From Thalassovita litoralis (GTDB lineage: Bacteria; Pseudomonadota; Alphaproteobacteria; Rhodobacterales; Rhodobacteraceae): a stretch of DNA of 48,238 nucleotides. Shown here piece after piece: positions 1 to 48,238 of this stretch. Every line of letters starts with the position of its first letter. Position 1 is the first letter of the stretch. The translations under genes and the position numbers were made by a program. Below the pieces are notes generated by a model, which was not told the DNA's origin, made no database searches, and saw nothing but the letters and a program-made list of their open reading frames with translations. The DNA is taken from positions 1 through 48,238 of the forward strand of contig NZ_FXTO01000024.1 in the NCBI RefSeq assembly GCF_900182725.1. Reading direction: 5' to 3'.

Positions 1-95
1 ATTAACGGTACAATATGAAAATTAAGGGTACATCGTGCCGCTGAAAACAAACGATAATTTTAAAGGCAATTCTGATTAATGAGGGTACAGTGACA
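1..95 (+). mobile_element. IS21-family insertion sequence, right terminal part only
   Basis: Three short repeats of the type ATTAAnGGGTACA lie at 1-12, 21-32 and 75-89. The stretch from about 71 to 95, ending in GGGTACAGTGACA, is an inverted copy of the sequence at 48144-48168 at the far end of the window. Multiple terminal repeats and 5'-TG...CA-3' tips are known traits of the IS21 family. Only the end of the element is in the window and no transposase is visible. The element abuts virB4 and destroys it. Confidence 0.72.
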
Positions 96-1103
96 TCCGT
101 CCTCTCGGCCTTCCTCATGACGCAAGCCCGGCGGGTCGGCGCGCGCATCTTCGTTTTCGACTACCGGCTCGGGATGGAAATGGCCGTCCGCGCCAATGGC
201 GGGCGCTACGCCTCGATCAAGGCGGGACAGGCGACCGGCCTCAACCCGCTCTGGACCGAGATCGATGAGCGCGGCACGGCCTGGCTTTCGGATTGGCTCG
301 CCTCCTTGCTCTACCGCTCCGACAAGCCCCTGACCCCGGCGCAAACGAACCGCATCAAGGAGGTGGTCCGCCAGAACTCCACAGCCACCAACCCGGCCTT
401 GCGGAACTGGAAGGACTTCGCCTCGCTCTTTGTCTCGACCGACGACAATGGCGATCTTCACCAGCGGCTTCTCGAATGGACCGAGGATGGGCGATACGGC
501 TGGATTTTCGGCCAAAGCCTGGAGGACACTTTCTCGCTTGATGGCGACGTCGTGGGGTTCGACCTGACCGGCATTCTCGACAGCGAAAGCGAGAAGGAGC
601 GCATGGCGGTGCTCTCCTATCTTTTCCGCCGGATTGAGCGAGAGATCGAGGACCGGCGTCCCACCATCATCGTGATCGACGAGGCATGGAAGGCGCTCGA
701 CAACCCATACTTTGCCGAACGGCTCTCGAACTGGCTGGTGACCGCCCGGAAACAGAACACGGTCGCGGTGATGATGACGCAATATGCGAGCCAGCTCGAA
801 CGCACGCGGACCGGCAAGACCATCGTCGAGGCGGTGCCAACCCAGATCCTGCTCCCCAACATCCGGGCGCACGCCTCGGATTACGCGATGCTGAACCTCT
901 TCGAGAAGGAACTCGACGTGCTCCTGAACACCGGCAGCGACAGCCGCCTCGCGCTCATCCGTGACGACGGTGGCTCGGTGGTGGTCGATGCCGACCTCTC
1001 CGCCCTCGGCCCCCTCCTCACCATCCTCGGCGGCATGGAAAAGGGCGAGGCCCTCGTCGGCCCCGACTACCGCGACCGTCCTGATTTCTGGAGGCTCTCA
1101 TGA
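90..1103 (+). pseudogene. virB4: VirB4-type T4SS ATPase, C-terminal fragment cut by IS
   Basis: VirB4 proteins are the conserved ATPases that energise type IV secretion at the inner membrane. The 337-residue frame matches the C-terminal ATPase half. It begins with TSVLSAFL, the residues that normally follow the Walker A sequence GxTGSGK, so the P-loop itself is missing. Walker B (IVIDEAW, residues 194-200), the motif around MTQYAS and the usual C-terminal WRLS region are intact. Family members have about 790 residues, so over half is gone, replaced by the IS21-type end that stops around base 95. The GTG at 90 lies inside the IS tip and is probably not a real start. The fragment overlaps the next gene by ATGA, the normal spacing of an intact operon. 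It cannot hydrolyse ATP and should be inactive. Confidence 0.88.
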
Positions 1104-1267
1104 TCCGACCCCTTATCCTCCTCGCCGCGCTCGGCGTTCTCTCTTCCTGCGCCGAATATCGCGAACCCAAGGCCAACTGTTTCGCTTTCCGCGCCTCGCT
1201 CGACCGCGCCGAGCCGGATTGCATTTTCACACCCATCGGAAACCCGGACGACAGCGTTGAGGCCTAG
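1100..1267 (+). CDS. Small T4SS-linked lipoprotein (VirB7-like position)
   Basis: A 55-residue protein starts at an ATG that overlaps the virB4 stop (ATGA). It has a short hydrophobic leader ending in a lipobox, VLSSC, with the acylated cysteine at residue 17. The mature part of about 39 residues has two further cysteines (residues 27 and 41). Lipobox, size and location between virB4 and the transglycosylase suggest a small outer-membrane lipoprotein that stabilises the secretion channel, as VirB7 does. The resemblance is positional; I see no sequence signature that proves VirB7 homology. Its stop lies 11 bases inside the next reading frame, so translation is likely coupled. Confidence 0.7.
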   Translation: MIRPLILLAALGVLSSCAEYREPKANCFAFRASLDRAEPDCIFTPIGNPDDSVEA

Positions 1268-2411
1268 GGTCGCACATATCCTCCTTGCGGCTCTCCTGCC
1301 GGCAGCCGCGCTCGGCCAGGGCGTTCCCACCAACGATTCCGGGCTGACGGCCCGCGATATCGTCGAGACGGGCGACCGGGACGCTGACCTCGCCGTCCAG
1401 CGTGAGAAACTCACCGTCGAAGAGTTGCTGACCGAGATCGAACGGGAACAGCTCGCCACGCTGCGCGCCATCCTCGACGCGCAGACGAGCTTCGGCGGCC
1501 AGGGGCTGCCGGGTATGGTCGCAGACTTCGAGGGCGGCGGCGGCGATCCGGACCGATCCGCAGCGGCGGTCTACGGCTCCGGCGATGTCGATCCCAACCC
1601 CGGCGGCGCGGGTATGTTCGGGGATGCGGCAGAAAACATCGAGCAGCTGATCATCCGGGTCGCCCAGGAGACCCACGGGCGGCCCGGGGTCGGGCGGGCC
1701 GGTCTTTCCGTCGTGCAATGGCGCGCCCTCCTGCAGGCGCTCATCTGGCAGGAGAGCCGCTTCTCCATCGGCGCACGCTCGCCCGTGGGCGCTTTCGGCC
1801 TCACCCAAATCATGCCGGGCACCGCAAGCGATCTCGGGATCAACCCGGAATATTATGACAGCCCCTACCTGCAGGTCGAGGGCGGCGCGCGCTACCTCGC
1901 GGCCCAGCTCACCACCTTCGACGGCAACGTCGTCAACGCGCTCGCGGCCTATAACGCCGGGCCTGGCCGTGTGTTCGAATATGGCGGTGTACCGCCCTTC
2001 AAGGAGACCCAGCACTACATCAGGGTCATCCCCGAACGCTACAATCTCTACCTCGCGCGGATCGGCGGCATCGAAGCGCTCGGCACGATCGACCCCGCGC
2101 TTCTCACCAACGCCAATCTCTCGTTCAGCGGGTTCGGCGCCGCCTTCTACGGCAGCAATTCCCCCGCCGCCATCCGGCAGGCCGCCCTGCGCGTCCAGGA
2201 CATCGTCACCATGATCGGCGCGACCCAGGACATCCAGGAGAGCATGGCGCTCAACACCTATGCCCGCGCCGAACTGGTCCGGCTGATGGCCGCGCGCATT
2301 CGCCTGAAAGCCGCACGGACCCAACCGCTCAGTGCGGCCCAATTGGCCCAGGCCGCGGCCCGCATGGTCGAGAACGAATTCATGGAGTTCACATTGGAGG
2401 ATCTGGATTGA
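1257..2411 (+). CDS. Lytic transglycosylase (VirB1-like) with VirB5-like flanks
   Basis: This periplasmic enzyme is expected to cut peptidoglycan to let the secretion channel through. Residues 1-20 form a signal peptide. The SLT domain spans about 150-265, with catalytic Glu166 in WQESRF, the motif GLTQIMPGTA (181-190) and AYNAGPG (231-237). About 120 residues after the domain and a stretch before it are not part of ordinary VirB1. The C-terminal tail (about 310-384) resembles the C-terminus of the VirB5-like protein encoded next door: LNT..xAEL is shared, as is the ending FMEFTL plus an acidic pair. The start is a TTG overlapping the lipoprotein gene; no ATG in frame fits a signal peptide better. 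The stop overlaps the virB5 start (TGATG), so both are in one operon. Confidence 0.86.
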   Translation: MRPRVAHILLAALLPAAALGQGVPTNDSGLTARDIVETGDRDADLAVQREKLTVEELLTEIEREQLATLRAILDAQTSFGGQGLPGMVADFEGGGGDPDRSAAAVYGSGDVDPNPGGAGMFGDAAENIEQLIIRVAQETHGRPGVGRAGLSVVQWRALLQALIWQESRFSIGARSPVGAFGLTQIMPGTASDLGINPEYYDSPYLQVEGGARYLAAQLTTFDGNVVNALAAYNAGPGRVFEYGGVPPFKETQHYIRVIPERYNLYLARIGGIEALGTIDPALLTNANLSFSGFGAAFYGSNSPAAIRQAALRVQDIVTMIGATQDIQESMALNTYARAELVRLMAARIRLKAARTQPLSAAQLAQAAARMVENEFMEFTLEDLD

Positions 2412-3238
2412 TGGCCCGCAGAATGTTCATTTCAGCACCATTTCGCGCGTTGACCCTGGCCAGCGTCTTGGCGCTTTGCTCGCCTTTCGTGACCAGTGCC
2501 CCCGCCCTGGCCCAGGGCGTGCCGGTCGTGGACACCCAGAACATCGCCCAAAACATCCAGCAGCTCCGGCAGATGATCGAGGACGAGATCCTGCAAAACG
2601 AGCAACTCGTGCAGCTCCGCGAACAGCTTGCCACGCTCACGGAGCAGCTCGCCGAGCTACAACGAACGTATGAGGCGTTAACGCGTCTCGCAGAGTTGCC
2701 CGAGATCATCCGGACACAGATGGAAGACGAACTAAACGGTCTCCTGGACCAGGAGTTCGGCGACATCATCGCCACGATTCAAGCCATCAAGACGGGGGAT
2801 TTTTCCGGGCTCACCGGATCCGGCGCCGTCGAGATCGAAACCCAGATGGACCGGGTGCTGGCCGATCTCGGCTTCGACGAGGACACGCTCTCGGAAATGG
2901 CCCGCAGCGGCAATCCCGGGGCCGTGCGCGTGGCGACACAGGCCACGACCGGCGCGCTGGTCTCGGCCGCGGCCCAGAACAGCTATGAGGATGCCGGGCA
3001 GTCGCTCGAACGTGTCGACCGGCTCGTCGGGCTCATCGACGACATGGATGAGCTCAAGGAGAGCGTCGATCTCAACACGCGGGTGACGGCAGAGCTCGCC
3101 ATCGCGCTCGTCGCCATGTGGCAGCTCGAAGCGATCCAGACCGTAGGAGATGGCACCGGCGGCGTGATCGATGCCGCCACCATCGCCGAAGAACAACGCT
3201 TCATGGAGTTCACGCTTCCGGAACTGAGCGCGGATTGA
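2411..3238 (+). CDS. virB5: VirB5-like T4SS minor pilin / channel protein
   Basis: The 275-residue protein has a cleavable signal peptide ending near ALAQG (residue 35-36), followed by a long helical, Gln- and Leu-rich segment (residues 45-90) predicted to be coiled coil, as in VirB5 proteins that cap the T-pilus. The mature chain lacks cysteines. The C-terminus ends with FMEFTLPEL, almost the same as the end of the preceding transglycosylase. ATG at 2411 is preferred over the TTG just before it because it overlaps the upstream stop in the TGATG arrangement. With virB4 and virB8 both broken, this intact gene is probably no longer part of a working secretion system. Confidence 0.82.
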   Translation: MARRMFISAPFRALTLASVLALCSPFVTSAPALAQGVPVVDTQNIAQNIQQLRQMIEDEILQNEQLVQLREQLATLTEQLAELQRTYEALTRLAELPEIIRTQMEDELNGLLDQEFGDIIATIQAIKTGDFSGLTGSGAVEIETQMDRVLADLGFDEDTLSEMARSGNPGAVRVATQATTGALVSAAAQNSYEDAGQSLERVDRLVGLIDDMDELKESVDLNTRVTAELAIALVAMWQLEAIQTVGDGTGGVIDAATIAEEQRFMEFTLPELSAD

Positions 3239-3245
3239 GGACTGA

Positions 3246-3644
3246 TTGTTGGACGAAGAAACCGCCATCATCGAGGAGGAACTGGTCTACGGCGCACTGA
3301 GACGGGAACGGCTCTGGCAGCGCCTGGGACTCATCGGCCTCGGCTTTGGCATCCTGGGCTGCCTCAGCGCGGCCGCCGTGGCCATCCTCGATGTCGATCC
3401 GCCCCCAGTTGTTGTGCCTTACGATCCCGCCACCGGCTTCGCCCTCCCCGAAGCCACCGTCGGGGCCACCACCGTCACCGAGAACCGCGCCATTATCGAG
3501 GCGGAGGTCTTCCGCTACGTGACGGACCGCGAGGTCTACAACCAGCTCGACAATGACGTGCGCATCCGCAGCGTGTTGCGCCGTTCGGACCGTGCAGCAG
3601 GGGCCTCACTGCGCCAGATCTGGAACTCGGCCAATGCCGACTAG
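3246..3644 (+). pseudogene. virB8: VirB8-type T4SS scaffold protein, truncated
   Basis: VirB8 is a bitopic inner-membrane scaffold with a periplasmic NTF2-like domain. Here the cytoplasmic N-terminus (residues 1-25), one membrane helix (about 26-48, rich in Leu, Gly and Ala) and the first part of the periplasmic domain (PPPVVVPYDPATG, then VFRYVTDREVYN) are present. The frame stops after 132 residues at SANAD, whereas family members have about 220-240. No continuation is readable in the other frames downstream, so this is a sequence junction and not a simple frameshift. The start is a TTG about 7 bases after GAGGA; a second TTG follows directly. Confidence 0.82.
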
Positions 3645-3909
3645 CCAAACCGTTCCGACGAACCCTGACACTGGTTCGGGCAGCTCAGGCGCGCGAATGC
3701 TGGCACAGTTGGCCCGCCTAAGCAGGCTGGGCCGAAGGTAGCATTGACCGTCAAAGGCTTCACCAGCGGGAACATGTTCTTTGCGAGCCTATACCTTTGC
3801 CTTCAGCAGAGCTCGCGGCAAACTGCCTGAACGGATTTACCTTGGCACCATCATGCCATGTCCGGGTGAAGTGGAACGGCATCGGCGCCGGTGTTGCTGT
3901 CTGGGACGT
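3645..3909. other. Non-coding junction between T4SS remnant and defence genes
   Basis: No convincing frame or RNA gene was found here. It separates the broken virB8 on the plus strand from the 3' end of the SIR2-like gene on the minus strand. It is probably the scar of the rearrangement that removed the rest of the T4SS operon. A short palindrome, GAACATGTTC, lies at about 3772-3781 with no assigned role. Confidence 0.45.
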
Positions 3910-5079
3910 CTATCCTGTAGGCGCCGAACTTTCCGGATCACCTTCAGTTTGATGCAGGAGCTTCTTAACAACCGCGCGTTCTTTGACCCAATCAGAGTTA
4001 AAGCGCTCAGGATAAGGTTCGTAGTGCTTGTCGGCGTACTGCTTCAACCGCTGGAAAAGAACCTGTTCATCCAGATCTTCGAACCGCCCGGATTGAAAAG
4101 GGCGCATGTCCAAAGGAAGAGAACTCGGGGCGCTGACCGGCCCAAGTTGTTTCAAGGGAGTCTGCCGAGCAACGAGTTGCTCCAGCAGGTCCGTCTTCAA
4201 TAGTTGATCGAAGCCATCAATTGGAACCCGATTGAAGTTTGAACCAATCTTGTCCGCAAAAGATTGTACCAGAGGCGAGAGGGATTCGCCTATGCTGCGC
4301 TTCATATCGCACCAGAAGACCCCGTTTTTGAACCCATTTGCATAGTCAATTTGGTTTTCAAGAAGGTCTTTCATGACCGATGGCTCCATTCCGCGATACC
4401 CAACTACAATCAATGGGTGATCACGCAAAAGAGGCTTGATATGCTCGACGGTCTCTTGGTCCAACTTCAATACATCTTCGGCCAAATTCTTGTCGGAGTA
4501 GTGCTCAACCGATCCATGGATGTGGATTAACTGCGGGTTTGCTGGCGACGTTTTGAACTGGACCCAATCCGACGCAGTGCGGATCTTGACCAAGAAGGGC
4601 GGCACTGCTTCAAGAACGGCCGCTCGATCAATGCAATGATCAAAGTTTGTCGTTAGAACCGTTGCAACCCAACCGTTGTCTAAAATCCGTGCTAGCGCCC
4701 GATACCCCTGTCCGGGCTTCACACCACGGCTGATAAGTTGCTCGAAGAACTCTCTTCGATCCTGTCCAATTCCCAAAAGGTTGTCGATCGCAACAGGGTA
4801 TTGGTCGGGGAGACCAACCCCCCGTTTGAACCAAGACTGCTGTTCAAGCCAAGGTATCCAATCAGAATCAACGACGCCTGGGTCCATCGGAGACCGACCA
4901 TGCGACTTACAGTATGCCCACTTCGCTGCGCGGTTCACTGTTTCACCGGCCGCTGGCACACCGGATGTAACGGAAGCCCCTGCTCCTAGCAACAGAACCG
5001 GCTGGCGGTGCTCGGCGAGCAGTGTTTGCAGGCGTCCAACCTCTGCATGTCTAATTGATGATAGAACCTTGCTGTCCAT
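3910..5079 (-). CDS. SIR2-like domain protein, possible NADase defence effector
   Basis: The N-terminal part carries the sirtuin-type NAD-binding signature: LLGAGAS (residues 30-36), TTNFD (143-147), HIHGS (186-190) and VVGYRGME (225-232). This variant belongs to the SIR2_2-like group, which in many antiphage systems degrades NAD+ during infection; that is family knowledge and not shown here. Residues from about 290 to 389 form a tail without a motif I recognise, ending at SSAPTG. Many relatives are longer, so the 3' end, which faces the T4SS junction, may be truncated. No partner such as HerA, a prokaryotic Argonaute or a STAND protein lies next to it. A GTTC-N7-GTTC sequence lies 44 bases upstream of the start. 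Confidence 0.8.
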   Translation of the reverse strand: MDSKVLSSIRHAEVGRLQTLLAEHRQPVLLLGAGASVTSGVPAAGETVNRAAKWAYCKSHGRSPMDPGVVDSDWIPWLEQQSWFKRGVGLPDQYPVAIDNLLGIGQDRREFFEQLISRGVKPGQGYRALARILDNGWVATVLTTNFDHCIDRAAVLEAVPPFLVKIRTASDWVQFKTSPANPQLIHIHGSVEHYSDKNLAEDVLKLDQETVEHIKPLLRDHPLIVVGYRGMEPSVMKDLLENQIDYANGFKNGVFWCDMKRSIGESLSPLVQSFADKIGSNFNRVPIDGFDQLLKTDLLEQLVARQTPLKQLGPVSAPSSLPLDMRPFQSGRFEDLDEQVLFQRLKQYADKHYEPYPERFNSDWVKERAVVKKLLHQTEGDPESSAPTG

Positions 5080-5122
5080 CTGCTCGAATCGTGTTGTTTT
5101 GGTTTTGTTAGTTTATTATGCG

Positions 5123-5137
5123 GAACAAATTCAGAAC
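5123..5137 (-). promoter_or_regulatory. Candidate LexA (SOS) box upstream of the SIR2-like gene
   Basis: On the minus strand the sequence reads GTTC-TGAATTT-GTTC, an exact fit to the direct-repeat LexA box GTTC-N7-GTTC of alphaproteobacteria. It lies 44 bases before the start codon, next to a possible -10 element CATAAT, which is where a repressor would block transcription. One 8-base match in 48 kb can occur by chance, but the placement is apt. Confidence 0.42.
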
Positions 5138-5253
5138 ATGCTAGACTGTTCACTGTCGCAAACCATAGGGTCAGAATGTCTTAGTCACTTTCCTTTGAGT
5201 TCAGATTTTTTGCATTCGCGTCATGCACATGACTTTCGGCGCCCAATGAGCGA

Positions 5254-5802
5254 TCAACCGGACAGCGCCCGCACTGTCTGGATCGGCATGAACAGGCGCA
5301 ACGGCTGATCTGGCAACGGGGTAAAACCGAACGCCTCGTAGTATGCTTTTCGGCGCGCCACGATTTCGGGGTTTCCGCAGTCGAACACATCGAGAAGGAC
5401 GGCACAGGTTCCAATTTCGTCTGAGACGCGCCCAATCCGGTTGAGCGCATCGGCAAGCAATGCGCTGCCCAAGCCCTTTACCTGCATCGTTTGATCGACG
5501 CCGATCATGGAAATGAATGCAGCTGGCAGCATGCCATGCCTTGGCGCCTTCCTGGCCAGCTCATCAGGCATGTCTTCCGCAACAACCGCATGCATGTTGA
5601 TCCCGTAGAACCCAAGGGTTCTACGGTCATCGTCTAGCACGACCCAGATCCGGACGACATCAGCCTTGGACCCCTTCTTGGCCGTCAACTTCAGGTAATT
5701 GTCGATCTGGGGGACACCACAGGAAAAAGCCGTTCGATCCTGGCTCTTGGCATCGAACGGCTCGATTGTGAACTTGGCGTCTACGGCGGCGTCAGTCGGC
5801 AT
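5254..5802 (-). CDS. GNAT acetyltransferase toxin, TacT/AtaT type
   Basis: The 182-residue protein is a GCN5-type N-acetyltransferase. Conserved features are DNYLKLTAKK near the N-terminus, the acetyl-CoA binding motif A around QVKGLGSALLADAL (about residues 105-118) and the C-terminal YYEAFGF, whose tyrosine is the usual general acid. Toxins of this subgroup acetylate the amino group of charged tRNAs and stop translation; paired with a DUF1778 antitoxin, that is the likely role here. Its start lies 11 bases inside the antitoxin gene, so the two are translationally coupled. An ordinary metabolic acetyltransferase is unlikely given this pairing. Confidence 0.87.
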   Translation of the reverse strand: MPTDAAVDAKFTIEPFDAKSQDRTAFSCGVPQIDNYLKLTAKKGSKADVVRIWVVLDDDRRTLGFYGINMHAVVAEDMPDELARKAPRHGMLPAAFISMIGVDQTMQVKGLGSALLADALNRIGRVSDEIGTCAVLLDVFDCGNPEIVARRKAYYEAFGFTPLPDQPLRLFMPIQTVRALSG

Positions 5803-6106
5803 TCGCGATCAGCGTCTCGCGCAATGCAAAAGCCTGCTTCAGCCGATTATTCGGCTTCGGAGGATTTTCGAGCGCGCCAAAGAACGCAGCACGATCCGCC
5901 TCGCTCTCCAACGCCGTCAACTTATGAGCTTCAATCGTCGTCTGCGCGGCCTTGTATGCAGCGCTCACAACAAAGGAGCTTACCTCAACACCGCTCAAGG
6001 TTGCTGCGCGACTGATCGCATCCTTCACCGAAGGCTGTGTACGCGCTTCCAGCCGAGCGCTCTTGGGCTCGTCGACAGCGACAGTGCTATCCTCAAACGC
6101 CAACAT
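5792..6106 (-). CDS. DUF1778 (TacA-like) antitoxin
   Basis: A 104-residue protein with an N-terminal ribbon-helix-helix region (KSARLEARTQPSVKDAISRA) and a C-terminal acidic/neutralising tail containing AFFGALENPPKPN, the usual toxin-binding segment of DUF1778 proteins. It should neutralise the GNAT toxin and repress the operon. The ATG at 6106 is chosen because AAGGAGG sits 7 bases before it; the longer frame starting at 6151 has no such signal. Two palindromes upstream, at 6165-6213, are likely its operators. Confidence 0.88.
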   Translation of the reverse strand: MLAFEDSTVAVDEPKSARLEARTQPSVKDAISRAATLSGVEVSSFVVSAAYKAAQTTIEAHKLTALESEADRAAFFGALENPPKPNNRLKQAFALRETLIANAD

Positions 6107-6164
6107 GGTTGCCTCCTTGATCCGAAACGACGTCAAGCGGCAAGATGCCACTCACACGCAGCTA

Positions 6165-6213
6165 TGTACGGCATATCGTCGTACATGTCAAGTGTACGGC
6201 GAATTTCCGTACG
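6165..6213. promoter_or_regulatory. Double palindromic operator of the GNAT-DUF1778 pair
   Basis: Two related 21-base palindromes lie at 6165-6185 and 6193-6213. Each has the form TGTACGGc..at..cCGTACR with arms GTACGG and its complement or near-complement CGTAC. Their centres are 28 bases apart, close to three helical turns, so two antitoxin oligomers could bind on one face of the DNA. The site is 59 bases upstream of the antitoxin start, where ribbon-helix-helix autorepressors normally bind. Confidence 0.62.
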
Positions 6214-6258
6214 CTAAAACAAAGCCTGACTAACACGTTCTCTGGGCGAGAGGCAAAC

Positions 6259-6474
6259 TCACTTTTCTCGAACGGTCGTACCCGGGTTCGCCTTGCCATG
6301 CTTTGCCGTCACGAAGCGCCCGGAAATTGCGCTCCGATAGCTGCCACCGGTAGAACCACTCTTGCCAGGCGCTTCTTTTACCGTCGTGCGCGGATGTGAC
6401 TTCCCATAAGCCTTTGTCACGTACCGCCCCGATTTCGCGCCGCGATAGCTCCCGCCGTTGCCTTTGCCTGCCAT
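6259..6474 (-). CDS. Small basic protein with two GxYRSAxSGRFVT-type repeats
   Basis: A 71-residue, Gly/Lys/Arg-rich protein made of two copies of one unit. Copy one contains GGSYRGAKSGRYVTKAYGK and HPRTTV; copy two contains GGSYRSAISGRFVTAKHGK and NPGTTV. ATG at 6474 has the ribosome binding site AGAAGGAGA; the longer frame to 6543 does not. Such small basic repeat proteins are common on mobile elements and are sometimes named as transporters by mistake, since they have no membrane segment. The function is unknown; nucleic-acid binding is only a guess from charge. Confidence 0.66.
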   Translation of the reverse strand: MAGKGNGGSYRGAKSGRYVTKAYGKSHPRTTVKEAPGKSGSTGGSYRSAISGRFVTAKHGKANPGTTVREK

Positions 6475-6488
6475 CTGAATTCTCCTTC

Positions 6489-7373
6489 TCAAGTCTGGCG
6501 TGTTATTGGGTCCCTCCGAGGCGGAGGGCTGGTTGGGTTCCAAACAAACCGAAGAACCTCCGCTGGAGGCCTGCGGGTCTTCATTGCAAAATCCAGTAGC
6601 TCAGAACCGGAGGTGTTCTTCTGGTCAGATGACCGACAGCACTGGGCGTATTTCCCGAATGGATGTTCACATCCGCAAAACTCATCGTCGCCGAGTTCGA
6701 GCAGTCTCTCAGCTGCAATCGGCACAGATTGCCGGCCGGGCCATTTTCCGTATTTCTCGAGGTAGAGATGCCGCACGGCCCAGAGGCTATATAGGTCGAG
6801 CAGTCCGGTCACCGAACCGCCGGGAAGCCATGTCTTGTCTCGCGGCTCGAATGCGCAAATCGAGCCATCGGGAAAATTCGTATGCCTCGGCCCGATCCAT
6901 GTTTTACTGACAGCAGTGGTCCAAAAGCCCCAGGCTTGAACCGGCCTTCTGGTGGTATAGGGAAGTTGAATGGCAAATGCGGCTCTTCTACCTAGGCCTT
7001 CGATCAGATCGCTCTCAGCGAAGAGCCACATCTGCCTTTCTTGAGGAAACGCGAGCAGACCCGGGTACGCGTCCCGGCATTCCCCTATGCCTTCCGCATA
7101 GCGAGACCGTAGTCCTGGCTGGACGAACGGTGCTCCGGAATCGGGCGCCCGGGATTGTCCGGTCGTCCCTTGCCCTCCGGCGGTCCGTTCCCACGGTCGG
7201 GTTGCGGATCGTGTCGATTGGTGCCGTGCATCAGCTATCTCCTGGCCCGAAGGTTTCAAGACAACCGAGGAGCTGTCGGGCCGAATGACCCCCCGATTGA
7301 ACACGGTCGGCAGGATGCCAGCGTCGAGGCCCAAGCCGATGGCCTTCAGGTCGTCCTCGATGCTCTTCCTCAT
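6489..7373 (-). CDS. Putative prokaryotic E2-like domain protein with C-terminal SEC-C-like motif
   Basis: Residue numbers are from the ATG at 7373, which is preceded by GGGGCGG; the frame is open to 7466 but that would place the start inside the divergent promoter. About residues 110-215 resemble bacterial ubiquitin-conjugation E2-like domains: a histidine followed by DGSIC, where the cysteine (about 173) would be the catalytic one, then Trp-containing loops and a helix ending in YLEKYGKWPG, matching the usual W-L-x-x-E-x-W-x-x-TGxWPG pattern. Residues 233-246 read CGCEHPFGKYAQCC, close to the zinc-binding SEC-C motif CxCGSGKKYKxCC. The N-terminal third is unassigned. No E1, JAB peptidase or ubiquitin-like gene lies next to it. 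The E2 assignment is from pattern memory and needs a profile search. Confidence 0.5.
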   Translation of the reverse strand: MRKSIEDDLKAIGLGLDAGILPTVFNRGVIRPDSSSVVLKPSGQEIADARHQSTRSATRPWERTAGGQGTTGQSRAPDSGAPFVQPGLRSRYAEGIGECRDAYPGLLAFPQERQMWLFAESDLIEGLGRRAAFAIQLPYTTRRPVQAWGFWTTAVSKTWIGPRHTNFPDGSICAFEPRDKTWLPGGSVTGLLDLYSLWAVRHLYLEKYGKWPGRQSVPIAAERLLELGDDEFCGCEHPFGKYAQCCRSSDQKNTSGSELLDFAMKTRRPPAEVLRFVWNPTSPPPRRDPITRQT

Positions 7374-7407
7374 ATTGAACCGCCCCATTTGCCGCAGTGT
7401 CTGTGCT

Positions 7408-7436
7408 TTACGGATTCGCAACAGCGTTGCTATAAT
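7408..7436 (+). promoter_or_regulatory. Sigma-70-type promoter of the XRE-ImmA pair
   Basis: TTACGG at 7408-7413 and a perfect TATAAT at 7431-7436 are separated by 17 bases. The predicted transcript would begin about 7443 and enter the XRE gene at 7493. It lies between the divergent E2-like gene and the XRE gene, so the XRE protein may control both. Confidence 0.55.
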
Positions 7437-7492
7437 GAAATCCTGAAACAACACATACGGGGCCAAAATGAAAATTGCAAGAGTCGAACACC

Positions 7493-7849
7493 ATGCCTAG
7501 TGTGCAATTCGACGGGAACGGCTTCTACGCCGCGTTGGACGCGGTACGGGAGGAACGGAAGCTCACCTGGAGAAAGGTTGCAGAACAGTCGGGGGTGAGC
7601 GCTTCATCGCTCACGCGGATCTCGCAAGGGAAGAGACCGGATGTAGACAGCCTAGCATCTCTGTGCTCATGGGCGAAACTGAGCGCCGACGATTTCATGC
7701 GCGCGCACGACAGCAGTCAGAATGGCGAGCCCTCGTCGTTGACCAAAGCACTGATGTTGTTCCGCGCAGACCCAAACTTAGGAAAAGAACAGGCAGACGC
7801 TCTCGAGCGCATCATTCAATCCGCATATGAGGGCCTGAGGACGCACTGA
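7493..7849 (+). CDS. XRE-family HTH regulator, partner of ImmA-like peptidase
   Basis: The 118-residue protein has a Cro/C1-type helix-turn-helix at about residues 10-60: LTWRKVAEQSGVSASSLTRISQGKRPDVDSL is the typical scan, with the recognition helix at SASSLTRI. The C-terminal half is helical and of unknown role. ATG at 7493 is preferred to a TTG at 7475 because it better matches family N-termini; the ribosome binding site is weak (AAGAG). The stop overlaps the next start (TGATG), a hallmark of XRE/ImmA pairs in which the peptidase cleaves the repressor when stress is sensed. Confidence 0.85.
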   Translation: MPSVQFDGNGFYAALDAVREERKLTWRKVAEQSGVSASSLTRISQGKRPDVDSLASLCSWAKLSADDFMRAHDSSQNGEPSSLTKALMLFRADPNLGKEQADALERIIQSAYEGLRTH

Positions 7850-8463
7850 TGGCACTAAGGCGGGGCTTCAAGACCGATGCGGAATGGTACGCTCAGGATG
7901 TTCGACGCGAACTCGGCATCCCTGAAACCGGAAAACTGTGCCCATGGAGCCTCGCAAAACACCTTGAGCACATCGTTGTTGATCTTTCGTCATTCCAGAA
8001 AGAGCACCCACTCGACGTCGCACGCCTTCGGCAATGCACAGGCGCAAAGGGATTTTCTGCAGTCACCATTCACAAGGGTACTGCACGGCTTGTGATCTTG
8101 AACGATGGCCACGAGAAGCCACGTCAAACGGCGGATCTTGCTCACGAACTGGCACACGGACTCCTTCATCACGTCCCGCTGCCTTTGAGTGATGAAACTG
8201 GTGTACGCATGTTCAATGCCCGAGATGAAGAGGAGGCGCATTGGCTGGGACCAACCCTGTTGGTTCCAGGTCCCTCCGCCCACGCGATTGCGAGACAACG
8301 CCTTTCGATTGAAATGGCGGCAGCGCAGTATGGTGTGAGTAAGGAGTTAATGCGTATGCGGTTGAACATATCTGGCGCGTTTAAGCGTGCTAAGCCGCAC
8401 GGCCTCGCGCCAGAAGGCCAGCAGATCGCCATCCGGGCCCCGCGCCTCGCCTGGCGGTGCTAG
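7849..8463 (+). CDS. ImmA/IrrE-type zinc metallopeptidase, 3' end replaced
   Basis: The ImmA/IrrE (COG2856) signature HELAHGLLHH is at residues 99-108, with the zinc ligands in HExxH and the downstream acidic cluster DEEEAHWLGPTLLVP (about 129-143) supplying the third ligand. A substrate-recognition region of the type YGVSKELMRMRLNISG ends near residue 178, where family members usually end. The last 26 residues, after GAFKRA, do not look like this family and read antisense through the broken DUF1403 gene, so the original 3' end was probably lost at about 8385-8395. The catalytic domain is complete. It probably cleaves the co-encoded XRE repressor. Confidence 0.83.
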   Translation: MALRRGFKTDAEWYAQDVRRELGIPETGKLCPWSLAKHLEHIVVDLSSFQKEHPLDVARLRQCTGAKGFSAVTIHKGTARLVILNDGHEKPRQTADLAHELAHGLLHHVPLPLSDETGVRMFNARDEEEAHWLGPTLLVPGPSAHAIARQRLSIEMAAAQYGVSKELMRMRLNISGAFKRAKPHGLAPEGQQIAIRAPRLAWRC

Positions 8464-8733
8464 GTGATAGGCATCGCGGATGTCCGCCTCCCTCGCCAGC
8501 CGCCCTTCCAGTTTCGAGGTGACCGTCGCCGCACTCAGTGCCAGCCGGTTGGCGAGCAGTTTCACGGGCACACCATGCCTGGGATCACTGATCAGCTGAT
8601 CGAGCACCGTCAGCGCCGCCCCCGACCGAAAGGCCACAGTTTCAAGGGTTTCGGCACGCCTGGAGGTGACCCAGCCCGGCAGCTGCGGTAGGGTGTTCAG
8701 GTCGTCAGAGATGGTGGCGGGCTGATATGTCAT
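8347..8733 (-). pseudogene. DUF1403 family protein, C-terminally truncated
   Basis: Residues 1-115 match the start of DUF1403 proteins, found mostly on alphaproteobacterial plasmids: LPQLPGWVTSRRAETLE, then VAFRSGAALTVLDQL and LANRLALSAA. Family members have around 300 residues. Here the homology stops at AFWREAVRL and is followed by a short unrelated tail (STLKRARYVQPHTH) read from the antisense of the ImmA gene. Both genes were therefore cut at the same junction. The function of DUF1403 is unknown. No good ribosome binding site precedes the ATG at 8733. Confidence 0.72.
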
Positions 8734-8889
8734 GCCACAACACTAGTCTCTCGCGGCGCTTTCGTCCACAATATGATGCGCAAACCGCCCCGCTATGTCG
8801 CGCGCAATTACGTCCAATAAGTTTGCATTATCGGACATCAAGAGATATGCTAGGACGCAGTTTAATTTCACCACCGGATTCACTGGAAA

Positions 8890-9987
8890 ATGCCCTCAGA
8901 GGACGAGAAGTCGACATCATCAAACTCTGGTGCGTTTTGTATCGCTCAGAACGGCGACAGCGATCAAGAAAAAAGCGACGACATCTCCCTACCCGCCCAC
9001 GTCGCGGGATCCGGCAGCCTTGATCGCCTGGTCGACGCCGCCCGAGATTATGCGCGCGCCGCAGCTTCTGACAATACGCTGAAAGCCTATGCCAAGGATT
9101 GGGCGCATTTCGCGCGGTGGTGTCGGATGAAGGGCGCGGAGCCTCTGCCCCCGTCGCCTGAAATGATCGGGCTTTATCTCGCAGACCTGGCGTCCGGAGC
9201 GGGCCCCTCCCCTGCCCTATCGGTCAGTACCATCGAACGTCGCCTCTCCGGCCTTGCCTGGAACTATGCGCAACGCGGCTTTGTCCTCGATCGTAAGAAC
9301 CGCCACATCGCAACAGTGCTGGCCGGGATCAAACGCAAACACGCCCGTCCGCCGGTGCAGAAGGAAGCGATCCTGGCCGAGGACATCCTCGCGATGGTCG
9401 CCACCCTGCCCTACGACCTGCGCGGGCTCAGGGACCGCGCCATCCTGCTCCTCGGGTACGCCGGCGGGCTCCGCCGCTCCGAGATCGTCAGCCTGGATGT
9501 CGGAAAGGACGACACGCCCGATTCAGGCGGCTGGATCGAGATCCTCGACGACGGCGCCGTGCTGACGCTCAACGCCAAGACCGGCTGGCGCGAGGTCGAG
9601 ATCGGTCTGGGATCGTCTAACTCCAGCTGCCCTGTGCATGCGCTCGAGCAGTGGTTGCACTTCGCCAGGATCGACTTCGGGCCGGTCTTTGTCGGCACCA
9701 CTCGGGGTGGAAAGAAGGCCCTGGAGACAAGGCTGAACGACAAGCATGTCGCGCGGCTGATCAAGCGAACGGTCCTGGACGCCGGCATCCGATCCGAACT
9801 GCCCGAAAAGGAACGCCTGGCACTGTTCTCTGGCCATTCTCTGCGCGCAGGTCTCGCCAGTTCGGCCGAGGTGGACGAGCGGTATGTGCAGAAGCACCTT
9901 GGCCACGCTTCGGCACAGATGACCCGCCGCTACCAACGCCGCCGCGACCGCTTCCGCGTGAACCTGACGAAAGCCGCTGGATTGTAA
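8890..9987 (+). CDS. Tyrosine recombinase / integrase
   Basis: The 365-residue protein has an N-terminal SAM-like core-binding domain (about 45-150) and a C-terminal catalytic domain. All active-site residues are present: Arg195/196 in GGLRRSEI, Lys230 in NAKTG, His316 and Arg319 in HSLRAG, His339 in HLGHAS and the nucleophile Tyr348 in RRYQRR. It is of the XerC/D-like, site-specific type common on rhodobacterial plasmids. It may resolve plasmid multimers or mobilise a nearby segment; no flanking direct repeat or attachment site could be recognised. An upstream start is possible, because the first 35 residues are poorly conserved in this family. Confidence 0.9.
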   Translation: MPSEDEKSTSSNSGAFCIAQNGDSDQEKSDDISLPAHVAGSGSLDRLVDAARDYARAAASDNTLKAYAKDWAHFARWCRMKGAEPLPPSPEMIGLYLADLASGAGPSPALSVSTIERRLSGLAWNYAQRGFVLDRKNRHIATVLAGIKRKHARPPVQKEAILAEDILAMVATLPYDLRGLRDRAILLLGYAGGLRRSEIVSLDVGKDDTPDSGGWIEILDDGAVLTLNAKTGWREVEIGLGSSNSSCPVHALEQWLHFARIDFGPVFVGTTRGGKKALETRLNDKHVARLIKRTVLDAGIRSELPEKERLALFSGHSLRAGLASSAEVDERYVQKHLGHASAQMTRRYQRRRDRFRVNLTKAAGL

Positions 9988-10084
9988 TCTTGCGAACTGT
10001 CATCCTGTCATTAATCCTTGGCCGGTCTGAGCTGATGAAGTCAAGAAGATCTGCATCTTCAGCCTGCTCGGTGTCGGGAACGGG

Positions 10085-11443
10085 CTCAGGCAAGGGCTTC
10101 AACGCACCATCGTCCTCGTCGTCGCGTGCGTTCGCGCCAAGCGCTTGACCAGCAGAAGTGATTTCCGTACCGTGGCCGATACCATCCGCGTAACTCCCCG
10201 TTGAAAGCTCAGCGCCCTGCTGTCGGTTCACAGCTGAAGACATCAGCGTATTCCCGAGGCTCATCCTCGGGCCGGACAAAGCCGCGATTAACGACAAGCT
10301 CGCCATGCGATAAAGCGTCACAAAAGCCCCTGCCCGCGCGATCTCTTCATCGTCGAAGATCAACGGCCGAGTCTCGAGCTTCTCCATCGCAATTTCCAAC
10401 TCGCCAAGTCGCGCGTCGACTTCCTCGGGGAATTCATCCTGGCCCTCGTATTCCTCTTCGAGCGCCCGGTATTCGGCAAGAAGCTTGGCATGGGCCGCGC
10501 CTTCGTCATCCGTCATCGGTGCCGGGTCTCCGCTCAGCCGCCGCAAACCGTGGCTGTAGCCATAGGGCAGGTCGAGCGAGACCTCGATCCATTTCCAACC
10601 TTCGGTCGCAATGGCTTCGGCTTCAGCCTGAAGCTTCTCGCTGACCAGACGATCGAACAGGGCGGGGTCTTCCAGCCAGCCGCCGTCATCGCCCTGGAAG
10701 AGGTCGTGCAACATGGTGCCGCCAGCAGACTCATAGGCATCGATGCCGACAAAGACAGCACGACGATCGGATGCCCGCACCGAGGTTTCCGTCAGCATCC
10801 GCCGGATCTGATAGGGCTCCTTGTTCCAGGACGAGCGGATCGCCTCCCAGACCTGAACCTGGCGCTCATGATCCGGGTTAACCGTCAAGGCCATCAGCTG
10901 CTCCAGCGTCATTTCATCCTCGGCATAAAGCTCGAGCAGGGCAGGGGCCACGACGGCGAGTTTCAAGCGCTGTTTGATCACCTGCGGCCTGACGAAGAAG
11001 GCGGTTGCGATCTCTTCGTCGCCCTGACCCTTCTCCTGCAGCGCCACGAAGGCGCGGAACTGATCGAGTGGATGCAGGACAGCGCGCTTCATGTTCTCGG
11101 CGAGCGAGTCGTCTTCGGCGAGGATCGTGGACTTCGCATCCCGCACGAAGCAGGGAATGGGCGTCGTCTTGGCCAGGCGCTTCTGCTTCACCAAGAGTGA
11201 CAGGGCCTGGAAGCGCCTACCGCCAGCGGGTATTTTGAACTTGCCTGTCTCGGACCCATCATCCGCCAGAACGGGCCGGACGCACAGGCTTTGCAGCAAC
11301 CCGCGGCGGGCGATGTCTTCGGCCAGTTCCTCGACCGAGATGCCGGCCTTGATGCGCCGGACGTTGGACTGGCTCAGCACGAGCTTGTCGAAGGGAATGT
11401 CCCGGAACGGGGACTGGGTGACTTTCTGGGCAGGTTTCGCCAT
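10085..11443 (-). pseudogene. Large ParB-like protein, frameshifted and truncated
   Basis: ATG at 11443 follows GGAGGAGAT. Residues 1-330 are an ordinary ParB/KorB-like N-terminal domain: LVLSQSNVRR, AGGRRFQAL, the SLAENM box and a helix-turn-helix around DEEIATAFFVRPQVIKQRL. After FVT (about base 10325) the frame becomes meaningless, but a frame two bases over reads LSHGELVVNRGFVRPEDEP, which matches GHDGVLRVEKGLVRPEDIP in the intact paralogue at 25329-27500. Further on the first frame again looks genuine (DDEDDGALKPLPE), so two opposite frameshifts are likely. Homology then stops near 10085, about 200 residues early, and the open frame runs on into the antisense of the integrase. A nonfunctional relic of a plasmid maintenance or regulatory protein. 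Confidence 0.74.
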
Positions 11444-11554
11444 CAGATCTCCTCCACGACGGGCGCCGGAAGCCACTCTTCCGATCTCACTTCCCGTCAC
11501 CCTCAAACCAACAACCCTTTCCCTCTCATATTCTGACGCTCGCGAGGCAGGACT

Positions 11555-11627
11555 TTAACAGCTGTTAAGTCGACAGTCCCGAGGTGGCGGAAAAGTACGC
11601 AGTCTCTCAACCTTAACAGCTGTTAAG
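11555..11627. promoter_or_regulatory. Pair of parS-like centromere palindromes
   Basis: The perfect 14-base palindrome TTAACAGCTGTTAA occurs at 11555-11568 and again at 11613-11626, extended there to 16 bases with flanking C and G. Their centres are 58 bases apart. The second copy overlaps the repC stop codon. The repABC partition site is typically a 16-base palindrome with GC or AGCT at its centre, bound by RepB, and sites downstream of repC are known. No other copy was noticed in the window. Confidence 0.62.
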
Positions 11628-12834
11628 CTGCAGATCGTCGCCCAATCAATGCCATGACCATCGGCCCACAGGAGAACTCGCCGGCCGCAGCTTTGGCAGT
11701 CAGAGCTCGCAAGTATCCACCAGGCGATCTTATGTCGGCGAAGCGTTCCAGCATCGCAGCAACGACGATCGACGCTTGCTCCGGACCCATGAACCGCTGT
11801 GCTTCTTCCCATGCAGACGCACTGATCCCCATGGCTGGCCGCACATGGCCCGCCGCATCGAAAAGCTGATGCCAATGCCGGATCTCACCTTGGTAGAAGG
11901 TCTTCAGCGAGGGACATGCCGCTATCACTAGGTGAAGCGGGATCTTTGGCAGATGTCTTGTGTCCTGTTCATCAACGTCAGCCACCGGCTCATTCGTATC
12001 CACATCTGGCACACCCGCCGCCGCCCCGCTTTTTTCTAAAGCCGGCTCAAAATCTATAGATTCTTTATTTGAATTATGATGGTGACGCTCAGATTGGGCA
12101 TCATTGGTGTTCATTTCTTCTGTTTCAGGGCCATCAATGATGTTGCGTGCCTGGTCAAGGAGAGCTTCAAGATCGGCTCGATAGGCCGCGAGGTCCTCAA
12201 TTGAAAGCTTGCGGCGAAGCGCGCGGGCTGTGAGGGCAGCCTTGTCGCGAAGCTGATCCCAGAAGCCTAGGCCTGGCTGCATCTCGTCTCCGAACTCGGC
12301 GAGGGCCGCGAGATCGCGTCGCATGAGGCTTACGACCTCTCTCAGGCGCCTGACGCGCTCCTCAGCCTCACGTACGGCCTCTGCGGCCCGTGCTATCTCC
12401 TCGGACTGGCAGTAGAGCGGGGAAAGATCGAAGCCAAAGGCGACGCGGTCTTCGCCGTGCTTGCGGACGTAGCGCTTCCCATTGGGGCTATCGCGCCGCT
12501 GGAGCAAGCCAGCCTCGACGAGACGCGCGAGGTGACGACGCATCGTTGAGCACGGCATGCCATTCAGGCGCTCGCAGATCGCCTTGTTCGAGGGGAAGAC
12601 GACCATCTCGGCGTTCCCGCCAAGCGCATCGTCCGGAAAGAAGCTGAGGAGCCCCTGCAAAACAGTCAGATCACGTTCCGAGACCCCAAAGGCCGCTTGC
12701 GCCTTGGAGAGCTCGCGCAGGAGTTCCCACTTGTTAACGGGTCTGGCCGGAACAGATGCCTCGGGTCGCTCGATGACGCGCAAATGAGCGTGCGAAATCG
12801 GCCGCATAAACGGCGAAATTGGTGTGTACTCCAT
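11623..12834 (-). CDS. repC: RepC, replication initiator of a repABC plasmid
   Basis: The 403-residue protein has the RepC layout: an N-terminal winged-helix domain (about 35-130, including NGMPCSTMRRHLARLVEAGLL as recognition region and DSPNGKRYVRK), a coiled middle segment rich in Arg, Glu and Ala (150-250), a low-complexity linker, and a conserved C-terminal domain with AACPSLKTFYQG and YLRALTAKAAAGEF. RepC binds the origin inside its own gene. ATG at 12834 is chosen; an in-frame GTG four codons upstream is an alternative. The gene follows repB after 213 bases that carry an antisense RNA. Palindromes at the stop codon may be the partition site. Confidence 0.93.
   Translation of the reverse strand: MEYTPISPFMRPISHAHLRVIERPEASVPARPVNKWELLRELSKAQAAFGVSERDLTVLQGLLSFFPDDALGGNAEMVVFPSNKAICERLNGMPCSTMRRHLARLVEAGLLQRRDSPNGKRYVRKHGEDRVAFGFDLSPLYCQSEEIARAAEAVREAEERVRRLREVVSLMRRDLAALAEFGDEMQPGLGFWDQLRDKAALTARALRRKLSIEDLAAYRADLEALLDQARNIIDGPETEEMNTNDAQSERHHHNSNKESIDFEPALEKSGAAAGVPDVDTNEPVADVDEQDTRHLPKIPLHLVIAACPSLKTFYQGEIRHWHQLFDAAGHVRPAMGISASAWEEAQRFMGPEQASIVVAAMLERFADIRSPGGYLRALTAKAAAGEFSCGPMVMALIGRRSAA
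12040..12095. other. AT-rich stretch within repC, candidate origin of replication
   Basis: This segment is strikingly AT-rich inside an otherwise GC-rich gene, containing ATCTATAGATTC and TTTATTTGAATTATGATG. repABC plasmids are known to carry oriV as an AT-rich region in the middle of repC. It encodes the low-complexity Asn/Ser/Lys linker of the protein. Confidence 0.5.
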
Positions 12835-12884
12835 GAAAATGTTCACGAAGACAAAAATTCTAGGGCCCGCGAATCGCTTTGCGC

Positions 12885-12913
12885 TTGCGGGGTAGGGGCC
12901 AGAACGCTACATT
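12885..12913 (+). promoter_or_regulatory. Promoter of the antisense RNA
   Basis: TTGCGG (12885-12890) and TACATT (12908-12913) are 17 bases apart on the strand opposite to repABC. A transcript starting around 12920 would end at the hairpin terminator at 12969-13010. This is the expected place and direction for the repABC counter-transcribed RNA promoter. Confidence 0.52.
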
Positions 12914-12919
12914 CAGAAG

Positions 12920-13008
12920 TGCGAAAACTGAGATTTTGTAGCGGGCTGATCCCGGTGCGAAACCTTACAAAGGTCTCGTGAAGCTAGCTTCTCGGGGCCT
13001 TTTTCTTT
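12920..13008 (+). ncRNA. Counter-transcribed RNA (incompatibility RNA) of repABC
   Basis: Family knowledge: repABC operons encode a small RNA, antisense to the repB-repC spacer, that lowers RepC synthesis and sets copy number and incompatibility. Here the spacer (12835-13047) is conserved in length, has a plus-strand promoter and ends in a strong terminator. The expected product is about 85-90 nt, slightly longer than well-studied examples, so the start site may be somewhat further downstream. Its target is the leader of repC mRNA. Confidence 0.62.
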
Positions 13009-13010
13009 TT
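12969..13010 (+). terminator. Rho-independent terminator of the antisense RNA
   Basis: A 15-base stem with one mismatch and two G-T pairs has arms AAAGGTCTCGTGAAG and CTTCTCGGGGCCTTT, a CTAG loop and the tract TTTTTCTTTTT. It is the strongest terminator I see in the window. The stem would also form on the repABC mRNA just upstream of repC and could act as part of the attenuation switch. Confidence 0.72.
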
Positions 13011-13047
13011 GCCTGTATCGTGCCTCCTTCTTGTTGGTTGCTCTTCC

Positions 13048-13977
13048 TCAGTCTTCTGAACGCTTCCAGCGCTCATGAAGCTCGGTAATCAGCTTTGGGG
13101 CATTGCCCTCCAACCAGCTGATAAAATCAGGTTCATCCGTAGTCAGATCGAGTTTAAGCTGCTTGCCTTGGCGGCTGGTCTTGACCGTCGCAGCTCCGAC
13201 ACCGGGGATCGCCAAAGCAGGCACGCCTTTTCTAGACGGGCTTGCTTTCTTCTCTGCGCTCTTCGCGGCTGCCAGAACTGCGAGAAACGCACGCTCAGAA
13301 ACCTCATCGACCGAGCCGGAACTTTCGGACTTGGCTGCATGAGCTACGGCTTGCAGTTGGTCTCGATCACCGTCGTAGGCACCCAAAGCCTTTTTGAGCT
13401 CTTCCCATCTCGGGCGACCAATCCCGGGAGCCGCACCAATTGCCTGGATGAGTTCCTCGCCGACCGTCCGAACGACACTCAAGAGTTGTGAAACCCCGGC
13501 TTCGTGGAGGTTAAGGACTTCGGCGACACCTCGATTGGTGCGCTCAGCCCCTTCCAAATGATCACCGTCCAGAAGTGCCGTCGCAACGAGCGCACGCTCA
13601 ATAAAGCTCAGATCACGACGCTCTTGGTTCTCGAGAAGCTGATCTCGAAGCGCTTGATCACCCTCAACCTCTGTGACGATGGCTCGAACTTTGATACCGA
13701 GTTCGCGACATGCTTCCAAGCGTCTGCGGCCATAGATCAGGTTGTAGCGATCGCCTTCCAGTGGGCGCACCAAGACGGGCACACGCTGACCGTTCTTGGA
13801 AATAGAGTTCTTCAGGCCCTCAACTTCAATCTGAAGCCTGTCATCCAACCGTCCTTCGGTAAGGATCTGCGCCGGATCGATCTCAAATACACCGCCACGC
13901 AGTCGGCGCCCTTCAAGAGCGTCAGGAGCGTTGCGAAGGGTCTGCAGCGGCAGGCCAAGTTTAGGCTTTCTTGCCAT
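13048..13977 (-). CDS. repB: RepB, ParB-type partition protein of repABC
   Basis: The 309-residue protein shows the ParB N-terminal core: LVRPLEGDRYNLIYGRRR with the arginine patch at 83-86, then ENQERRDLS (116-124) and a helix-turn-helix around RGVAEVLNLHEAGVSQLL (about 142-160). It binds the centromere and, with RepA, segregates the plasmid and represses the operon. ATG at 13977 (MARKPKLG) is preferred over the longer frame to 14016; it overlaps the end of repA by 17 bases. The length is typical of RepB. Confidence 0.92.
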   Translation of the reverse strand: MARKPKLGLPLQTLRNAPDALEGRRLRGGVFEIDPAQILTEGRLDDRLQIEVEGLKNSISKNGQRVPVLVRPLEGDRYNLIYGRRRLEACRELGIKVRAIVTEVEGDQALRDQLLENQERRDLSFIERALVATALLDGDHLEGAERTNRGVAEVLNLHEAGVSQLLSVVRTVGEELIQAIGAAPGIGRPRWEELKKALGAYDGDRDQLQAVAHAAKSESSGSVDEVSERAFLAVLAAAKSAEKKASPSRKGVPALAIPGVGAATVKTSRQGKQLKLDLTTDEPDFISWLEGNAPKLITELHERWKRSED

Positions 13978-15154
13978 TCCGACCCCATGTGTTCTGGATG
14001 ATTTCAGCGATCTCATCGTTCACTGCGTTCATGGATTCGATCGCACGATCAAACGTCTGACGCGTGAAGTCCTTTTTGTCAGCTTCGTAGAGCGTTTGCT
14101 TGGTCAAGCCGGCATCAGATATTGCGGTCGATTCAACCATGTGATTGGTCAGGACCGACCTCCCAAACAGCCCGCGAATGAAGGCGATGACTTCGGTTTG
14201 TGGCGCGTCGCCGACTTTGTATCGCGTTGGCAAGAAGCGCAGCCAATCGAAGCGCAGATTTGCGCCTGCATCCCTGATCACTCCCAGGAGATCCGCAGTC
14301 ATTCGCAGGAATTGAGACATCGACATGAGGTCAAGCATCTGCGGGTGAACCGTCACGAGGACACCCGAGGACGCAGAAAGTGCTGACATCGTCAAGAAAC
14401 CAAGCTGCGGCGGGCAGTCGATCACAACAACGTCGTAGTTTGCTTCAACACTATCGAGTGCGTCATGAACTCTCGCGAAGAACGCCTTCGCTCCGCCTCG
14501 CTGGATAGCAGCAGGCGTCTCGTGCTCGAACTCCATGAGTTCAAGGTTGCCCGGGATAAGATCAAGGCCGCGGATGTAAGTCTTGCGGATCACTTCGGCG
14601 ATCGGAACCGGATCGTCGTAGCGAACGGCATCATAGAGGGTTCCGCCCTCCATAAGGTCGAGTTCTGGCTGGATTCCATGAAGAGCCGAAAGAGATGCTT
14701 GGGGGTCGAGATCGATCGCAAGAACCCTGTACCCCTTTAGCGCCAAGCGCTGAGCGAGGTGAGCAGACGTCGTCGTTTTGCCGGAGCCGCCCTTGAAGTT
14801 CACCACTGATATGACTTGAAGCTCGTCACCGTCGCGACGCCCAGGCACGTAAGTTCCAGACTTTTTTGCATTTCCTTCAAGCGTCTGCCGGATTTCCCAG
14901 ATATCGTCGAGCGTATAGCGGCGATGACTTCCCGCCGTCGTCTCGACGTCAACGATCTTTCCTTCTCGATGAAGCTTCCGAAGATAGGTATGGTCGACGC
15001 CAAGGAGCTCAGCAGCTTCGCCGCTGGTCAAAGTGCGCATCACCTTCTTTGCATCTGGTGGGAAGTGCGCAGCGCGCTGAGCATGCAGGTTCGACGCGAG
15101 AAGTTCCGCGTAGTGCCCGATGGCGATATCAAGATCCTGTTCTGCTTCGCTCAT
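13961..15154 (-). CDS. repA: RepA, ParA-type partition ATPase of repABC
   Basis: The 397-residue protein has an N-terminal winged-helix DNA-binding region (about 38-95, MerR-like SGEAAELLGVDHTYLRKL) that autoregulates the operon, followed by a deviant Walker A P-loop KGGSGKTTT (121-129), a switch motif at LDPQASLS and Walker B VVVIDCPPQLG. With RepB it segregates the plasmid. The gene is the first of the repABC operon; GGGGCAG lies before the ATG. The 190 bases upstream hold the promoter region, with a short direct repeat CGCGTT-T/A-TTTT near 15176 and 15194. Confidence 0.94.
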   Translation of the reverse strand: MSEAEQDLDIAIGHYAELLASNLHAQRAAHFPPDAKKVMRTLTSGEAAELLGVDHTYLRKLHREGKIVDVETTAGSHRRYTLDDIWEIRQTLEGNAKKSGTYVPGRRDGDELQVISVVNFKGGSGKTTTSAHLAQRLALKGYRVLAIDLDPQASLSALHGIQPELDLMEGGTLYDAVRYDDPVPIAEVIRKTYIRGLDLIPGNLELMEFEHETPAAIQRGGAKAFFARVHDALDSVEANYDVVVIDCPPQLGFLTMSALSASSGVLVTVHPQMLDLMSMSQFLRMTADLLGVIRDAGANLRFDWLRFLPTRYKVGDAPQTEVIAFIRGLFGRSVLTNHMVESTAISDAGLTKQTLYEADKKDFTRQTFDRAIESMNAVNDEIAEIIQNTWGRNGKKA

Positions 15155-15346
15155 GTCTGCCCCGATCCGTGGGCGCGTTTTTTATGTGACCGCGCGTTAT
15201 TTTTCGAGACTATTGCCCGACCAGCCAGATTCGTGCAAGCACTTTCTAGATATTGCGTCGTGCACCAAGTCCACCACAAGGGTAGCGTTCCATTACTCCG
15301 AGGCTGTGGTCGTGCGGGATCTCCTGCGCGGTGCGTGAACCGGGGC

Positions 15347-16258
15347 CTAAGCCCCGATCCTCTTGATGCGGATGCCGAGTTTGCGGGCCTTGTCGACGAT
15401 ATTCTCGGTGATGCCCGAACCGGGCGTGGCGATCAGACCCTGGGGCATGGTCTCGAGCATCTTGTCGTTGCGCTTGAAGGGGGCAGCCTTGCCATGGCTC
15501 TTCCAGTCGGGCCTGAAGACCACCTGGGTGACACCTCGGGTATCTGCCCAGCGGGCCGCGATCATCTCGGCGCCTTTGGGCGTGCCACCGTGCAAGAGCA
15601 CCATGTCGGGGTATTTCGCATGGGTGGCATCGAGGACGGACCAGATCAGGTCGTAGGCGTGATAGTCCCCGCCCGAGAAGGCGATCCGCGTGCCTTCGGG
15701 GCAGTGAACCTCGGTCTCCTTGCGCCGCTTGGCCGAGAGATAGGCCCGGCTGTCCACCACGGCGGAGGTGAGACCGCGATGCGAGACCTTGGATCCGGTG
15801 CGGGGCAGCCAGGGTGAACCGGTGGCGGCCGAGAAGTGGTCCACGGCCAGATCGCGCATCTGCTCGAAAGCGTCGCGATGGTCCCAGAGCTTCAGCCCGA
15901 TCATCTGGAGGCGCTCGAGTTCGACCGAGGCGACCTCGGAGCCGTCCTGGATGGCCAGACTTTCCCGGACCTCGAATTCGTTGTCATCGAGGAGCTTCTG
16001 GATATGGGTGAGCCGGCGATGGAAGATCGAGGTCAGGGACCAGAGCATCTCTTCGAGATTGTCTTCCAACTGGCTTCCGGTGAGGAGGCCGATGGTGGTG
16101 TCAAAGAGCGTCGCCATGGCGAGTTCGACCTCGTCGGGCTGGGGCAGGGGGCGATGATCGGTCTCGCCGGGCCCGGGCGTTGCGACGTGAAGTGCGAGGT
16201 GGTCGAGGATGGCGGAGGTCACGCCGGTCTCCTCTTGGATGTCTGTCTGATGGGGCAT
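15347..16258 (-). CDS. DUF2493 domain protein
   Basis: The C-terminal third (about residues 190-300) is a DUF2493 domain, a Rossmann-like fold related to the SLOG superfamily: RIAFSGGDYHAYDLIWSVLD, then LLHGGTPKGAEMIAARWA and VTQVVFRPDWKSHGKAAPFKRND. SLOG folds bind nucleotides or their derivatives. The N-terminal part is acidic and helical with no known domain. ATG at 16258 follows AGAGGAA; the open frame upstream to 16456 has no start signal. The gene belongs to the same conserved plasmid block as the Toprim and helicase genes, separated from them by 299 bases. Its role is unknown. Confidence 0.82.
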   Translation of the reverse strand: MPHQTDIQEETGVTSAILDHLALHVATPGPGETDHRPLPQPDEVELAMATLFDTTIGLLTGSQLEDNLEEMLWSLTSIFHRRLTHIQKLLDDNEFEVRESLAIQDGSEVASVELERLQMIGLKLWDHRDAFEQMRDLAVDHFSAATGSPWLPRTGSKVSHRGLTSAVVDSRAYLSAKRRKETEVHCPEGTRIAFSGGDYHAYDLIWSVLDATHAKYPDMVLLHGGTPKGAEMIAARWADTRGVTQVVFRPDWKSHGKAAPFKRNDKMLETMPQGLIATPGSGITENIVDKARKLGIRIKRIGA

Positions 16259-16557
16259 TGTCTGGTTCCTCTGTTTGATCTGACCCGATTTGGATGGGGC
16301 GATGTCAGGACCGGCGGCGACCGGGCCGCATCCGTCAGGATCGGAGCGAAGCGGAGAATGTGACCCGGACCGGAAAATTGGTCCCGCGAGGAATGCCCTG
16401 AAAGGGGAGGGGAATTTTCCGGGTAGCGGGCGCATTGCTGCCCGGGCGAGGGGCACTCAGCCCCGACCCGCTGGTCCATCGCTCCCCTTGTCCAAACGGG
16501 ATCAGATCGAACCGGCGGAACCTTTGCCCTGTCGGACATCAATGGGTAGGCAGGCGG

Positions 16558-17604
16558 TCACCCGTCCTCGATCTCCAGACCTTGTGCTTTCATGGCCTTT
16601 AGCAGAGAACGGCGCAGCGCATCTTTGCCAAATGCCCGCAGATCGTCGTTGAAATCGCCCATGTTTGGTACGAGATCACCACAGGTAATTCCAAGCGATT
16701 CCAGTTGGTTAAGCAATCTTATTGATGCGTCGCGTCCAGCTTCGTCATTGTCCCGCGCGATCCAGATACGCTTGATCCTCGGCGGCGGGATGAAGAGGCC
16801 GAGATGGGTGGCAGTGAGACAGGAGGCGAGATCGAACTCGGGGAGAGCCGTGCCGACCGAGAGGGTGTTCTCGAGACCTTCACCGACGATGAGATCGCTG
16901 CGCGCCTTGCCGGACCAGAAGCGGATGGCATGGCCGTGCAGCTGTCCGAGGATCCGCTTCGGGCTCTCGATCTCGGCCAAACCGCCGGTGGACGGGTCGA
17001 GAAAAACCCTTGCGCATCCGGTGATCTGGCCGCGATTGTCGGTGATCTTTGCCAGTAGGGCAGGGGCCCGTTCCAGCAGATCGGGGTCGTCCTCGCCCTG
17101 CCGCAGGAAGACACGCGCGTGATAGCGCAGGGCCGGGCCGAGCCGTGTGATCCCGCGCCCCTGCAGATAGGTGGCGGCCAAGGTGCCAAACACCGGCTTG
17201 CCAGCAGCGAAAAGTTTGCGCGCCCGCGCGATGCGTTTGCTGGAGGCTGCATCCGGGCGCTCAGCCCTTTGGGTGTCTCGAGGTACGGCAGGGCAGGGGG
17301 CTTCGCCGAGGAAGGATCGAGCCTCCCTCAGGGTCTCCTTGAGCGTGACAGACCCAAGCCGTTCATGCAGCAGGTCGATCAGGTCGCCATATTCACCCGT
17401 CGCGAAATCTTGCCAGGACCCGGCTTTACGACCAACCTGCGCCTGCAGACGGATGGCGAGGCTCTGGCCCTTTGCACCGGACGTGTCGCCGACCTGCCAA
17501 TAATTACCCAGCTTGCGCCCCTCGGGGAAATACTGGCGGCAGAAACTCTCGGCATGGTCTGCCAGATCGGCCGAGAGGTCCGCGATACTGTGGCGCGCGC
17601 TCAT
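16558..17604 (-). CDS. Toprim domain protein (DUF7146-type primase-like)
   Basis: The 348-residue protein has an N-terminal primase-like zinc-finger-lacking region (DUF7146-like, about 1-130) and a C-terminal Toprim domain. Toprim residues visible are Glu242 in LIVGEGLENTLSV and the DxD motif in WIARDNDEAGRDA (Asp285, Asp287). Such proteins accompany plasmid and phage replication or DNA transfer and may prime synthesis. Its ATG overlaps the stop of the large helicase gene (TCAT on the plus strand), so the two are translationally coupled. It is shorter than true DnaG and carries no helicase-binding domain. Confidence 0.84.
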   Translation of the reverse strand: MSARHSIADLSADLADHAESFCRQYFPEGRKLGNYWQVGDTSGAKGQSLAIRLQAQVGRKAGSWQDFATGEYGDLIDLLHERLGSVTLKETLREARSFLGEAPCPAVPRDTQRAERPDAASSKRIARARKLFAAGKPVFGTLAATYLQGRGITRLGPALRYHARVFLRQGEDDPDLLERAPALLAKITDNRGQITGCARVFLDPSTGGLAEIESPKRILGQLHGHAIRFWSGKARSDLIVGEGLENTLSVGTALPEFDLASCLTATHLGLFIPPPRIKRIWIARDNDEAGRDASIRLLNQLESLGITCGDLVPNMGDFNDDLRAFGKDALRRSLLKAMKAQGLEIEDG

Positions 17605-20600
17605 GCGGCGGCCTCCGATGTGCCGGCGCCAACTGGATGCTCGGCAAGGACCCGTGTCAGCACCTCGATGCCGTCGACCGGAATGAACACCCGCGTCTTC
17701 CACTGGATCACTTCCGTGAAACAGCCCATTGCCTTCAGTCCGGGCAGGGCCGCGCCTGAAGCACCTATCAGCTCAAGCCTCGGCTGCCCCATGACCAGCG
17801 ACCGGCGCAGCTGATAGCCGCCGAGGAGGTTCAGCGTCGTCCTGGCTTCCATCACGGCGGCGAGCACTTCCCGCGGCGTCATCTCGATCTGGCAATCGAG
17901 ACCAAGGCGTGCAAAGACATTGAGAAGCTGATCCTGGCTGACCAGACGGCCGATGGCGCGTTCCCCATCCTCGGTCTGCAGGCGATAGATGCGCATGTTG
18001 TCAGCGGGCAGCCGATCCCAGATCGGCAGGAGCAGCCCGCAGATCAGCGTGATCTTCGAGGTGGTGAACTCCGGCACGGCGGCGACTTCGGTCTGCCAGA
18101 GATGTTCGAACATCGAGTCATCAATCTCCTCCCAATGCGAGGTCGAAAATTCGCTGGCCGCGAGGATCTCGGTTCCCATGGGCCGCAGCAGTTTCACCCG
18201 CAGGATCGGCACACCGTCTTCGTCCATGAAGGCGGGCGCCTTCACCATCAGCGCCGCGCGTTTGGAGGTCGTGTTCCAGCAGAGCGTCGCGCCCTCTGTG
18301 TTTGCGCAGATCGATTTGACCCGGGGCAGGGCGAGAGGATCGTTGCGGTCTGTGCGCTCCACGGTCAGCGCAGTGGCCGTCGCCCCCGTCGCCTCATGCT
18401 CGAAGATGACCTTGCGATCGACGATCTCGAACTTCTCCGCGCGCAGGGTCTCGAGGCCGACATCCAGCGTGCCCGCCTGCCGCGCGTCTTCGATGATCGC
18501 CGAGAGGAACCCGCCGAAGGCCTCGAAAATTGCGTCTTGCACGTCAATCCTCAGAGCAAGGCAGCGGTTCAGGAACTGCTGGATCGGCGGCAGGGTTTCC
18601 TTCATCGTGCCGTCCGCGTCATCGAGCGTCAGCCCGGTCATCTCCTGGAATTTCGCATAGGAGCAGGCCTCGATCTTACCCGCACGCAGCTTGTAGAAGA
18701 ACTGGCGCAGCGCAGCGCGTGCGTAGGGGCTCTCAAGGTTGTCCTCGGCACGGAACATGTTCTGACCGCCGGTCTCGCGCTGTCCCTTGGTGATGGCACC
18801 CAGCGTGTCGAGGCGGCGGGCGATGGTGGAGAGAAAGCGCTTCTCGCCCTTCACGTCTGTGGCGACGGGGCGAAAGAGTGGCGGCTGCGCCTGGTTCGTG
18901 CGGTTGGTCCTCCCGAGACCCTGAATCGCATTGTCGGCCTTCCACCCGGGCTCCAGGAGGTAATGCACCCGAAGGCGCTGGTTCTTGGCCCCGAGATCGG
19001 CGTGGTAGCTGCGCCCGGTGCCACCCGCATCGGAGAAGATCAGGATGCGTTTTGCATCGTCCATGAAGGCCTGGGTTTCGCCGAGGTTGGAGGAGGCGGG
19101 GCGGTTCTCGACCTTGAGCCGCCCCTCACGCGTCTTGACGATGCGCCGCTTGCGCCCCGTGACCTCAGCCACTGCATCGCCTCCGAAATGCCAGAGGATC
19201 TGGTCGAGCGCGCCCTGCACCGGGGCGAGGGCCCCAAGATGCTCGACAAGATCATCCCGCCGCCGCTCCGCCTCGCGGCAGATGATCGGGTTGCCATCGC
19301 AATCGAGGGCGGGGCGCGAGCGCAGATCGCCATTCTCGTCGGTGTAAGGCTCAAAAAGCTGCGTCGGGAAGCTGTGCATCAGGTAGTCCATGATGTTCTC
19401 CCTCGGCGTGAAATCGACCTGCAGATCGTCCCAGTCCGAGGCCGGAATCTCCTCGAGACGGCGTTCCATCACCGCTTCGCTGGTCGAGACCACCTGAATC
19501 ACGGCCGAGTGCCCTGCTGCAAGGTCCGCCTCGATGGCGCGGATCAGCGAGGGACATTTCATGGCGGTGATGAGATGGTTGAAGAAGCGCTGCTTGTTGC
19601 TCTCGAAGGCCGAACGCGCGGCGGATTTCGCTTGGGCGTTCAGCGTGCCGGTCTCAGAAGAAATACCCGAGGCCTGAAGCGCTGCCTCAAGGTTGTTGTG
19701 GATGATCTGGTAGGCATCGGCGTAGCTGTCGTATATGGCGACTTGAGCGGGGCTCAGCTCATGGACCAGCATCTCGTATTCGACCCCGGCATAGGAGAGG
19801 GACCGCGCCAGATAGAGCCCAAGCGCCTTCAGGTCGCGCGAGATCATCTCCATGGCCGCAATGCCCCCGGCCTCCATCGCGGCGACGAACTCGGCCCGCG
19901 TCACGAAGGGGAAATCGCCGGTGCCCCAGAGACCGAGGCGCGAAGCATAGGCAAGATTGCCGACGACTGTGGCACCGGTCGCCGAGACATAGAGAACCCG
20001 TGCATCGGGCGCGGCGTTCTGCAGCGCGAGGCCAGCGAGGCCCTGCTGGGACGCCTTCTTGTCGCCGCGGTCGGACTTTTCTCCGGCAGCATTCGCCATG
20101 GCATGGCTTTCATCAAAAGCAATGACCCCGTCGAACCCATCGCTGAGCCAGGACGTGACCTGATCGAGGCGGGAGGCTTTGCCCTCACGTTCAGCCGAGC
20201 GCAGCGTGGCGTAGGTGACGAAGAGGATGCCCTCGGGCAGGCGGATGTCGCTGCCCTGGCGGAACTTCGAGAGCGGCACGATATCGCTTTCGCGTCCCCC
20301 GAGCGCTATCCAGTCGCGACGCGCATCTTCGATGAGCTTGTCGCTCTTCGAGACCCAAACGGCCCGTCGGCGCCCTTTGAGCCAATTATCGAGGATGATA
20401 CCGGCAACCTGTCGCCCTTTACCGCATCCCGTGCCATCACCCAGAAACCAGCCCTTGCGCAGGCGAAACGCGCCTTCGTCGCCCTCGGCCGCCGCCATCA
20501 ACTGGCCTTCGATCTCGCCGCGCTTGAACCAGCCCTTGAGATGCGTCTCATGCGCGTTGCCCGCGTAGATCACGCTTTCGAGCTGCGGAGCGGAGAGGAG

Positions 20601-21998
20601 GCCGTCAGCGACAAGGGACTTCGGCAAGACTGGGCGATAGGTCGGCACGGGCGGCGGGACAGACGCCATGGCTGCGGATTGGACAAGTGCTGTCGGGTGC
20701 TCCGCCGCGCCATCGATCCTGATCGCCTGAAGGTCATAGGCCTCGTAGACCGTGTCCTGCAGCGTGCCGTCGGGTTGGCTCCAAGCCTTCGGCAGGTAGT
20801 CGATCGGGGCCGTCGTGATATCGTCAAACGGGTGCCTTGCGCGTTCTTCGGCGAGGGCACGGGTTTCCTTGCGCGCGGCATTGCGCAGGGCCTGCAGGTT
20901 GGTGCGGGTCGAAGCGGTCGGAGCCGACAGGGCCGTACTGGTGGGGCAGGGCGAGGGGCTGTGGCGCTGCGGGCAGTGGGTGAGCACTGCGTTGAGAAGG
21001 TCGGCGGTGGTCGCGCAGATCGGATGGTAGACGGCCTCGCTTTCGACCGATGCGATCTCATCAGCGCCAGTCGCACGCTTGTCGATCACCGTCAGCCGTG
21101 TGTCGATCGTGGTGCCATGCCGCGCAAAGACCTTGCCGTCGATAGCGGCGGAAAATACCACATCGGCGCTTTGTGCGATCCGCTGAAACGTCGACTGAAA
21201 GGATTTCGTCGAGGGGCGGAAGCTCTCGCCGGTGATGACGACAAGCCGCCCACCCGGCGCGAGACGCGCTAGGGCGGACAGGACATGTTGGCTGGTGGCC
21301 TGCCGGAACCGGCCGTCGACATGGTTGGCCGCAGAAAACGGTGGGTTCATCACGATGACCGAGGGCGTGATCGACCGATCCAGCCGGTCATCGATCGAGG
21401 CGGCATCGTGATCCGAGACGACTGCACCGGGGAACAGATGTCCCAGCAGGGCGCGGCGGGTCTCGGCAAGCTCATTCAGCGCCAGGCGAGCGCCTGCAAT
21501 CTTTGCGAAAATCGCCAGCAGGCCGGTACCGGCCGAAGGCTCGAGCACCAGGTCGTCGTCCCGAAAGCCCGCCGCCTGCGCAACGATGGCCGCGAGGGGC
21601 AGAGGGGTCGAGAATTGTTGCAGGCGGACACTGTCTTCAGAGCGCCGCGTGTGGGAGGGGGCCAGACCGGCGAGACGCTCGATCATGGTGAGAAATGCCC
21701 GCGGCGCGGATACCTGGCGCTGCATCAGCGCACCGTAGCGCGAAAGCATCAGGATCTGGGCGACCTCTGCGGCTTCGTAAGCATCCTTCCAGATCCAGGA
21801 GCCGCTGGTGTCGCTGGCACCGAAGGCTTGCTCCATCGCAGTGCGAAGGGCGGCGGCGTCGATGGACCTGCCCGCCTCGAACAGGGGGACGAGGGCTTTC
21901 GCAACCTGCATCAGGTGTTGGGCGAAGCCCGGAGCCTCTGGCAGGGCAGGGGCGTCGGGCTCGGTTGCAAGTTGGACGGAATGGGGGTGAGCGTTCAT
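17601..21998 (-). CDS. Methyltransferase-helicase fusion of the Strawberry notch / DarB type
   Basis: A 1465-residue protein. Residues about 130-330 are an N6-adenine-type DNA methyltransferase: LEPSAGTG (152-159) binds S-adenosylmethionine and NPPF (218-221) is the catalytic motif. Residues about 480-1000 form a superfamily-2 helicase: Walker A GDGTGCGKG (520-528), the DESH box (629-632) and a C-terminal helicase lobe ending in IQGLGRTNRTNQ. This architecture is shared by the Strawberry notch-like proteins of plasmids and by DarB of phage P1, which protects incoming DNA from restriction. A role in anti-restriction during transfer is therefore plausible but inferred. ATG at 21998 is used; 15 further residues upstream lack support. 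It is coupled to the Toprim gene. Confidence 0.9.
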   Translation of the reverse strand: MNAHPHSVQLATEPDAPALPEAPGFAQHLMQVAKALVPLFEAGRSIDAAALRTAMEQAFGASDTSGSWIWKDAYEAAEVAQILMLSRYGALMQRQVSAPRAFLTMIERLAGLAPSHTRRSEDSVRLQQFSTPLPLAAIVAQAAGFRDDDLVLEPSAGTGLLAIFAKIAGARLALNELAETRRALLGHLFPGAVVSDHDAASIDDRLDRSITPSVIVMNPPFSAANHVDGRFRQATSQHVLSALARLAPGGRLVVITGESFRPSTKSFQSTFQRIAQSADVVFSAAIDGKVFARHGTTIDTRLTVIDKRATGADEIASVESEAVYHPICATTADLLNAVLTHCPQRHSPSPCPTSTALSAPTASTRTNLQALRNAARKETRALAEERARHPFDDITTAPIDYLPKAWSQPDGTLQDTVYEAYDLQAIRIDGAAEHPTALVQSAAMASVPPPVPTYRPVLPKSLVADGLLSAPQLESVIYAGNAHETHLKGWFKRGEIEGQLMAAAEGDEGAFRLRKGWFLGDGTGCGKGRQVAGIILDNWLKGRRRAVWVSKSDKLIEDARRDWIALGGRESDIVPLSKFRQGSDIRLPEGILFVTYATLRSAEREGKASRLDQVTSWLSDGFDGVIAFDESHAMANAAGEKSDRGDKKASQQGLAGLALQNAAPDARVLYVSATGATVVGNLAYASRLGLWGTGDFPFVTRAEFVAAMEAGGIAAMEMISRDLKALGLYLARSLSYAGVEYEMLVHELSPAQVAIYDSYADAYQIIHNNLEAALQASGISSETGTLNAQAKSAARSAFESNKQRFFNHLITAMKCPSLIRAIEADLAAGHSAVIQVVSTSEAVMERRLEEIPASDWDDLQVDFTPRENIMDYLMHSFPTQLFEPYTDENGDLRSRPALDCDGNPIICREAERRRDDLVEHLGALAPVQGALDQILWHFGGDAVAEVTGRKRRIVKTREGRLKVENRPASSNLGETQAFMDDAKRILIFSDAGGTGRSYHADLGAKNQRLRVHYLLEPGWKADNAIQGLGRTNRTNQAQPPLFRPVATDVKGEKRFLSTIARRLDTLGAITKGQRETGGQNMFRAEDNLESPYARAALRQFFYKLRAGKIEACSYAKFQEMTGLTLDDADGTMKETLPPIQQFLNRCLALRIDVQDAIFEAFGGFLSAIIEDARQAGTLDVGLETLRAEKFEIVDRKVIFEHEATGATATALTVERTDRNDPLALPRVKSICANTEGATLCWNTTSKRAALMVKAPAFMDEDGVPILRVKLLRPMGTEILAASEFSTSHWEEIDDSMFEHLWQTEVAAVPEFTTSKITLICGLLLPIWDRLPADNMRIYRLQTEDGERAIGRLVSQDQLLNVFARLGLDCQIEMTPREVLAAVMEARTTLNLLGGYQLRRSLVMGQPRLELIGASGAALPGLKAMGCFTEVIQWKTRVFIPVDGIEVLTRVLAEHPVGAGTSEAAA

Positions 21999-22124
21999 CG
22001 GCAATCTCCGGGGTTTAGGGTTGGCCCCAAGCCCCGCGCGCACTCTCTCACCCGGGAGGGGTCACCCCTCCTGCCCTGCCTCTCGCTCTTTCATGGCAAA
22101 GCCCCGGTGCGAATTCGCCCGTTA

Positions 22125-22424
22125 TCAGGACGACCGCAGATGCCTCGGCACGTCCATGGACTGATGCAAGACTCGGATCACGAAGATCCTGTCCGGGTCC
22201 ACCTCGTAGAACACGAGGTGCCGGCCCGTGATCAGTTTACGCGCACCCTGCAAGAGATCGGAACAGTCAGACCCCATTTGCGGGTTGGCGATGAGACCCT
22301 TCAGGGCGCGATCGATATCATCGAGATAGCGGTCCGCCTGCGCCTCGCCCCACTGTCGGTCTGTCTCGACCCAGATATCGACGAGGTCGGATTTTGCCGC
22401 CTGAGAGTGATGAATGTCACGCAT
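22125..22424 (-). CDS. parE: ParE/RelE-superfamily toxin
   Basis: A 99-residue toxin of the ParE/RelE fold: SQAAKSDLVDIWVET near the start, GEAQADRYLDDIDRAL in the middle helices and the C-terminal strand pattern LITGRHLVFYEVDPDRIFVIRVLHQ, typical of ParE. ParE proteins poison DNA gyrase. The start at 22424 overlaps the antitoxin gene by 8 bases; residues encoded further upstream are from the antitoxin frame. It probably stabilises the plasmid by killing plasmid-free cells. Confidence 0.88.
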   Translation of the reverse strand: MRDIHHSQAAKSDLVDIWVETDRQWGEAQADRYLDDIDRALKGLIANPQMGSDCSDLLQGARKLITGRHLVFYEVDPDRIFVIRVLHQSMDVPRHLRSS

Positions 22425-22668
22425 CAGAAGCGCCAGAGCGGCTCCGCGCGTCGCGCTTGATCTCATCCATGTCAAGCGGACCGGCGTCACCGGATTGTTT
22501 GCCCTCCATCAGCGCAACGCGAAGCCGCGCCCGCTGACCTTCCTGCTCCTCCATCAGGCGCAGAGAGGCGCGGATCAACTCGCTGGTTGACCCGTAACGC
22601 CCCTCTTTAAGCATCAGGGCGATGAATTCGTCCCAATGGGGGCCAAGTGTGACGCTTGTGCTTGCCAT
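22417..22668 (-). CDS. parD: ParD-type antitoxin
   Basis: An 83-residue ribbon-helix-helix antitoxin (CopG/ParD type): STSVTLGPHWDEFIALMLKEG is the DNA-binding part and RYGSTSELIRASLRLMEEQE the second helix pair; the acidic tail with LDMDEIKRDA binds the toxin. ATG at 22668 is preceded by GGAGGTGAGC. A palindrome upstream at 22681-22709 is its likely operator. Confidence 0.88.
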   Translation of the reverse strand: MASTSVTLGPHWDEFIALMLKEGRYGSTSELIRASLRLMEEQEGQRARLRVALMEGKQSGDAGPLDMDEIKRDARSRSGASDA

Positions 22669-22680
22669 GCTCACCTCCGT

Positions 22681-22709
22681 AATACGCATGAATAAGATAT
22701 ATGAGTATT
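22681..22709. promoter_or_regulatory. Operator palindrome of parDE
   Basis: Half-sites AATACGCAT (22681-22689) and ATGAGTATT (22701-22709) form an inverted repeat with one mismatch around an 11-base AT-rich centre. It lies 13 bases upstream of the parD start, where ParD-like repressors autoregulate. Confidence 0.52.
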
Positions 22710-22718
22710 GCGGGCGTT

Positions 22719-23363
22719 TCAACTCGGGGGTGGGCTTGCGCCCTGTTCCGCAGCGGCGGGTCTTTGTACCTCTCGCAAAATCAGAGGATCTACAACCGCC
22801 CGCGCCTCGGACAGGCAGTCCAGATCATAGTGCTCGAAGAACCCCCAACAGGCGTCGATCTCTTCACCGTCACGCTCGACGACATAGCCATAAACCCGTC
22901 CGCCGAGGTAGGCATCGAAGGTGACGATCTCAGCGCGCAGAATGTCCTTGGCCTTTTCGCGCATCGCCTTGGTGACGCGCTTCGCGCCGAACTCCTTTCG
23001 AACCGTTTCGAGCGTTACGTATACAAAGCCAACTTGGCCGGAATCCCACGGACAATGGAACTCGATGGTGTTCATCGCGAGGCCGGAATGGTCGTAGAGG
23101 TACACGGGCAAGATGATTGCCTTGCGCTCGGCGCGCTCGCGGAGGCGATCCAGTGAAAGATCGCTCTGATCCGAGACGCCCGCAAGATCGCGCAGGAACG
23201 CCTCGGGGCAGTCGAACCGGTGGCTGTCCCCCAGCCGGTATCGGCGGTGCCAACAGATCAGCGCTCCGAGGTTGGACCACTCCCTTGGGTTCTCAGAATC
23301 GGGGTCGTGATAGATCTTGATGACGTGGCCTTGGTAGGCCTCCTCGTAGACAGGGTCTTGCAT
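22719..23363 (-). CDS. Conserved plasmid/phage protein of unknown function
   Basis: The 214-residue protein begins with a region typical of many plasmid and phage proteins: residues 10-60 include VIKIYHDPDSENPREWSNLG and RYRLGDSHRF. Later segments are YLYDHSGLAMN, CPWDSGQVGFVYV and a C-terminal GEEIDACWGFFEHYD. No enzyme motif is evident and no membrane segment is seen. AAAGGA precedes the ATG. The mixture of conserved Trp and acidic residues is compatible with a DNA-mimic or protein-binding role, but this is a guess. It lies at the 3' end of the accessory array, next to parD. Confidence 0.72.
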   Translation of the reverse strand: MQDPVYEEAYQGHVIKIYHDPDSENPREWSNLGALICWHRRYRLGDSHRFDCPEAFLRDLAGVSDQSDLSLDRLRERAERKAIILPVYLYDHSGLAMNTIEFHCPWDSGQVGFVYVTLETVRKEFGAKRVTKAMREKAKDILRAEIVTFDAYLGGRVYGYVVERDGEEIDACWGFFEHYDLDCLSEARAVVDPLILREVQRPAAAEQGASPPPS

Positions 23364-23390
23364 GTCGATATCCTTTCTTGAAACGCAATC

Positions 23391-23423
23391 GACCCGCCAA
23401 GCCGGTTGTGGCGCAGGCGGGTC
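23391..23423 (-). other. Intercistronic hairpin
   Basis: An 8-base perfect stem (GACCCGCC / GGCGGGTC) lies between the DUF6915 gene and the next gene. There is no U-tract, so it is probably a transcript-stabilising or processing structure and not a terminator. Similar hairpins occur at 24772-24792 and 25268-25290. Confidence 0.45.
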
Positions 23424-23468
23424 GAAGTGGATGGGATCCGGTGGTTGGTGAGTTTTCTGGCCGGCGGA

Positions 23469-23945
23469 TCAGGCAGCGGCGCGGTTTTGGCGATGCTGGA
23501 TGTGCTCGACAGAGACCTTCAGCAGCCAGTCCTCAAAACCGAGAATGGTCTGGTGATTGGAGACCGCCTCGATCCAGACCGCACGCGGATCGCCAACAAT
23601 CTGCGTAGGATCGTTGTCGATCCGGCCATTGGCCATCCACGGTTCCGGCTGAATGCGGACAAGCCAGTCCGCCAGCGACGGGATCCGTCCCTGGCAGTCC
23701 TCGCGCACATGCTGCTCACCGATCCAGCGGATCGGGACGACCCGGCCCGCGCTGTTGGTCAGGCTGCGGCCGAAGTGACGTTCGGCATCATAGATCCCGA
23801 CTGTATGATGTTTTTGGGCTCTGTGAACAAAGAGACCTAGGTGCTCTTTGGATGAGTCAAACCAGTCATGCACGAACTGATAGTCATCTGGAACACCGCC
23901 GAATTTTCGGGCGGAGCTTTCGGCGTGGTGGAGGGGATGTGCCAT
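23469..23945 (-). CDS. DUF6915-like small protein
   Basis: The 158-residue protein begins MAHPLHHAESSARKFGG and contains the motif WFDSSKEHLGLFVHRAQKHH followed by GIYDAERHFG, with a histidine-rich pattern typical of DUF6915 proteins on alphaproteobacterial and phage genomes. The function is unknown. Its ATG follows directly on the stop of the DUF6878 gene, so the two are in one transcript. The last part (about 105-158) is less conserved and may be a separate region. Confidence 0.72.
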   Translation of the reverse strand: MAHPLHHAESSARKFGGVPDDYQFVHDWFDSSKEHLGLFVHRAQKHHTVGIYDAERHFGRSLTNSAGRVVPIRWIGEQHVREDCQGRIPSLADWLVRIQPEPWMANGRIDNDPTQIVGDPRAVWIEAVSNHQTILGFEDWLLKVSVEHIQHRQNRAAA

Positions 23946-23946
23946 G

Positions 23947-24330
23947 TCAGAGCCCCTCGTGTTCGGTGGTGTTGGTTTCGATATAGCGGTTCGAGTGGCT
24001 AACATCGATCTTGTCCGTCTCGAGCGCCCAGGTCAGCTCGCCATAACCGCCCTCGTTGTTCTCGAATCCGGGGCTCAGCGCATAGGCGAAATCCCAACCA
24101 AAATCTTCAACCCGGCGTCGCAACTCTTCTGTCAGCGTGATCGTGTCGGGTGTCACGACGACATCCTCGACATTGCCGGAATCGCCGTAGCCTTCATATT
24201 GCACCTCGATGCTGGTCACGCCGAAGGCACGCAGCTCGGAGAGAAGGGCAGCGCGAGTCTCGCCCCGCTCTTCGGATGCGCGTCTCTGGGATTCGAGCAT
24301 CTGTGCGTAGAAATCAGTCGCTTGTGTCAT
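23947..24330 (-). CDS. DUF6878-like small protein
   Basis: A 127-residue acidic protein with the conserved core VQYEGYGDSGNVEDV (about residues 43-57) and the tail WDFAYALSPGFENNEGGYGELTW (78-100). That pattern is typical of DUF6878, found repeatedly in plasmid accessory arrays with DUF3768 and ParB-like genes. AAAGGACAAAAAGAC precedes the ATG. The high acidic content is compatible with DNA mimicry, a guess only. Confidence 0.74.
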   Translation of the reverse strand: MTQATDFYAQMLESQRRASEERGETRAALLSELRAFGVTSIEVQYEGYGDSGNVEDVVVTPDTITLTEELRRRVEDFGWDFAYALSPGFENNEGGYGELTWALETDKIDVSHSNRYIETNTTEHEGL

Positions 24331-24408
24331 GTCTTTTTGTCCTTTGGAATTGGGAGAGGGGAGGGCGACCGTTACGCGAGGCCGCCCCGGAGTTTCCTTT
24401 GGGGGGCT

Positions 24409-24705
24409 TCAGGCCGCAGCGTCGCCGCGGTTTTCAGCCGTCCGGTCAACCAGGTTGAAATACAGATTCTCGGTCGCGCGCTTGAACCCCGGCGGTTTGC
24501 GCGGGGCGAGGCAACGCACCGAAGCACTGCAACTCTCACCATGCTCCATTGCGAACTGCGTCACCTTGTCGATCAAATCGTCCATGCCCGCGGCCTGGAC
24601 GCGCTTTTCGGGGTAGGTCGCCATCATATGGAACTGGGTAACAACGAAGGCGCCGTCACGATGCGCGGGATAGAGGGTGATCTGGTAATCGAGTGTCTTG
24701 GCCAT
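24409..24705 (-). CDS. Conserved small plasmid protein, function unknown
   Basis: A 98-residue protein starting MAKTLDYQITLYPAHRDG with a ribosome binding site GGAGACC before the ATG. Visible patterns are VVTQFHMMATYPEKR and the C-terminal CLAPRKPPGFKRATENLYFNLVD. No known domain could be assigned. It lies between the DUF3768 and DUF6878 genes and is likely co-transcribed with them. Confidence 0.6.
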   Translation of the reverse strand: MAKTLDYQITLYPAHRDGAFVVTQFHMMATYPEKRVQAAGMDDLIDKVTQFAMEHGESCSASVRCLAPRKPPGFKRATENLYFNLVDRTAENRGDAAA

Positions 24706-24771
24706 CTCTGGTCTCCTGCAGCAGGCCGGACGCGATCATCGCGCCCCTTGAAACCCGCCAGCCCGAAAGGA

Positions 24772-24792
24772 CCGCCCTTTATGCAAGGACGG
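24772..24792 (-). other. Intercistronic hairpin
   Basis: An 8-base stem with one mismatch (CCGCCCTT / AAGGACGG) follows the DUF3768 stop codon. It resembles the hairpins at 23391 and 25268 in position and composition and has no U-tract. Confidence 0.4.
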
Positions 24793-24821
24793 CCCGGGGC
24801 GGCGATTGGGGGTGGAGGGCG

Positions 24822-25202
24822 TCAGTATTCCGACGGGAGAAGCAAGGTCAGCACGCGACGCGTCTGTTTCGGGTCGGAAGGCTCAGGCGAGCCGTACTGA
24901 TAATCGACGTCGTACAAGTCGATCTTGAACCAAACCTTCGTGCCATTGAATTCGATGACCCCCATCTCGTGCAATCCCTGCGGGTCACTGTCGGCATTGA
25001 AGGCGTCGAACGCGGCAACGCGGCGTGTGAGTTCCAGTTGTGCGTCGGGTCCAAGCGCGGCGACGCCACATGTCATCACAAACTGTCCCTGCGGGGCATC
25101 GGCAACGGAAGGATTGCCGAGGATGGAATTGCGAAACGCGTCATTCTGCGCGGCGATGCGTGCGGCTTCCTGAACAGGATCGAGGTCGAGTCTGGTGGTC
25201 AT
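24822..25202 (-). CDS. DUF3768 family protein
   Basis: A 126-residue protein with the DUF3768 core: GQFVMTCGVAALGPDAQL (about 40-57), LTRRVAAFDAFNADSDP and EFNGTKVWFKIDLYDVDY, followed by TRRVLTLLLPSEY at the C-terminus. DUF3768 occurs mainly on alphaproteobacterial plasmids and integrated elements and has no known activity. ATG at 25202 is used; the frame further upstream enters the intergenic hairpin region and lacks a start signal. Confidence 0.8.
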   Translation of the reverse strand: MTTRLDLDPVQEAARIAAQNDAFRNSILGNPSVADAPQGQFVMTCGVAALGPDAQLELTRRVAAFDAFNADSDPQGLHEMGVIEFNGTKVWFKIDLYDVDYQYGSPEPSDPKQTRRVLTLLLPSEY

Positions 25203-25267
25203 AGGATGTCTCCGGGACGGGCCAGCCGATCCGATATCGGCTGTCGGCAACCCGTCAGCCGGAAAGA

Positions 25268-25290
25268 GCCGCCCTCGATGTGAGGGCGGC
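25268..25290 (-). other. Intercistronic hairpin after the large parB-like gene
   Basis: A perfect 9-base stem, GCCGCCCTC / GAGGGCGGC, with a 5-base loop sits 38 bases after the ParB-like stop codon. No run of T follows on the minus strand, so full termination is uncertain. Confidence 0.48.
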
Positions 25291-25328
25291 CCAAAGCTCA
25301 TGTCGTGATCAGGTCGGTGTTCGCTTCG

Positions 25329-27500
25329 TCAGGCCGCATCTCCGCTAAGGAAGGCGGGCAAGGACGATGGTTCATTGCTCTCCGCCTCGGCCAGAGCGTC
25401 TGCGGCAGGCACGTCGCCTTCCTCCGCCTCGGGCGCATCGCCAATCATTTTGGCGTCGGCCTCCGCCGCACCGGCAAACACCATCCCGTCTGGCAGCCAG
25501 CGCGTTGTCTTTGCTGCCGTCGCCGCGTCGAAACCTTCCGTCTCGCCGGCCGTTTCCGCGAAAGCGCGCTCCATCGCGGCTGCGAGATCGCCCTTGCGTT
25601 CGCGATTGCGATCCTCGGCGTAATCATCGCCGATGAGCTTGCGCGCCGTGGCCACCGCATGCCCCTTGTTGACGCGACCCCAGTAGTTCTGGGCACTCGG
25701 GCGCCAGCAGGCCGCCACATCGACGTCGAGCCGCGCACCAATCTCCTCAATGATGTGGGAGGGGCGATTGTCAGAGGAGAGCTGCGGCTTGACCGCGAGA
25801 CCCGTCGCCCAGGCGAAAAGCGCCTGCTTGTCCGCAATGGGCAGGGCCGACATCGCCCGGAAGTCATCGGGTTTCTCCAGCTTCATCCAGTCGGTGGCGA
25901 GGTCCTGCTCCAACGCCTCAAGCATCTTCTGAGCGACGGTGTCCGCATGCAGCACCTCGCGGTTTTGCGCCTGGAAGGGCCGGATGGAGATATCGAGCGC
26001 CTCGTTGTTGTAGGACCGCCCCAAAGCCTGCTCGCAGAGCGCGTAGAGCATCGCATCGAAAGCCACCTCGAAATCCGCCGCCAGATGCGCCCGCAGGATG
26101 TGCTGACGCGTGGCGCGCAGATCGTCGGCCAGGCTCGCCGAAATCCCGTCCGCCTTGCGCAACGTCGCGGCCGGGTCGGAGCTCGGCACCGGCGTGGAGG
26201 AGGTCGGCGGCGTCACCTGTGGGCGGGCAGGGGAGGGAGCGCCATCCGGATCTGCGGTGGTATCGTCCGGTTCGGGCGCAACAGGAATGTCCTCGGGCCG
26301 CACCAGGCCTTTCTCGACGCGCAACACCCCGTCATGGCCGATGGTCAGGACTACACCGGCGATAGCGCGATCTGCCTCGGCATAGGGTTGCCGTTCGCGC
26401 TGCATGGCTTCAATTTCGCGCAAACGCGGCTCGATGGCGTAGTATTCTTCGGTCTCCGCGTCGGTCCAGTCCTCCCCGTCGTTCTGCGCCGCCAATTCTT
26501 CCTCACGCGCGATGAGACGTTCCTCCTCGGCCAGCATGTCCGCATCCGGTTCGATGTCCTGCGGATAGACCCGCCCGAAACTGCGAAACGCGCCATAATC
26601 CACCGAAAGATGCACTTCGACCCATTTCCATATCCCTTCGAAGGGTTTGGCCGCAGCCTGCAGTTTCTCAATGGCGAGACGCTCCAAGAGGTCGGGGTTT
26701 TCCATATGAGCGGTTGCCCGGTCGTCGAAGAGATCCCGCAGCAGAACCCCGCCCGCCGTCTCATACGCCTCGATGCCGACAAATCGACCAATTGCCGAGT
26801 TCGCCGAATGTGCGGCCCCGGTCAGCTGACGTTTGATGCTCTGCGGATGGATGTGATAGCCGCCCTTCACGGCGTTCCAGACCGCGAGCTGGCGGTCATG
26901 GTCGTCGGTCAGCGTGAAAGCCATCACGCATTCGAGGGTCAGATCACCGGCACGAAACTGCTCGATGATTTCGGGTGCGACACGGGCGAGTTTGAGGCGA
27001 CGGCGCACCAGGTCGACGGAGACGCCGAATTTGAGCGCAATCTCGTCTTCGCTGCGACCCTCGCCGATCATCTTGTCGAAGGCCTCGAACTGGTCTGCCG
27101 GATGCATCGCCGCGCGCTGGAGGTTTTCTGTGGCCGAGGTAAGGATGGCGTTGCGCTCGTCCTCGACAAGGCAGGGCACTGGATGATCAGCGGGGATCAC
27201 ACCGTCCTCGGCGAGTTGTTTCAGCGCCTTGAGGCGACGACCGCCTGCGTCGACGGCAAAACGTGTCTCGGAAAGTGCGTGAACCACCAGGTTCTGCTTG
27301 ATTCCCGTCTCGCGGATGCTCGCAAGAATCTCGGCATCGTCGCTGGCGCTTGCGGCCACCTTGCGGACGTTGAGTGGGCTCGGCTCCAGCTTGTCGAGCG
27401 GGATCATCCGGATGTCGGCACCGCCGTCAGGCGCGGCCGATCCAACGGCTTCGGTCTTTTTTGAGGTGGTGGGATTCGGGCGGGTCGTGGTCTTGGCCAT
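25329..27500 (-). CDS. Large ParB/RepB/Spo0J-domain protein
   Basis: A 723-residue protein. Residues 30-210 are a ParB N-terminal domain: IPLDKLEPSPLNVRK, DAGGRRLKALKQL, SATENLQRAAMHP and a helix-turn-helix EDEIALKFGVSVDLVRRRLK. The central part has long acidic helices and the C-terminal half (about 470-723) contains the conserved LRRTRQHILRAHLA-like segment (here DDLRATRQHILRAHL) and CWRPSAQNYWGRVNKG. Such giant ParB-like proteins are widespread on rhodobacterial plasmids beside the DUF3768/DUF6878 genes; their role is unproven and may be regulatory or nucleolytic more than segregational, because repB is already present. ATG at 27500 is preferred; the frame to 27617 crosses a low-quality leader. 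It is the intact paralogue of the relic at 10085-11443. Confidence 0.86.
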   Translation of the reverse strand: MAKTTTRPNPTTSKKTEAVGSAAPDGGADIRMIPLDKLEPSPLNVRKVAASASDDAEILASIRETGIKQNLVVHALSETRFAVDAGGRRLKALKQLAEDGVIPADHPVPCLVEDERNAILTSATENLQRAAMHPADQFEAFDKMIGEGRSEDEIALKFGVSVDLVRRRLKLARVAPEIIEQFRAGDLTLECVMAFTLTDDHDRQLAVWNAVKGGYHIHPQSIKRQLTGAAHSANSAIGRFVGIEAYETAGGVLLRDLFDDRATAHMENPDLLERLAIEKLQAAAKPFEGIWKWVEVHLSVDYGAFRSFGRVYPQDIEPDADMLAEEERLIAREEELAAQNDGEDWTDAETEEYYAIEPRLREIEAMQRERQPYAEADRAIAGVVLTIGHDGVLRVEKGLVRPEDIPVAPEPDDTTADPDGAPSPARPQVTPPTSSTPVPSSDPAATLRKADGISASLADDLRATRQHILRAHLAADFEVAFDAMLYALCEQALGRSYNNEALDISIRPFQAQNREVLHADTVAQKMLEALEQDLATDWMKLEKPDDFRAMSALPIADKQALFAWATGLAVKPQLSSDNRPSHIIEEIGARLDVDVAACWRPSAQNYWGRVNKGHAVATARKLIGDDYAEDRNRERKGDLAAAMERAFAETAGETEGFDAATAAKTTRWLPDGMVFAGAAEADAKMIGDAPEAEEGDVPAADALAEAESNEPSSLPAFLSGDAA

Positions 27501-27665
27501 GGTCAGGGTCCTTGTCTCGCCGGACCCGGATGAGCCTCTCTCTATCCTTTCAAGCCCGGCACCCGGGCTTCCCTTTCTCTGGCTTTCACTGTGCGTTGAC
27601 GTGTGAAGTGGTCCCATCTTTTCGGACAGGTTTGCAGCGTTTCTAAGGTGTATCGGGTTTAGGTT

Positions 27666-28520
27666 TCATGCTGCGTGTCGCTCTTCCAAGCCTGCCCAAT
27701 ATGCGTCGTCCGGCGTCTGCCGATCAAGCGCGGAATGGGGTCGGCTGGTGTTATAGAATGCCATCCAGCCCTTGATGACACGACGGGCCCGGAAGCCTTC
27801 ATTGATTTCTTCGAGATAGATGGCCTCCTGCTTCAGGGATCGCCAGAGGCGTTCGATGAAGATGTTGTCGAGGTAACGCCCGCGCCCGTCCATCGAGATG
27901 CGCACGCCCGCCTCGGTCAGCGTCGTGATCCAGGCCGATCCGGTGAACTGCGATCCCTGATCTGTGTTCATGATCTCAGGCGGGCCGTACCTGGCGATGG
28001 CCTCGCTCAGTGCTTCGACGCAGAAGTCGGCGTGCATCGTGTTCGACAACCGCCAGCTCAGCACCTTGCGCGTCGCCCAGTCCATGATTGCCACCAGATA
28101 GAGGAAGCCATTTCTGACTGGCACAAAGGTGATATCGGCGCACCAGACCTGGTTCGGTCGGTCAATCACCATCTTCCTCAGCAGATACGGGAAGACCGGG
28201 TGCTGAGGATGCGGCTGGCTGGTTCGTGGGCGCTTGTAGACCGCTTCAAGACCCATCTTCGCCATCAATCGCCTGACGCGATGGCGGCCAACAACAATGC
28301 CTTCCCGGCGCAGATAGGCCGCGATCTGGCGCGACCCGAAGAATGGGTATTTGGTGAACACCCGGTCGATCTCTTTCATCATCGACAGCGTGTCGGCGTC
28401 GATCCCGGCGGGCGTGTAGTAGAACGCCGACCGGCTCAGGCTCACCAGCTTGCACTGCTGGCTGATGCTCAGCTTGGGGTGATCCCGGTTGATCATCGCG
28501 CGTTTCTTTCCAGGGCTCAT
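27666..28520 (-). CDS. IS3-family transposase OrfB (DDE integrase domain)
   Basis: The second reading frame holds an rve-type integrase core: an N-terminal HTH_21-like part (YPFFGSRQIAAYLRREG), then the catalytic triad Asp in WCADITFV, Asp in NTDQGSQF and Glu in FIERLWRSLKQE, 35 residues after the second Asp. It is made as an OrfAB fusion by -1 frameshifting or from the ATG at 28520, whose ATGA overlaps the orfA stop. The gene looks intact. Confidence 0.9.
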   Translation of the reverse strand: MSPGKKRAMINRDHPKLSISQQCKLVSLSRSAFYYTPAGIDADTLSMMKEIDRVFTKYPFFGSRQIAAYLRREGIVVGRHRVRRLMAKMGLEAVYKRPRTSQPHPQHPVFPYLLRKMVIDRPNQVWCADITFVPVRNGFLYLVAIMDWATRKVLSWRLSNTMHADFCVEALSEAIARYGPPEIMNTDQGSQFTGSAWITTLTEAGVRISMDGRGRYLDNIFIERLWRSLKQEAIYLEEINEGFRARRVIKGWMAFYNTSRPHSALDRQTPDDAYWAGLEERHAA

Positions 28521-28792
28521 CGCTTCAGCCCTTCCGACAAAAAATCGTTCTCGACCGCCAGCCTCCCGATCTTGGCGTGAAGTTCCTTTACTTCCGCCTC
28601 GGTCGGGCCGCTCTGCTTGCCACCCGAGAACACATCGGCCATGCCCTCGATGGCCTGCCGCTTCCATGTGCTGACCTGATTTGGGTGCAACTGATGCTTC
28701 GCCGCGATCTCCTGCACGGTCTTGTCGCCACGCAGCGCTTCCAACGCCACCTTGGCCTTAAACTGATCTGTAAAGTTCCGGCGCTTTGCCAT
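28517..28792 (-). CDS. IS3-family transposase OrfA (HTH)
   Basis: A 91-residue protein with a helix-turn-helix (FKAKVALEALRGDKTVQEIAAKHQ; recognition helix LHPNQVSTWKRQ) and a leucine zipper-like C-terminus. Near its 3' end the minus strand reads T TTT TTG (28539-28545), a slippery heptamer that allows -1 frameshifting into orfB, as in most IS3 elements. Confidence 0.9.
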   Translation of the reverse strand: MAKRRNFTDQFKAKVALEALRGDKTVQEIAAKHQLHPNQVSTWKRQAIEGMADVFSGGKQSGPTEAEVKELHAKIGRLAVENDFLSEGLKR

Positions 28793-28996
28793 GTTCGTAT
28801 CCCTTCAAAGGTTCGGGAAACACCTTAGCTGACTGTCCGGTTTCCTGGGACCACTTCAGACCTCATCCGCTGACCTTCGTCTCTGGCCGCGGCTTTTCAA
28901 AATGCCATTCTTGAAGGCCAGATAGAAATTTGCACTCGGTCACACGCAAACGGGGCGAAAAACCTCTTTGATTACAGGCGGCAACCTCAAAGGTTG

Positions 28997-29455
28997 CTAG
29001 CTCACTGTTTGATTTTCCGAACCCACTTCCGCGAGCAAAATCTGCCGAATTGAGCTTTCAATTTTGACTTTTCCAAATGTTGAAGCATCTCGGAAAACTG
29101 ACTTCGTTTCGCATTCGAAGCAAATCAAGTCATGCTGACGGCCGACAACTTTTAGACCAACTGAACTTTCCCCGACATGGACCACATAGACCTCGCATGC
29201 TAGGTTCGCGCCTGCTTTCACCGGCGCATGGAATTGTAGGTCCATAGAGACAAAAGGCATGGCCGTGTTTCTTTCCGTGAGTAGAAAAAGCCAGCCCCGG
29301 CCTGAAAGCAAATCGTCCCAGAAAGTCTCGATCGCTTCCAGCGCGAAATTCGTGATCCGGCCAGTAAAGGCGATTCCCAGCTGGTCACAGTCGCCAAAGA
29401 AAATCCTGCGTTCGAAGGCAAATCGTGGTTTAAATTCTGTTTCTGGTACATTCAT
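28997..29455 (-). CDS. 4HBT-family acyl-CoA thioesterase
   Basis: A 152-residue hotdog-fold protein of the 4-hydroxybenzoyl-CoA thioesterase type. The motif FFGDCDQLGIAFTGRITNFALEAIE corresponds to the catalytic RVxxxDxDxxGHV/I segment, with an Asp at about residue 22 or 24. It is the last gene of the minus-strand catabolic unit, after araC, and may recover CoA from dead-end esters such as adipyl-CoA or hydroxyadipyl-CoA. The substrate cannot be read from sequence. The ribosome binding site is weak. Confidence 0.78.
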   Translation of the reverse strand: MNVPETEFKPRFAFERRIFFGDCDQLGIAFTGRITNFALEAIETFWDDLLSGRGWLFLLTERNTAMPFVSMDLQFHAPVKAGANLACEVYVVHVGESSVGLKVVGRQHDLICFECETKSVFRDASTFGKVKIESSIRQILLAEVGSENQTVS

Positions 29456-29528
29456 TGCAGCGTTACGGGCTCAACATTTCTTTGTCTCTGGTGCGTGACA
29501 GCGATAGGAAGGAATAGTTTTCCGGTAA

Positions 29529-30410
29529 TTATGCCATGCGCCGGAATTCGGCGGGGGTCGCGCCTGTCATTTTTCGAAAAGTTCGACTAAAATGACTCTG
29601 ATCTGCAAAACCGCAGTCAAGCGCGACCACTTTCAGGGGGGCATTACCCTTTCTCAGCATCTCCTGGGCCTTCGATATTCGCTTGCGCAAAACATATGCA
29701 TACGGTGCCAACCCAAACTCCGCCTTGAACTGACGCGAAAAGTGAAACTGGCTGAAACCGATAGATGCGGCCATGTCTTCCAGACTGAGGTTTTCACCTA
29801 AGCAGCTTTCAACGAGATCGATGATTCTCTGCCTTTGAGCAGGGCTGAAGTTCGAGTTTGCGTCGCTGGTCAAAGAGACCTTGGCGTACTGACGCAGAAG
29901 GTGAACGGCGATCTGGATGCGCAGGGCGTCGATGATCAATCTCTGGCCGATTCCACCGTTCTTTAGCTCATTCTCTAGCAATTGGATGCAGTTCAGGATA
30001 CAGGGGTCCTTCGCAGACAGACAATCATTGATCTCAATGGACTTCGGGTCACGATCAAAGACCGAAAGGGCCGTGTTTTCGAGTTCACTGTGACTGAGAT
30101 AGACGTGTCTAACCGTGATAGGCTCGGACCAACTCCAAGTGGATTCCTCTGCACGCGTGAGCAAGGAAATCCTACCTTTCTCTACGCGCGCGCTTTGCCA
30201 TGGGCCGCCACTCGTGCGGCGCATAGTGGTTGGCGCGCCATCATATGCAACAATCATATAGTCGCGCATGGGGGGAATTGCCGCGTCTTGTCGCTCATAA
30301 CGATAGCCCTTCAGGGTAATGCCGTTCCAGTTGCACCCGGAACTGTCCAACGTAGTCGTGCCGGGAATCCATTCGGGTATCCGGTCCGGTGATATGAGCA
30401 GTCTTTCCAT
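29529..30410 (-). CDS. AraC-family transcriptional regulator
   Basis: The 293-residue protein has the C-terminal double helix-turn-helix of AraC/XylS: LSLEDMAASIGFSQFHFSRQFKAEFG and VVALDCGFADQSHFSRTFRKMTGATPAEFRR. The N-terminal part (about 1-170) would bind the inducer, with no recognised effector motif. ATG at 30410 follows GGGAGGCCAAG and is preferred over the frame to 30434. In the Acinetobacter cyclohexanol cluster the regulator ChnR is also AraC-type, so this is a candidate pathway activator; that match is by family only. It lies within the operon it may control. Confidence 0.88.
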   Translation of the reverse strand: MERLLISPDRIPEWIPGTTTLDSSGCNWNGITLKGYRYERQDAAIPPMRDYMIVAYDGAPTTMRRTSGGPWQSARVEKGRISLLTRAEESTWSWSEPITVRHVYLSHSELENTALSVFDRDPKSIEINDCLSAKDPCILNCIQLLENELKNGGIGQRLIIDALRIQIAVHLLRQYAKVSLTSDANSNFSPAQRQRIIDLVESCLGENLSLEDMAASIGFSQFHFSRQFKAEFGLAPYAYVLRKRISKAQEMLRKGNAPLKVVALDCGFADQSHFSRTFRKMTGATPAEFRRMA

Positions 30411-30462
30411 CTTGGCCTCCCTGAACTTTTTCACGATCGTCCGCTTGAGCTGAAATTTCGGC

Positions 30463-31665
30463 TTAGGTCGTCTCGCGCATCCGCGGTTCTTCTCGAACGA
30501 TATTCGCTTGAGTCAATCTATCGATTTCAGCTTCTGTCAGTCCAGCCTCGCTAAGCAACTCCCTACTATGCTGCCCGAAGCGAGGCGGTGCCGCGCGAAC
30601 CGCTCCGGGGGTACGCGACAAGCGTGCTGGCACGCCGGTGCCGCGGTAGGTGCCAACTGATACCACCATGCCGCGATGTCGGGTGTGTGGATGCTCCAAC
30701 GCTTCATTCACATTCCGAACGACTCCGGCGGGAATCCCAGCTTTCAAAAGCACCGGCTCAAGTTTGAAGGCGTCATGTTGCACCAGGCACTCTGACAAGA
30801 CCTCTGTCATCTCTGACCGATGCGCAAGACGCGCGGCATTGTCGGCAAATCGTGGATCGCAGGGCACCTCAGGTAGGCCAAGCACGTCACAGAGTTTTGC
30901 GAACTGACCATTGTTACCGATAGCCAGATAGAGTTTGCCATTACTTGTTTCGAACATGTCGTATGGTACGATATTTGGATGCCCATTGCCGGTCGCCATT
31001 GGTATCTGTCCGGACATGAGGGAATTAGCCGCTTGGGGATGCATCATGCTGATCGCGCAATCATATAGCGGCACTTCGATGGCTTGGCCCAATCCGGACC
31101 GGCCCCGTTCCAAAAGTGCGGCGAGAATAGCGTTACAGGCGATCAGACCGGTGCCGATGTCCACGATGGGCGTACCCATGCGTGTCGGGCCTTCGGAGGG
31201 ATTGCCGTTGATGCTCATGAGGCCCGTCATAGCTTGTACCACGGCGTCATAGCCGGGAAAACCGCCAAGTGGGCCATCGGAACCAAATCCAGTCACATGG
31301 CAGAGTACCAGTCTAGGAAAACGTGCCCTGAGAACATCAGCATAACCAAGCCCCCATTTTTCAAGAGTACCAGACTTAAAATTGTGAACTAAAACATCCG
31401 CATCCTGAAGAAACCGCAAAATCAGGTCGCGCCCTTCCGGTTGCTGCAGATCGATAGCGATGGACCGCTTGTTGCGGTTGGCGCCAGAGAAATAAGCGCT
31501 GAGTTCATCATTGAAAGGCGGGCCCCAACTGCGGGTCTCGTCGCCCAGAGGCGGCTCCACCTTGATGACCTCAGCGCCATGATCCGCAAGCATTTGGGTG
31601 CAGTAAGGCCCGCCCAGCACGCGGCTGAGGTCGACCACCTTGATCCCGTCCAATGAGCCAGCCAT
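30463..31665 (-). CDS. CaiB/BaiF class III CoA-transferase, probable adipate CoA-transferase
   Basis: A 400-residue family III CoA-transferase. N-terminal LDGIKVVDLSRVLGGPYCTQ and the catalytic Asp at about 140 in PGYDAVVQAMTG are characteristic; the protein ends with the usual C-terminal domain. It moves CoA from a donor, often succinyl-CoA, to a carboxylate. In this operon the natural acceptor is adipate, the product of the aldehyde dehydrogenase. ATG at 31665 overlaps the stop of the iron alcohol dehydrogenase gene (ATGA) and is preceded by AGGAGG, so it was preferred to the TTG three bases earlier. Adipate specificity is inferred from context. Confidence 0.85.
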   Translation of the reverse strand: MAGSLDGIKVVDLSRVLGGPYCTQMLADHGAEVIKVEPPLGDETRSWGPPFNDELSAYFSGANRNKRSIAIDLQQPEGRDLILRFLQDADVLVHNFKSGTLEKWGLGYADVLRARFPRLVLCHVTGFGSDGPLGGFPGYDAVVQAMTGLMSINGNPSEGPTRMGTPIVDIGTGLIACNAILAALLERGRSGLGQAIEVPLYDCAISMMHPQAANSLMSGQIPMATGNGHPNIVPYDMFETSNGKLYLAIGNNGQFAKLCDVLGLPEVPCDPRFADNAARLAHRSEMTEVLSECLVQHDAFKLEPVLLKAGIPAGVVRNVNEALEHPHTRHRGMVVSVGTYRGTGVPARLSRTPGAVRAAPPRFGQHSRELLSEAGLTEAEIDRLTQANIVREEPRMRETT

Positions 31666-32819
31666 CAAAGCGCCTCCTGATAGAGGCGCGACACATCTTC
31701 GGCTGTCATGTCGCGCGGGTTGGTCTCCAGCAATCGCGTGATACCGGTCACGACCTCATTAGCCATTCCGGGAATGGCTGCCTCGGTCACTCCGACACCA
31801 GAAAGTCGAGACTCAAGTCCGCTTTCGACTAGCATCCGTTCCATCTCGTCGATCAGGCCATGGGCCGCAGCCGCATCAGAGTTGAAAGGCCGCGAGGGCA
31901 GTAGTAACCGCGATAGACGAGCATATTCAGCTTCTGCAACGGGCATGTTGAACCTCATCACTGGTCCTGCGACCAGAGCGTTTGCGTGCCCGTGAGGAAC
32001 CTTGAAACCTGTTCCAAGTGGGTATGACAAGGCATGAATCGCCCCCACGCTGGCATTAATGAAGGCCATCCCAGCCAGTGTCGCCCCCAACAGCATGGCC
32101 TCTCGCGCTGACAGGTCCGAAGGCGTTTCCATGACGATTGGTAAGTTCTGACCGAGAAGCACCAGCGCTTTGTCCGCCATTCCATCGGAAATGGGATTCT
32201 TTCTGGTGCGACTGGTTACTGCCTCAATGGCGTGAACCATTGCGTCTAACGCCGTGGCCGCTGTGATGTGACGAGGCATTCCCAATGTTAGCTTTGCATC
32301 TAGCAAGGCAACGTCAGGCAGAAGCTGCGGTGCATATACCGCTTTTTTTTCGTGGCTTTCCGAAGTCAGCACGGACACCCATGTTACCTCTGATCCGGTC
32401 CCTGCCGTGGTTGGCACCTGGATCAGTGGCAAGCGTTTATCGGTGACCTGATTAATCCCGATCATGTCCGTAATCGGTTGATCGTTGGCTACCGCCGCTG
32501 CGATGACCTTGGCAGTGTCCAGTGAACTGCCGCCGCCAAGTCCGATGATTCCGTCAGCACCAAAGGCCCGCGCGACCTCTACCGCGGCCTCGACGACAGC
32601 GATCGGGGGGTCCGCTTCGACTTTATGAAAAATCTCAACCTCGATGCCAGCAGCCCTAAGTGAGGCGGCTGCCTCGTCCGCAAAACCACAGGCCAATATG
32701 CCCGGGTCCGTCACGACCAGCGCACGGGTGCAAGACAAATCTTGCATCAGGCTGCCGATCCGGCCAAGCCCACCGCTCTCGCAGACGATCCTCGGGGTGG
32801 AAAGGAAATTGAAGTCCAT
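31665..32819 (-). CDS. Iron-type alcohol dehydrogenase, probable 6-hydroxyhexanoate dehydrogenase
   Basis: A 384-residue group III (iron-dependent) alcohol dehydrogenase. The NAD-binding GGGSSLD is at 95-101, TTAGTGSE at 137-144, and the metal ligands Asp192, His196, His262 and His276 are all present. Relatives include NAD-dependent 4-hydroxybutyrate dehydrogenase, so oxidation of an omega-hydroxy acid is expected; here 6-hydroxyhexanoate to 6-oxohexanoate. The well-studied ChnD enzyme for this step is of the zinc type, so the substitution is unusual. The start lies 18 bases after the acyl-CoA dehydrogenase gene, and the stop overlaps the CoA-transferase start. Confidence 0.86.
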   Translation of the reverse strand: MDFNFLSTPRIVCESGGLGRIGSLMQDLSCTRALVVTDPGILACGFADEAAASLRAAGIEVEIFHKVEADPPIAVVEAAVEVARAFGADGIIGLGGGSSLDTAKVIAAAVANDQPITDMIGINQVTDKRLPLIQVPTTAGTGSEVTWVSVLTSESHEKKAVYAPQLLPDVALLDAKLTLGMPRHITAATALDAMVHAIEAVTSRTRKNPISDGMADKALVLLGQNLPIVMETPSDLSAREAMLLGATLAGMAFINASVGAIHALSYPLGTGFKVPHGHANALVAGPVMRFNMPVAEAEYARLSRLLLPSRPFNSDAAAAHGLIDEMERMLVESGLESRLSGVGVTEAAIPGMANEVVTGITRLLETNPRDMTAEDVSRLYQEAL

Positions 32820-32837
32820 AGTTTGTCTTCGCTCCTG

Positions 32838-33998
32838 TTAAGCTGCTGCAGTGCGGATCATATTCCGCGCGATCAGTATTTGCTGAATCTGGGTTGTCCC
32901 CTCGTAGATGCGGAAGAGACGCACATCGCGATAGAAGCGCTCGACCGCATATTCGGCCATGTATCCTGCACCGCCGTGGATTTGCACTGCGCGATCGGCC
33001 ACTCGACCTACCATCTCACTGGCAAACATCTTGCAGCAGGCAGCATCAGTCGACACGTTCTGACCAGCGTCCTTGCGGCGTGCTGTTTCTTCGATCATGC
33101 AACGCGCTGCGAAGGCCTCGGCGCGACTGTCAGCCAGCATGGCTTGGATCAGTTGCTTTTCAGCGATGGGTTCACCGAATTGTTTGCGTTCCATCGCATA
33201 GGATAGGCTGTCACGGATCAGCCGTTCGGCGGCGCCCACACAGACGGCAGAAATATGCAGTCGGCCCCGGTCAAGGACTTTCATTGCTGTCTTAAAGCCC
33301 TTGTTCAGACGGTCCGGCCCGCCGATAATGTTCGCGGCAGGCACGCGGACATTGTCAAGGATGACGTCGCATGTGTGCGAGCCCTTCTGCCCCATCTTCC
33401 TGTCAGGCTGGCCAAGCGTTATGCCTGGCGTCCCTGCCTCGACGAGAAAGGCGCTTACGCCGGCAGAACCTTCCGCCTCTGGATTGGTCCGGGCAAAAAC
33501 CGTGAATAGATCGGCACGCGGTGCATTGGTAATGTAGCGTTTCGTGCCGTTCAGAAGGAAATCGTTACCGTCACGCCGCGCCGTAGTGCGCAGACTGCCA
33601 GCATCCGACCCAGCATCTGGCTCGGTTAGGGCGAAGGATGCGATCATATCTCCGGACGCGAGAGCTGGTAGATACTGCGCCTTCTGCTCGTCGGTTCCAT
33701 CGATGATGATTCCCTGAGAGCCGATCCCGTTGTTGGTGCCAACTAGCGACCGGAACGCAGGCGAAGCCTGGCCAAGAACGAAAGCGGCTTGCACTTCCTC
33801 TATCATCGACAAGCCGAGCCCGCCGAAATCTTCCGGGATCGACATGCCGAAAAGGCCCATCATGCGGATTTCATCGACCAGCATCGGCGGAATCACATCC
33901 TCGTCGGCGACGCGATCCTCGTAAGGGATTAGTCGCTCTTTCACGAAGCGGTCGAGCGCGTCGAGAAACTGGGAAAGGGTATCTTTATCAAGGGCCAT
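32838..33998 (-). CDS. Acyl-CoA dehydrogenase, probable adipyl-CoA dehydrogenase
   Basis: The 386-residue flavoprotein shows all family signatures: SFALTEPDAGSDAGS (FAD/substrate loop), the KRYITNAPRADLFTVFART segment and the catalytic base Glu at about 366 in RIYEGTTQIQ. The C-terminal helix ends IARNMIR. It should oxidise adipyl-CoA to 2,3-dehydroadipyl-CoA, comparable to DcaA of Acinetobacter, and pass electrons to the ETF encoded at 43356-45040. The substrate is from context. Its ATG is 15 bases downstream of the iclR stop, in the same direction. Confidence 0.88.
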   Translation of the reverse strand: MALDKDTLSQFLDALDRFVKERLIPYEDRVADEDVIPPMLVDEIRMMGLFGMSIPEDFGGLGLSMIEEVQAAFVLGQASPAFRSLVGTNNGIGSQGIIIDGTDEQKAQYLPALASGDMIASFALTEPDAGSDAGSLRTTARRDGNDFLLNGTKRYITNAPRADLFTVFARTNPEAEGSAGVSAFLVEAGTPGITLGQPDRKMGQKGSHTCDVILDNVRVPAANIIGGPDRLNKGFKTAMKVLDRGRLHISAVCVGAAERLIRDSLSYAMERKQFGEPIAEKQLIQAMLADSRAEAFAARCMIEETARRKDAGQNVSTDAACCKMFASEMVGRVADRAVQIHGGAGYMAEYAVERFYRDVRLFRIYEGTTQIQQILIARNMIRTAAA

Positions 33999-34013
33999 GA
34001 TGCTCTCTATTGT

Positions 34014-34808
34014 TCAGGGTGCGACCGCCGCAACGCGGCGGACAAGATCGACAAGGCGGTGCGCGACGTCGCTTTCGATCCAGTCGCGCGTAAGGGTTTG
34101 CGAAGGGCCACCGCAGTTGAAGGCAATAATGGGTGAGCCGTCCTTCGGCACGAAGGGCACCGCTACAGCGTTCACATCACGTTTCCACTCCGTGAAGGAC
34201 GTGCAGTAACCGTGCTGTTGGTAGTCTGCGATAGCTGCTTCGATTCCGGGCTGCACATTCGGCCAGTTGTCGCCTTCATGTTCCTCCACAAGGGCCAGAA
34301 TTCTGGCCCGCTCATCCGGGTCGTGCGCCGCTATGCAGGCGCGACCAACCGCGGTCGTGGCCAGTTTAATATGGGCACCAACCTCGATCGCCAGCGTGAC
34401 GGCATTAGTGCCCTTGCACCGCTCCAGATAGACCATCGATAGCCGGTCACGACTGGCCATGGCCACCGGCATGCCTGTGTAATCAGCCAGCTCCTGCATA
34501 AAGGGCTTCGCCAGTTGCCGCAGCGGAATCCCTGCAAGGCAGGAGAAACCCAACGAAAGCACTGGAGGGGCCAGTCGATAACGTGCTGTATCCGGGTCGT
34601 AGCTGAGGTATTCCAGCTTGTTCAGTGTATAGGCCAGCCGGGAGACCGTCGATCTGCTCAGGCCAGTGCGCTCGGCCAACTCACCGTTCCCCAGAGCCTC
34701 CCCTTCCCGCCGAAAGGCCCGCAACAGCTCCAAGCCGCGCGCCAACGCCGTGACAAAATCGCGATCCTGTTTCTCGGCATCCTTGGTGCGGTCTTTCCTT
34801 GGTCTCAC
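34014..34808 (-). CDS. IclR-family transcriptional regulator
   Basis: The 264-residue protein has a winged-helix IclR N-terminus (residues 20-85; GELAERTGLSRSTVSRLAYTLNKLEYL) and an effector-binding domain (about 90-260) with conserved GRACIAA and YCTSFTEWKRDVNAVAVPF. IclR regulators control catabolic genes for aromatic and dicarboxylic acids. A GTG at 34808 is used, since GAGGAGGGATATC precedes it. It is the first gene of the minus-strand unit and diverges from the aldehyde dehydrogenase gene, with a possible operator between them. Confidence 0.88.
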   Translation of the reverse strand: MRPRKDRTKDAEKQDRDFVTALARGLELLRAFRREGEALGNGELAERTGLSRSTVSRLAYTLNKLEYLSYDPDTARYRLAPPVLSLGFSCLAGIPLRQLAKPFMQELADYTGMPVAMASRDRLSMVYLERCKGTNAVTLAIEVGAHIKLATTAVGRACIAAHDPDERARILALVEEHEGDNWPNVQPGIEAAIADYQQHGYCTSFTEWKRDVNAVAVPFVPKDGSPIIAFNCGGPSQTLTRDWIESDVAHRLVDLVRRVAAVAP

Positions 34809-34979
34809 GATATCCCTCCTCGGAAAGAATTATGCGTCTTGAAACACACCTAAACGATCGATAACGTCCGAGTCAATACTGCGGTAAACTTTCCCGCTAT
34901 GCGGAAAATTAAGGTCGTCCACCTAGTCCCATTCGTGCCGGATCCTGCGGATGACACAACTAAGCGAGGGCATAATGCC
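34809..34979. promoter_or_regulatory. Divergent control region of the catabolic island
   Basis: The 171-base spacer between iclR and the aldehyde dehydrogenase gene drives both catabolic units. An inverted repeat TTTCCCGC-TAT-GCGGAAA at 34890-34907 has asymmetry of one base and resembles IclR-type operators. A possible plus-strand promoter is TTGAAA near 34832 with TAACGT 17 bases further; this is weak. Expression is therefore likely coordinated in both directions. Confidence 0.45.
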
Positions 34980-36434
34980 ATGAAAGAAATGAATTATCCG
35001 ACCATCCAGCACCTCATCGGACGAGACTGGATCGCTTCTCCCACGCCAGAGGATCGTGCAGTCATAAACCCTGCAAACGGGCAAACTATCGGACAGATTC
35101 CGCAGGCTAGCGCCGCAGATCTAGACCATGCGGTTCACTCGGCCGAATCAGCTTTTCGCCGATGGAAAAACAGCTCTCCCATGGAACGAAGTGCGATTTT
35201 GCGGCGGTTTGCCGACCTGCTGCGCCAAAATGACAGACTGATCGCTGGCTGGATCACTCTCGATGAAGGCAAGCCGCTGGCTGAGGCTTTGGCTGAGGTC
35301 CGCGCCTCGGCTGACCACGTTGACTGGCACGCCGAGGAATGTCGGCGCATTTATGGGCGCATCATTCCATCACGCAGCCCGCGGGTACAGCAGCTTGTCG
35401 TGCGCGAACCGATAGGCGTCTGCCTTGCCATCACGCCTTGGAATTTTCCGCTGAGCCAAGCGGTACGCAAGGTCGCGGCGGCGCTTGCGTCAGGTTGCAC
35501 GATGATCTTAAAAGCCCCGGCAGAGGCTCCGGCGGGTTGCATGGCAATTGCTCGCTATCTGCTGGATGCAGGATTGCCCGAAGGCTGTCTGAACCTTGTC
35601 TGGGGTAATGCGGCCTTCATTTCGGAAACTCTAATTGCGCGCCCCGAGGTGCGCAAAATCACCTTCACCGGTTCGGTCGAGGTGGGCAAGCATCTGGCAG
35701 AATTGGCTGGCCGCCATATGAAGCGGGCGACGATGGAGCTCGGCGGTCACGCGCCCGTATTGGTGTTCGACGACACCGATGCCACGGCCGCGGCGCGCGC
35801 CTTGGCGGTCAACAAGCTGCGCAATGCAGGCCAGGTGTGCATCGCCCCAACCCGGTTTTACGTACAACAAGGCATCTACGATCGATTTCTGTCCGAACTA
35901 GTTTCAGCATTTGAGAGCGTAAAGGTGGGCGCTGGTTTAGCCGAAGGCACGCAGATGGGACCATTGTGTCATCGCGGACGCGTGAATGCGATGGAAAAGC
36001 TCGTCGAGGATGCCCGCGAAAACGGCGCACGGGTGTTGACGGGAGGCAAAAGGCTTGGAAATCATGGTAACTTCTATGCCCCGACAATCGTCGATACGCC
36101 CAACGACGACATTGACTTGATGCGCGAAGAACCCTTCGGCCCGATTGCTGTCGTCTCGTCTTTTCGTGACATAGAGGACGGACTGTCGCGGGCCAACGGG
36201 CTACCCTTCGGGCTGGCGTCCTATGTCTTTACCAATTCGTTAGAGCGTGCAGATAAAGCAGCTGCGGGTTTGCAGGCAGGTATGGTAAGCATCAACCAGT
36301 TCGGCCTCGCTCTGCCCGAGACTCCGTTTGGAGGCGTGAGAGACAGCGGCTATGGGACTGAAGGCGGGACGGAAACCTTCGAAGGCTATCTCATTACCAA
36401 ATTTATCTCGCGCAATCGCGCGCCAGTGCTGTGA
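34980..36434 (+). CDS. Aldehyde dehydrogenase, probable 6-oxohexanoate dehydrogenase
   Basis: The 484-residue protein is of the succinate semialdehyde dehydrogenase type. The catalytic Glu253 is in MELGGHAP and the nucleophile Cys287 in NAGQVCIAP; NAD-binding elements TPWNFPLSQ and FTGSVEVGKHLA are clear. It would oxidise 6-oxohexanoate to adipate, as ChnE does. The start at 34980 follows GAGGGC; the frame extends 27 codons upstream, but that region lies in the control region. The next gene begins 9 bases after the stop, so translation may be coupled. Confidence 0.87.
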   Translation: MKEMNYPTIQHLIGRDWIASPTPEDRAVINPANGQTIGQIPQASAADLDHAVHSAESAFRRWKNSSPMERSAILRRFADLLRQNDRLIAGWITLDEGKPLAEALAEVRASADHVDWHAEECRRIYGRIIPSRSPRVQQLVVREPIGVCLAITPWNFPLSQAVRKVAAALASGCTMILKAPAEAPAGCMAIARYLLDAGLPEGCLNLVWGNAAFISETLIARPEVRKITFTGSVEVGKHLAELAGRHMKRATMELGGHAPVLVFDDTDATAAARALAVNKLRNAGQVCIAPTRFYVQQGIYDRFLSELVSAFESVKVGAGLAEGTQMGPLCHRGRVNAMEKLVEDARENGARVLTGGKRLGNHGNFYAPTIVDTPNDDIDLMREEPFGPIAVVSSFRDIEDGLSRANGLPFGLASYVFTNSLERADKAAAGLQAGMVSINQFGLALPETPFGGVRDSGYGTEGGTETFEGYLITKFISRNRAPVL

Positions 36435-36442
36435 GGATGCCC

Positions 36443-38524
36443 ATGCCTGTTGAATTAAGCTTCTCAAATGACGCAGCAATTCTGACCATAGACAATTCGC
36501 CGCTTAACCTAATCAACGCGGAGGTTCGGGCTGGAATACAACACTGTATCTTCAAAGTCCTCGAAACTGGGGCTACCAGGCTGATTATCACCGGCACAGG
36601 AACGACCTTCGTCGCGGGCGCGGATGCGAAGGAATTCGGTAAGTTGCCTGTTGATCCACAACTAAATGATGTGCTGATGCAACTTGCACACCTCCCGATT
36701 CCTACTATCGCAGCAATCAACGGGGCTGCGCTTGGTGGGGGACTAGAGATTGCTCTGGCTTGCTGCTATCGCATCGCCTCAACTTCTGCCAAACTGGGCT
36801 TGCCAGAGGTAAACTTGGGGATCGTGCCTGGCGCAGGGGGAACCCAAAGACTGCCGCGACTTATCGGTATTGAAGCTGCGCTTGACATGATTGTCACCGG
36901 GAAGGCTGTTTCCGCCGAGCAGGCACTGAAAATGGGACTGATCCAGCTGCTAGCCGATGACCCGCTTGGCGCGGCCATAGCTCTCGATGACGATGTACTT
37001 GAGGCGGCACAGGCACCCGACAATCTTCCTTCACCAAAGCCAAACCACGTCGCAGCGGAAGTCGCCCGAGCGCATGTAGCGCGGCGTATGCCTGGCCAGA
37101 ATGCCCCGCAGGTTGCGGTGAACCTAGTCGCGACCAGTGCGACGACGCCGCTGCACGACGCACTAGCCAGCGAGCGCTCTGCGTTTTTGGACCTTCGTAC
37201 CTCGGATCAGGCGCGGGCCCTTAGGCACGTTTTCTTCACCGAGCGTACCGCAACCAACAAGGGGCGCGCCTACCCCCGACCTTCCCGAGATGCTGAAACC
37301 GCCATCGTGGTCGGTGGTGGCAATATGGGCGCAGCTATTGCGTACACGCTGGCGACCGCAGGGATCTCGGTGACTGTCGTCGAACGTAGTGCCTCGTCCG
37401 CCGAGTGGGCCAGTAAAAACCTGCAAAAGCTGATTGATCAGGGTATCAGTCGCGGTATTCTGTCCGTCGATGCGGCAAAGACGGTTGAAGACCGGCTGGT
37501 TACGGTCTCAGGCTATGACGCTCTGCCACCAACCGATCTAGCAATCGAGGCGGCCTTCGAGGATTTTGCGGTTAAGACCGCGATCCTGACCGAACTCGAA
37601 GGCGCACTGCCACCCGAGACCATCATTGCCACAAACACATCCTATCTCGATGTAAATCGGCTCTCTGATGGGTTGAAACACCCGGCACGCTTTGTAGGGA
37701 TGCATTTCTTCAGTCCTGCGCATATTATGAAACTTCTGGAAGTCGTCAGGAGCGACCGAACGTCAGACGGAACATTAGGTGCAGCACTTGTGCTGGCGCA
37801 CAGGCTTGGTAAAATCCCGGTACTGTCTGGTGTTTGCGATGGCTTCATCGGAAACCGAATTTTGTCGAGCTACCGTCGCGCCGCTAATCGCCTTCTGGTG
37901 GAGGGGGCTAATGTCGACGAGATCGACGCGGCTATGCGCGGATTCGGTATGGCGATGGGTCCATATGCTGCACAGGACATGTCGGGGCTGGACATCGCCT
38001 ACGCGAATATCCGTCGCAAGGCAGTTGCCGAAGGGAACTGCTGTGGTCACGTGCCCTTGGTCGAGCGGCTGGTCGAAAAGCACAAACGCCTAGGACGCAA
38101 ATCGGGCGCCGGATGGTACGACTATGGGCCAGACGGCAAACCCTCACATTCGGAGCTGGTCGCTAGCGAAATACTCCGTGTCTCAGAAGAAATGAACTTC
38201 ACTCGCCGCGAGTTCTCAGCTGACGAAATCGTAGAAAGGCTCTTGCTCACAATGGTGGCGGAAGCCTGCGATATCCTTGACGAAGGCGTAGCAGAAAAAC
38301 CGCAAGACATCGACCTAGTAATGATTCACGGCTACGGATTTCCCCGCTGGCGGGGAGGCCTGATGCACCACGCCAAAAATATCGGCAAGGATCGGTTGAC
38401 CGCGCTCTTCAGCGCGCATGTCAAAGAGGATCCTTGCGGCTGGAGGGTGCCTCGTTATTTAGAAAGAGTTTTCGCGACCGGGGAGGAACATGTCAGCATG
38501 TTTCCCACGATCACCGGCAGATAA
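36443..38524 (+). CDS. Fused enoyl-CoA hydratase / 3-hydroxyacyl-CoA dehydrogenase
   Basis: The 693-residue fusion has an N-terminal crotonase domain (about 1-190) with the oxyanion-hole segment AGADAKEF and catalytic Glu103 and Glu122 in LEIALAC and PEVNLGIVPGAGGTQR. A linker follows and then a 3-hydroxyacyl-CoA dehydrogenase with the NAD-binding GGGNMG (291-296), the catalytic His in GMHFFSPAHIMKLLE, and a C-terminal helical domain. It converts 2,3-dehydroadipyl-CoA to 3-oxoadipyl-CoA. It resembles FadB/FadJ or the peroxisomal bifunctional enzyme, but is shorter. ATG at 36443 is selected by GAGG six bases upstream; alternatives are a GTG at 36431 and an ATG at 36437. Confidence 0.9.
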   Translation: MPVELSFSNDAAILTIDNSPLNLINAEVRAGIQHCIFKVLETGATRLIITGTGTTFVAGADAKEFGKLPVDPQLNDVLMQLAHLPIPTIAAINGAALGGGLEIALACCYRIASTSAKLGLPEVNLGIVPGAGGTQRLPRLIGIEAALDMIVTGKAVSAEQALKMGLIQLLADDPLGAAIALDDDVLEAAQAPDNLPSPKPNHVAAEVARAHVARRMPGQNAPQVAVNLVATSATTPLHDALASERSAFLDLRTSDQARALRHVFFTERTATNKGRAYPRPSRDAETAIVVGGGNMGAAIAYTLATAGISVTVVERSASSAEWASKNLQKLIDQGISRGILSVDAAKTVEDRLVTVSGYDALPPTDLAIEAAFEDFAVKTAILTELEGALPPETIIATNTSYLDVNRLSDGLKHPARFVGMHFFSPAHIMKLLEVVRSDRTSDGTLGAALVLAHRLGKIPVLSGVCDGFIGNRILSSYRRAANRLLVEGANVDEIDAAMRGFGMAMGPYAAQDMSGLDIAYANIRRKAVAEGNCCGHVPLVERLVEKHKRLGRKSGAGWYDYGPDGKPSHSELVASEILRVSEEMNFTRREFSADEIVERLLLTMVAEACDILDEGVAEKPQDIDLVMIHGYGFPRWRGGLMHHAKNIGKDRLTALFSAHVKEDPCGWRVPRYLERVFATGEEHVSMFPTITGR

Positions 38525-38545
38525 GTTGTCTTTCTGTGGTAGAGG

Positions 38546-39592
38546 GAGTCTGTTTTGCAAATGGGGTGATGGCCGTGGTTGCCCTTTCCCCGGATAAACT
38601 TATCCCACAGCTTCCGTAACGGGTATGCCGAGTGCAGTGTATCCGTTCAGGACGGCGATGCGGACTGGGAGTGCCGCGACCTGACGGTCAAAGTCCCGCG
38701 CTATAAGGCGATGCCCCAGCGACATGACACAGTTCATTTTCGTCTCGACACTGCTTCGGCGGTGGTATCCGCTCCATCGTCGCCAGAGCGCGCGAGCCAG
38801 GCACTTCGCCGCGCGCAGGGCCTCGTTTCGCGCCACGGCTCCGGCGGTGATGGTCTTCCATGGCTTTGCGTTCTTGCGTGGCGGGATAACGGCGTGGGCA
38901 CCACGGTCAGCAATTGCGTCGTGGCATTTCCGTGTGTCGTAGGCACCGTCAGCCATGACACTGCCGATCTACTGGTCCGCCGGGATCTGGTTGAGGAGGT
39001 CGGGTAAAACCCATGCATCGCCGATGTGGCTCCCTGTGACCTCGTCACTGCGCGAACCTCCAGTGTTTCCTCGTCAACCCCGAGATGGATCTCGGTCCAG
39101 ACGCGCCGTTTGGGTCCACCATGCTTGCGGGCGTGCCACTCGCCTTCGCCCGCGACTTTGATACGCGTGCTGACAGCAGGTGCAGCGGCCCCTTGGAGCC
39201 GCGATTCGAGATGTTCACGGCCAGGGTCTTCTGACGCCGGGACAGGGTGCTGAAGTCGGGCACAGTCCGGACGAGACCAACCAGCTGCAGCAGGCTCTAG
39301 ACGAACCCAGTCGTCTACCGGAGCGCCATGCCGAATAACACCTTCATGGAAAGGCAGGTCTGGCTGGAGGCATCGCTGTAGGTCTGCTGCCGGCCACGAC
39401 TGCCTATCGGCGCGGCCTCCCAGCTCATTTCGGGGTCGAACCAGATTGCCAGAGCGCCCCGGCGCTTGAGCGCTTCATTGTAGGCTCGCAAGTTCCTGGT
39501 GTTGTAGGTCGGGGGTGCAGTCTGCTCATGCACCCCGGCTACCAAGCCGGGTTCATAAGATGGATCCCGCACGGAATTTGTTCAACAGAGCC
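38546..39592 (-). mobile_element. Degenerate IS5-family (IS427-like) element
   Basis: A remnant of about 1047 bases bounded by imperfect inverted repeats: GAGTCTGTTTTGCAAAT at 38546 and, inverted, GGCTCTGTTGAACAAAT at 39592, matching the GGCTCTGTTGCnnAAAT ends of this group. It lies between the hydratase/dehydrogenase gene and the hydrolase gene of the catabolic unit and reads in the opposite direction. TAG triplets occur close to both ends, but an exact target duplication is uncertain. Confidence 0.75.
38600..39540 (-). pseudogene. IS5-family transposase, frameshifted
   Basis: The transposase is readable in at least three frames. The N-terminus (about 39315-39540) contains RAYNEALKRRGALAIWFDPEM and QTCLSMKVLFGMALR; the middle (39200-39263) PDFSTLSRRQKTLAV; the C-terminus (38600-38956) MADGAYDTRKCHDAIADRG, IPPRKNAKPWK and IAVLNGYTALGIPV. 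The catalytic parts are therefore present but separated by frameshifts and stops, so the protein cannot be made. Confidence 0.8.
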
Positions 39593-39785
39593 TAGTAGCA
39601 GGCATATCTGCCTCACGACAGGCTGAGCAAGATCATACAATTTCCAAAGCAGGTATGTTCAATACACGGTGCATTCTTCGCCCTTACTCCGAGATCATTG
39701 GCGTACGCCTCAGACCGTTTGACGCCTCCGAGATTGGCGACGTCAGGTGGTGGCTTTGCCAAATGTTACTCTTGGGAGGATAAAT

Positions 39786-40688
39786 ATGGAAATCAGTAGA
39801 GAAGCGGATACGCTGCGGGCGCTTTATCAGAATTGGACCGATCAGATGGTCGAGAACCCAGACCTGACGATCGCGAACTTGCGCAGCATGTTCGATGAAT
39901 GGGGGCAGCCTGCTCTAGAGCCGGAAAACGTTAGCTACAAAAGCGATCATATCGGAGGAGTCGAGGCTATCTGGGCACTGCCTGTCGGGGCCGATACCTC
40001 GCGTGTAATTGTTTACACTCATGGTGGCGGCTTTGCCGTCGGCTCAGCCGATAGTCATCGGAAAATGGCAGGGCACCTCGCTAAGGTGCTTGGGGTTACG
40101 TCGGTGATCCTGCACTATCGACGCGCACCCGAGCACCCATTTCCGGCGCAGATCGAAGATGCGGTAGCCGCGTACACAGCATTGCTGGATAAGGGCTTCA
40201 AGGCAAGAAATATTCTGACCGCTGGCGACAGTGCTGGCGGCAATCTTGCCATCGCCAGCGTGCTGAAATTTCGCGAACTTGGGCTGCCACTGCCCGGAGC
40301 GGTCATCGCATATTCGCCCTGGCTAGACATGGCGATGCGCGGGGAAACACTGGAAACCAACGCGGAAACCGATGCGCTAGTCGGGAAACCGATTCTCGAA
40401 GCGATGGCGGGAATGTTCCTCGGTGAAGGCACTGATCAGCTAAATCCGTTGGCCAACCCTCTGGAGAACGATTTCACCGGTTACCCGCCGCTTTATATCA
40501 ATGCCGGAGGGGCTGAGACGCTTAGGAGCGATGCCGAGCGGTTGCACGAAAAGGCCAAGGCACAGGGCGTAAATGTGACCCTGTCTATCGTCGAAGGCAT
40601 GCAGCATGTCTTTCCCGCGCTTTCGGGACGCGCGCCCGAGGCGAACGAGGAACTTGGTCGCATCGCCGCATGGTATCAGGCCCTCTGA
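39786..40688 (+). CDS. HSL-type alpha/beta hydrolase, probable 6-hexanolactone hydrolase
   Basis: The 300-residue protein belongs to the hormone-sensitive lipase (GDXG) family: HGGGF at 79-83 forms the oxyanion hole, the nucleophile Ser149 is in GDSAGG, and His274 in GMQHVFP and an Asp around 249 complete the triad. Such an enzyme (ChnC type) opens epsilon-caprolactone, the monooxygenase product, to 6-hydroxyhexanoate. ATG at 39786 is preceded by GGGAGGATAAAT; the frame to 39747 lacks that. It is the first gene downstream of the IS remnant and may have its own promoter. Lactone specificity is inferred from its neighbour. Confidence 0.85.
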   Translation: MEISREADTLRALYQNWTDQMVENPDLTIANLRSMFDEWGQPALEPENVSYKSDHIGGVEAIWALPVGADTSRVIVYTHGGGFAVGSADSHRKMAGHLAKVLGVTSVILHYRRAPEHPFPAQIEDAVAAYTALLDKGFKARNILTAGDSAGGNLAIASVLKFRELGLPLPGAVIAYSPWLDMAMRGETLETNAETDALVGKPILEAMAGMFLGEGTDQLNPLANPLENDFTGYPPLYINAGGAETLRSDAERLHEKAKAQGVNVTLSIVEGMQHVFPALSGRAPEANEELGRIAAWYQAL

Positions 40689-40710
40689 CACCTGTACTCG
40701 CACTGCATTG

Positions 40711-40730
40711 CGGTGCGGTGCGGTGCGGTG
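40711..40730. repeat. Short tandem repeat, CGGTG x4
   Basis: Four perfect copies of CGGTG lie in the spacer between the hydrolase and the monooxygenase gene. It is outside coding sequence, 83 bases before the monooxygenase start. The copy number may vary by slippage and alter spacing or mRNA folding, but no function is shown. Confidence 0.7.
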
Positions 40731-40813
40731 CGAGAGAAACCCCTACGACACATTCATCTGCCATCTCACCCGCAAACTGCGGGGCGGAGCAGTCTTACTC
40801 TGGGAGGAGTGAC

Positions 40814-42451
40814 ATGAACATTCAGACTGAGATTACTAAAACATCCGGAGCGGATTACGACGCAGTCGTCATTGGCGCGGGCTTCGGCGGGCTTTACGCC
40901 GTCCACAAACTTCGCAACGAGCAGGGACTGAACGTCCGGGGCTATGACAGCGCCAGTGACGTTGGCGGCACCTGGTGGTGGAACCGATATCCCGGTGCGC
41001 TGTCGGACACGGAAAGCTATGTCTACCGCTATTCTTTTGACAAAGAGTTGCTTCAAAAAGGCCGCTGGAAAACGCGGTATCTGACCCAGCCCGAGATCCT
41101 CGAATACATGAACGAGGTGGCGGATCATCTCGATCTCCGACGCAGCTACAAGTTCGACACCAAGGTGGACGGCGCGCACTATAATGAAAAAACCGGTCTC
41201 TGGAACGTGATCACTGATAGTGGTGAGACAGTTACCGCCAAATACCTTGTCACTGGCCTCGGTCTCTTGTCCGCAACGAATGTTCCAAAATTCAAGGGCA
41301 TCGATGATTTCAAAGGCCGTATCTTACACACAGGTGCCTGGCCCGACGGCGTGGACTTGAGCAACAAACGCGTGGGCATTATTGGCACTGGCTCGACCGG
41401 TGTGCAGGTTATTACAGCAACGGCACCAGTTGCAAAACACCTGACTGTTTTTCAGCGCTCTGCACAATATGTCGTGCCGATTGGGAACACCCCGCAAGAC
41501 GATGCTACCATCGCAGAGCAAAAGGCAAACTACGATAGTATCTGGAATCAAGTGAAGAATTCTGTTGTGGCCTTCGGCTTCGAAGAAAGCGTCAAGCCCG
41601 CCGAAACCGCCTCCCCCGAAGAACGGGAGCGGGTCTTCGAAGCCGCCTGGCAGCGCGGCGGTGGTTTCTATTTCATGTTTGGCACCTTTTGCGATATTGC
41701 GACCAGCCAAGTGGCCAATGATGCGGCCGCTGACTTCATCAAGGGCAAAATCAAGAAAATCGTGAAGGACCCCAAGGTCGCAGAGAAACTGACGCCGAAG
41801 GACCTTTACGCCAAGCGCCCGCTTTGCGGAAACAACTATTACGAGGTCTACAACCGAGACAACGTGACCCTCGCCGACGTTAAGGCCGATCCGATCGCAG
41901 AGTTCACTCCGAACGGCATACGTCTCGAAAGCGGCGAGGAGCATGAGCTTGACATCGTAATCTTTGCCACTGGCTTCGATGCGGTCGACGGCAATTACGT
42001 CAAAATGGACCTCCGCGGACGCGGAGGCGTGACCATGCGCGACACTTGGAAGGAAGGCCCGCTCGGTTACCTCGGCATGATGGAGGTCGACTTCCCGAAC
42101 TTCTTCATGATCCTTGGCCCTAATGGCCCCTTCACCAACCTGCCCCCCAGCATTGAGACGCAAGTCGAATGGATCGCTGACACGATTTGCACGGTGGAAG
42201 AAGAGGGGGTTCGAAATGTGGAGCCAACCGTGGAAGCGCGCGATGCTTGGGTTCGCACCTGTCGTGAAATCGCCGACATGACACTCTTCCCCAAAGCTGA
42301 AAGCTGGATCTTCGGCGCAAATATCCCCGGAAAGAAGAATGCAGTAATGTTCTACATGGCCGGGATTGGCAATTACCGAAATGCCATTAATGCAGTGAAG
42401 GAGGAAGGTTATACATCCCTGATCCGCAACCGCACTGCCGAGAAGGTGTAA
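40814..42451 (+). CDS. chnB: Cyclohexanone-type Baeyer-Villiger monooxygenase
   Basis: A 545-residue class B flavoprotein monooxygenase. It has two Rossmann motifs, GAGFGG (21-26, FAD) and GTGSTG (191-196, NADPH), flanking the fingerprint FxGxxxHxxxWP (Phe166, Gly168, His172, Trp176). Long stretches such as GTWWWNRYPGA, YVVPIGN, DLYAKRPLC and LGPNGPFTNLPPSIE closely resemble Acinetobacter cyclohexanone monooxygenase as I recall it, so the ketone substrate is likely cyclohexanone or a near homologue such as cyclopentanone. The product is a lactone. ATG at 40814 follows GGGAGGAGTGAC; the longer open frame to 40670 would overlap the hydrolase gene. The lactone hydrolase precedes it and the alcohol dehydrogenase follows. 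Confidence 0.93.
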   Translation: MNIQTEITKTSGADYDAVVIGAGFGGLYAVHKLRNEQGLNVRGYDSASDVGGTWWWNRYPGALSDTESYVYRYSFDKELLQKGRWKTRYLTQPEILEYMNEVADHLDLRRSYKFDTKVDGAHYNEKTGLWNVITDSGETVTAKYLVTGLGLLSATNVPKFKGIDDFKGRILHTGAWPDGVDLSNKRVGIIGTGSTGVQVITATAPVAKHLTVFQRSAQYVVPIGNTPQDDATIAEQKANYDSIWNQVKNSVVAFGFEESVKPAETASPEERERVFEAAWQRGGGFYFMFGTFCDIATSQVANDAAADFIKGKIKKIVKDPKVAEKLTPKDLYAKRPLCGNNYYEVYNRDNVTLADVKADPIAEFTPNGIRLESGEEHELDIVIFATGFDAVDGNYVKMDLRGRGGVTMRDTWKEGPLGYLGMMEVDFPNFFMILGPNGPFTNLPPSIETQVEWIADTICTVEEEGVRNVEPTVEARDAWVRTCREIADMTLFPKAESWIFGANIPGKKNAVMFYMAGIGNYRNAINAVKEEGYTSLIRNRTAEKV

Positions 42452-42455
42452 AGAA

Positions 42456-42486
42456 TTCCGCCGGGCATCAAGAATCCCCGGCGGAA
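42456..42486 (+). other. Intercistronic hairpin between monooxygenase and SDR
   Basis: A perfect 10-base stem (TTCCGCCGGG / CCCGGCGGAA) with an 11-base loop begins 5 bases after the monooxygenase stop. No T-run follows. It could protect the 3' end of a processed monooxygenase mRNA or slow transcription into the SDR. Confidence 0.6.
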
Positions 42487-42523
42487 CCAATTAAATTTGT
42501 TCATGAAAACTAGGGAGAGAGAT

Positions 42524-43279
42524 TTGGGAAGGGTATTCGGAAAAGTCGCACTGGTAACAGGTGGAGCGATGGGCATGGGAAAAGCCCATTGTGAAACGCT
42601 GGCACGTGAAGGTGCGCATGTATTTGTAACCGACCGTGACACGGAAGCGGCTGAAAGCGTAGTGAAAGGTATCATTGAAGCCGGAGGGAAGGCGGAATTC
42701 ATTCAACATGACGTGACGCTTGAAGAAGATTGGAAGAATGTCATCTCTACGGTGCAATCAAGTGCTGGTCGGCTTGATGTGCTAGTGAACAACGCTGGCA
42801 TTCTCATTCTTAAGCCGCTCCACGAAACCTCGCCTGACGAATTTGACATGACGTTCAACGTCAATGTACGCGGTATTTATCTCGGCATCCGAGCCGCGGT
42901 TCCATTGATGAAAGAGGCCGAAAAGGCATCTATTATCAATATTTCTTCAATCTATGGGATTGTTGGAGCCGCTTCGGCGGGAGCCTACATTGGATCCAAA
43001 GGCGCCGTACGGATGTTGACGAAATCCTGCGCAGTCGACCTGGCTGAAAGTGGCATACGCGTGAATTCGATCCATCCCGGTGTCATCGATACTCCCATGA
43101 CAAAAGATCTGCTACACGCCGACGAAGTTACCCGGCAGGCAATTCTGGGGGCGACGCTGCTCAAGCGACCAAGCAAACCTGAAGAGGTTTCGAATGCGGT
43201 CCTGTTCCTCGCATCGGATGAGTCATCGTTCGTTCACGGAGCAGAGATTGTAGTAGATGGCGGTTATACTGCGAATTGA
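42524..43279 (+). CDS. SDR alcohol dehydrogenase, cyclohexanol/cyclopentanol dehydrogenase type
   Basis: A 251-residue short-chain dehydrogenase. The coenzyme motif TGGAMGMG is at 12-19, Asp37 in VTDRD points to NAD, NNAG is at 89-92, and the catalytic Ser142, Tyr155 and Lys159 are present. The N-terminus MGRVFGKVALVTGG and the C-terminus SFVHGAEIVVDGGYTAN match my recollection of cyclopentanol dehydrogenase CpnA of Comamonas. TTG at 42524 is favoured because AGGGAG lies 6 bases before it and it restores the family N-terminus; an ATG at 42503 is the alternative. It should oxidise the cyclic alcohol to the ketone used by the monooxygenase. Confidence 0.87.
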   Translation: MGRVFGKVALVTGGAMGMGKAHCETLAREGAHVFVTDRDTEAAESVVKGIIEAGGKAEFIQHDVTLEEDWKNVISTVQSSAGRLDVLVNNAGILILKPLHETSPDEFDMTFNVNVRGIYLGIRAAVPLMKEAEKASIINISSIYGIVGAASAGAYIGSKGAVRMLTKSCAVDLAESGIRVNSIHPGVIDTPMTKDLLHADEVTRQAILGATLLKRPSKPEEVSNAVLFLASDESSFVHGAEIVVDGGYTAN

Positions 43280-43295
43280 CAGGGACCCATCCCGA

Positions 43296-43322
43296 GTAAC
43301 GGCTCGGAATCCGGGCCGTTAC
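43296..43322 (+). terminator. Strong hairpin between SDR and etfB
   Basis: A 12-base stem with one G-T pair (GTAACGGCTCGG / CCGGGCCGTTAC) and a 3-base AAT loop follows the SDR stop by 16 bases. The following bases CACCATTGC are not T-rich, so it may be a partial terminator or a stabilising stem. The etfB start is only 33 bases further on. Confidence 0.45.
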
Positions 43323-43355
43323 CACCATTGCAAATTTTGAAAACGATAAAAGCCA

Positions 43356-44114
43356 ATGAAAATAATTGCTCCTATAAAACGCCTAATTGACCACAACGTG
43401 AAGGTTCGCGTTAAGGCGGACGGGAGCGGAGTTGATCTCGCGAATGTGAAGATGTCGATGAACCCGTTCGACGAGATTGCGGTCGAAGAGGCGATCCGGC
43501 TGAAGGAAGCGGGCAAGGCGGACGAGGTTGTCGTCGTCTCGATCGGCGTGAAGCAGGCGCAGGAAACGCTGCGCACGGCGCTGGCGATGGGCGCGGACCG
43601 GGCGATCCTGGTTGTGGCCGCCGATGACGTGCACCAGGACATCGAGCCGCTGGCGGTGGCCAAGATCCTGAAGGCCGTGATCGACGCCGAGGCGCCGGGC
43701 CTGGTGATCGCGGGCAAGCAGGCGATCGACAATGACATGAACGCCACCGGCCAGATGCTGGCGGCGCTGCTGGGCTGGGGCCAGGCGACCTATGCCTCCG
43801 AGGTCGGGATCGAAGGCGATCATGCCGTCGTGACCCGCGAAGTGGATGGCGGGTTGCAGACGATCAAGGTCAAGCTGCCGGCGATCGTCACCGCCGATTT
43901 GCGCCTGAACGAGCCGCGCTATGCCTCGCTGCCCAACATCATGAAGGCCAAGAAGAAGCCGCTGGATGAGAAGACCGCCGCCGATTACGGCGTCGATGTC
44001 ACCCCGCGCCTGGAGATTGTGAAAACCGCCGAGCCCGCCGCACGGTCGGCAGGCGAGATGGTCGGCTCGGTCGACGAGCTGGTGTCGAAACTGAAAGAAA
44101 AGGGGATCGTGTAA
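43356..44114 (+). CDS. etfB: Electron transfer flavoprotein beta subunit
   Basis: The 252-residue subunit contains the family segments [47 protein letters not shown] and the ETF beta signature around [18 protein letters not shown]. It binds AMP and, with EtfA, carries electrons from acyl-CoA dehydrogenases to the quinone pool. Its body is distinctly GC-richer than the flanking catabolic genes, while the first 20 codons (ATGAAAATAATTGCTCC onwards) are AT-rich, which suggests recombination with a chromosomal copy. No clear ribosome binding site is seen. Confidence 0.95.
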
Positions 44115-45040
44115 TGGCTGTTCTTCTCCTTGCAGAAATCGCCGGTGGCGCGCTGGCGCTGGACGCCACCGCCAAGGCGGTGACCGCTGCCAAATCGCTG
44201 GGCGATGTGACCGTTCTGGTTGCGGGCCCTGCTGCTGCGGGTCAGGCCGCGTCGCAGATCGACGGCGTGGCGAAGGTTGTGGTCGCGGATGACGCGGCCT
44301 ACGCCAACGGCCTGGCCGAGCCGGTCGCCGATCTGGTGGTCAGCCTGGCAGGCAATTATGAACATATCGTTGCTCCCTCCACGGCAAGCGCGAAAAACAT
44401 CCTGCCGCGCGTTGCGGCGCTGCTGGATGTGATGGTTCTGTCGGACGTGACGGCCATCCTGGACGGGTCCACGTTCGAGCGCCCGATCTACGCGGGCAAC
44501 GCGATGCAGACGGTAAAGTCCAACGATTCCAAGAAGTTACTGACCGTCCGCACCACCGCCTTCGACGCGGCTGGCCAGGGTGGCTCGGCCGCCGTCGAGG
44601 CCATCGCAGCAGCCGGCAACGCGGGCCTGAGCGCCTGGGTCGAGGACAAGGTCGCGGCGTCGGATCGTCCGGAACTGACCTCGGCCAAGGTCGTGGTCTC
44701 GGGCGGGCGCGGCGTCGGTTCCGAGGAAAATTTCGCGATTATTGAAGCACTTGCGGACAAACTGGGTGCTGCCGTCGGCGCCTCGCGCGCGGCTGTGGAC
44801 TCTGGGTTCGCACCGAACGACTGGCAGGTCGGCCAGACCGGCAAGGTCGTGGCGCCCGAGCTGTATATCGCGGTCGGGATTTCCGGGGCAATTCAACACC
44901 TTGCGGGGATGAAGGACAGTAAGGTCATCGTCGCCATCAACAAGGACGAAGAGGCCCCCATCTTCCAAATCGCCGATTACGGCCTCGTCGCAGACCTCTT
45001 CGACGCAGTCCCGGACCTGACAAAGGCACTCAAAGAATGA
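44114..45040 (+). CDS. etfA: Electron transfer flavoprotein alpha subunit
   Basis: The 308-residue subunit shows the C-terminal FAD-binding region of Etf[12 protein letters not shown], the segment [45 protein letters not shown] and [10 protein letters not shown]. Its ATG overlaps the etfB stop (TAATG), so the two are coupled. It has the same GC-rich composition as etfB. The likely donor is the adipyl-CoA dehydrogenase at 32838-33998; no ETF:quinone oxidoreductase is in the window, so the chromosomal one must be used. Confidence 0.95.
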
Positions 45041-46236
45041 CAAACGTCTATATCTGCGATTACATCCGCACACCAATCGGTCGCTATGGCGGCGCGCTTT
45101 CTTCTGTGCGAGCCGACGATCTTGGCGCAATCCCACTCAGGGCCTTGGCCAGCCGAAACCCGGGGCTAGATCTAGCGACCATTGACGAAGTGATTTTTGG
45201 CTGCGCCAACCAAGCGGGAGAGGACAACCGTAATGTTGCTCGCATGTCGCTTCTACTAGCTGGATTTCCGGATTGTGTACCGGGGACAACAATGAATCGG
45301 TTGTGCGGGTCGGGCATGGATGCGATAATCACGGCCGCCCGCGCTATCAAATCAGGAGAGGCCGATCTCATTGTCGCAGGTGGTGTGGAAAGCATGTCGC
45401 GTGCTCCGTTTGTGATGCCAAAAGCTACAACAGTATTCTCGCGCGAGAATAGTGTGGAAGACACCACCATCGGCTGGCGCTTCGTCAATAGACTGATGAA
45501 GAGCCAATACGGCGTCGACAGTATGCCTGAAACGGCCGAAAACGTGGCTGAAGTCTTCGGCATCAACCGCGCCGACCAAGATGCTTTCGCCCTACATTCC
45601 CAGCAAAAGGCGAGCGTTGCTATGGCGAACGGTCGTTTGGCCCGTGAAATTGTCCCGGTAGAGATTCCTCAGCGAAAGGGGGAGCCAAAGATCGTCGTAC
45701 AGGATGAACACCCTCGCGCGAGTACGACTTTGGAAGCGCTCGCCCAACTGAAAACTTTCGTAAAAGCGGATGGCACGGTAACCGCAGGGAATTCTTCAGG
45801 CGTGAACGATGGTGCCGCAGCATTGATCCTTGCCACCAGCGACGTCGCAAAAAAATTTGGCCTCACGCCGGTCGCAAGGGTCTTGGGCGGCGCAACCGCC
45901 GGCGTTGCACCGCGCATCATGGGTTTCGGGCCGGCACCGGCGTCGAAAAAGCTGATGGCGCGACTTGGACTGAAACAAGAAGACTTCTCGGTGATCGAAC
46001 TTAACGAAGCCTTTGCTTCGCAGGGTCTGGCCACACTACGGCACCTGGGGATCGCGGATGATGATGCCCGCGTGAACCCAAACGGCGGCGCTATTGCTCT
46101 CGGCCATCCGCTTGGCATGTCGGGTGCCCGCATCACCGGCTCAGCGATGCTGGACCTCAAACCTGGAGAAAAGTCGTTGTCGACCATGTGTATTGGCGTG
46201 GGACAGGGAATTGCAATCGCACTCGAAGCTGTCTGA
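45037..46236 (+). CDS. pcaF: 3-oxoadipyl-CoA thiolase
   Basis: A 399-residue thiolase. The nucleophile Cys90 is in MNRLCGSGMDA, the NEAFASQ segment and GGAIALGHPLGMSG carry the His (about 357), and the second Cys is in TMCIGVGQG (about 385). The N-terminus, ICDYIRTPIGRYGGAL, and FGCANQAGEDNRNVARM are characteristic of PcaF/PaaJ enzymes that cleave 3-oxoadipyl-CoA to succinyl-CoA and acetyl-CoA. The gene overlaps the etfA stop by 4 bases. Codon use returns to the less GC-rich style of the monooxygenase genes. It completes the predicted pathway. Confidence 0.93.
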   Translation: MTNVYICDYIRTPIGRYGGALSSVRADDLGAIPLRALASRNPGLDLATIDEVIFGCANQAGEDNRNVARMSLLLAGFPDCVPGTTMNRLCGSGMDAIITAARAIKSGEADLIVAGGVESMSRAPFVMPKATTVFSRENSVEDTTIGWRFVNRLMKSQYGVDSMPETAENVAEVFGINRADQDAFALHSQQKASVAMANGRLAREIVPVEIPQRKGEPKIVVQDEHPRASTTLEALAQLKTFVKADGTVTAGNSSGVNDGAAALILATSDVAKKFGLTPVARVLGGATAGVAPRIMGFGPAPASKKLMARLGLKQEDFSVIELNEAFASQGLATLRHLGIADDDARVNPNGGAIALGHPLGMSGARITGSAMLDLKPGEKSLSTMCIGVGQGIAIALEAV

Positions 46237-46559
46237 GGTGCCGTGACAGCCTAAAAATTACCATAATCTTGATTACGCGATTATTGGTCGACCCCAAATT
46301 TTCCGTGTAGAATTCGCCCTCTACCACCTCCCTGTGGGCGATACCCTGGCGGTACCGGAACCTCTCTCCGGTGCCGCCCTTTCCTGAAAGAACGATTGAA
46401 CGGCCCATAATGTTTGCGAGACGGATCATCACGTGACCTGCGTTTCGGCAGGCATTCCATTCCGGCGATCTCGCGCCATCCCAAGATTTCTTCTCTGCAC
46501 TTCCGAATGTAACATATATCGCGTGGCGATATTTCGCGCATCGTGTCCGTTTCAACGGC
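46237..46559. other. 323-base non-coding stretch after the catabolic operon
   Basis: No convincing gene is present. It holds the hairpin at 46348-46378 and AT-rich stretches at about 46249-46290 and 46507-46540 that could include the promoter of the HTH gene. It is the right border of the catabolic island; no IS end or repeat was recognised. Confidence 0.5.
46348..46378 (+). terminator. Hairpin downstream of pcaF, possible terminator
   Basis: A 12-base stem, GGCGGTACCGGA / TCCGGTGCCGCC, with one G-T pair and a 7-base loop, followed by CTTTCCT. The T-run is short, so termination would be partial or factor-assisted. It is 112 bases after the pcaF stop. Confidence 0.45.
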
Positions 46560-46769
46560 ATGAACTTGCGGGACCGTGTAGCACTAAACATCCAGGAATT
46601 GAGACGCGCCCGCAGCCTCAGCCAGGAGGAGCTTGCTCATCGGGCCGATGTGAGTCGCGGCCATATGGGCAAGCTCGAGAACGCCAAGTTCGCGGCCTCC
46701 CTCGACCTTCTCGAACGTATCGCCAAAGCACTGAACGTAGATCCAGCAGAGCTCTTCACAAAACGCTAG
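46560..46769 (+). CDS. Small XRE-family HTH protein
   Basis: A 69-residue protein consisting almost entirely of a Cro/C1-type helix-turn-helix: IQELRRARSLSQEELAHRADVS with recognition helix VSRGHMGKLENAKF, then LLERIAKALNVDPAELF. Such single-domain regulators control plasmid genes or their own transcription. The target is unknown. Confidence 0.8.
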   Translation: MNLRDRVALNIQELRRARSLSQEELAHRADVSRGHMGKLENAKFAASLDLLERIAKALNVDPAELFTKR

Positions 46770-46845
46770 CCAGTTTTTGCCAGCCCCTGATGCGTCCTGG
46801 AGCGGAACGTCTCAAGAGGTAGTCAAATGGAGTGCAGAGAGTTCG

Positions 46846-47046
46846 ATGGGTAAGAAGAAGACAGGCTGGCCCTTCCAGAACGGGTTTCTGAACGACGGTG
46901 CGCAGGAGATTCACCTGTTCACCGATTACCGTTGGAATGATGGCTCGGTGAGCCGCCGCTGGCATGTCGATCCAGAACGCTTTGATGCTTGTCTGGTCGA
47001 GCTTCGCCCAGTTTCCCTGAAGGCATCAGACCGTTCGGATCAGTAG
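46846..47046 (+). CDS. Small hypothetical protein
   Basis: A 66-residue protein, MGKKKTGWPFQNGFLNDG at the start and FTDYRWNDGSVSRRWHVDPERFDACLVELRP in the middle. ATG at 46846 follows GAGAG; the frame opens at 46777, but that start has no support. No domain is recognised. It converges on and overlaps by 7 bases the gene at 47040-47618, which is on the opposite strand. Confidence 0.45.
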   Translation: MGKKKTGWPFQNGFLNDGAQEIHLFTDYRWNDGSVSRRWHVDPERFDACLVELRPVSLKASDRSDQ

Positions 47047-47618
47047 GAGAACCACTCCGAGTGGCCCATGTTGCCCTCGTAGTCGCCGTATTCAACCATG
47101 ATACTGCGCAAATAGAAGTACGAGGAACCTCCGCCGGTCGGATAGGCGATCTCCTGACCGCCTTCCGATACGAATGCCTCGGGCCAGGGCGTGTGGGATC
47201 GGTAGACCCGCTGGATGTACCGGCAGGTGCGGTTCTCTCGGTCGCAGGAACGGAGAGACCAGTCCCAATACTGTTCACCTCCCCTTTCTCTATAGGCTTG
47301 ACCGGTGAACCAGATCACATGGGTGCGGTTCAGCCATTCGTATTCGGGCAGAGTGGTGTCGAGCTCGCCCTCCCCGCCGGGCCCGCCCAGCTCGACCGGC
47401 ACATGTGCGAAGGTGCAGACCCCGAAGGGCGGCAGGCTCGGCCAGGGCGTGATGCGGCGGATCATAGTGCGATAGGCCCGTGCACAGACTGCGCTCGGGG
47501 GGAAGCCGCCAGCCATGCAGAGCATGATGGCGCAGTCGATGTCATAGGCCTGCGCCTTCCCCGGGGCTCCGAACACCGCCATCACCCCCATCGCCGCTGC
47601 CATCGCCTGTCGCTTCAT
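47040..47618 (-). CDS. Exported TrbM-like conjugation-associated protein
   Basis: The 192-residue protein has a signal peptide ending near GKAQA (residues 20-24). The mature start, YDIDCAIMLCMAGGFPPSAVCARAY, resembles TrbM of conjugation systems, which carries CxxxLCLxxG and later cysteines; further Cys residues occur in PFGVCTF and SCDRENRTCRY, suggesting disulfides in the periplasm. ATG at 47618 follows GGGAGAGCGAC. The assignment is tentative since homology beyond the N-terminal motif is unclear. It is the only other transfer-related gene outside the left end of the window. Confidence 0.55.
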   Translation of the reverse strand: MKRQAMAAAMGVMAVFGAPGKAQAYDIDCAIMLCMAGGFPPSAVCARAYRTMIRRITPWPSLPPFGVCTFAHVPVELGGPGGEGELDTTLPEYEWLNRTHVIWFTGQAYRERGGEQYWDWSLRSCDRENRTCRYIQRVYRSHTPWPEAFVSEGGQEIAYPTGGGSSYFYLRSIMVEYGDYEGNMGHSEWFSY

Positions 47619-47750
47619 GTCGCTCTCCCGCAAAAGTTGCGCAGACTATCGCGCAATATGTATTTTTCTGCAATATGTCGTATTGACTCCATATGACTTT
47701 ATGGCCTTAGTGTCGTGCAGTAGAAGGGCTCTCGTGGGGAGAGTCCGAAC

Positions 47751-48065
47751 ATGCCGATAGCGCGCAACCAGATCCTGATCACCATCGATGGTGTCAAAGA
47801 CCTGTCCGAACAGGGCATCGCGTTCCGCTGCCGGTATGAACTCGTGGGGTTCACGGACGATGGCAAGCCGCGCTACCAGTGCATCTACCTGCGCGAGGGT
47901 GAGCCGGAAGCCATTCTGGTCTCGACCCGGATCACCCCGCACGGGCCTGAGCCGCGGTATTTCAACATATGGCCAGGGCTCTTCAAACATCATCTCGAGT
48001 TCGGTGACGGGCGCGATCTGCGCTTTGGTCCTGACTACAGCATCACCCTCGAGGAGCGCGGCTGA
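47751..48065 (+). CDS. Hypothetical plasmid protein
   Basis: A 104-residue protein with GGGGAGAG before its ATG. Visible segments are IDGVKDLSEQGIAFRCRYELVG and AILVSTRITPHGPEPRYFNI. No motif or membrane segment is recognised. It diverges from the TrbM-like gene across 132 bases that contain two direct copies of GCAATATGT (47653 and 47670), possibly part of a shared control region. The opposite-strand frame was rejected as its shadow. Confidence 0.52.
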   Translation: MPIARNQILITIDGVKDLSEQGIAFRCRYELVGFTDDGKPRYQCIYLREGEPEAILVSTRITPHGPEPRYFNIWPGLFKHHLEFGDGRDLRFGPDYSITLEERG

Positions 48066-48143
48066 CGTTATCGCCTTCGGCCGCGACGGCACAGCCCGGA
48101 CTTCGGGCTGGACCTTTCACGGTGAGCGCCCTGCCTGGGCTGG

Positions 48144-48238
48144 TGTCACTGTACCCTAATTAATCAGATTCTGCGGATTGGAAGCGTTTTCGGCAGATTC
48201 TGTACCCTTAATTGCAATATATCCACAGGGCGCTGCGT
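48144..48238 (+). mobile_element. IS21-family insertion sequence, left terminal part only
   Basis: The segment starts TGTCACTGTACCCTAATTAATC, an inverted copy of the tip at 71-95, and has a second internal repeat TGTACCCTTAATT at 48201-48213. It is the outer end of an IS21-type element that continues beyond the window. Its orientation is the same as that of the partial element at the left end. The two flanks (GGCTGG before, TCCGTC after) do not share a target duplication. Confidence 0.72.

Follow-up and report, generated by a model that had tools for sequence, protein, structure and literature searches.

Closest described systems

The chn genes make up the cyclohexanol cluster of Acinetobacter, in which the 6-hydroxyhexanoate dehydrogenase ChnD is of the zinc type and ChnR, an AraC-type regulator, acts on the operon of the Baeyer-Villiger monooxygenase (BVMO). 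For the dca adipate genes of the same genus, the CoA step is carried out by a two-subunit transferase, DcaIJ. The locus described here encodes the same reaction series as dca, with an acyl-CoA dehydrogenase, a hydratase, a hydroxyacyl-CoA dehydrogenase and a 3-oxoadipyl-CoA thiolase all present, but its transferase is of the one-subunit CaiB/BaiF type, and an iron-containing alcohol dehydrogenase (iron ADH) is found where chn has the zinc enzyme. An AraC-family gene is present, accompanied by conserved direct repeats at which its product may act.

For caprolactam degradation in Pseudomonas jessenii, the authors proposed that an adipate block serves adipate beta-oxidation (PMC6061476). By that description it resembles our locus in bringing together an oxalate-type CoA-transferase, an IclR regulator, an acyl-CoA dehydrogenase and a thiolase, while its front end opens caprolactam and its hydratase and dehydrogenase are separate genes. 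Mameliella alba KU6B was enriched on, and grows on, cyclohexylamine as sole carbon source, and its authors named cyclohexanone-to-adipate genes on plasmid pKUB77 (59336-71649); the growth substrate was cyclohexylamine, not cyclohexanol, and the paper does not identify the amine-oxidising gene (PMC7206491). The cyclohexanone-to-adipate half is thus already known, on what is a sister plasmid of the one studied here, while the adipate-to-TCA genes and the regulators go unmentioned in that paper. The pKUB77 sequence (AP022340) has the same gene order as the window and is 95.1% identical at the DNA level across 92% of the query, but it carries an IS110 gene where the window has an IS5, and as deposited it shows frame changes within the matches to the iron ADH and AraC, unlike the window. 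No other paper on this island was found among open-licence PMC papers, and the excerpts of PMC11409719 and PMC6061476 contain no roseobacter case.

Gene content and replicon

The window, by which we mean the whole 48,238-nucleotide stretch analysed, contains the following features (two dots or a hyphen separate first and last positions; bit scores are followed by the model cut-off where there is one).

11623-15154: RepC, RepB/ParB-like and RepA/ParA-like genes, on the same contig as the island
28997..29455, minus: 4HBT-type acyl-CoA thioesterase (PF03061, 24 bits, cut-off 20.6)
29529..30410, minus: AraC-family regulator (HTH_18)
30463..31665, minus: CaiB/BaiF (type III) CoA-transferase, proposed succinyl-CoA:adipate CoA-transferase (succinate-glutarate CoA-transferase, 361 bits, cut-off 750)
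31665..32819, minus: iron-containing alcohol dehydrogenase, proposed 6-hydroxyhexanoate dehydrogenase (family match)
32838..33998, minus: acyl-CoA dehydrogenase, proposed adipyl-CoA dehydrogenase
34014..34808, minus: IclR-family regulator, weak PcaR/PcaU/PobR similarity (TIGR02431, 135.6 bits, below the cut-off of 284.75)
34880..34908, no strand: three-box IclR/PcaU-type operator-like site between the divergent arms, conserved upstream of relatives
34980..36434, plus: aldehyde dehydrogenase (ALDH), proposed 6-oxohexanoate dehydrogenase (SSADH, 462 bits, cut-off 646)
36443..38524, plus: fused enoyl-CoA hydratase / 3-hydroxyacyl-CoA dehydrogenase, FadB-like (ECH_1, 3HCDH_N, 3HCDH)
38558-39592, no strand: IS5-family (ISPko1-like) remnant splitting the plus arm (DNA matches of 80-86% to elements annotated as IS5 on other plasmids)
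39627..39665, plus: AraC-type direct-repeat operator-like site, 120 bp before the hydrolase gene, conserved in relatives
39786..40688, plus: HSL-family alpha/beta hydrolase, proposed caprolactone hydrolase (NF058651, 244 bits, cut-off 430; Abhydrolase_3)
40814..42451, plus: cyclohexanone-type BVMO (aligns with T. municipale CHMO at 742 bits, without gaps across 527 residues)
42524..43279, plus: SDR, proposed cyclohexanol dehydrogenase (generic SDR subfamily model)
43356..44114, plus: electron transfer flavoprotein beta subunit, EtfB (family match)
44114..45040, plus: electron transfer flavoprotein alpha subunit, EtfA (family match)
45037..46236, plus: 3-oxoadipyl-CoA thiolase PcaF (TIGR02430, 671.5 bits, cut-off 597)

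The island (28997-46236) consists of a minus arm, read from the IclR gene at 34808 down to the thioesterase gene at 28997, and a plus arm, read from the ALDH gene at 34980 to the end of the thiolase gene at 46236. All the enzymes named in the preliminary description are present and matched to their families, and the 14 genes (14/14) are intact and free of internal stops. The replication genes bear out its plasmid location as well, and its statement that no dedicated transporter was found also stands, as no transporter family was matched in any island gene or in the flanking ORFs scanned (a subset of the flanks). Several gene starts were corrected. Those of the hydrolase (39786) and the BVMO (40814) are each preceded by a GGAGG-like motif; those of the ALDH (34980), FadB-like (36443) and SDR (42524) genes were taken from the annotation of NZ_CP065361, and that of the AraC gene (30410) from the Sulfitobacter indolifex annotation.

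Enzymes of the proposed pathway

In the proposed pathway, the SDR would oxidise cyclohexanol to cyclohexanone, which the BVMO would convert to epsilon-caprolactone and the hydrolase would open to 6-hydroxyhexanoate, with the iron ADH and the ALDH leading on to adipate. The CaiB-type transferase would then pass CoA from succinyl-CoA to adipate, adipyl-CoA would be oxidised by the acyl-CoA dehydrogenase together with EtfBA and the host ETF:quinone oxidoreductase (ETF-QO), the gene for which is present in the host, and the hydratase/dehydrogenase fusion and the thiolase would finish the route, giving acetyl-CoA and regenerating succinyl-CoA.

Among the enzymes, curated cut-offs are reached only by the thiolase and, with a generic subfamily model, by the SDR. 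The score of the BVMO to the solved cyclohexanone monooxygenase compares with 501 bits for steroid monooxygenase, at most 472 for phenylacetone monooxygenase and 412 for OTEMO; a steroid or phenylacetone identity was dropped on these scores, and PDB monooxygenases labelled only 'putative' lie between the CHMO and steroid types (563-700 bits). Assignment of the BVMO to the cyclohexanone monooxygenase class and of the thiolase to the 3-oxoadipyl-CoA type is well supported by these comparisons, as is the pathway reading for both. The acyl-CoA dehydrogenase is closer to a general one (292 bits) than to glutaryl-CoA dehydrogenases (at most 210 bits). Because it is nearest to non-glutaryl types and the thiolase is of the 3-oxoadipyl type, a C5 (cyclopentanone/glutarate) route is disfavoured.

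The remaining steps are assigned from family and position, and we infer their substrates, the CoA donor, the regulator-site pairings and the inducers. The genes of the lactone hydrolase family and the SDR adjoin the BVMO gene, and this order of three is common to Actibacterium, Polaromonas JS666 and Pseudosulfitobacter plasmids (L005-L007), the substrates being proposed from family and order. The top PDB match of the SDR is Rv2002 (194 bits), with cyclohexanol dehydrogenase (4ure) at 142 bits, and the CoA-transferase matches 4ed9 (317 bits) and the succinate-hydroxymethylglutarate CoA-transferase 9br6 (269 bits). The cyclohexanol-to-TCA reading of the preliminary description draws its firmer support from the BVMO, the thiolase and the cyclohexylamine-growing strain with the sister plasmid, and is otherwise suggested by family and position.

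Regulators and transcription units

The site between the arms consists of a palindrome with an external half-site, as in PcaU-type operators (a match in site sequence only; such three-box IclR-type operators are described in the excerpted text of PMC8222616). Of 19 distinct upstream regions (those under 60 bases skipped, identical ones merged), 18 have it with no more than six mismatches over its 29 bases, a count which is partly circular because the tested loci themselves supplied the consensus, several of the regions being close relatives. The one failure, L018, is a region that begins within the gene (residue 170). The core palindrome (34892-34906, one mismatch) is not above chance by itself, being found seven times in the window with up to two mismatches vs 4.66 expected (16/100 shuffles reach seven), and weight is given only to the complete site and to how well it is conserved.

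The direct repeats before the hydrolase gene were tested in regions upstream of hydrolases at least 62% identical, with six training rows (the L027 row was dropped for N). Among the 29 tested, 17 beat all 300 shuffles and 12 failed, including those of Polaromonas (L006) and Variovorax (L041); the tested rows include the window itself (L001) and close relatives of the training rows (L011-L017, L021). AraC relatives (49-62%) lie near the hydrolase or BVMO gene in four loci (L018, L029, L053, L059) with no close lower-arm genes in the fetched stretch, and the AraC protein is probably an activator of the upper arm. It would act at the direct repeats, and the IclR protein at the three-box site.

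An extra gene in the gap between the FadB-like and hydrolase genes was dropped, as the gap matches IS5 elements; in Roseibium it measures only 192 bases. The preliminary description had counted two divergent units. The divergent arms are as described; since the plus arm is interrupted by the remnant, and a separate conserved operator-like site precedes the hydrolase-BVMO part, the transcription units are probably three rather than two. A sigma-70 promoter scan was uninformative (8 found vs 8.7 expected).

Distribution among plasmids and other loci

The preliminary description had suggested a search for the gene order in other genomes. The island was found in 11 plasmid records from five genera, with one place per record covering at least 80% of the 19.5-kb query, and its order is kept in Roseibium plasmids, where the thioesterase is not annotated. 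Because of this recurrence and kept order, the grouping is not due to chance. Ka/Ks relative to Roseibium is 0.03-0.24 in 11 of the 13 shared genes (Ks is saturated in the other two), a pattern of purifying divergence. Relatives of the BVMO at E <= 1e-150 occur in only 2/393 other sampled genomes of the family, with identities of 100% and 51%.

The joined upper and lower pathways had been set against the arrangement in Acinetobacter, a contrast that is not general, since 23 of 80 BVMO loci, including one in a MAG labelled Acinetobacter lwoffii (L050), have three or more of the four lower-pathway families within flanks of up to 10 kb, a limit that conceals genes lying further out. The thresholds for the CoA-transferase and FadB were loose, so that L039, like the loci from Pseudomonas, may be part of a different pathway. 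L050 shares with the window the BVMO (60% protein identity), hydrolase (60%), ALDH (53%), AraC (42%) and SDR (38%), but in place of the iron ADH it has a Zn-ADH, its hydratase and dehydrogenase are encoded by two genes, and its locus includes a gene for ETF-QO. With cut-offs of 60% (iron) and 38% (Zn), which exclude a second iron ADH (46%) in L030 and L031, iron ADH only was found in 15 of the 80 loci, Zn-ADH only in 22, both in none and neither in 43 (Fisher p 0.008, relatedness ignored, with eight of the 15 iron-ADH loci being close island copies). Distances of the BVMO in chosen loci agree with those of the hydrolase (r 0.93), acyl-CoA dehydrogenase (0.91), IclR (0.94), FadB (0.97) and iron ADH (0.96), and less with those of the thiolase (0.78), ALDH (0.55) and CoA-transferase (0.49); this agreement is in part shared species history.

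Favoured and alternative readings

We consider it likely, as a whole, that the contig is a RepABC-type plasmid of a marine member of the Roseobacteraceae and that its island is a self-contained catabolic cluster, complete from cyclohexanol to central metabolism, with both regulator-site pairings as proposed. Against it stand two of the ten sister copies examined, in which the hydrolase, BVMO, SDR and EtfBA genes are missing from the fetched stretch, and the rarity of BVMO relatives in the sampled genomes of the family. The reading that comes closest to competing, though still rather unlikely, is that entry is usually by cyclohexylamine, cyclohexane or 6-hydroxyhexanoate/caprolactone, with the SDR as an auxiliary. 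The enrichment of KU6B on cyclohexylamine (PMC7206491) is in its favour, as are the seven P450 matches of the host, all on other contigs, and a Novosphingobium relative (L032) with no SDR match beside the same core. Against this, the SDR gene directly follows the BVMO gene in many loci, even on plasmids without a lower arm in the fetched stretch, and is retained at a low Ka/Ks (0.13) relative to a close plasmid.

Monooxygenases of this kind accept many substrates, and those of the hydrolase, SDR and ADH are not settled by any family score. The natural substrate might be another ring compound of the ketone or alcohol type (cyclopentanone, a terpenoid or an alkylated cyclohexanone), whose dicarboxylate the lower arm would serve. 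We regard this as improbable given the C6 type of the thiolase, the distance of the acyl-CoA dehydrogenase from the glutaryl-CoA type that a C5 route needs, and the BVMO scores. It is equally improbable that the island is decaying cargo, out of use in most carriers. Besides the IS5 remnant, signs of decay are an IS21 in place of missing genes in two copies (L109, L110) and a truncated CoA-transferase in a third (L111). However, six of the ten sister copies are complete except for a small difference at the EtfA end, the window genes are intact with low Ka/Ks, and the operator-like site before the hydrolase gene lies just outside the remnant.

Implications

Plasmids of Agrobacterium, Phaeobacter and Sulfitobacter (L101-L103) have as their front end a luciferase-like monooxygenase together with a flavin reductase, a pair that could act as a type II Baeyer-Villiger system on cyclohexane-1,2-diol or on a related ketone. 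The adipate cassette consists of the CoA-transferase, acyl-CoA dehydrogenase, hydratase/dehydrogenase fusion and 3-oxoadipyl-CoA thiolase, joined here to a type I BVMO set. More tentatively, and with somewhat less than even confidence, such a cassette could be a mobile one common to alphaproteobacterial plasmids, joined to different ring-opening front ends, in which case transfer of the roseobacter plasmids would carry complete alicyclic catabolism across the ocean.

The island of S. indolifex pDSM14862_e, which lacks the hydrolase, BVMO, SDR and EtfBA genes in the fetched stretch but retains the thiolase and the rest of the lower arm, forms a natural test pair with the complete islands, and the operator-like sites open direct tests of regulation. 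The iron ADH for 6-hydroxyhexanoate and the CaiB-type adipate CoA-transferase are named as candidates that bear on nylon-precursor chemistry. If the proposed pathway is correct, a single plasmid could equip a marine bacterium for the whole route from cyclohexanol, which like cyclohexanone is an industrial ring compound, to central metabolism, with ETF-QO and perhaps uptake left to the host.

Gene content and enzyme assignments

Family scans of the window confirmed every enzyme named in the preliminary description, and added two regulators (IclR and AraC) and a 4HBT thioesterase. The host draft genome comprises 4.1 Mb in 81 contigs, of which the window is C24. The island (28997-46236) is plasmid-borne, since it matches plasmid records and shares the contig with replication genes:

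11623-15154, RepC with RepB/ParB- and RepA/ParA-like genes

The window also encodes a plasmid protein with a SIR2-like domain (3910-5079), possibly a defence gene, and a strawberry-notch-type NTPase/helicase of 1480 aa (17601-22043); the 1056-aa ORF antisense to the latter (18102-21272) matches no Pfam family and is likely to be spurious. Within the island, the EtfB/EtfA, EtfA/thiolase and CoA-transferase/iron ADH pairs overlap, and gaps of 15 and 18 bases separate IclR from the acyl-CoA dehydrogenase (ACAD) and ACAD from the iron ADH, respectively, a spacing which suggests that the genes of each arm are tightly coupled.

Against the solved CHMO of Thermocrispum municipale, the Baeyer-Villiger monooxygenase (BVMO) gives an ungapped alignment of 527 residues (742 bits); it scores 501 bits against steroid, at most 472 against phenylacetone and 412 against OTEMO monooxygenases; several PDB monooxygenases labelled only as putative score 563-700 bits. 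The thiolase is above the pcaF cut-off (671.5 vs 597), and the SDR is above that of a generic subfamily model only (251 vs 215), its top PDB match being Rv2002 (194 bits; cyclohexanol dehydrogenase 4ure, 142 bits). The other catabolic enzymes remain under the cut-off of their best model: CoA-transferase (361 vs 750), iron ADH (302 vs 550), ACAD (334 vs 640), FadB-like fusion (456 vs 870), hydrolase (244 vs 430), BVMO (254 vs 1100, best curated model) and ALDH (462 vs 646). Their substrates are therefore assigned from gene position. Among PDB entries, ACAD matches a general acyl-CoA dehydrogenase best (292 bits), with glutaryl-CoA dehydrogenases at 210 or less. The host also carries a second PcaF-type thiolase (76%) and, on contigs other than the window, one ETF-QO match and seven P450 matches.

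Related clusters and exchange of parts

The comparison loci were the best 80 of 552 BVMO relatives among the matches listed in a genome scan, with lower-pathway (adipate to TCA) families called by identity thresholds inside fetched flanks of at most 10 kb per side. At least three of the four lower-pathway families were present in 23 of these 80 loci. Among the 23 are loci of marine Rhodobacterales, of Novosphingobium and Sphingobium (L032, L033), of an Undibacterium MAG (L044) that has the entire set on a single strand, and of a MAG labelled as Acinetobacter lwoffii (L050), which has an ETF-QO gene inside the locus (7821-9554). A BVMO at E <= 1e-200 occurs in two of 149 genomes of the latter's genus, this MAG included, and the second carries an L050-like adipate block about 11-13 kb off, on the contig of its BVMO. 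The contrast drawn earlier with Acinetobacter, where upper and lower genes were said to lie apart, is therefore not general. Two related clusters adjoin a possible uptake protein, none having been seen in the window: a TonB-dependent receptor (L032, 13730-16315) and a Phenol_MetA_deg-family protein (L005, 16757-17506).

Within the same flanks of the best 80 of 552 loci, 15 have an iron ADH only (8 of them close copies of the island), 22 a zinc ADH only, 43 neither and none both. As the two types do not co-occur in these flanks, the iron ADH would fit the ChnD step (6-hydroxyhexanoate dehydrogenase). Across 18 hand-chosen loci, pairwise BVMO distances correlate with those of FadB (r 0.97, n 9), iron ADH (0.96, n 8), IclR (0.94, n 13), hydrolase (0.93, n 17), ACAD (0.91, n 16), thiolase (0.78, n 8), ALDH (0.55, n 15) and CoA-transferase (0.49, n 16). 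Shared species history adds to these correlations, and the weaker values suggest that some cluster parts have been exchanged.

Plasmids with related ACAD genes, and with type I BVMO absent from the fetched stretch, combine adipate-type genes with a luciferase-like monooxygenase and a flavin reductase:

L101 (Agrobacterium), 4440-14161, also with riboflavin-pathway genes
L102 (Phaeobacter inhibens), 1762-14161, also with riboflavin-pathway genes
L103 (Sulfitobacter W074), 5909-15372, also with an SMP-30/gluconolactonase-type gene

These front ends are possibly of the type II Baeyer-Villiger kind. In a Nitratireductor plasmid (L104, 8418-14506), related ACAD, fused FadB and PcaF genes lie near aminotransferases, which suggests an omega-amino-acid front end. 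Such pairing with differing front ends suggests that the adipate genes are a reusable module, the chemistry attached to them being conjecture.

Sister plasmid and damaged copies

Mameliella alba KU6B was isolated by Yamamoto and co-workers with cyclohexylamine as sole carbon source; they assigned a cyclohexanone-to-adipate gene cluster to 59336-71649 of its plasmid pKUB77 and did not find the amine-oxidising gene (PMC7206491). Their paper makes no mention of the adjoining adipate-to-TCA genes. pKUB77 (AP022340) is 95.1% identical to the island query over 92%. In the deposited sequence (L107), the iron ADH and AraC matches shift frame (40790-41940 and 43174-44075), which may be sequencing error, as the assembly is from PacBio reads only (PMC7206491).

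All 14 genes were checked in ten fetched roseobacter copies, KU6B with its two frame changes among them, absence meaning absence from the fetched stretch. Six of the ten are complete, save for a small EtfA end difference in four. Sulfitobacter indolifex (L109) is without hydrolase, BVMO, SDR, EtfB and EtfA, and S. pontiacus OXR-199 (L110) is missing the thiolase as well. An IS21 lies at the break in each of the two; their remaining island genes are 100% identical, and by gene content they would be natural knock-outs. L111 has a truncated CoA-transferase adjoining an IS3 gene, and neither AraC nor thioesterase.

Predicted regulation

Three elements lie between the divergent arms or inside the plus arm:

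34880-34908, three alternating half-sites, operator-like, between IclR and ALDH
38558-39592, IS5 (ISPko1-like) remnant, just upstream of the direct-repeat site
39627-39665, two direct repeats, conserved operator-like element, upstream of the hydrolase

Among upstream regions with an IclR of 66% identity or more, 18 of 19 distinct ones contain the three-box site with at most 6 mismatches in 29 positions (best of 200 shuffles, 8-12). In four regions with IclR at 43-45%, the full site does not outscore shuffles. Three of these four loci (L050, L076, L077) contain an exact copy of the core palindrome, which occurs in 19 of the 106 loci overall. Three-box sites are described for PcaU, PobR and HmgR (PMC8222616), and the IclR gene is under the curated PcaR/PcaU/PobR cut-off. 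A matrix for the direct repeats was built on six related rows. Of 29 other regions, 17 score above every one of 300 shuffles (16 alphaproteobacterial or uncultured-bacterium loci and one Undibacterium) and 12 do not.

Because the direct repeats sit just downstream of the IS5 remnant, the upper arm probably retains control of its own despite the insertion. Instead of the two divergent units described previously, we therefore expect three: iclR-ACAD-iron ADH-CoA-transferase-araC-thioesterase, ALDH-fadB and hydrolase-BVMO-SDR-etfBA-pcaF. pKUB77 has an IS110 gene (L107, 33269-34006), not IS5, between fadB and hydrolase; this gap accepts differing insertion elements.

Spread and selection

Megablast of window positions 28700-48238 against plasmid records gave 563 records with any match. 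In 11 of them, a single place accounts for 80% or more of the query, at 94.7-100% identity; these records are from Ruegeria, Sulfitobacter, Mameliella, Pseudosulfitobacter and Yoonia. In Roseibium/Labrenzia plasmids the match extends over 57% of the query (74.5% identity), and two annotated ones keep the island's gene order without the thioesterase. Ka/Ks against Roseibium is 0.03-0.24 in 11 of 13 shared genes (Ks is saturated for AraC and SDR), and 0-0.30 across 14 genes against the closer plasmid L106.

The complete cyclohexanol-to-TCA island proposed initially holds for its named enzymes, and the pathway reading itself is probably right, with most substrates placed by position: the island probably leads from cyclohexanol/cyclohexanone to central metabolism. 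Its first half is already reported on the sister plasmid pKUB77, and joined layouts exist elsewhere. With a BVMO at E <= 1e-150 in three of 394 sampled family genomes (that of the window and two others, 100% and 51% identical to it), the trait is sporadic, in line with plasmid cargo.
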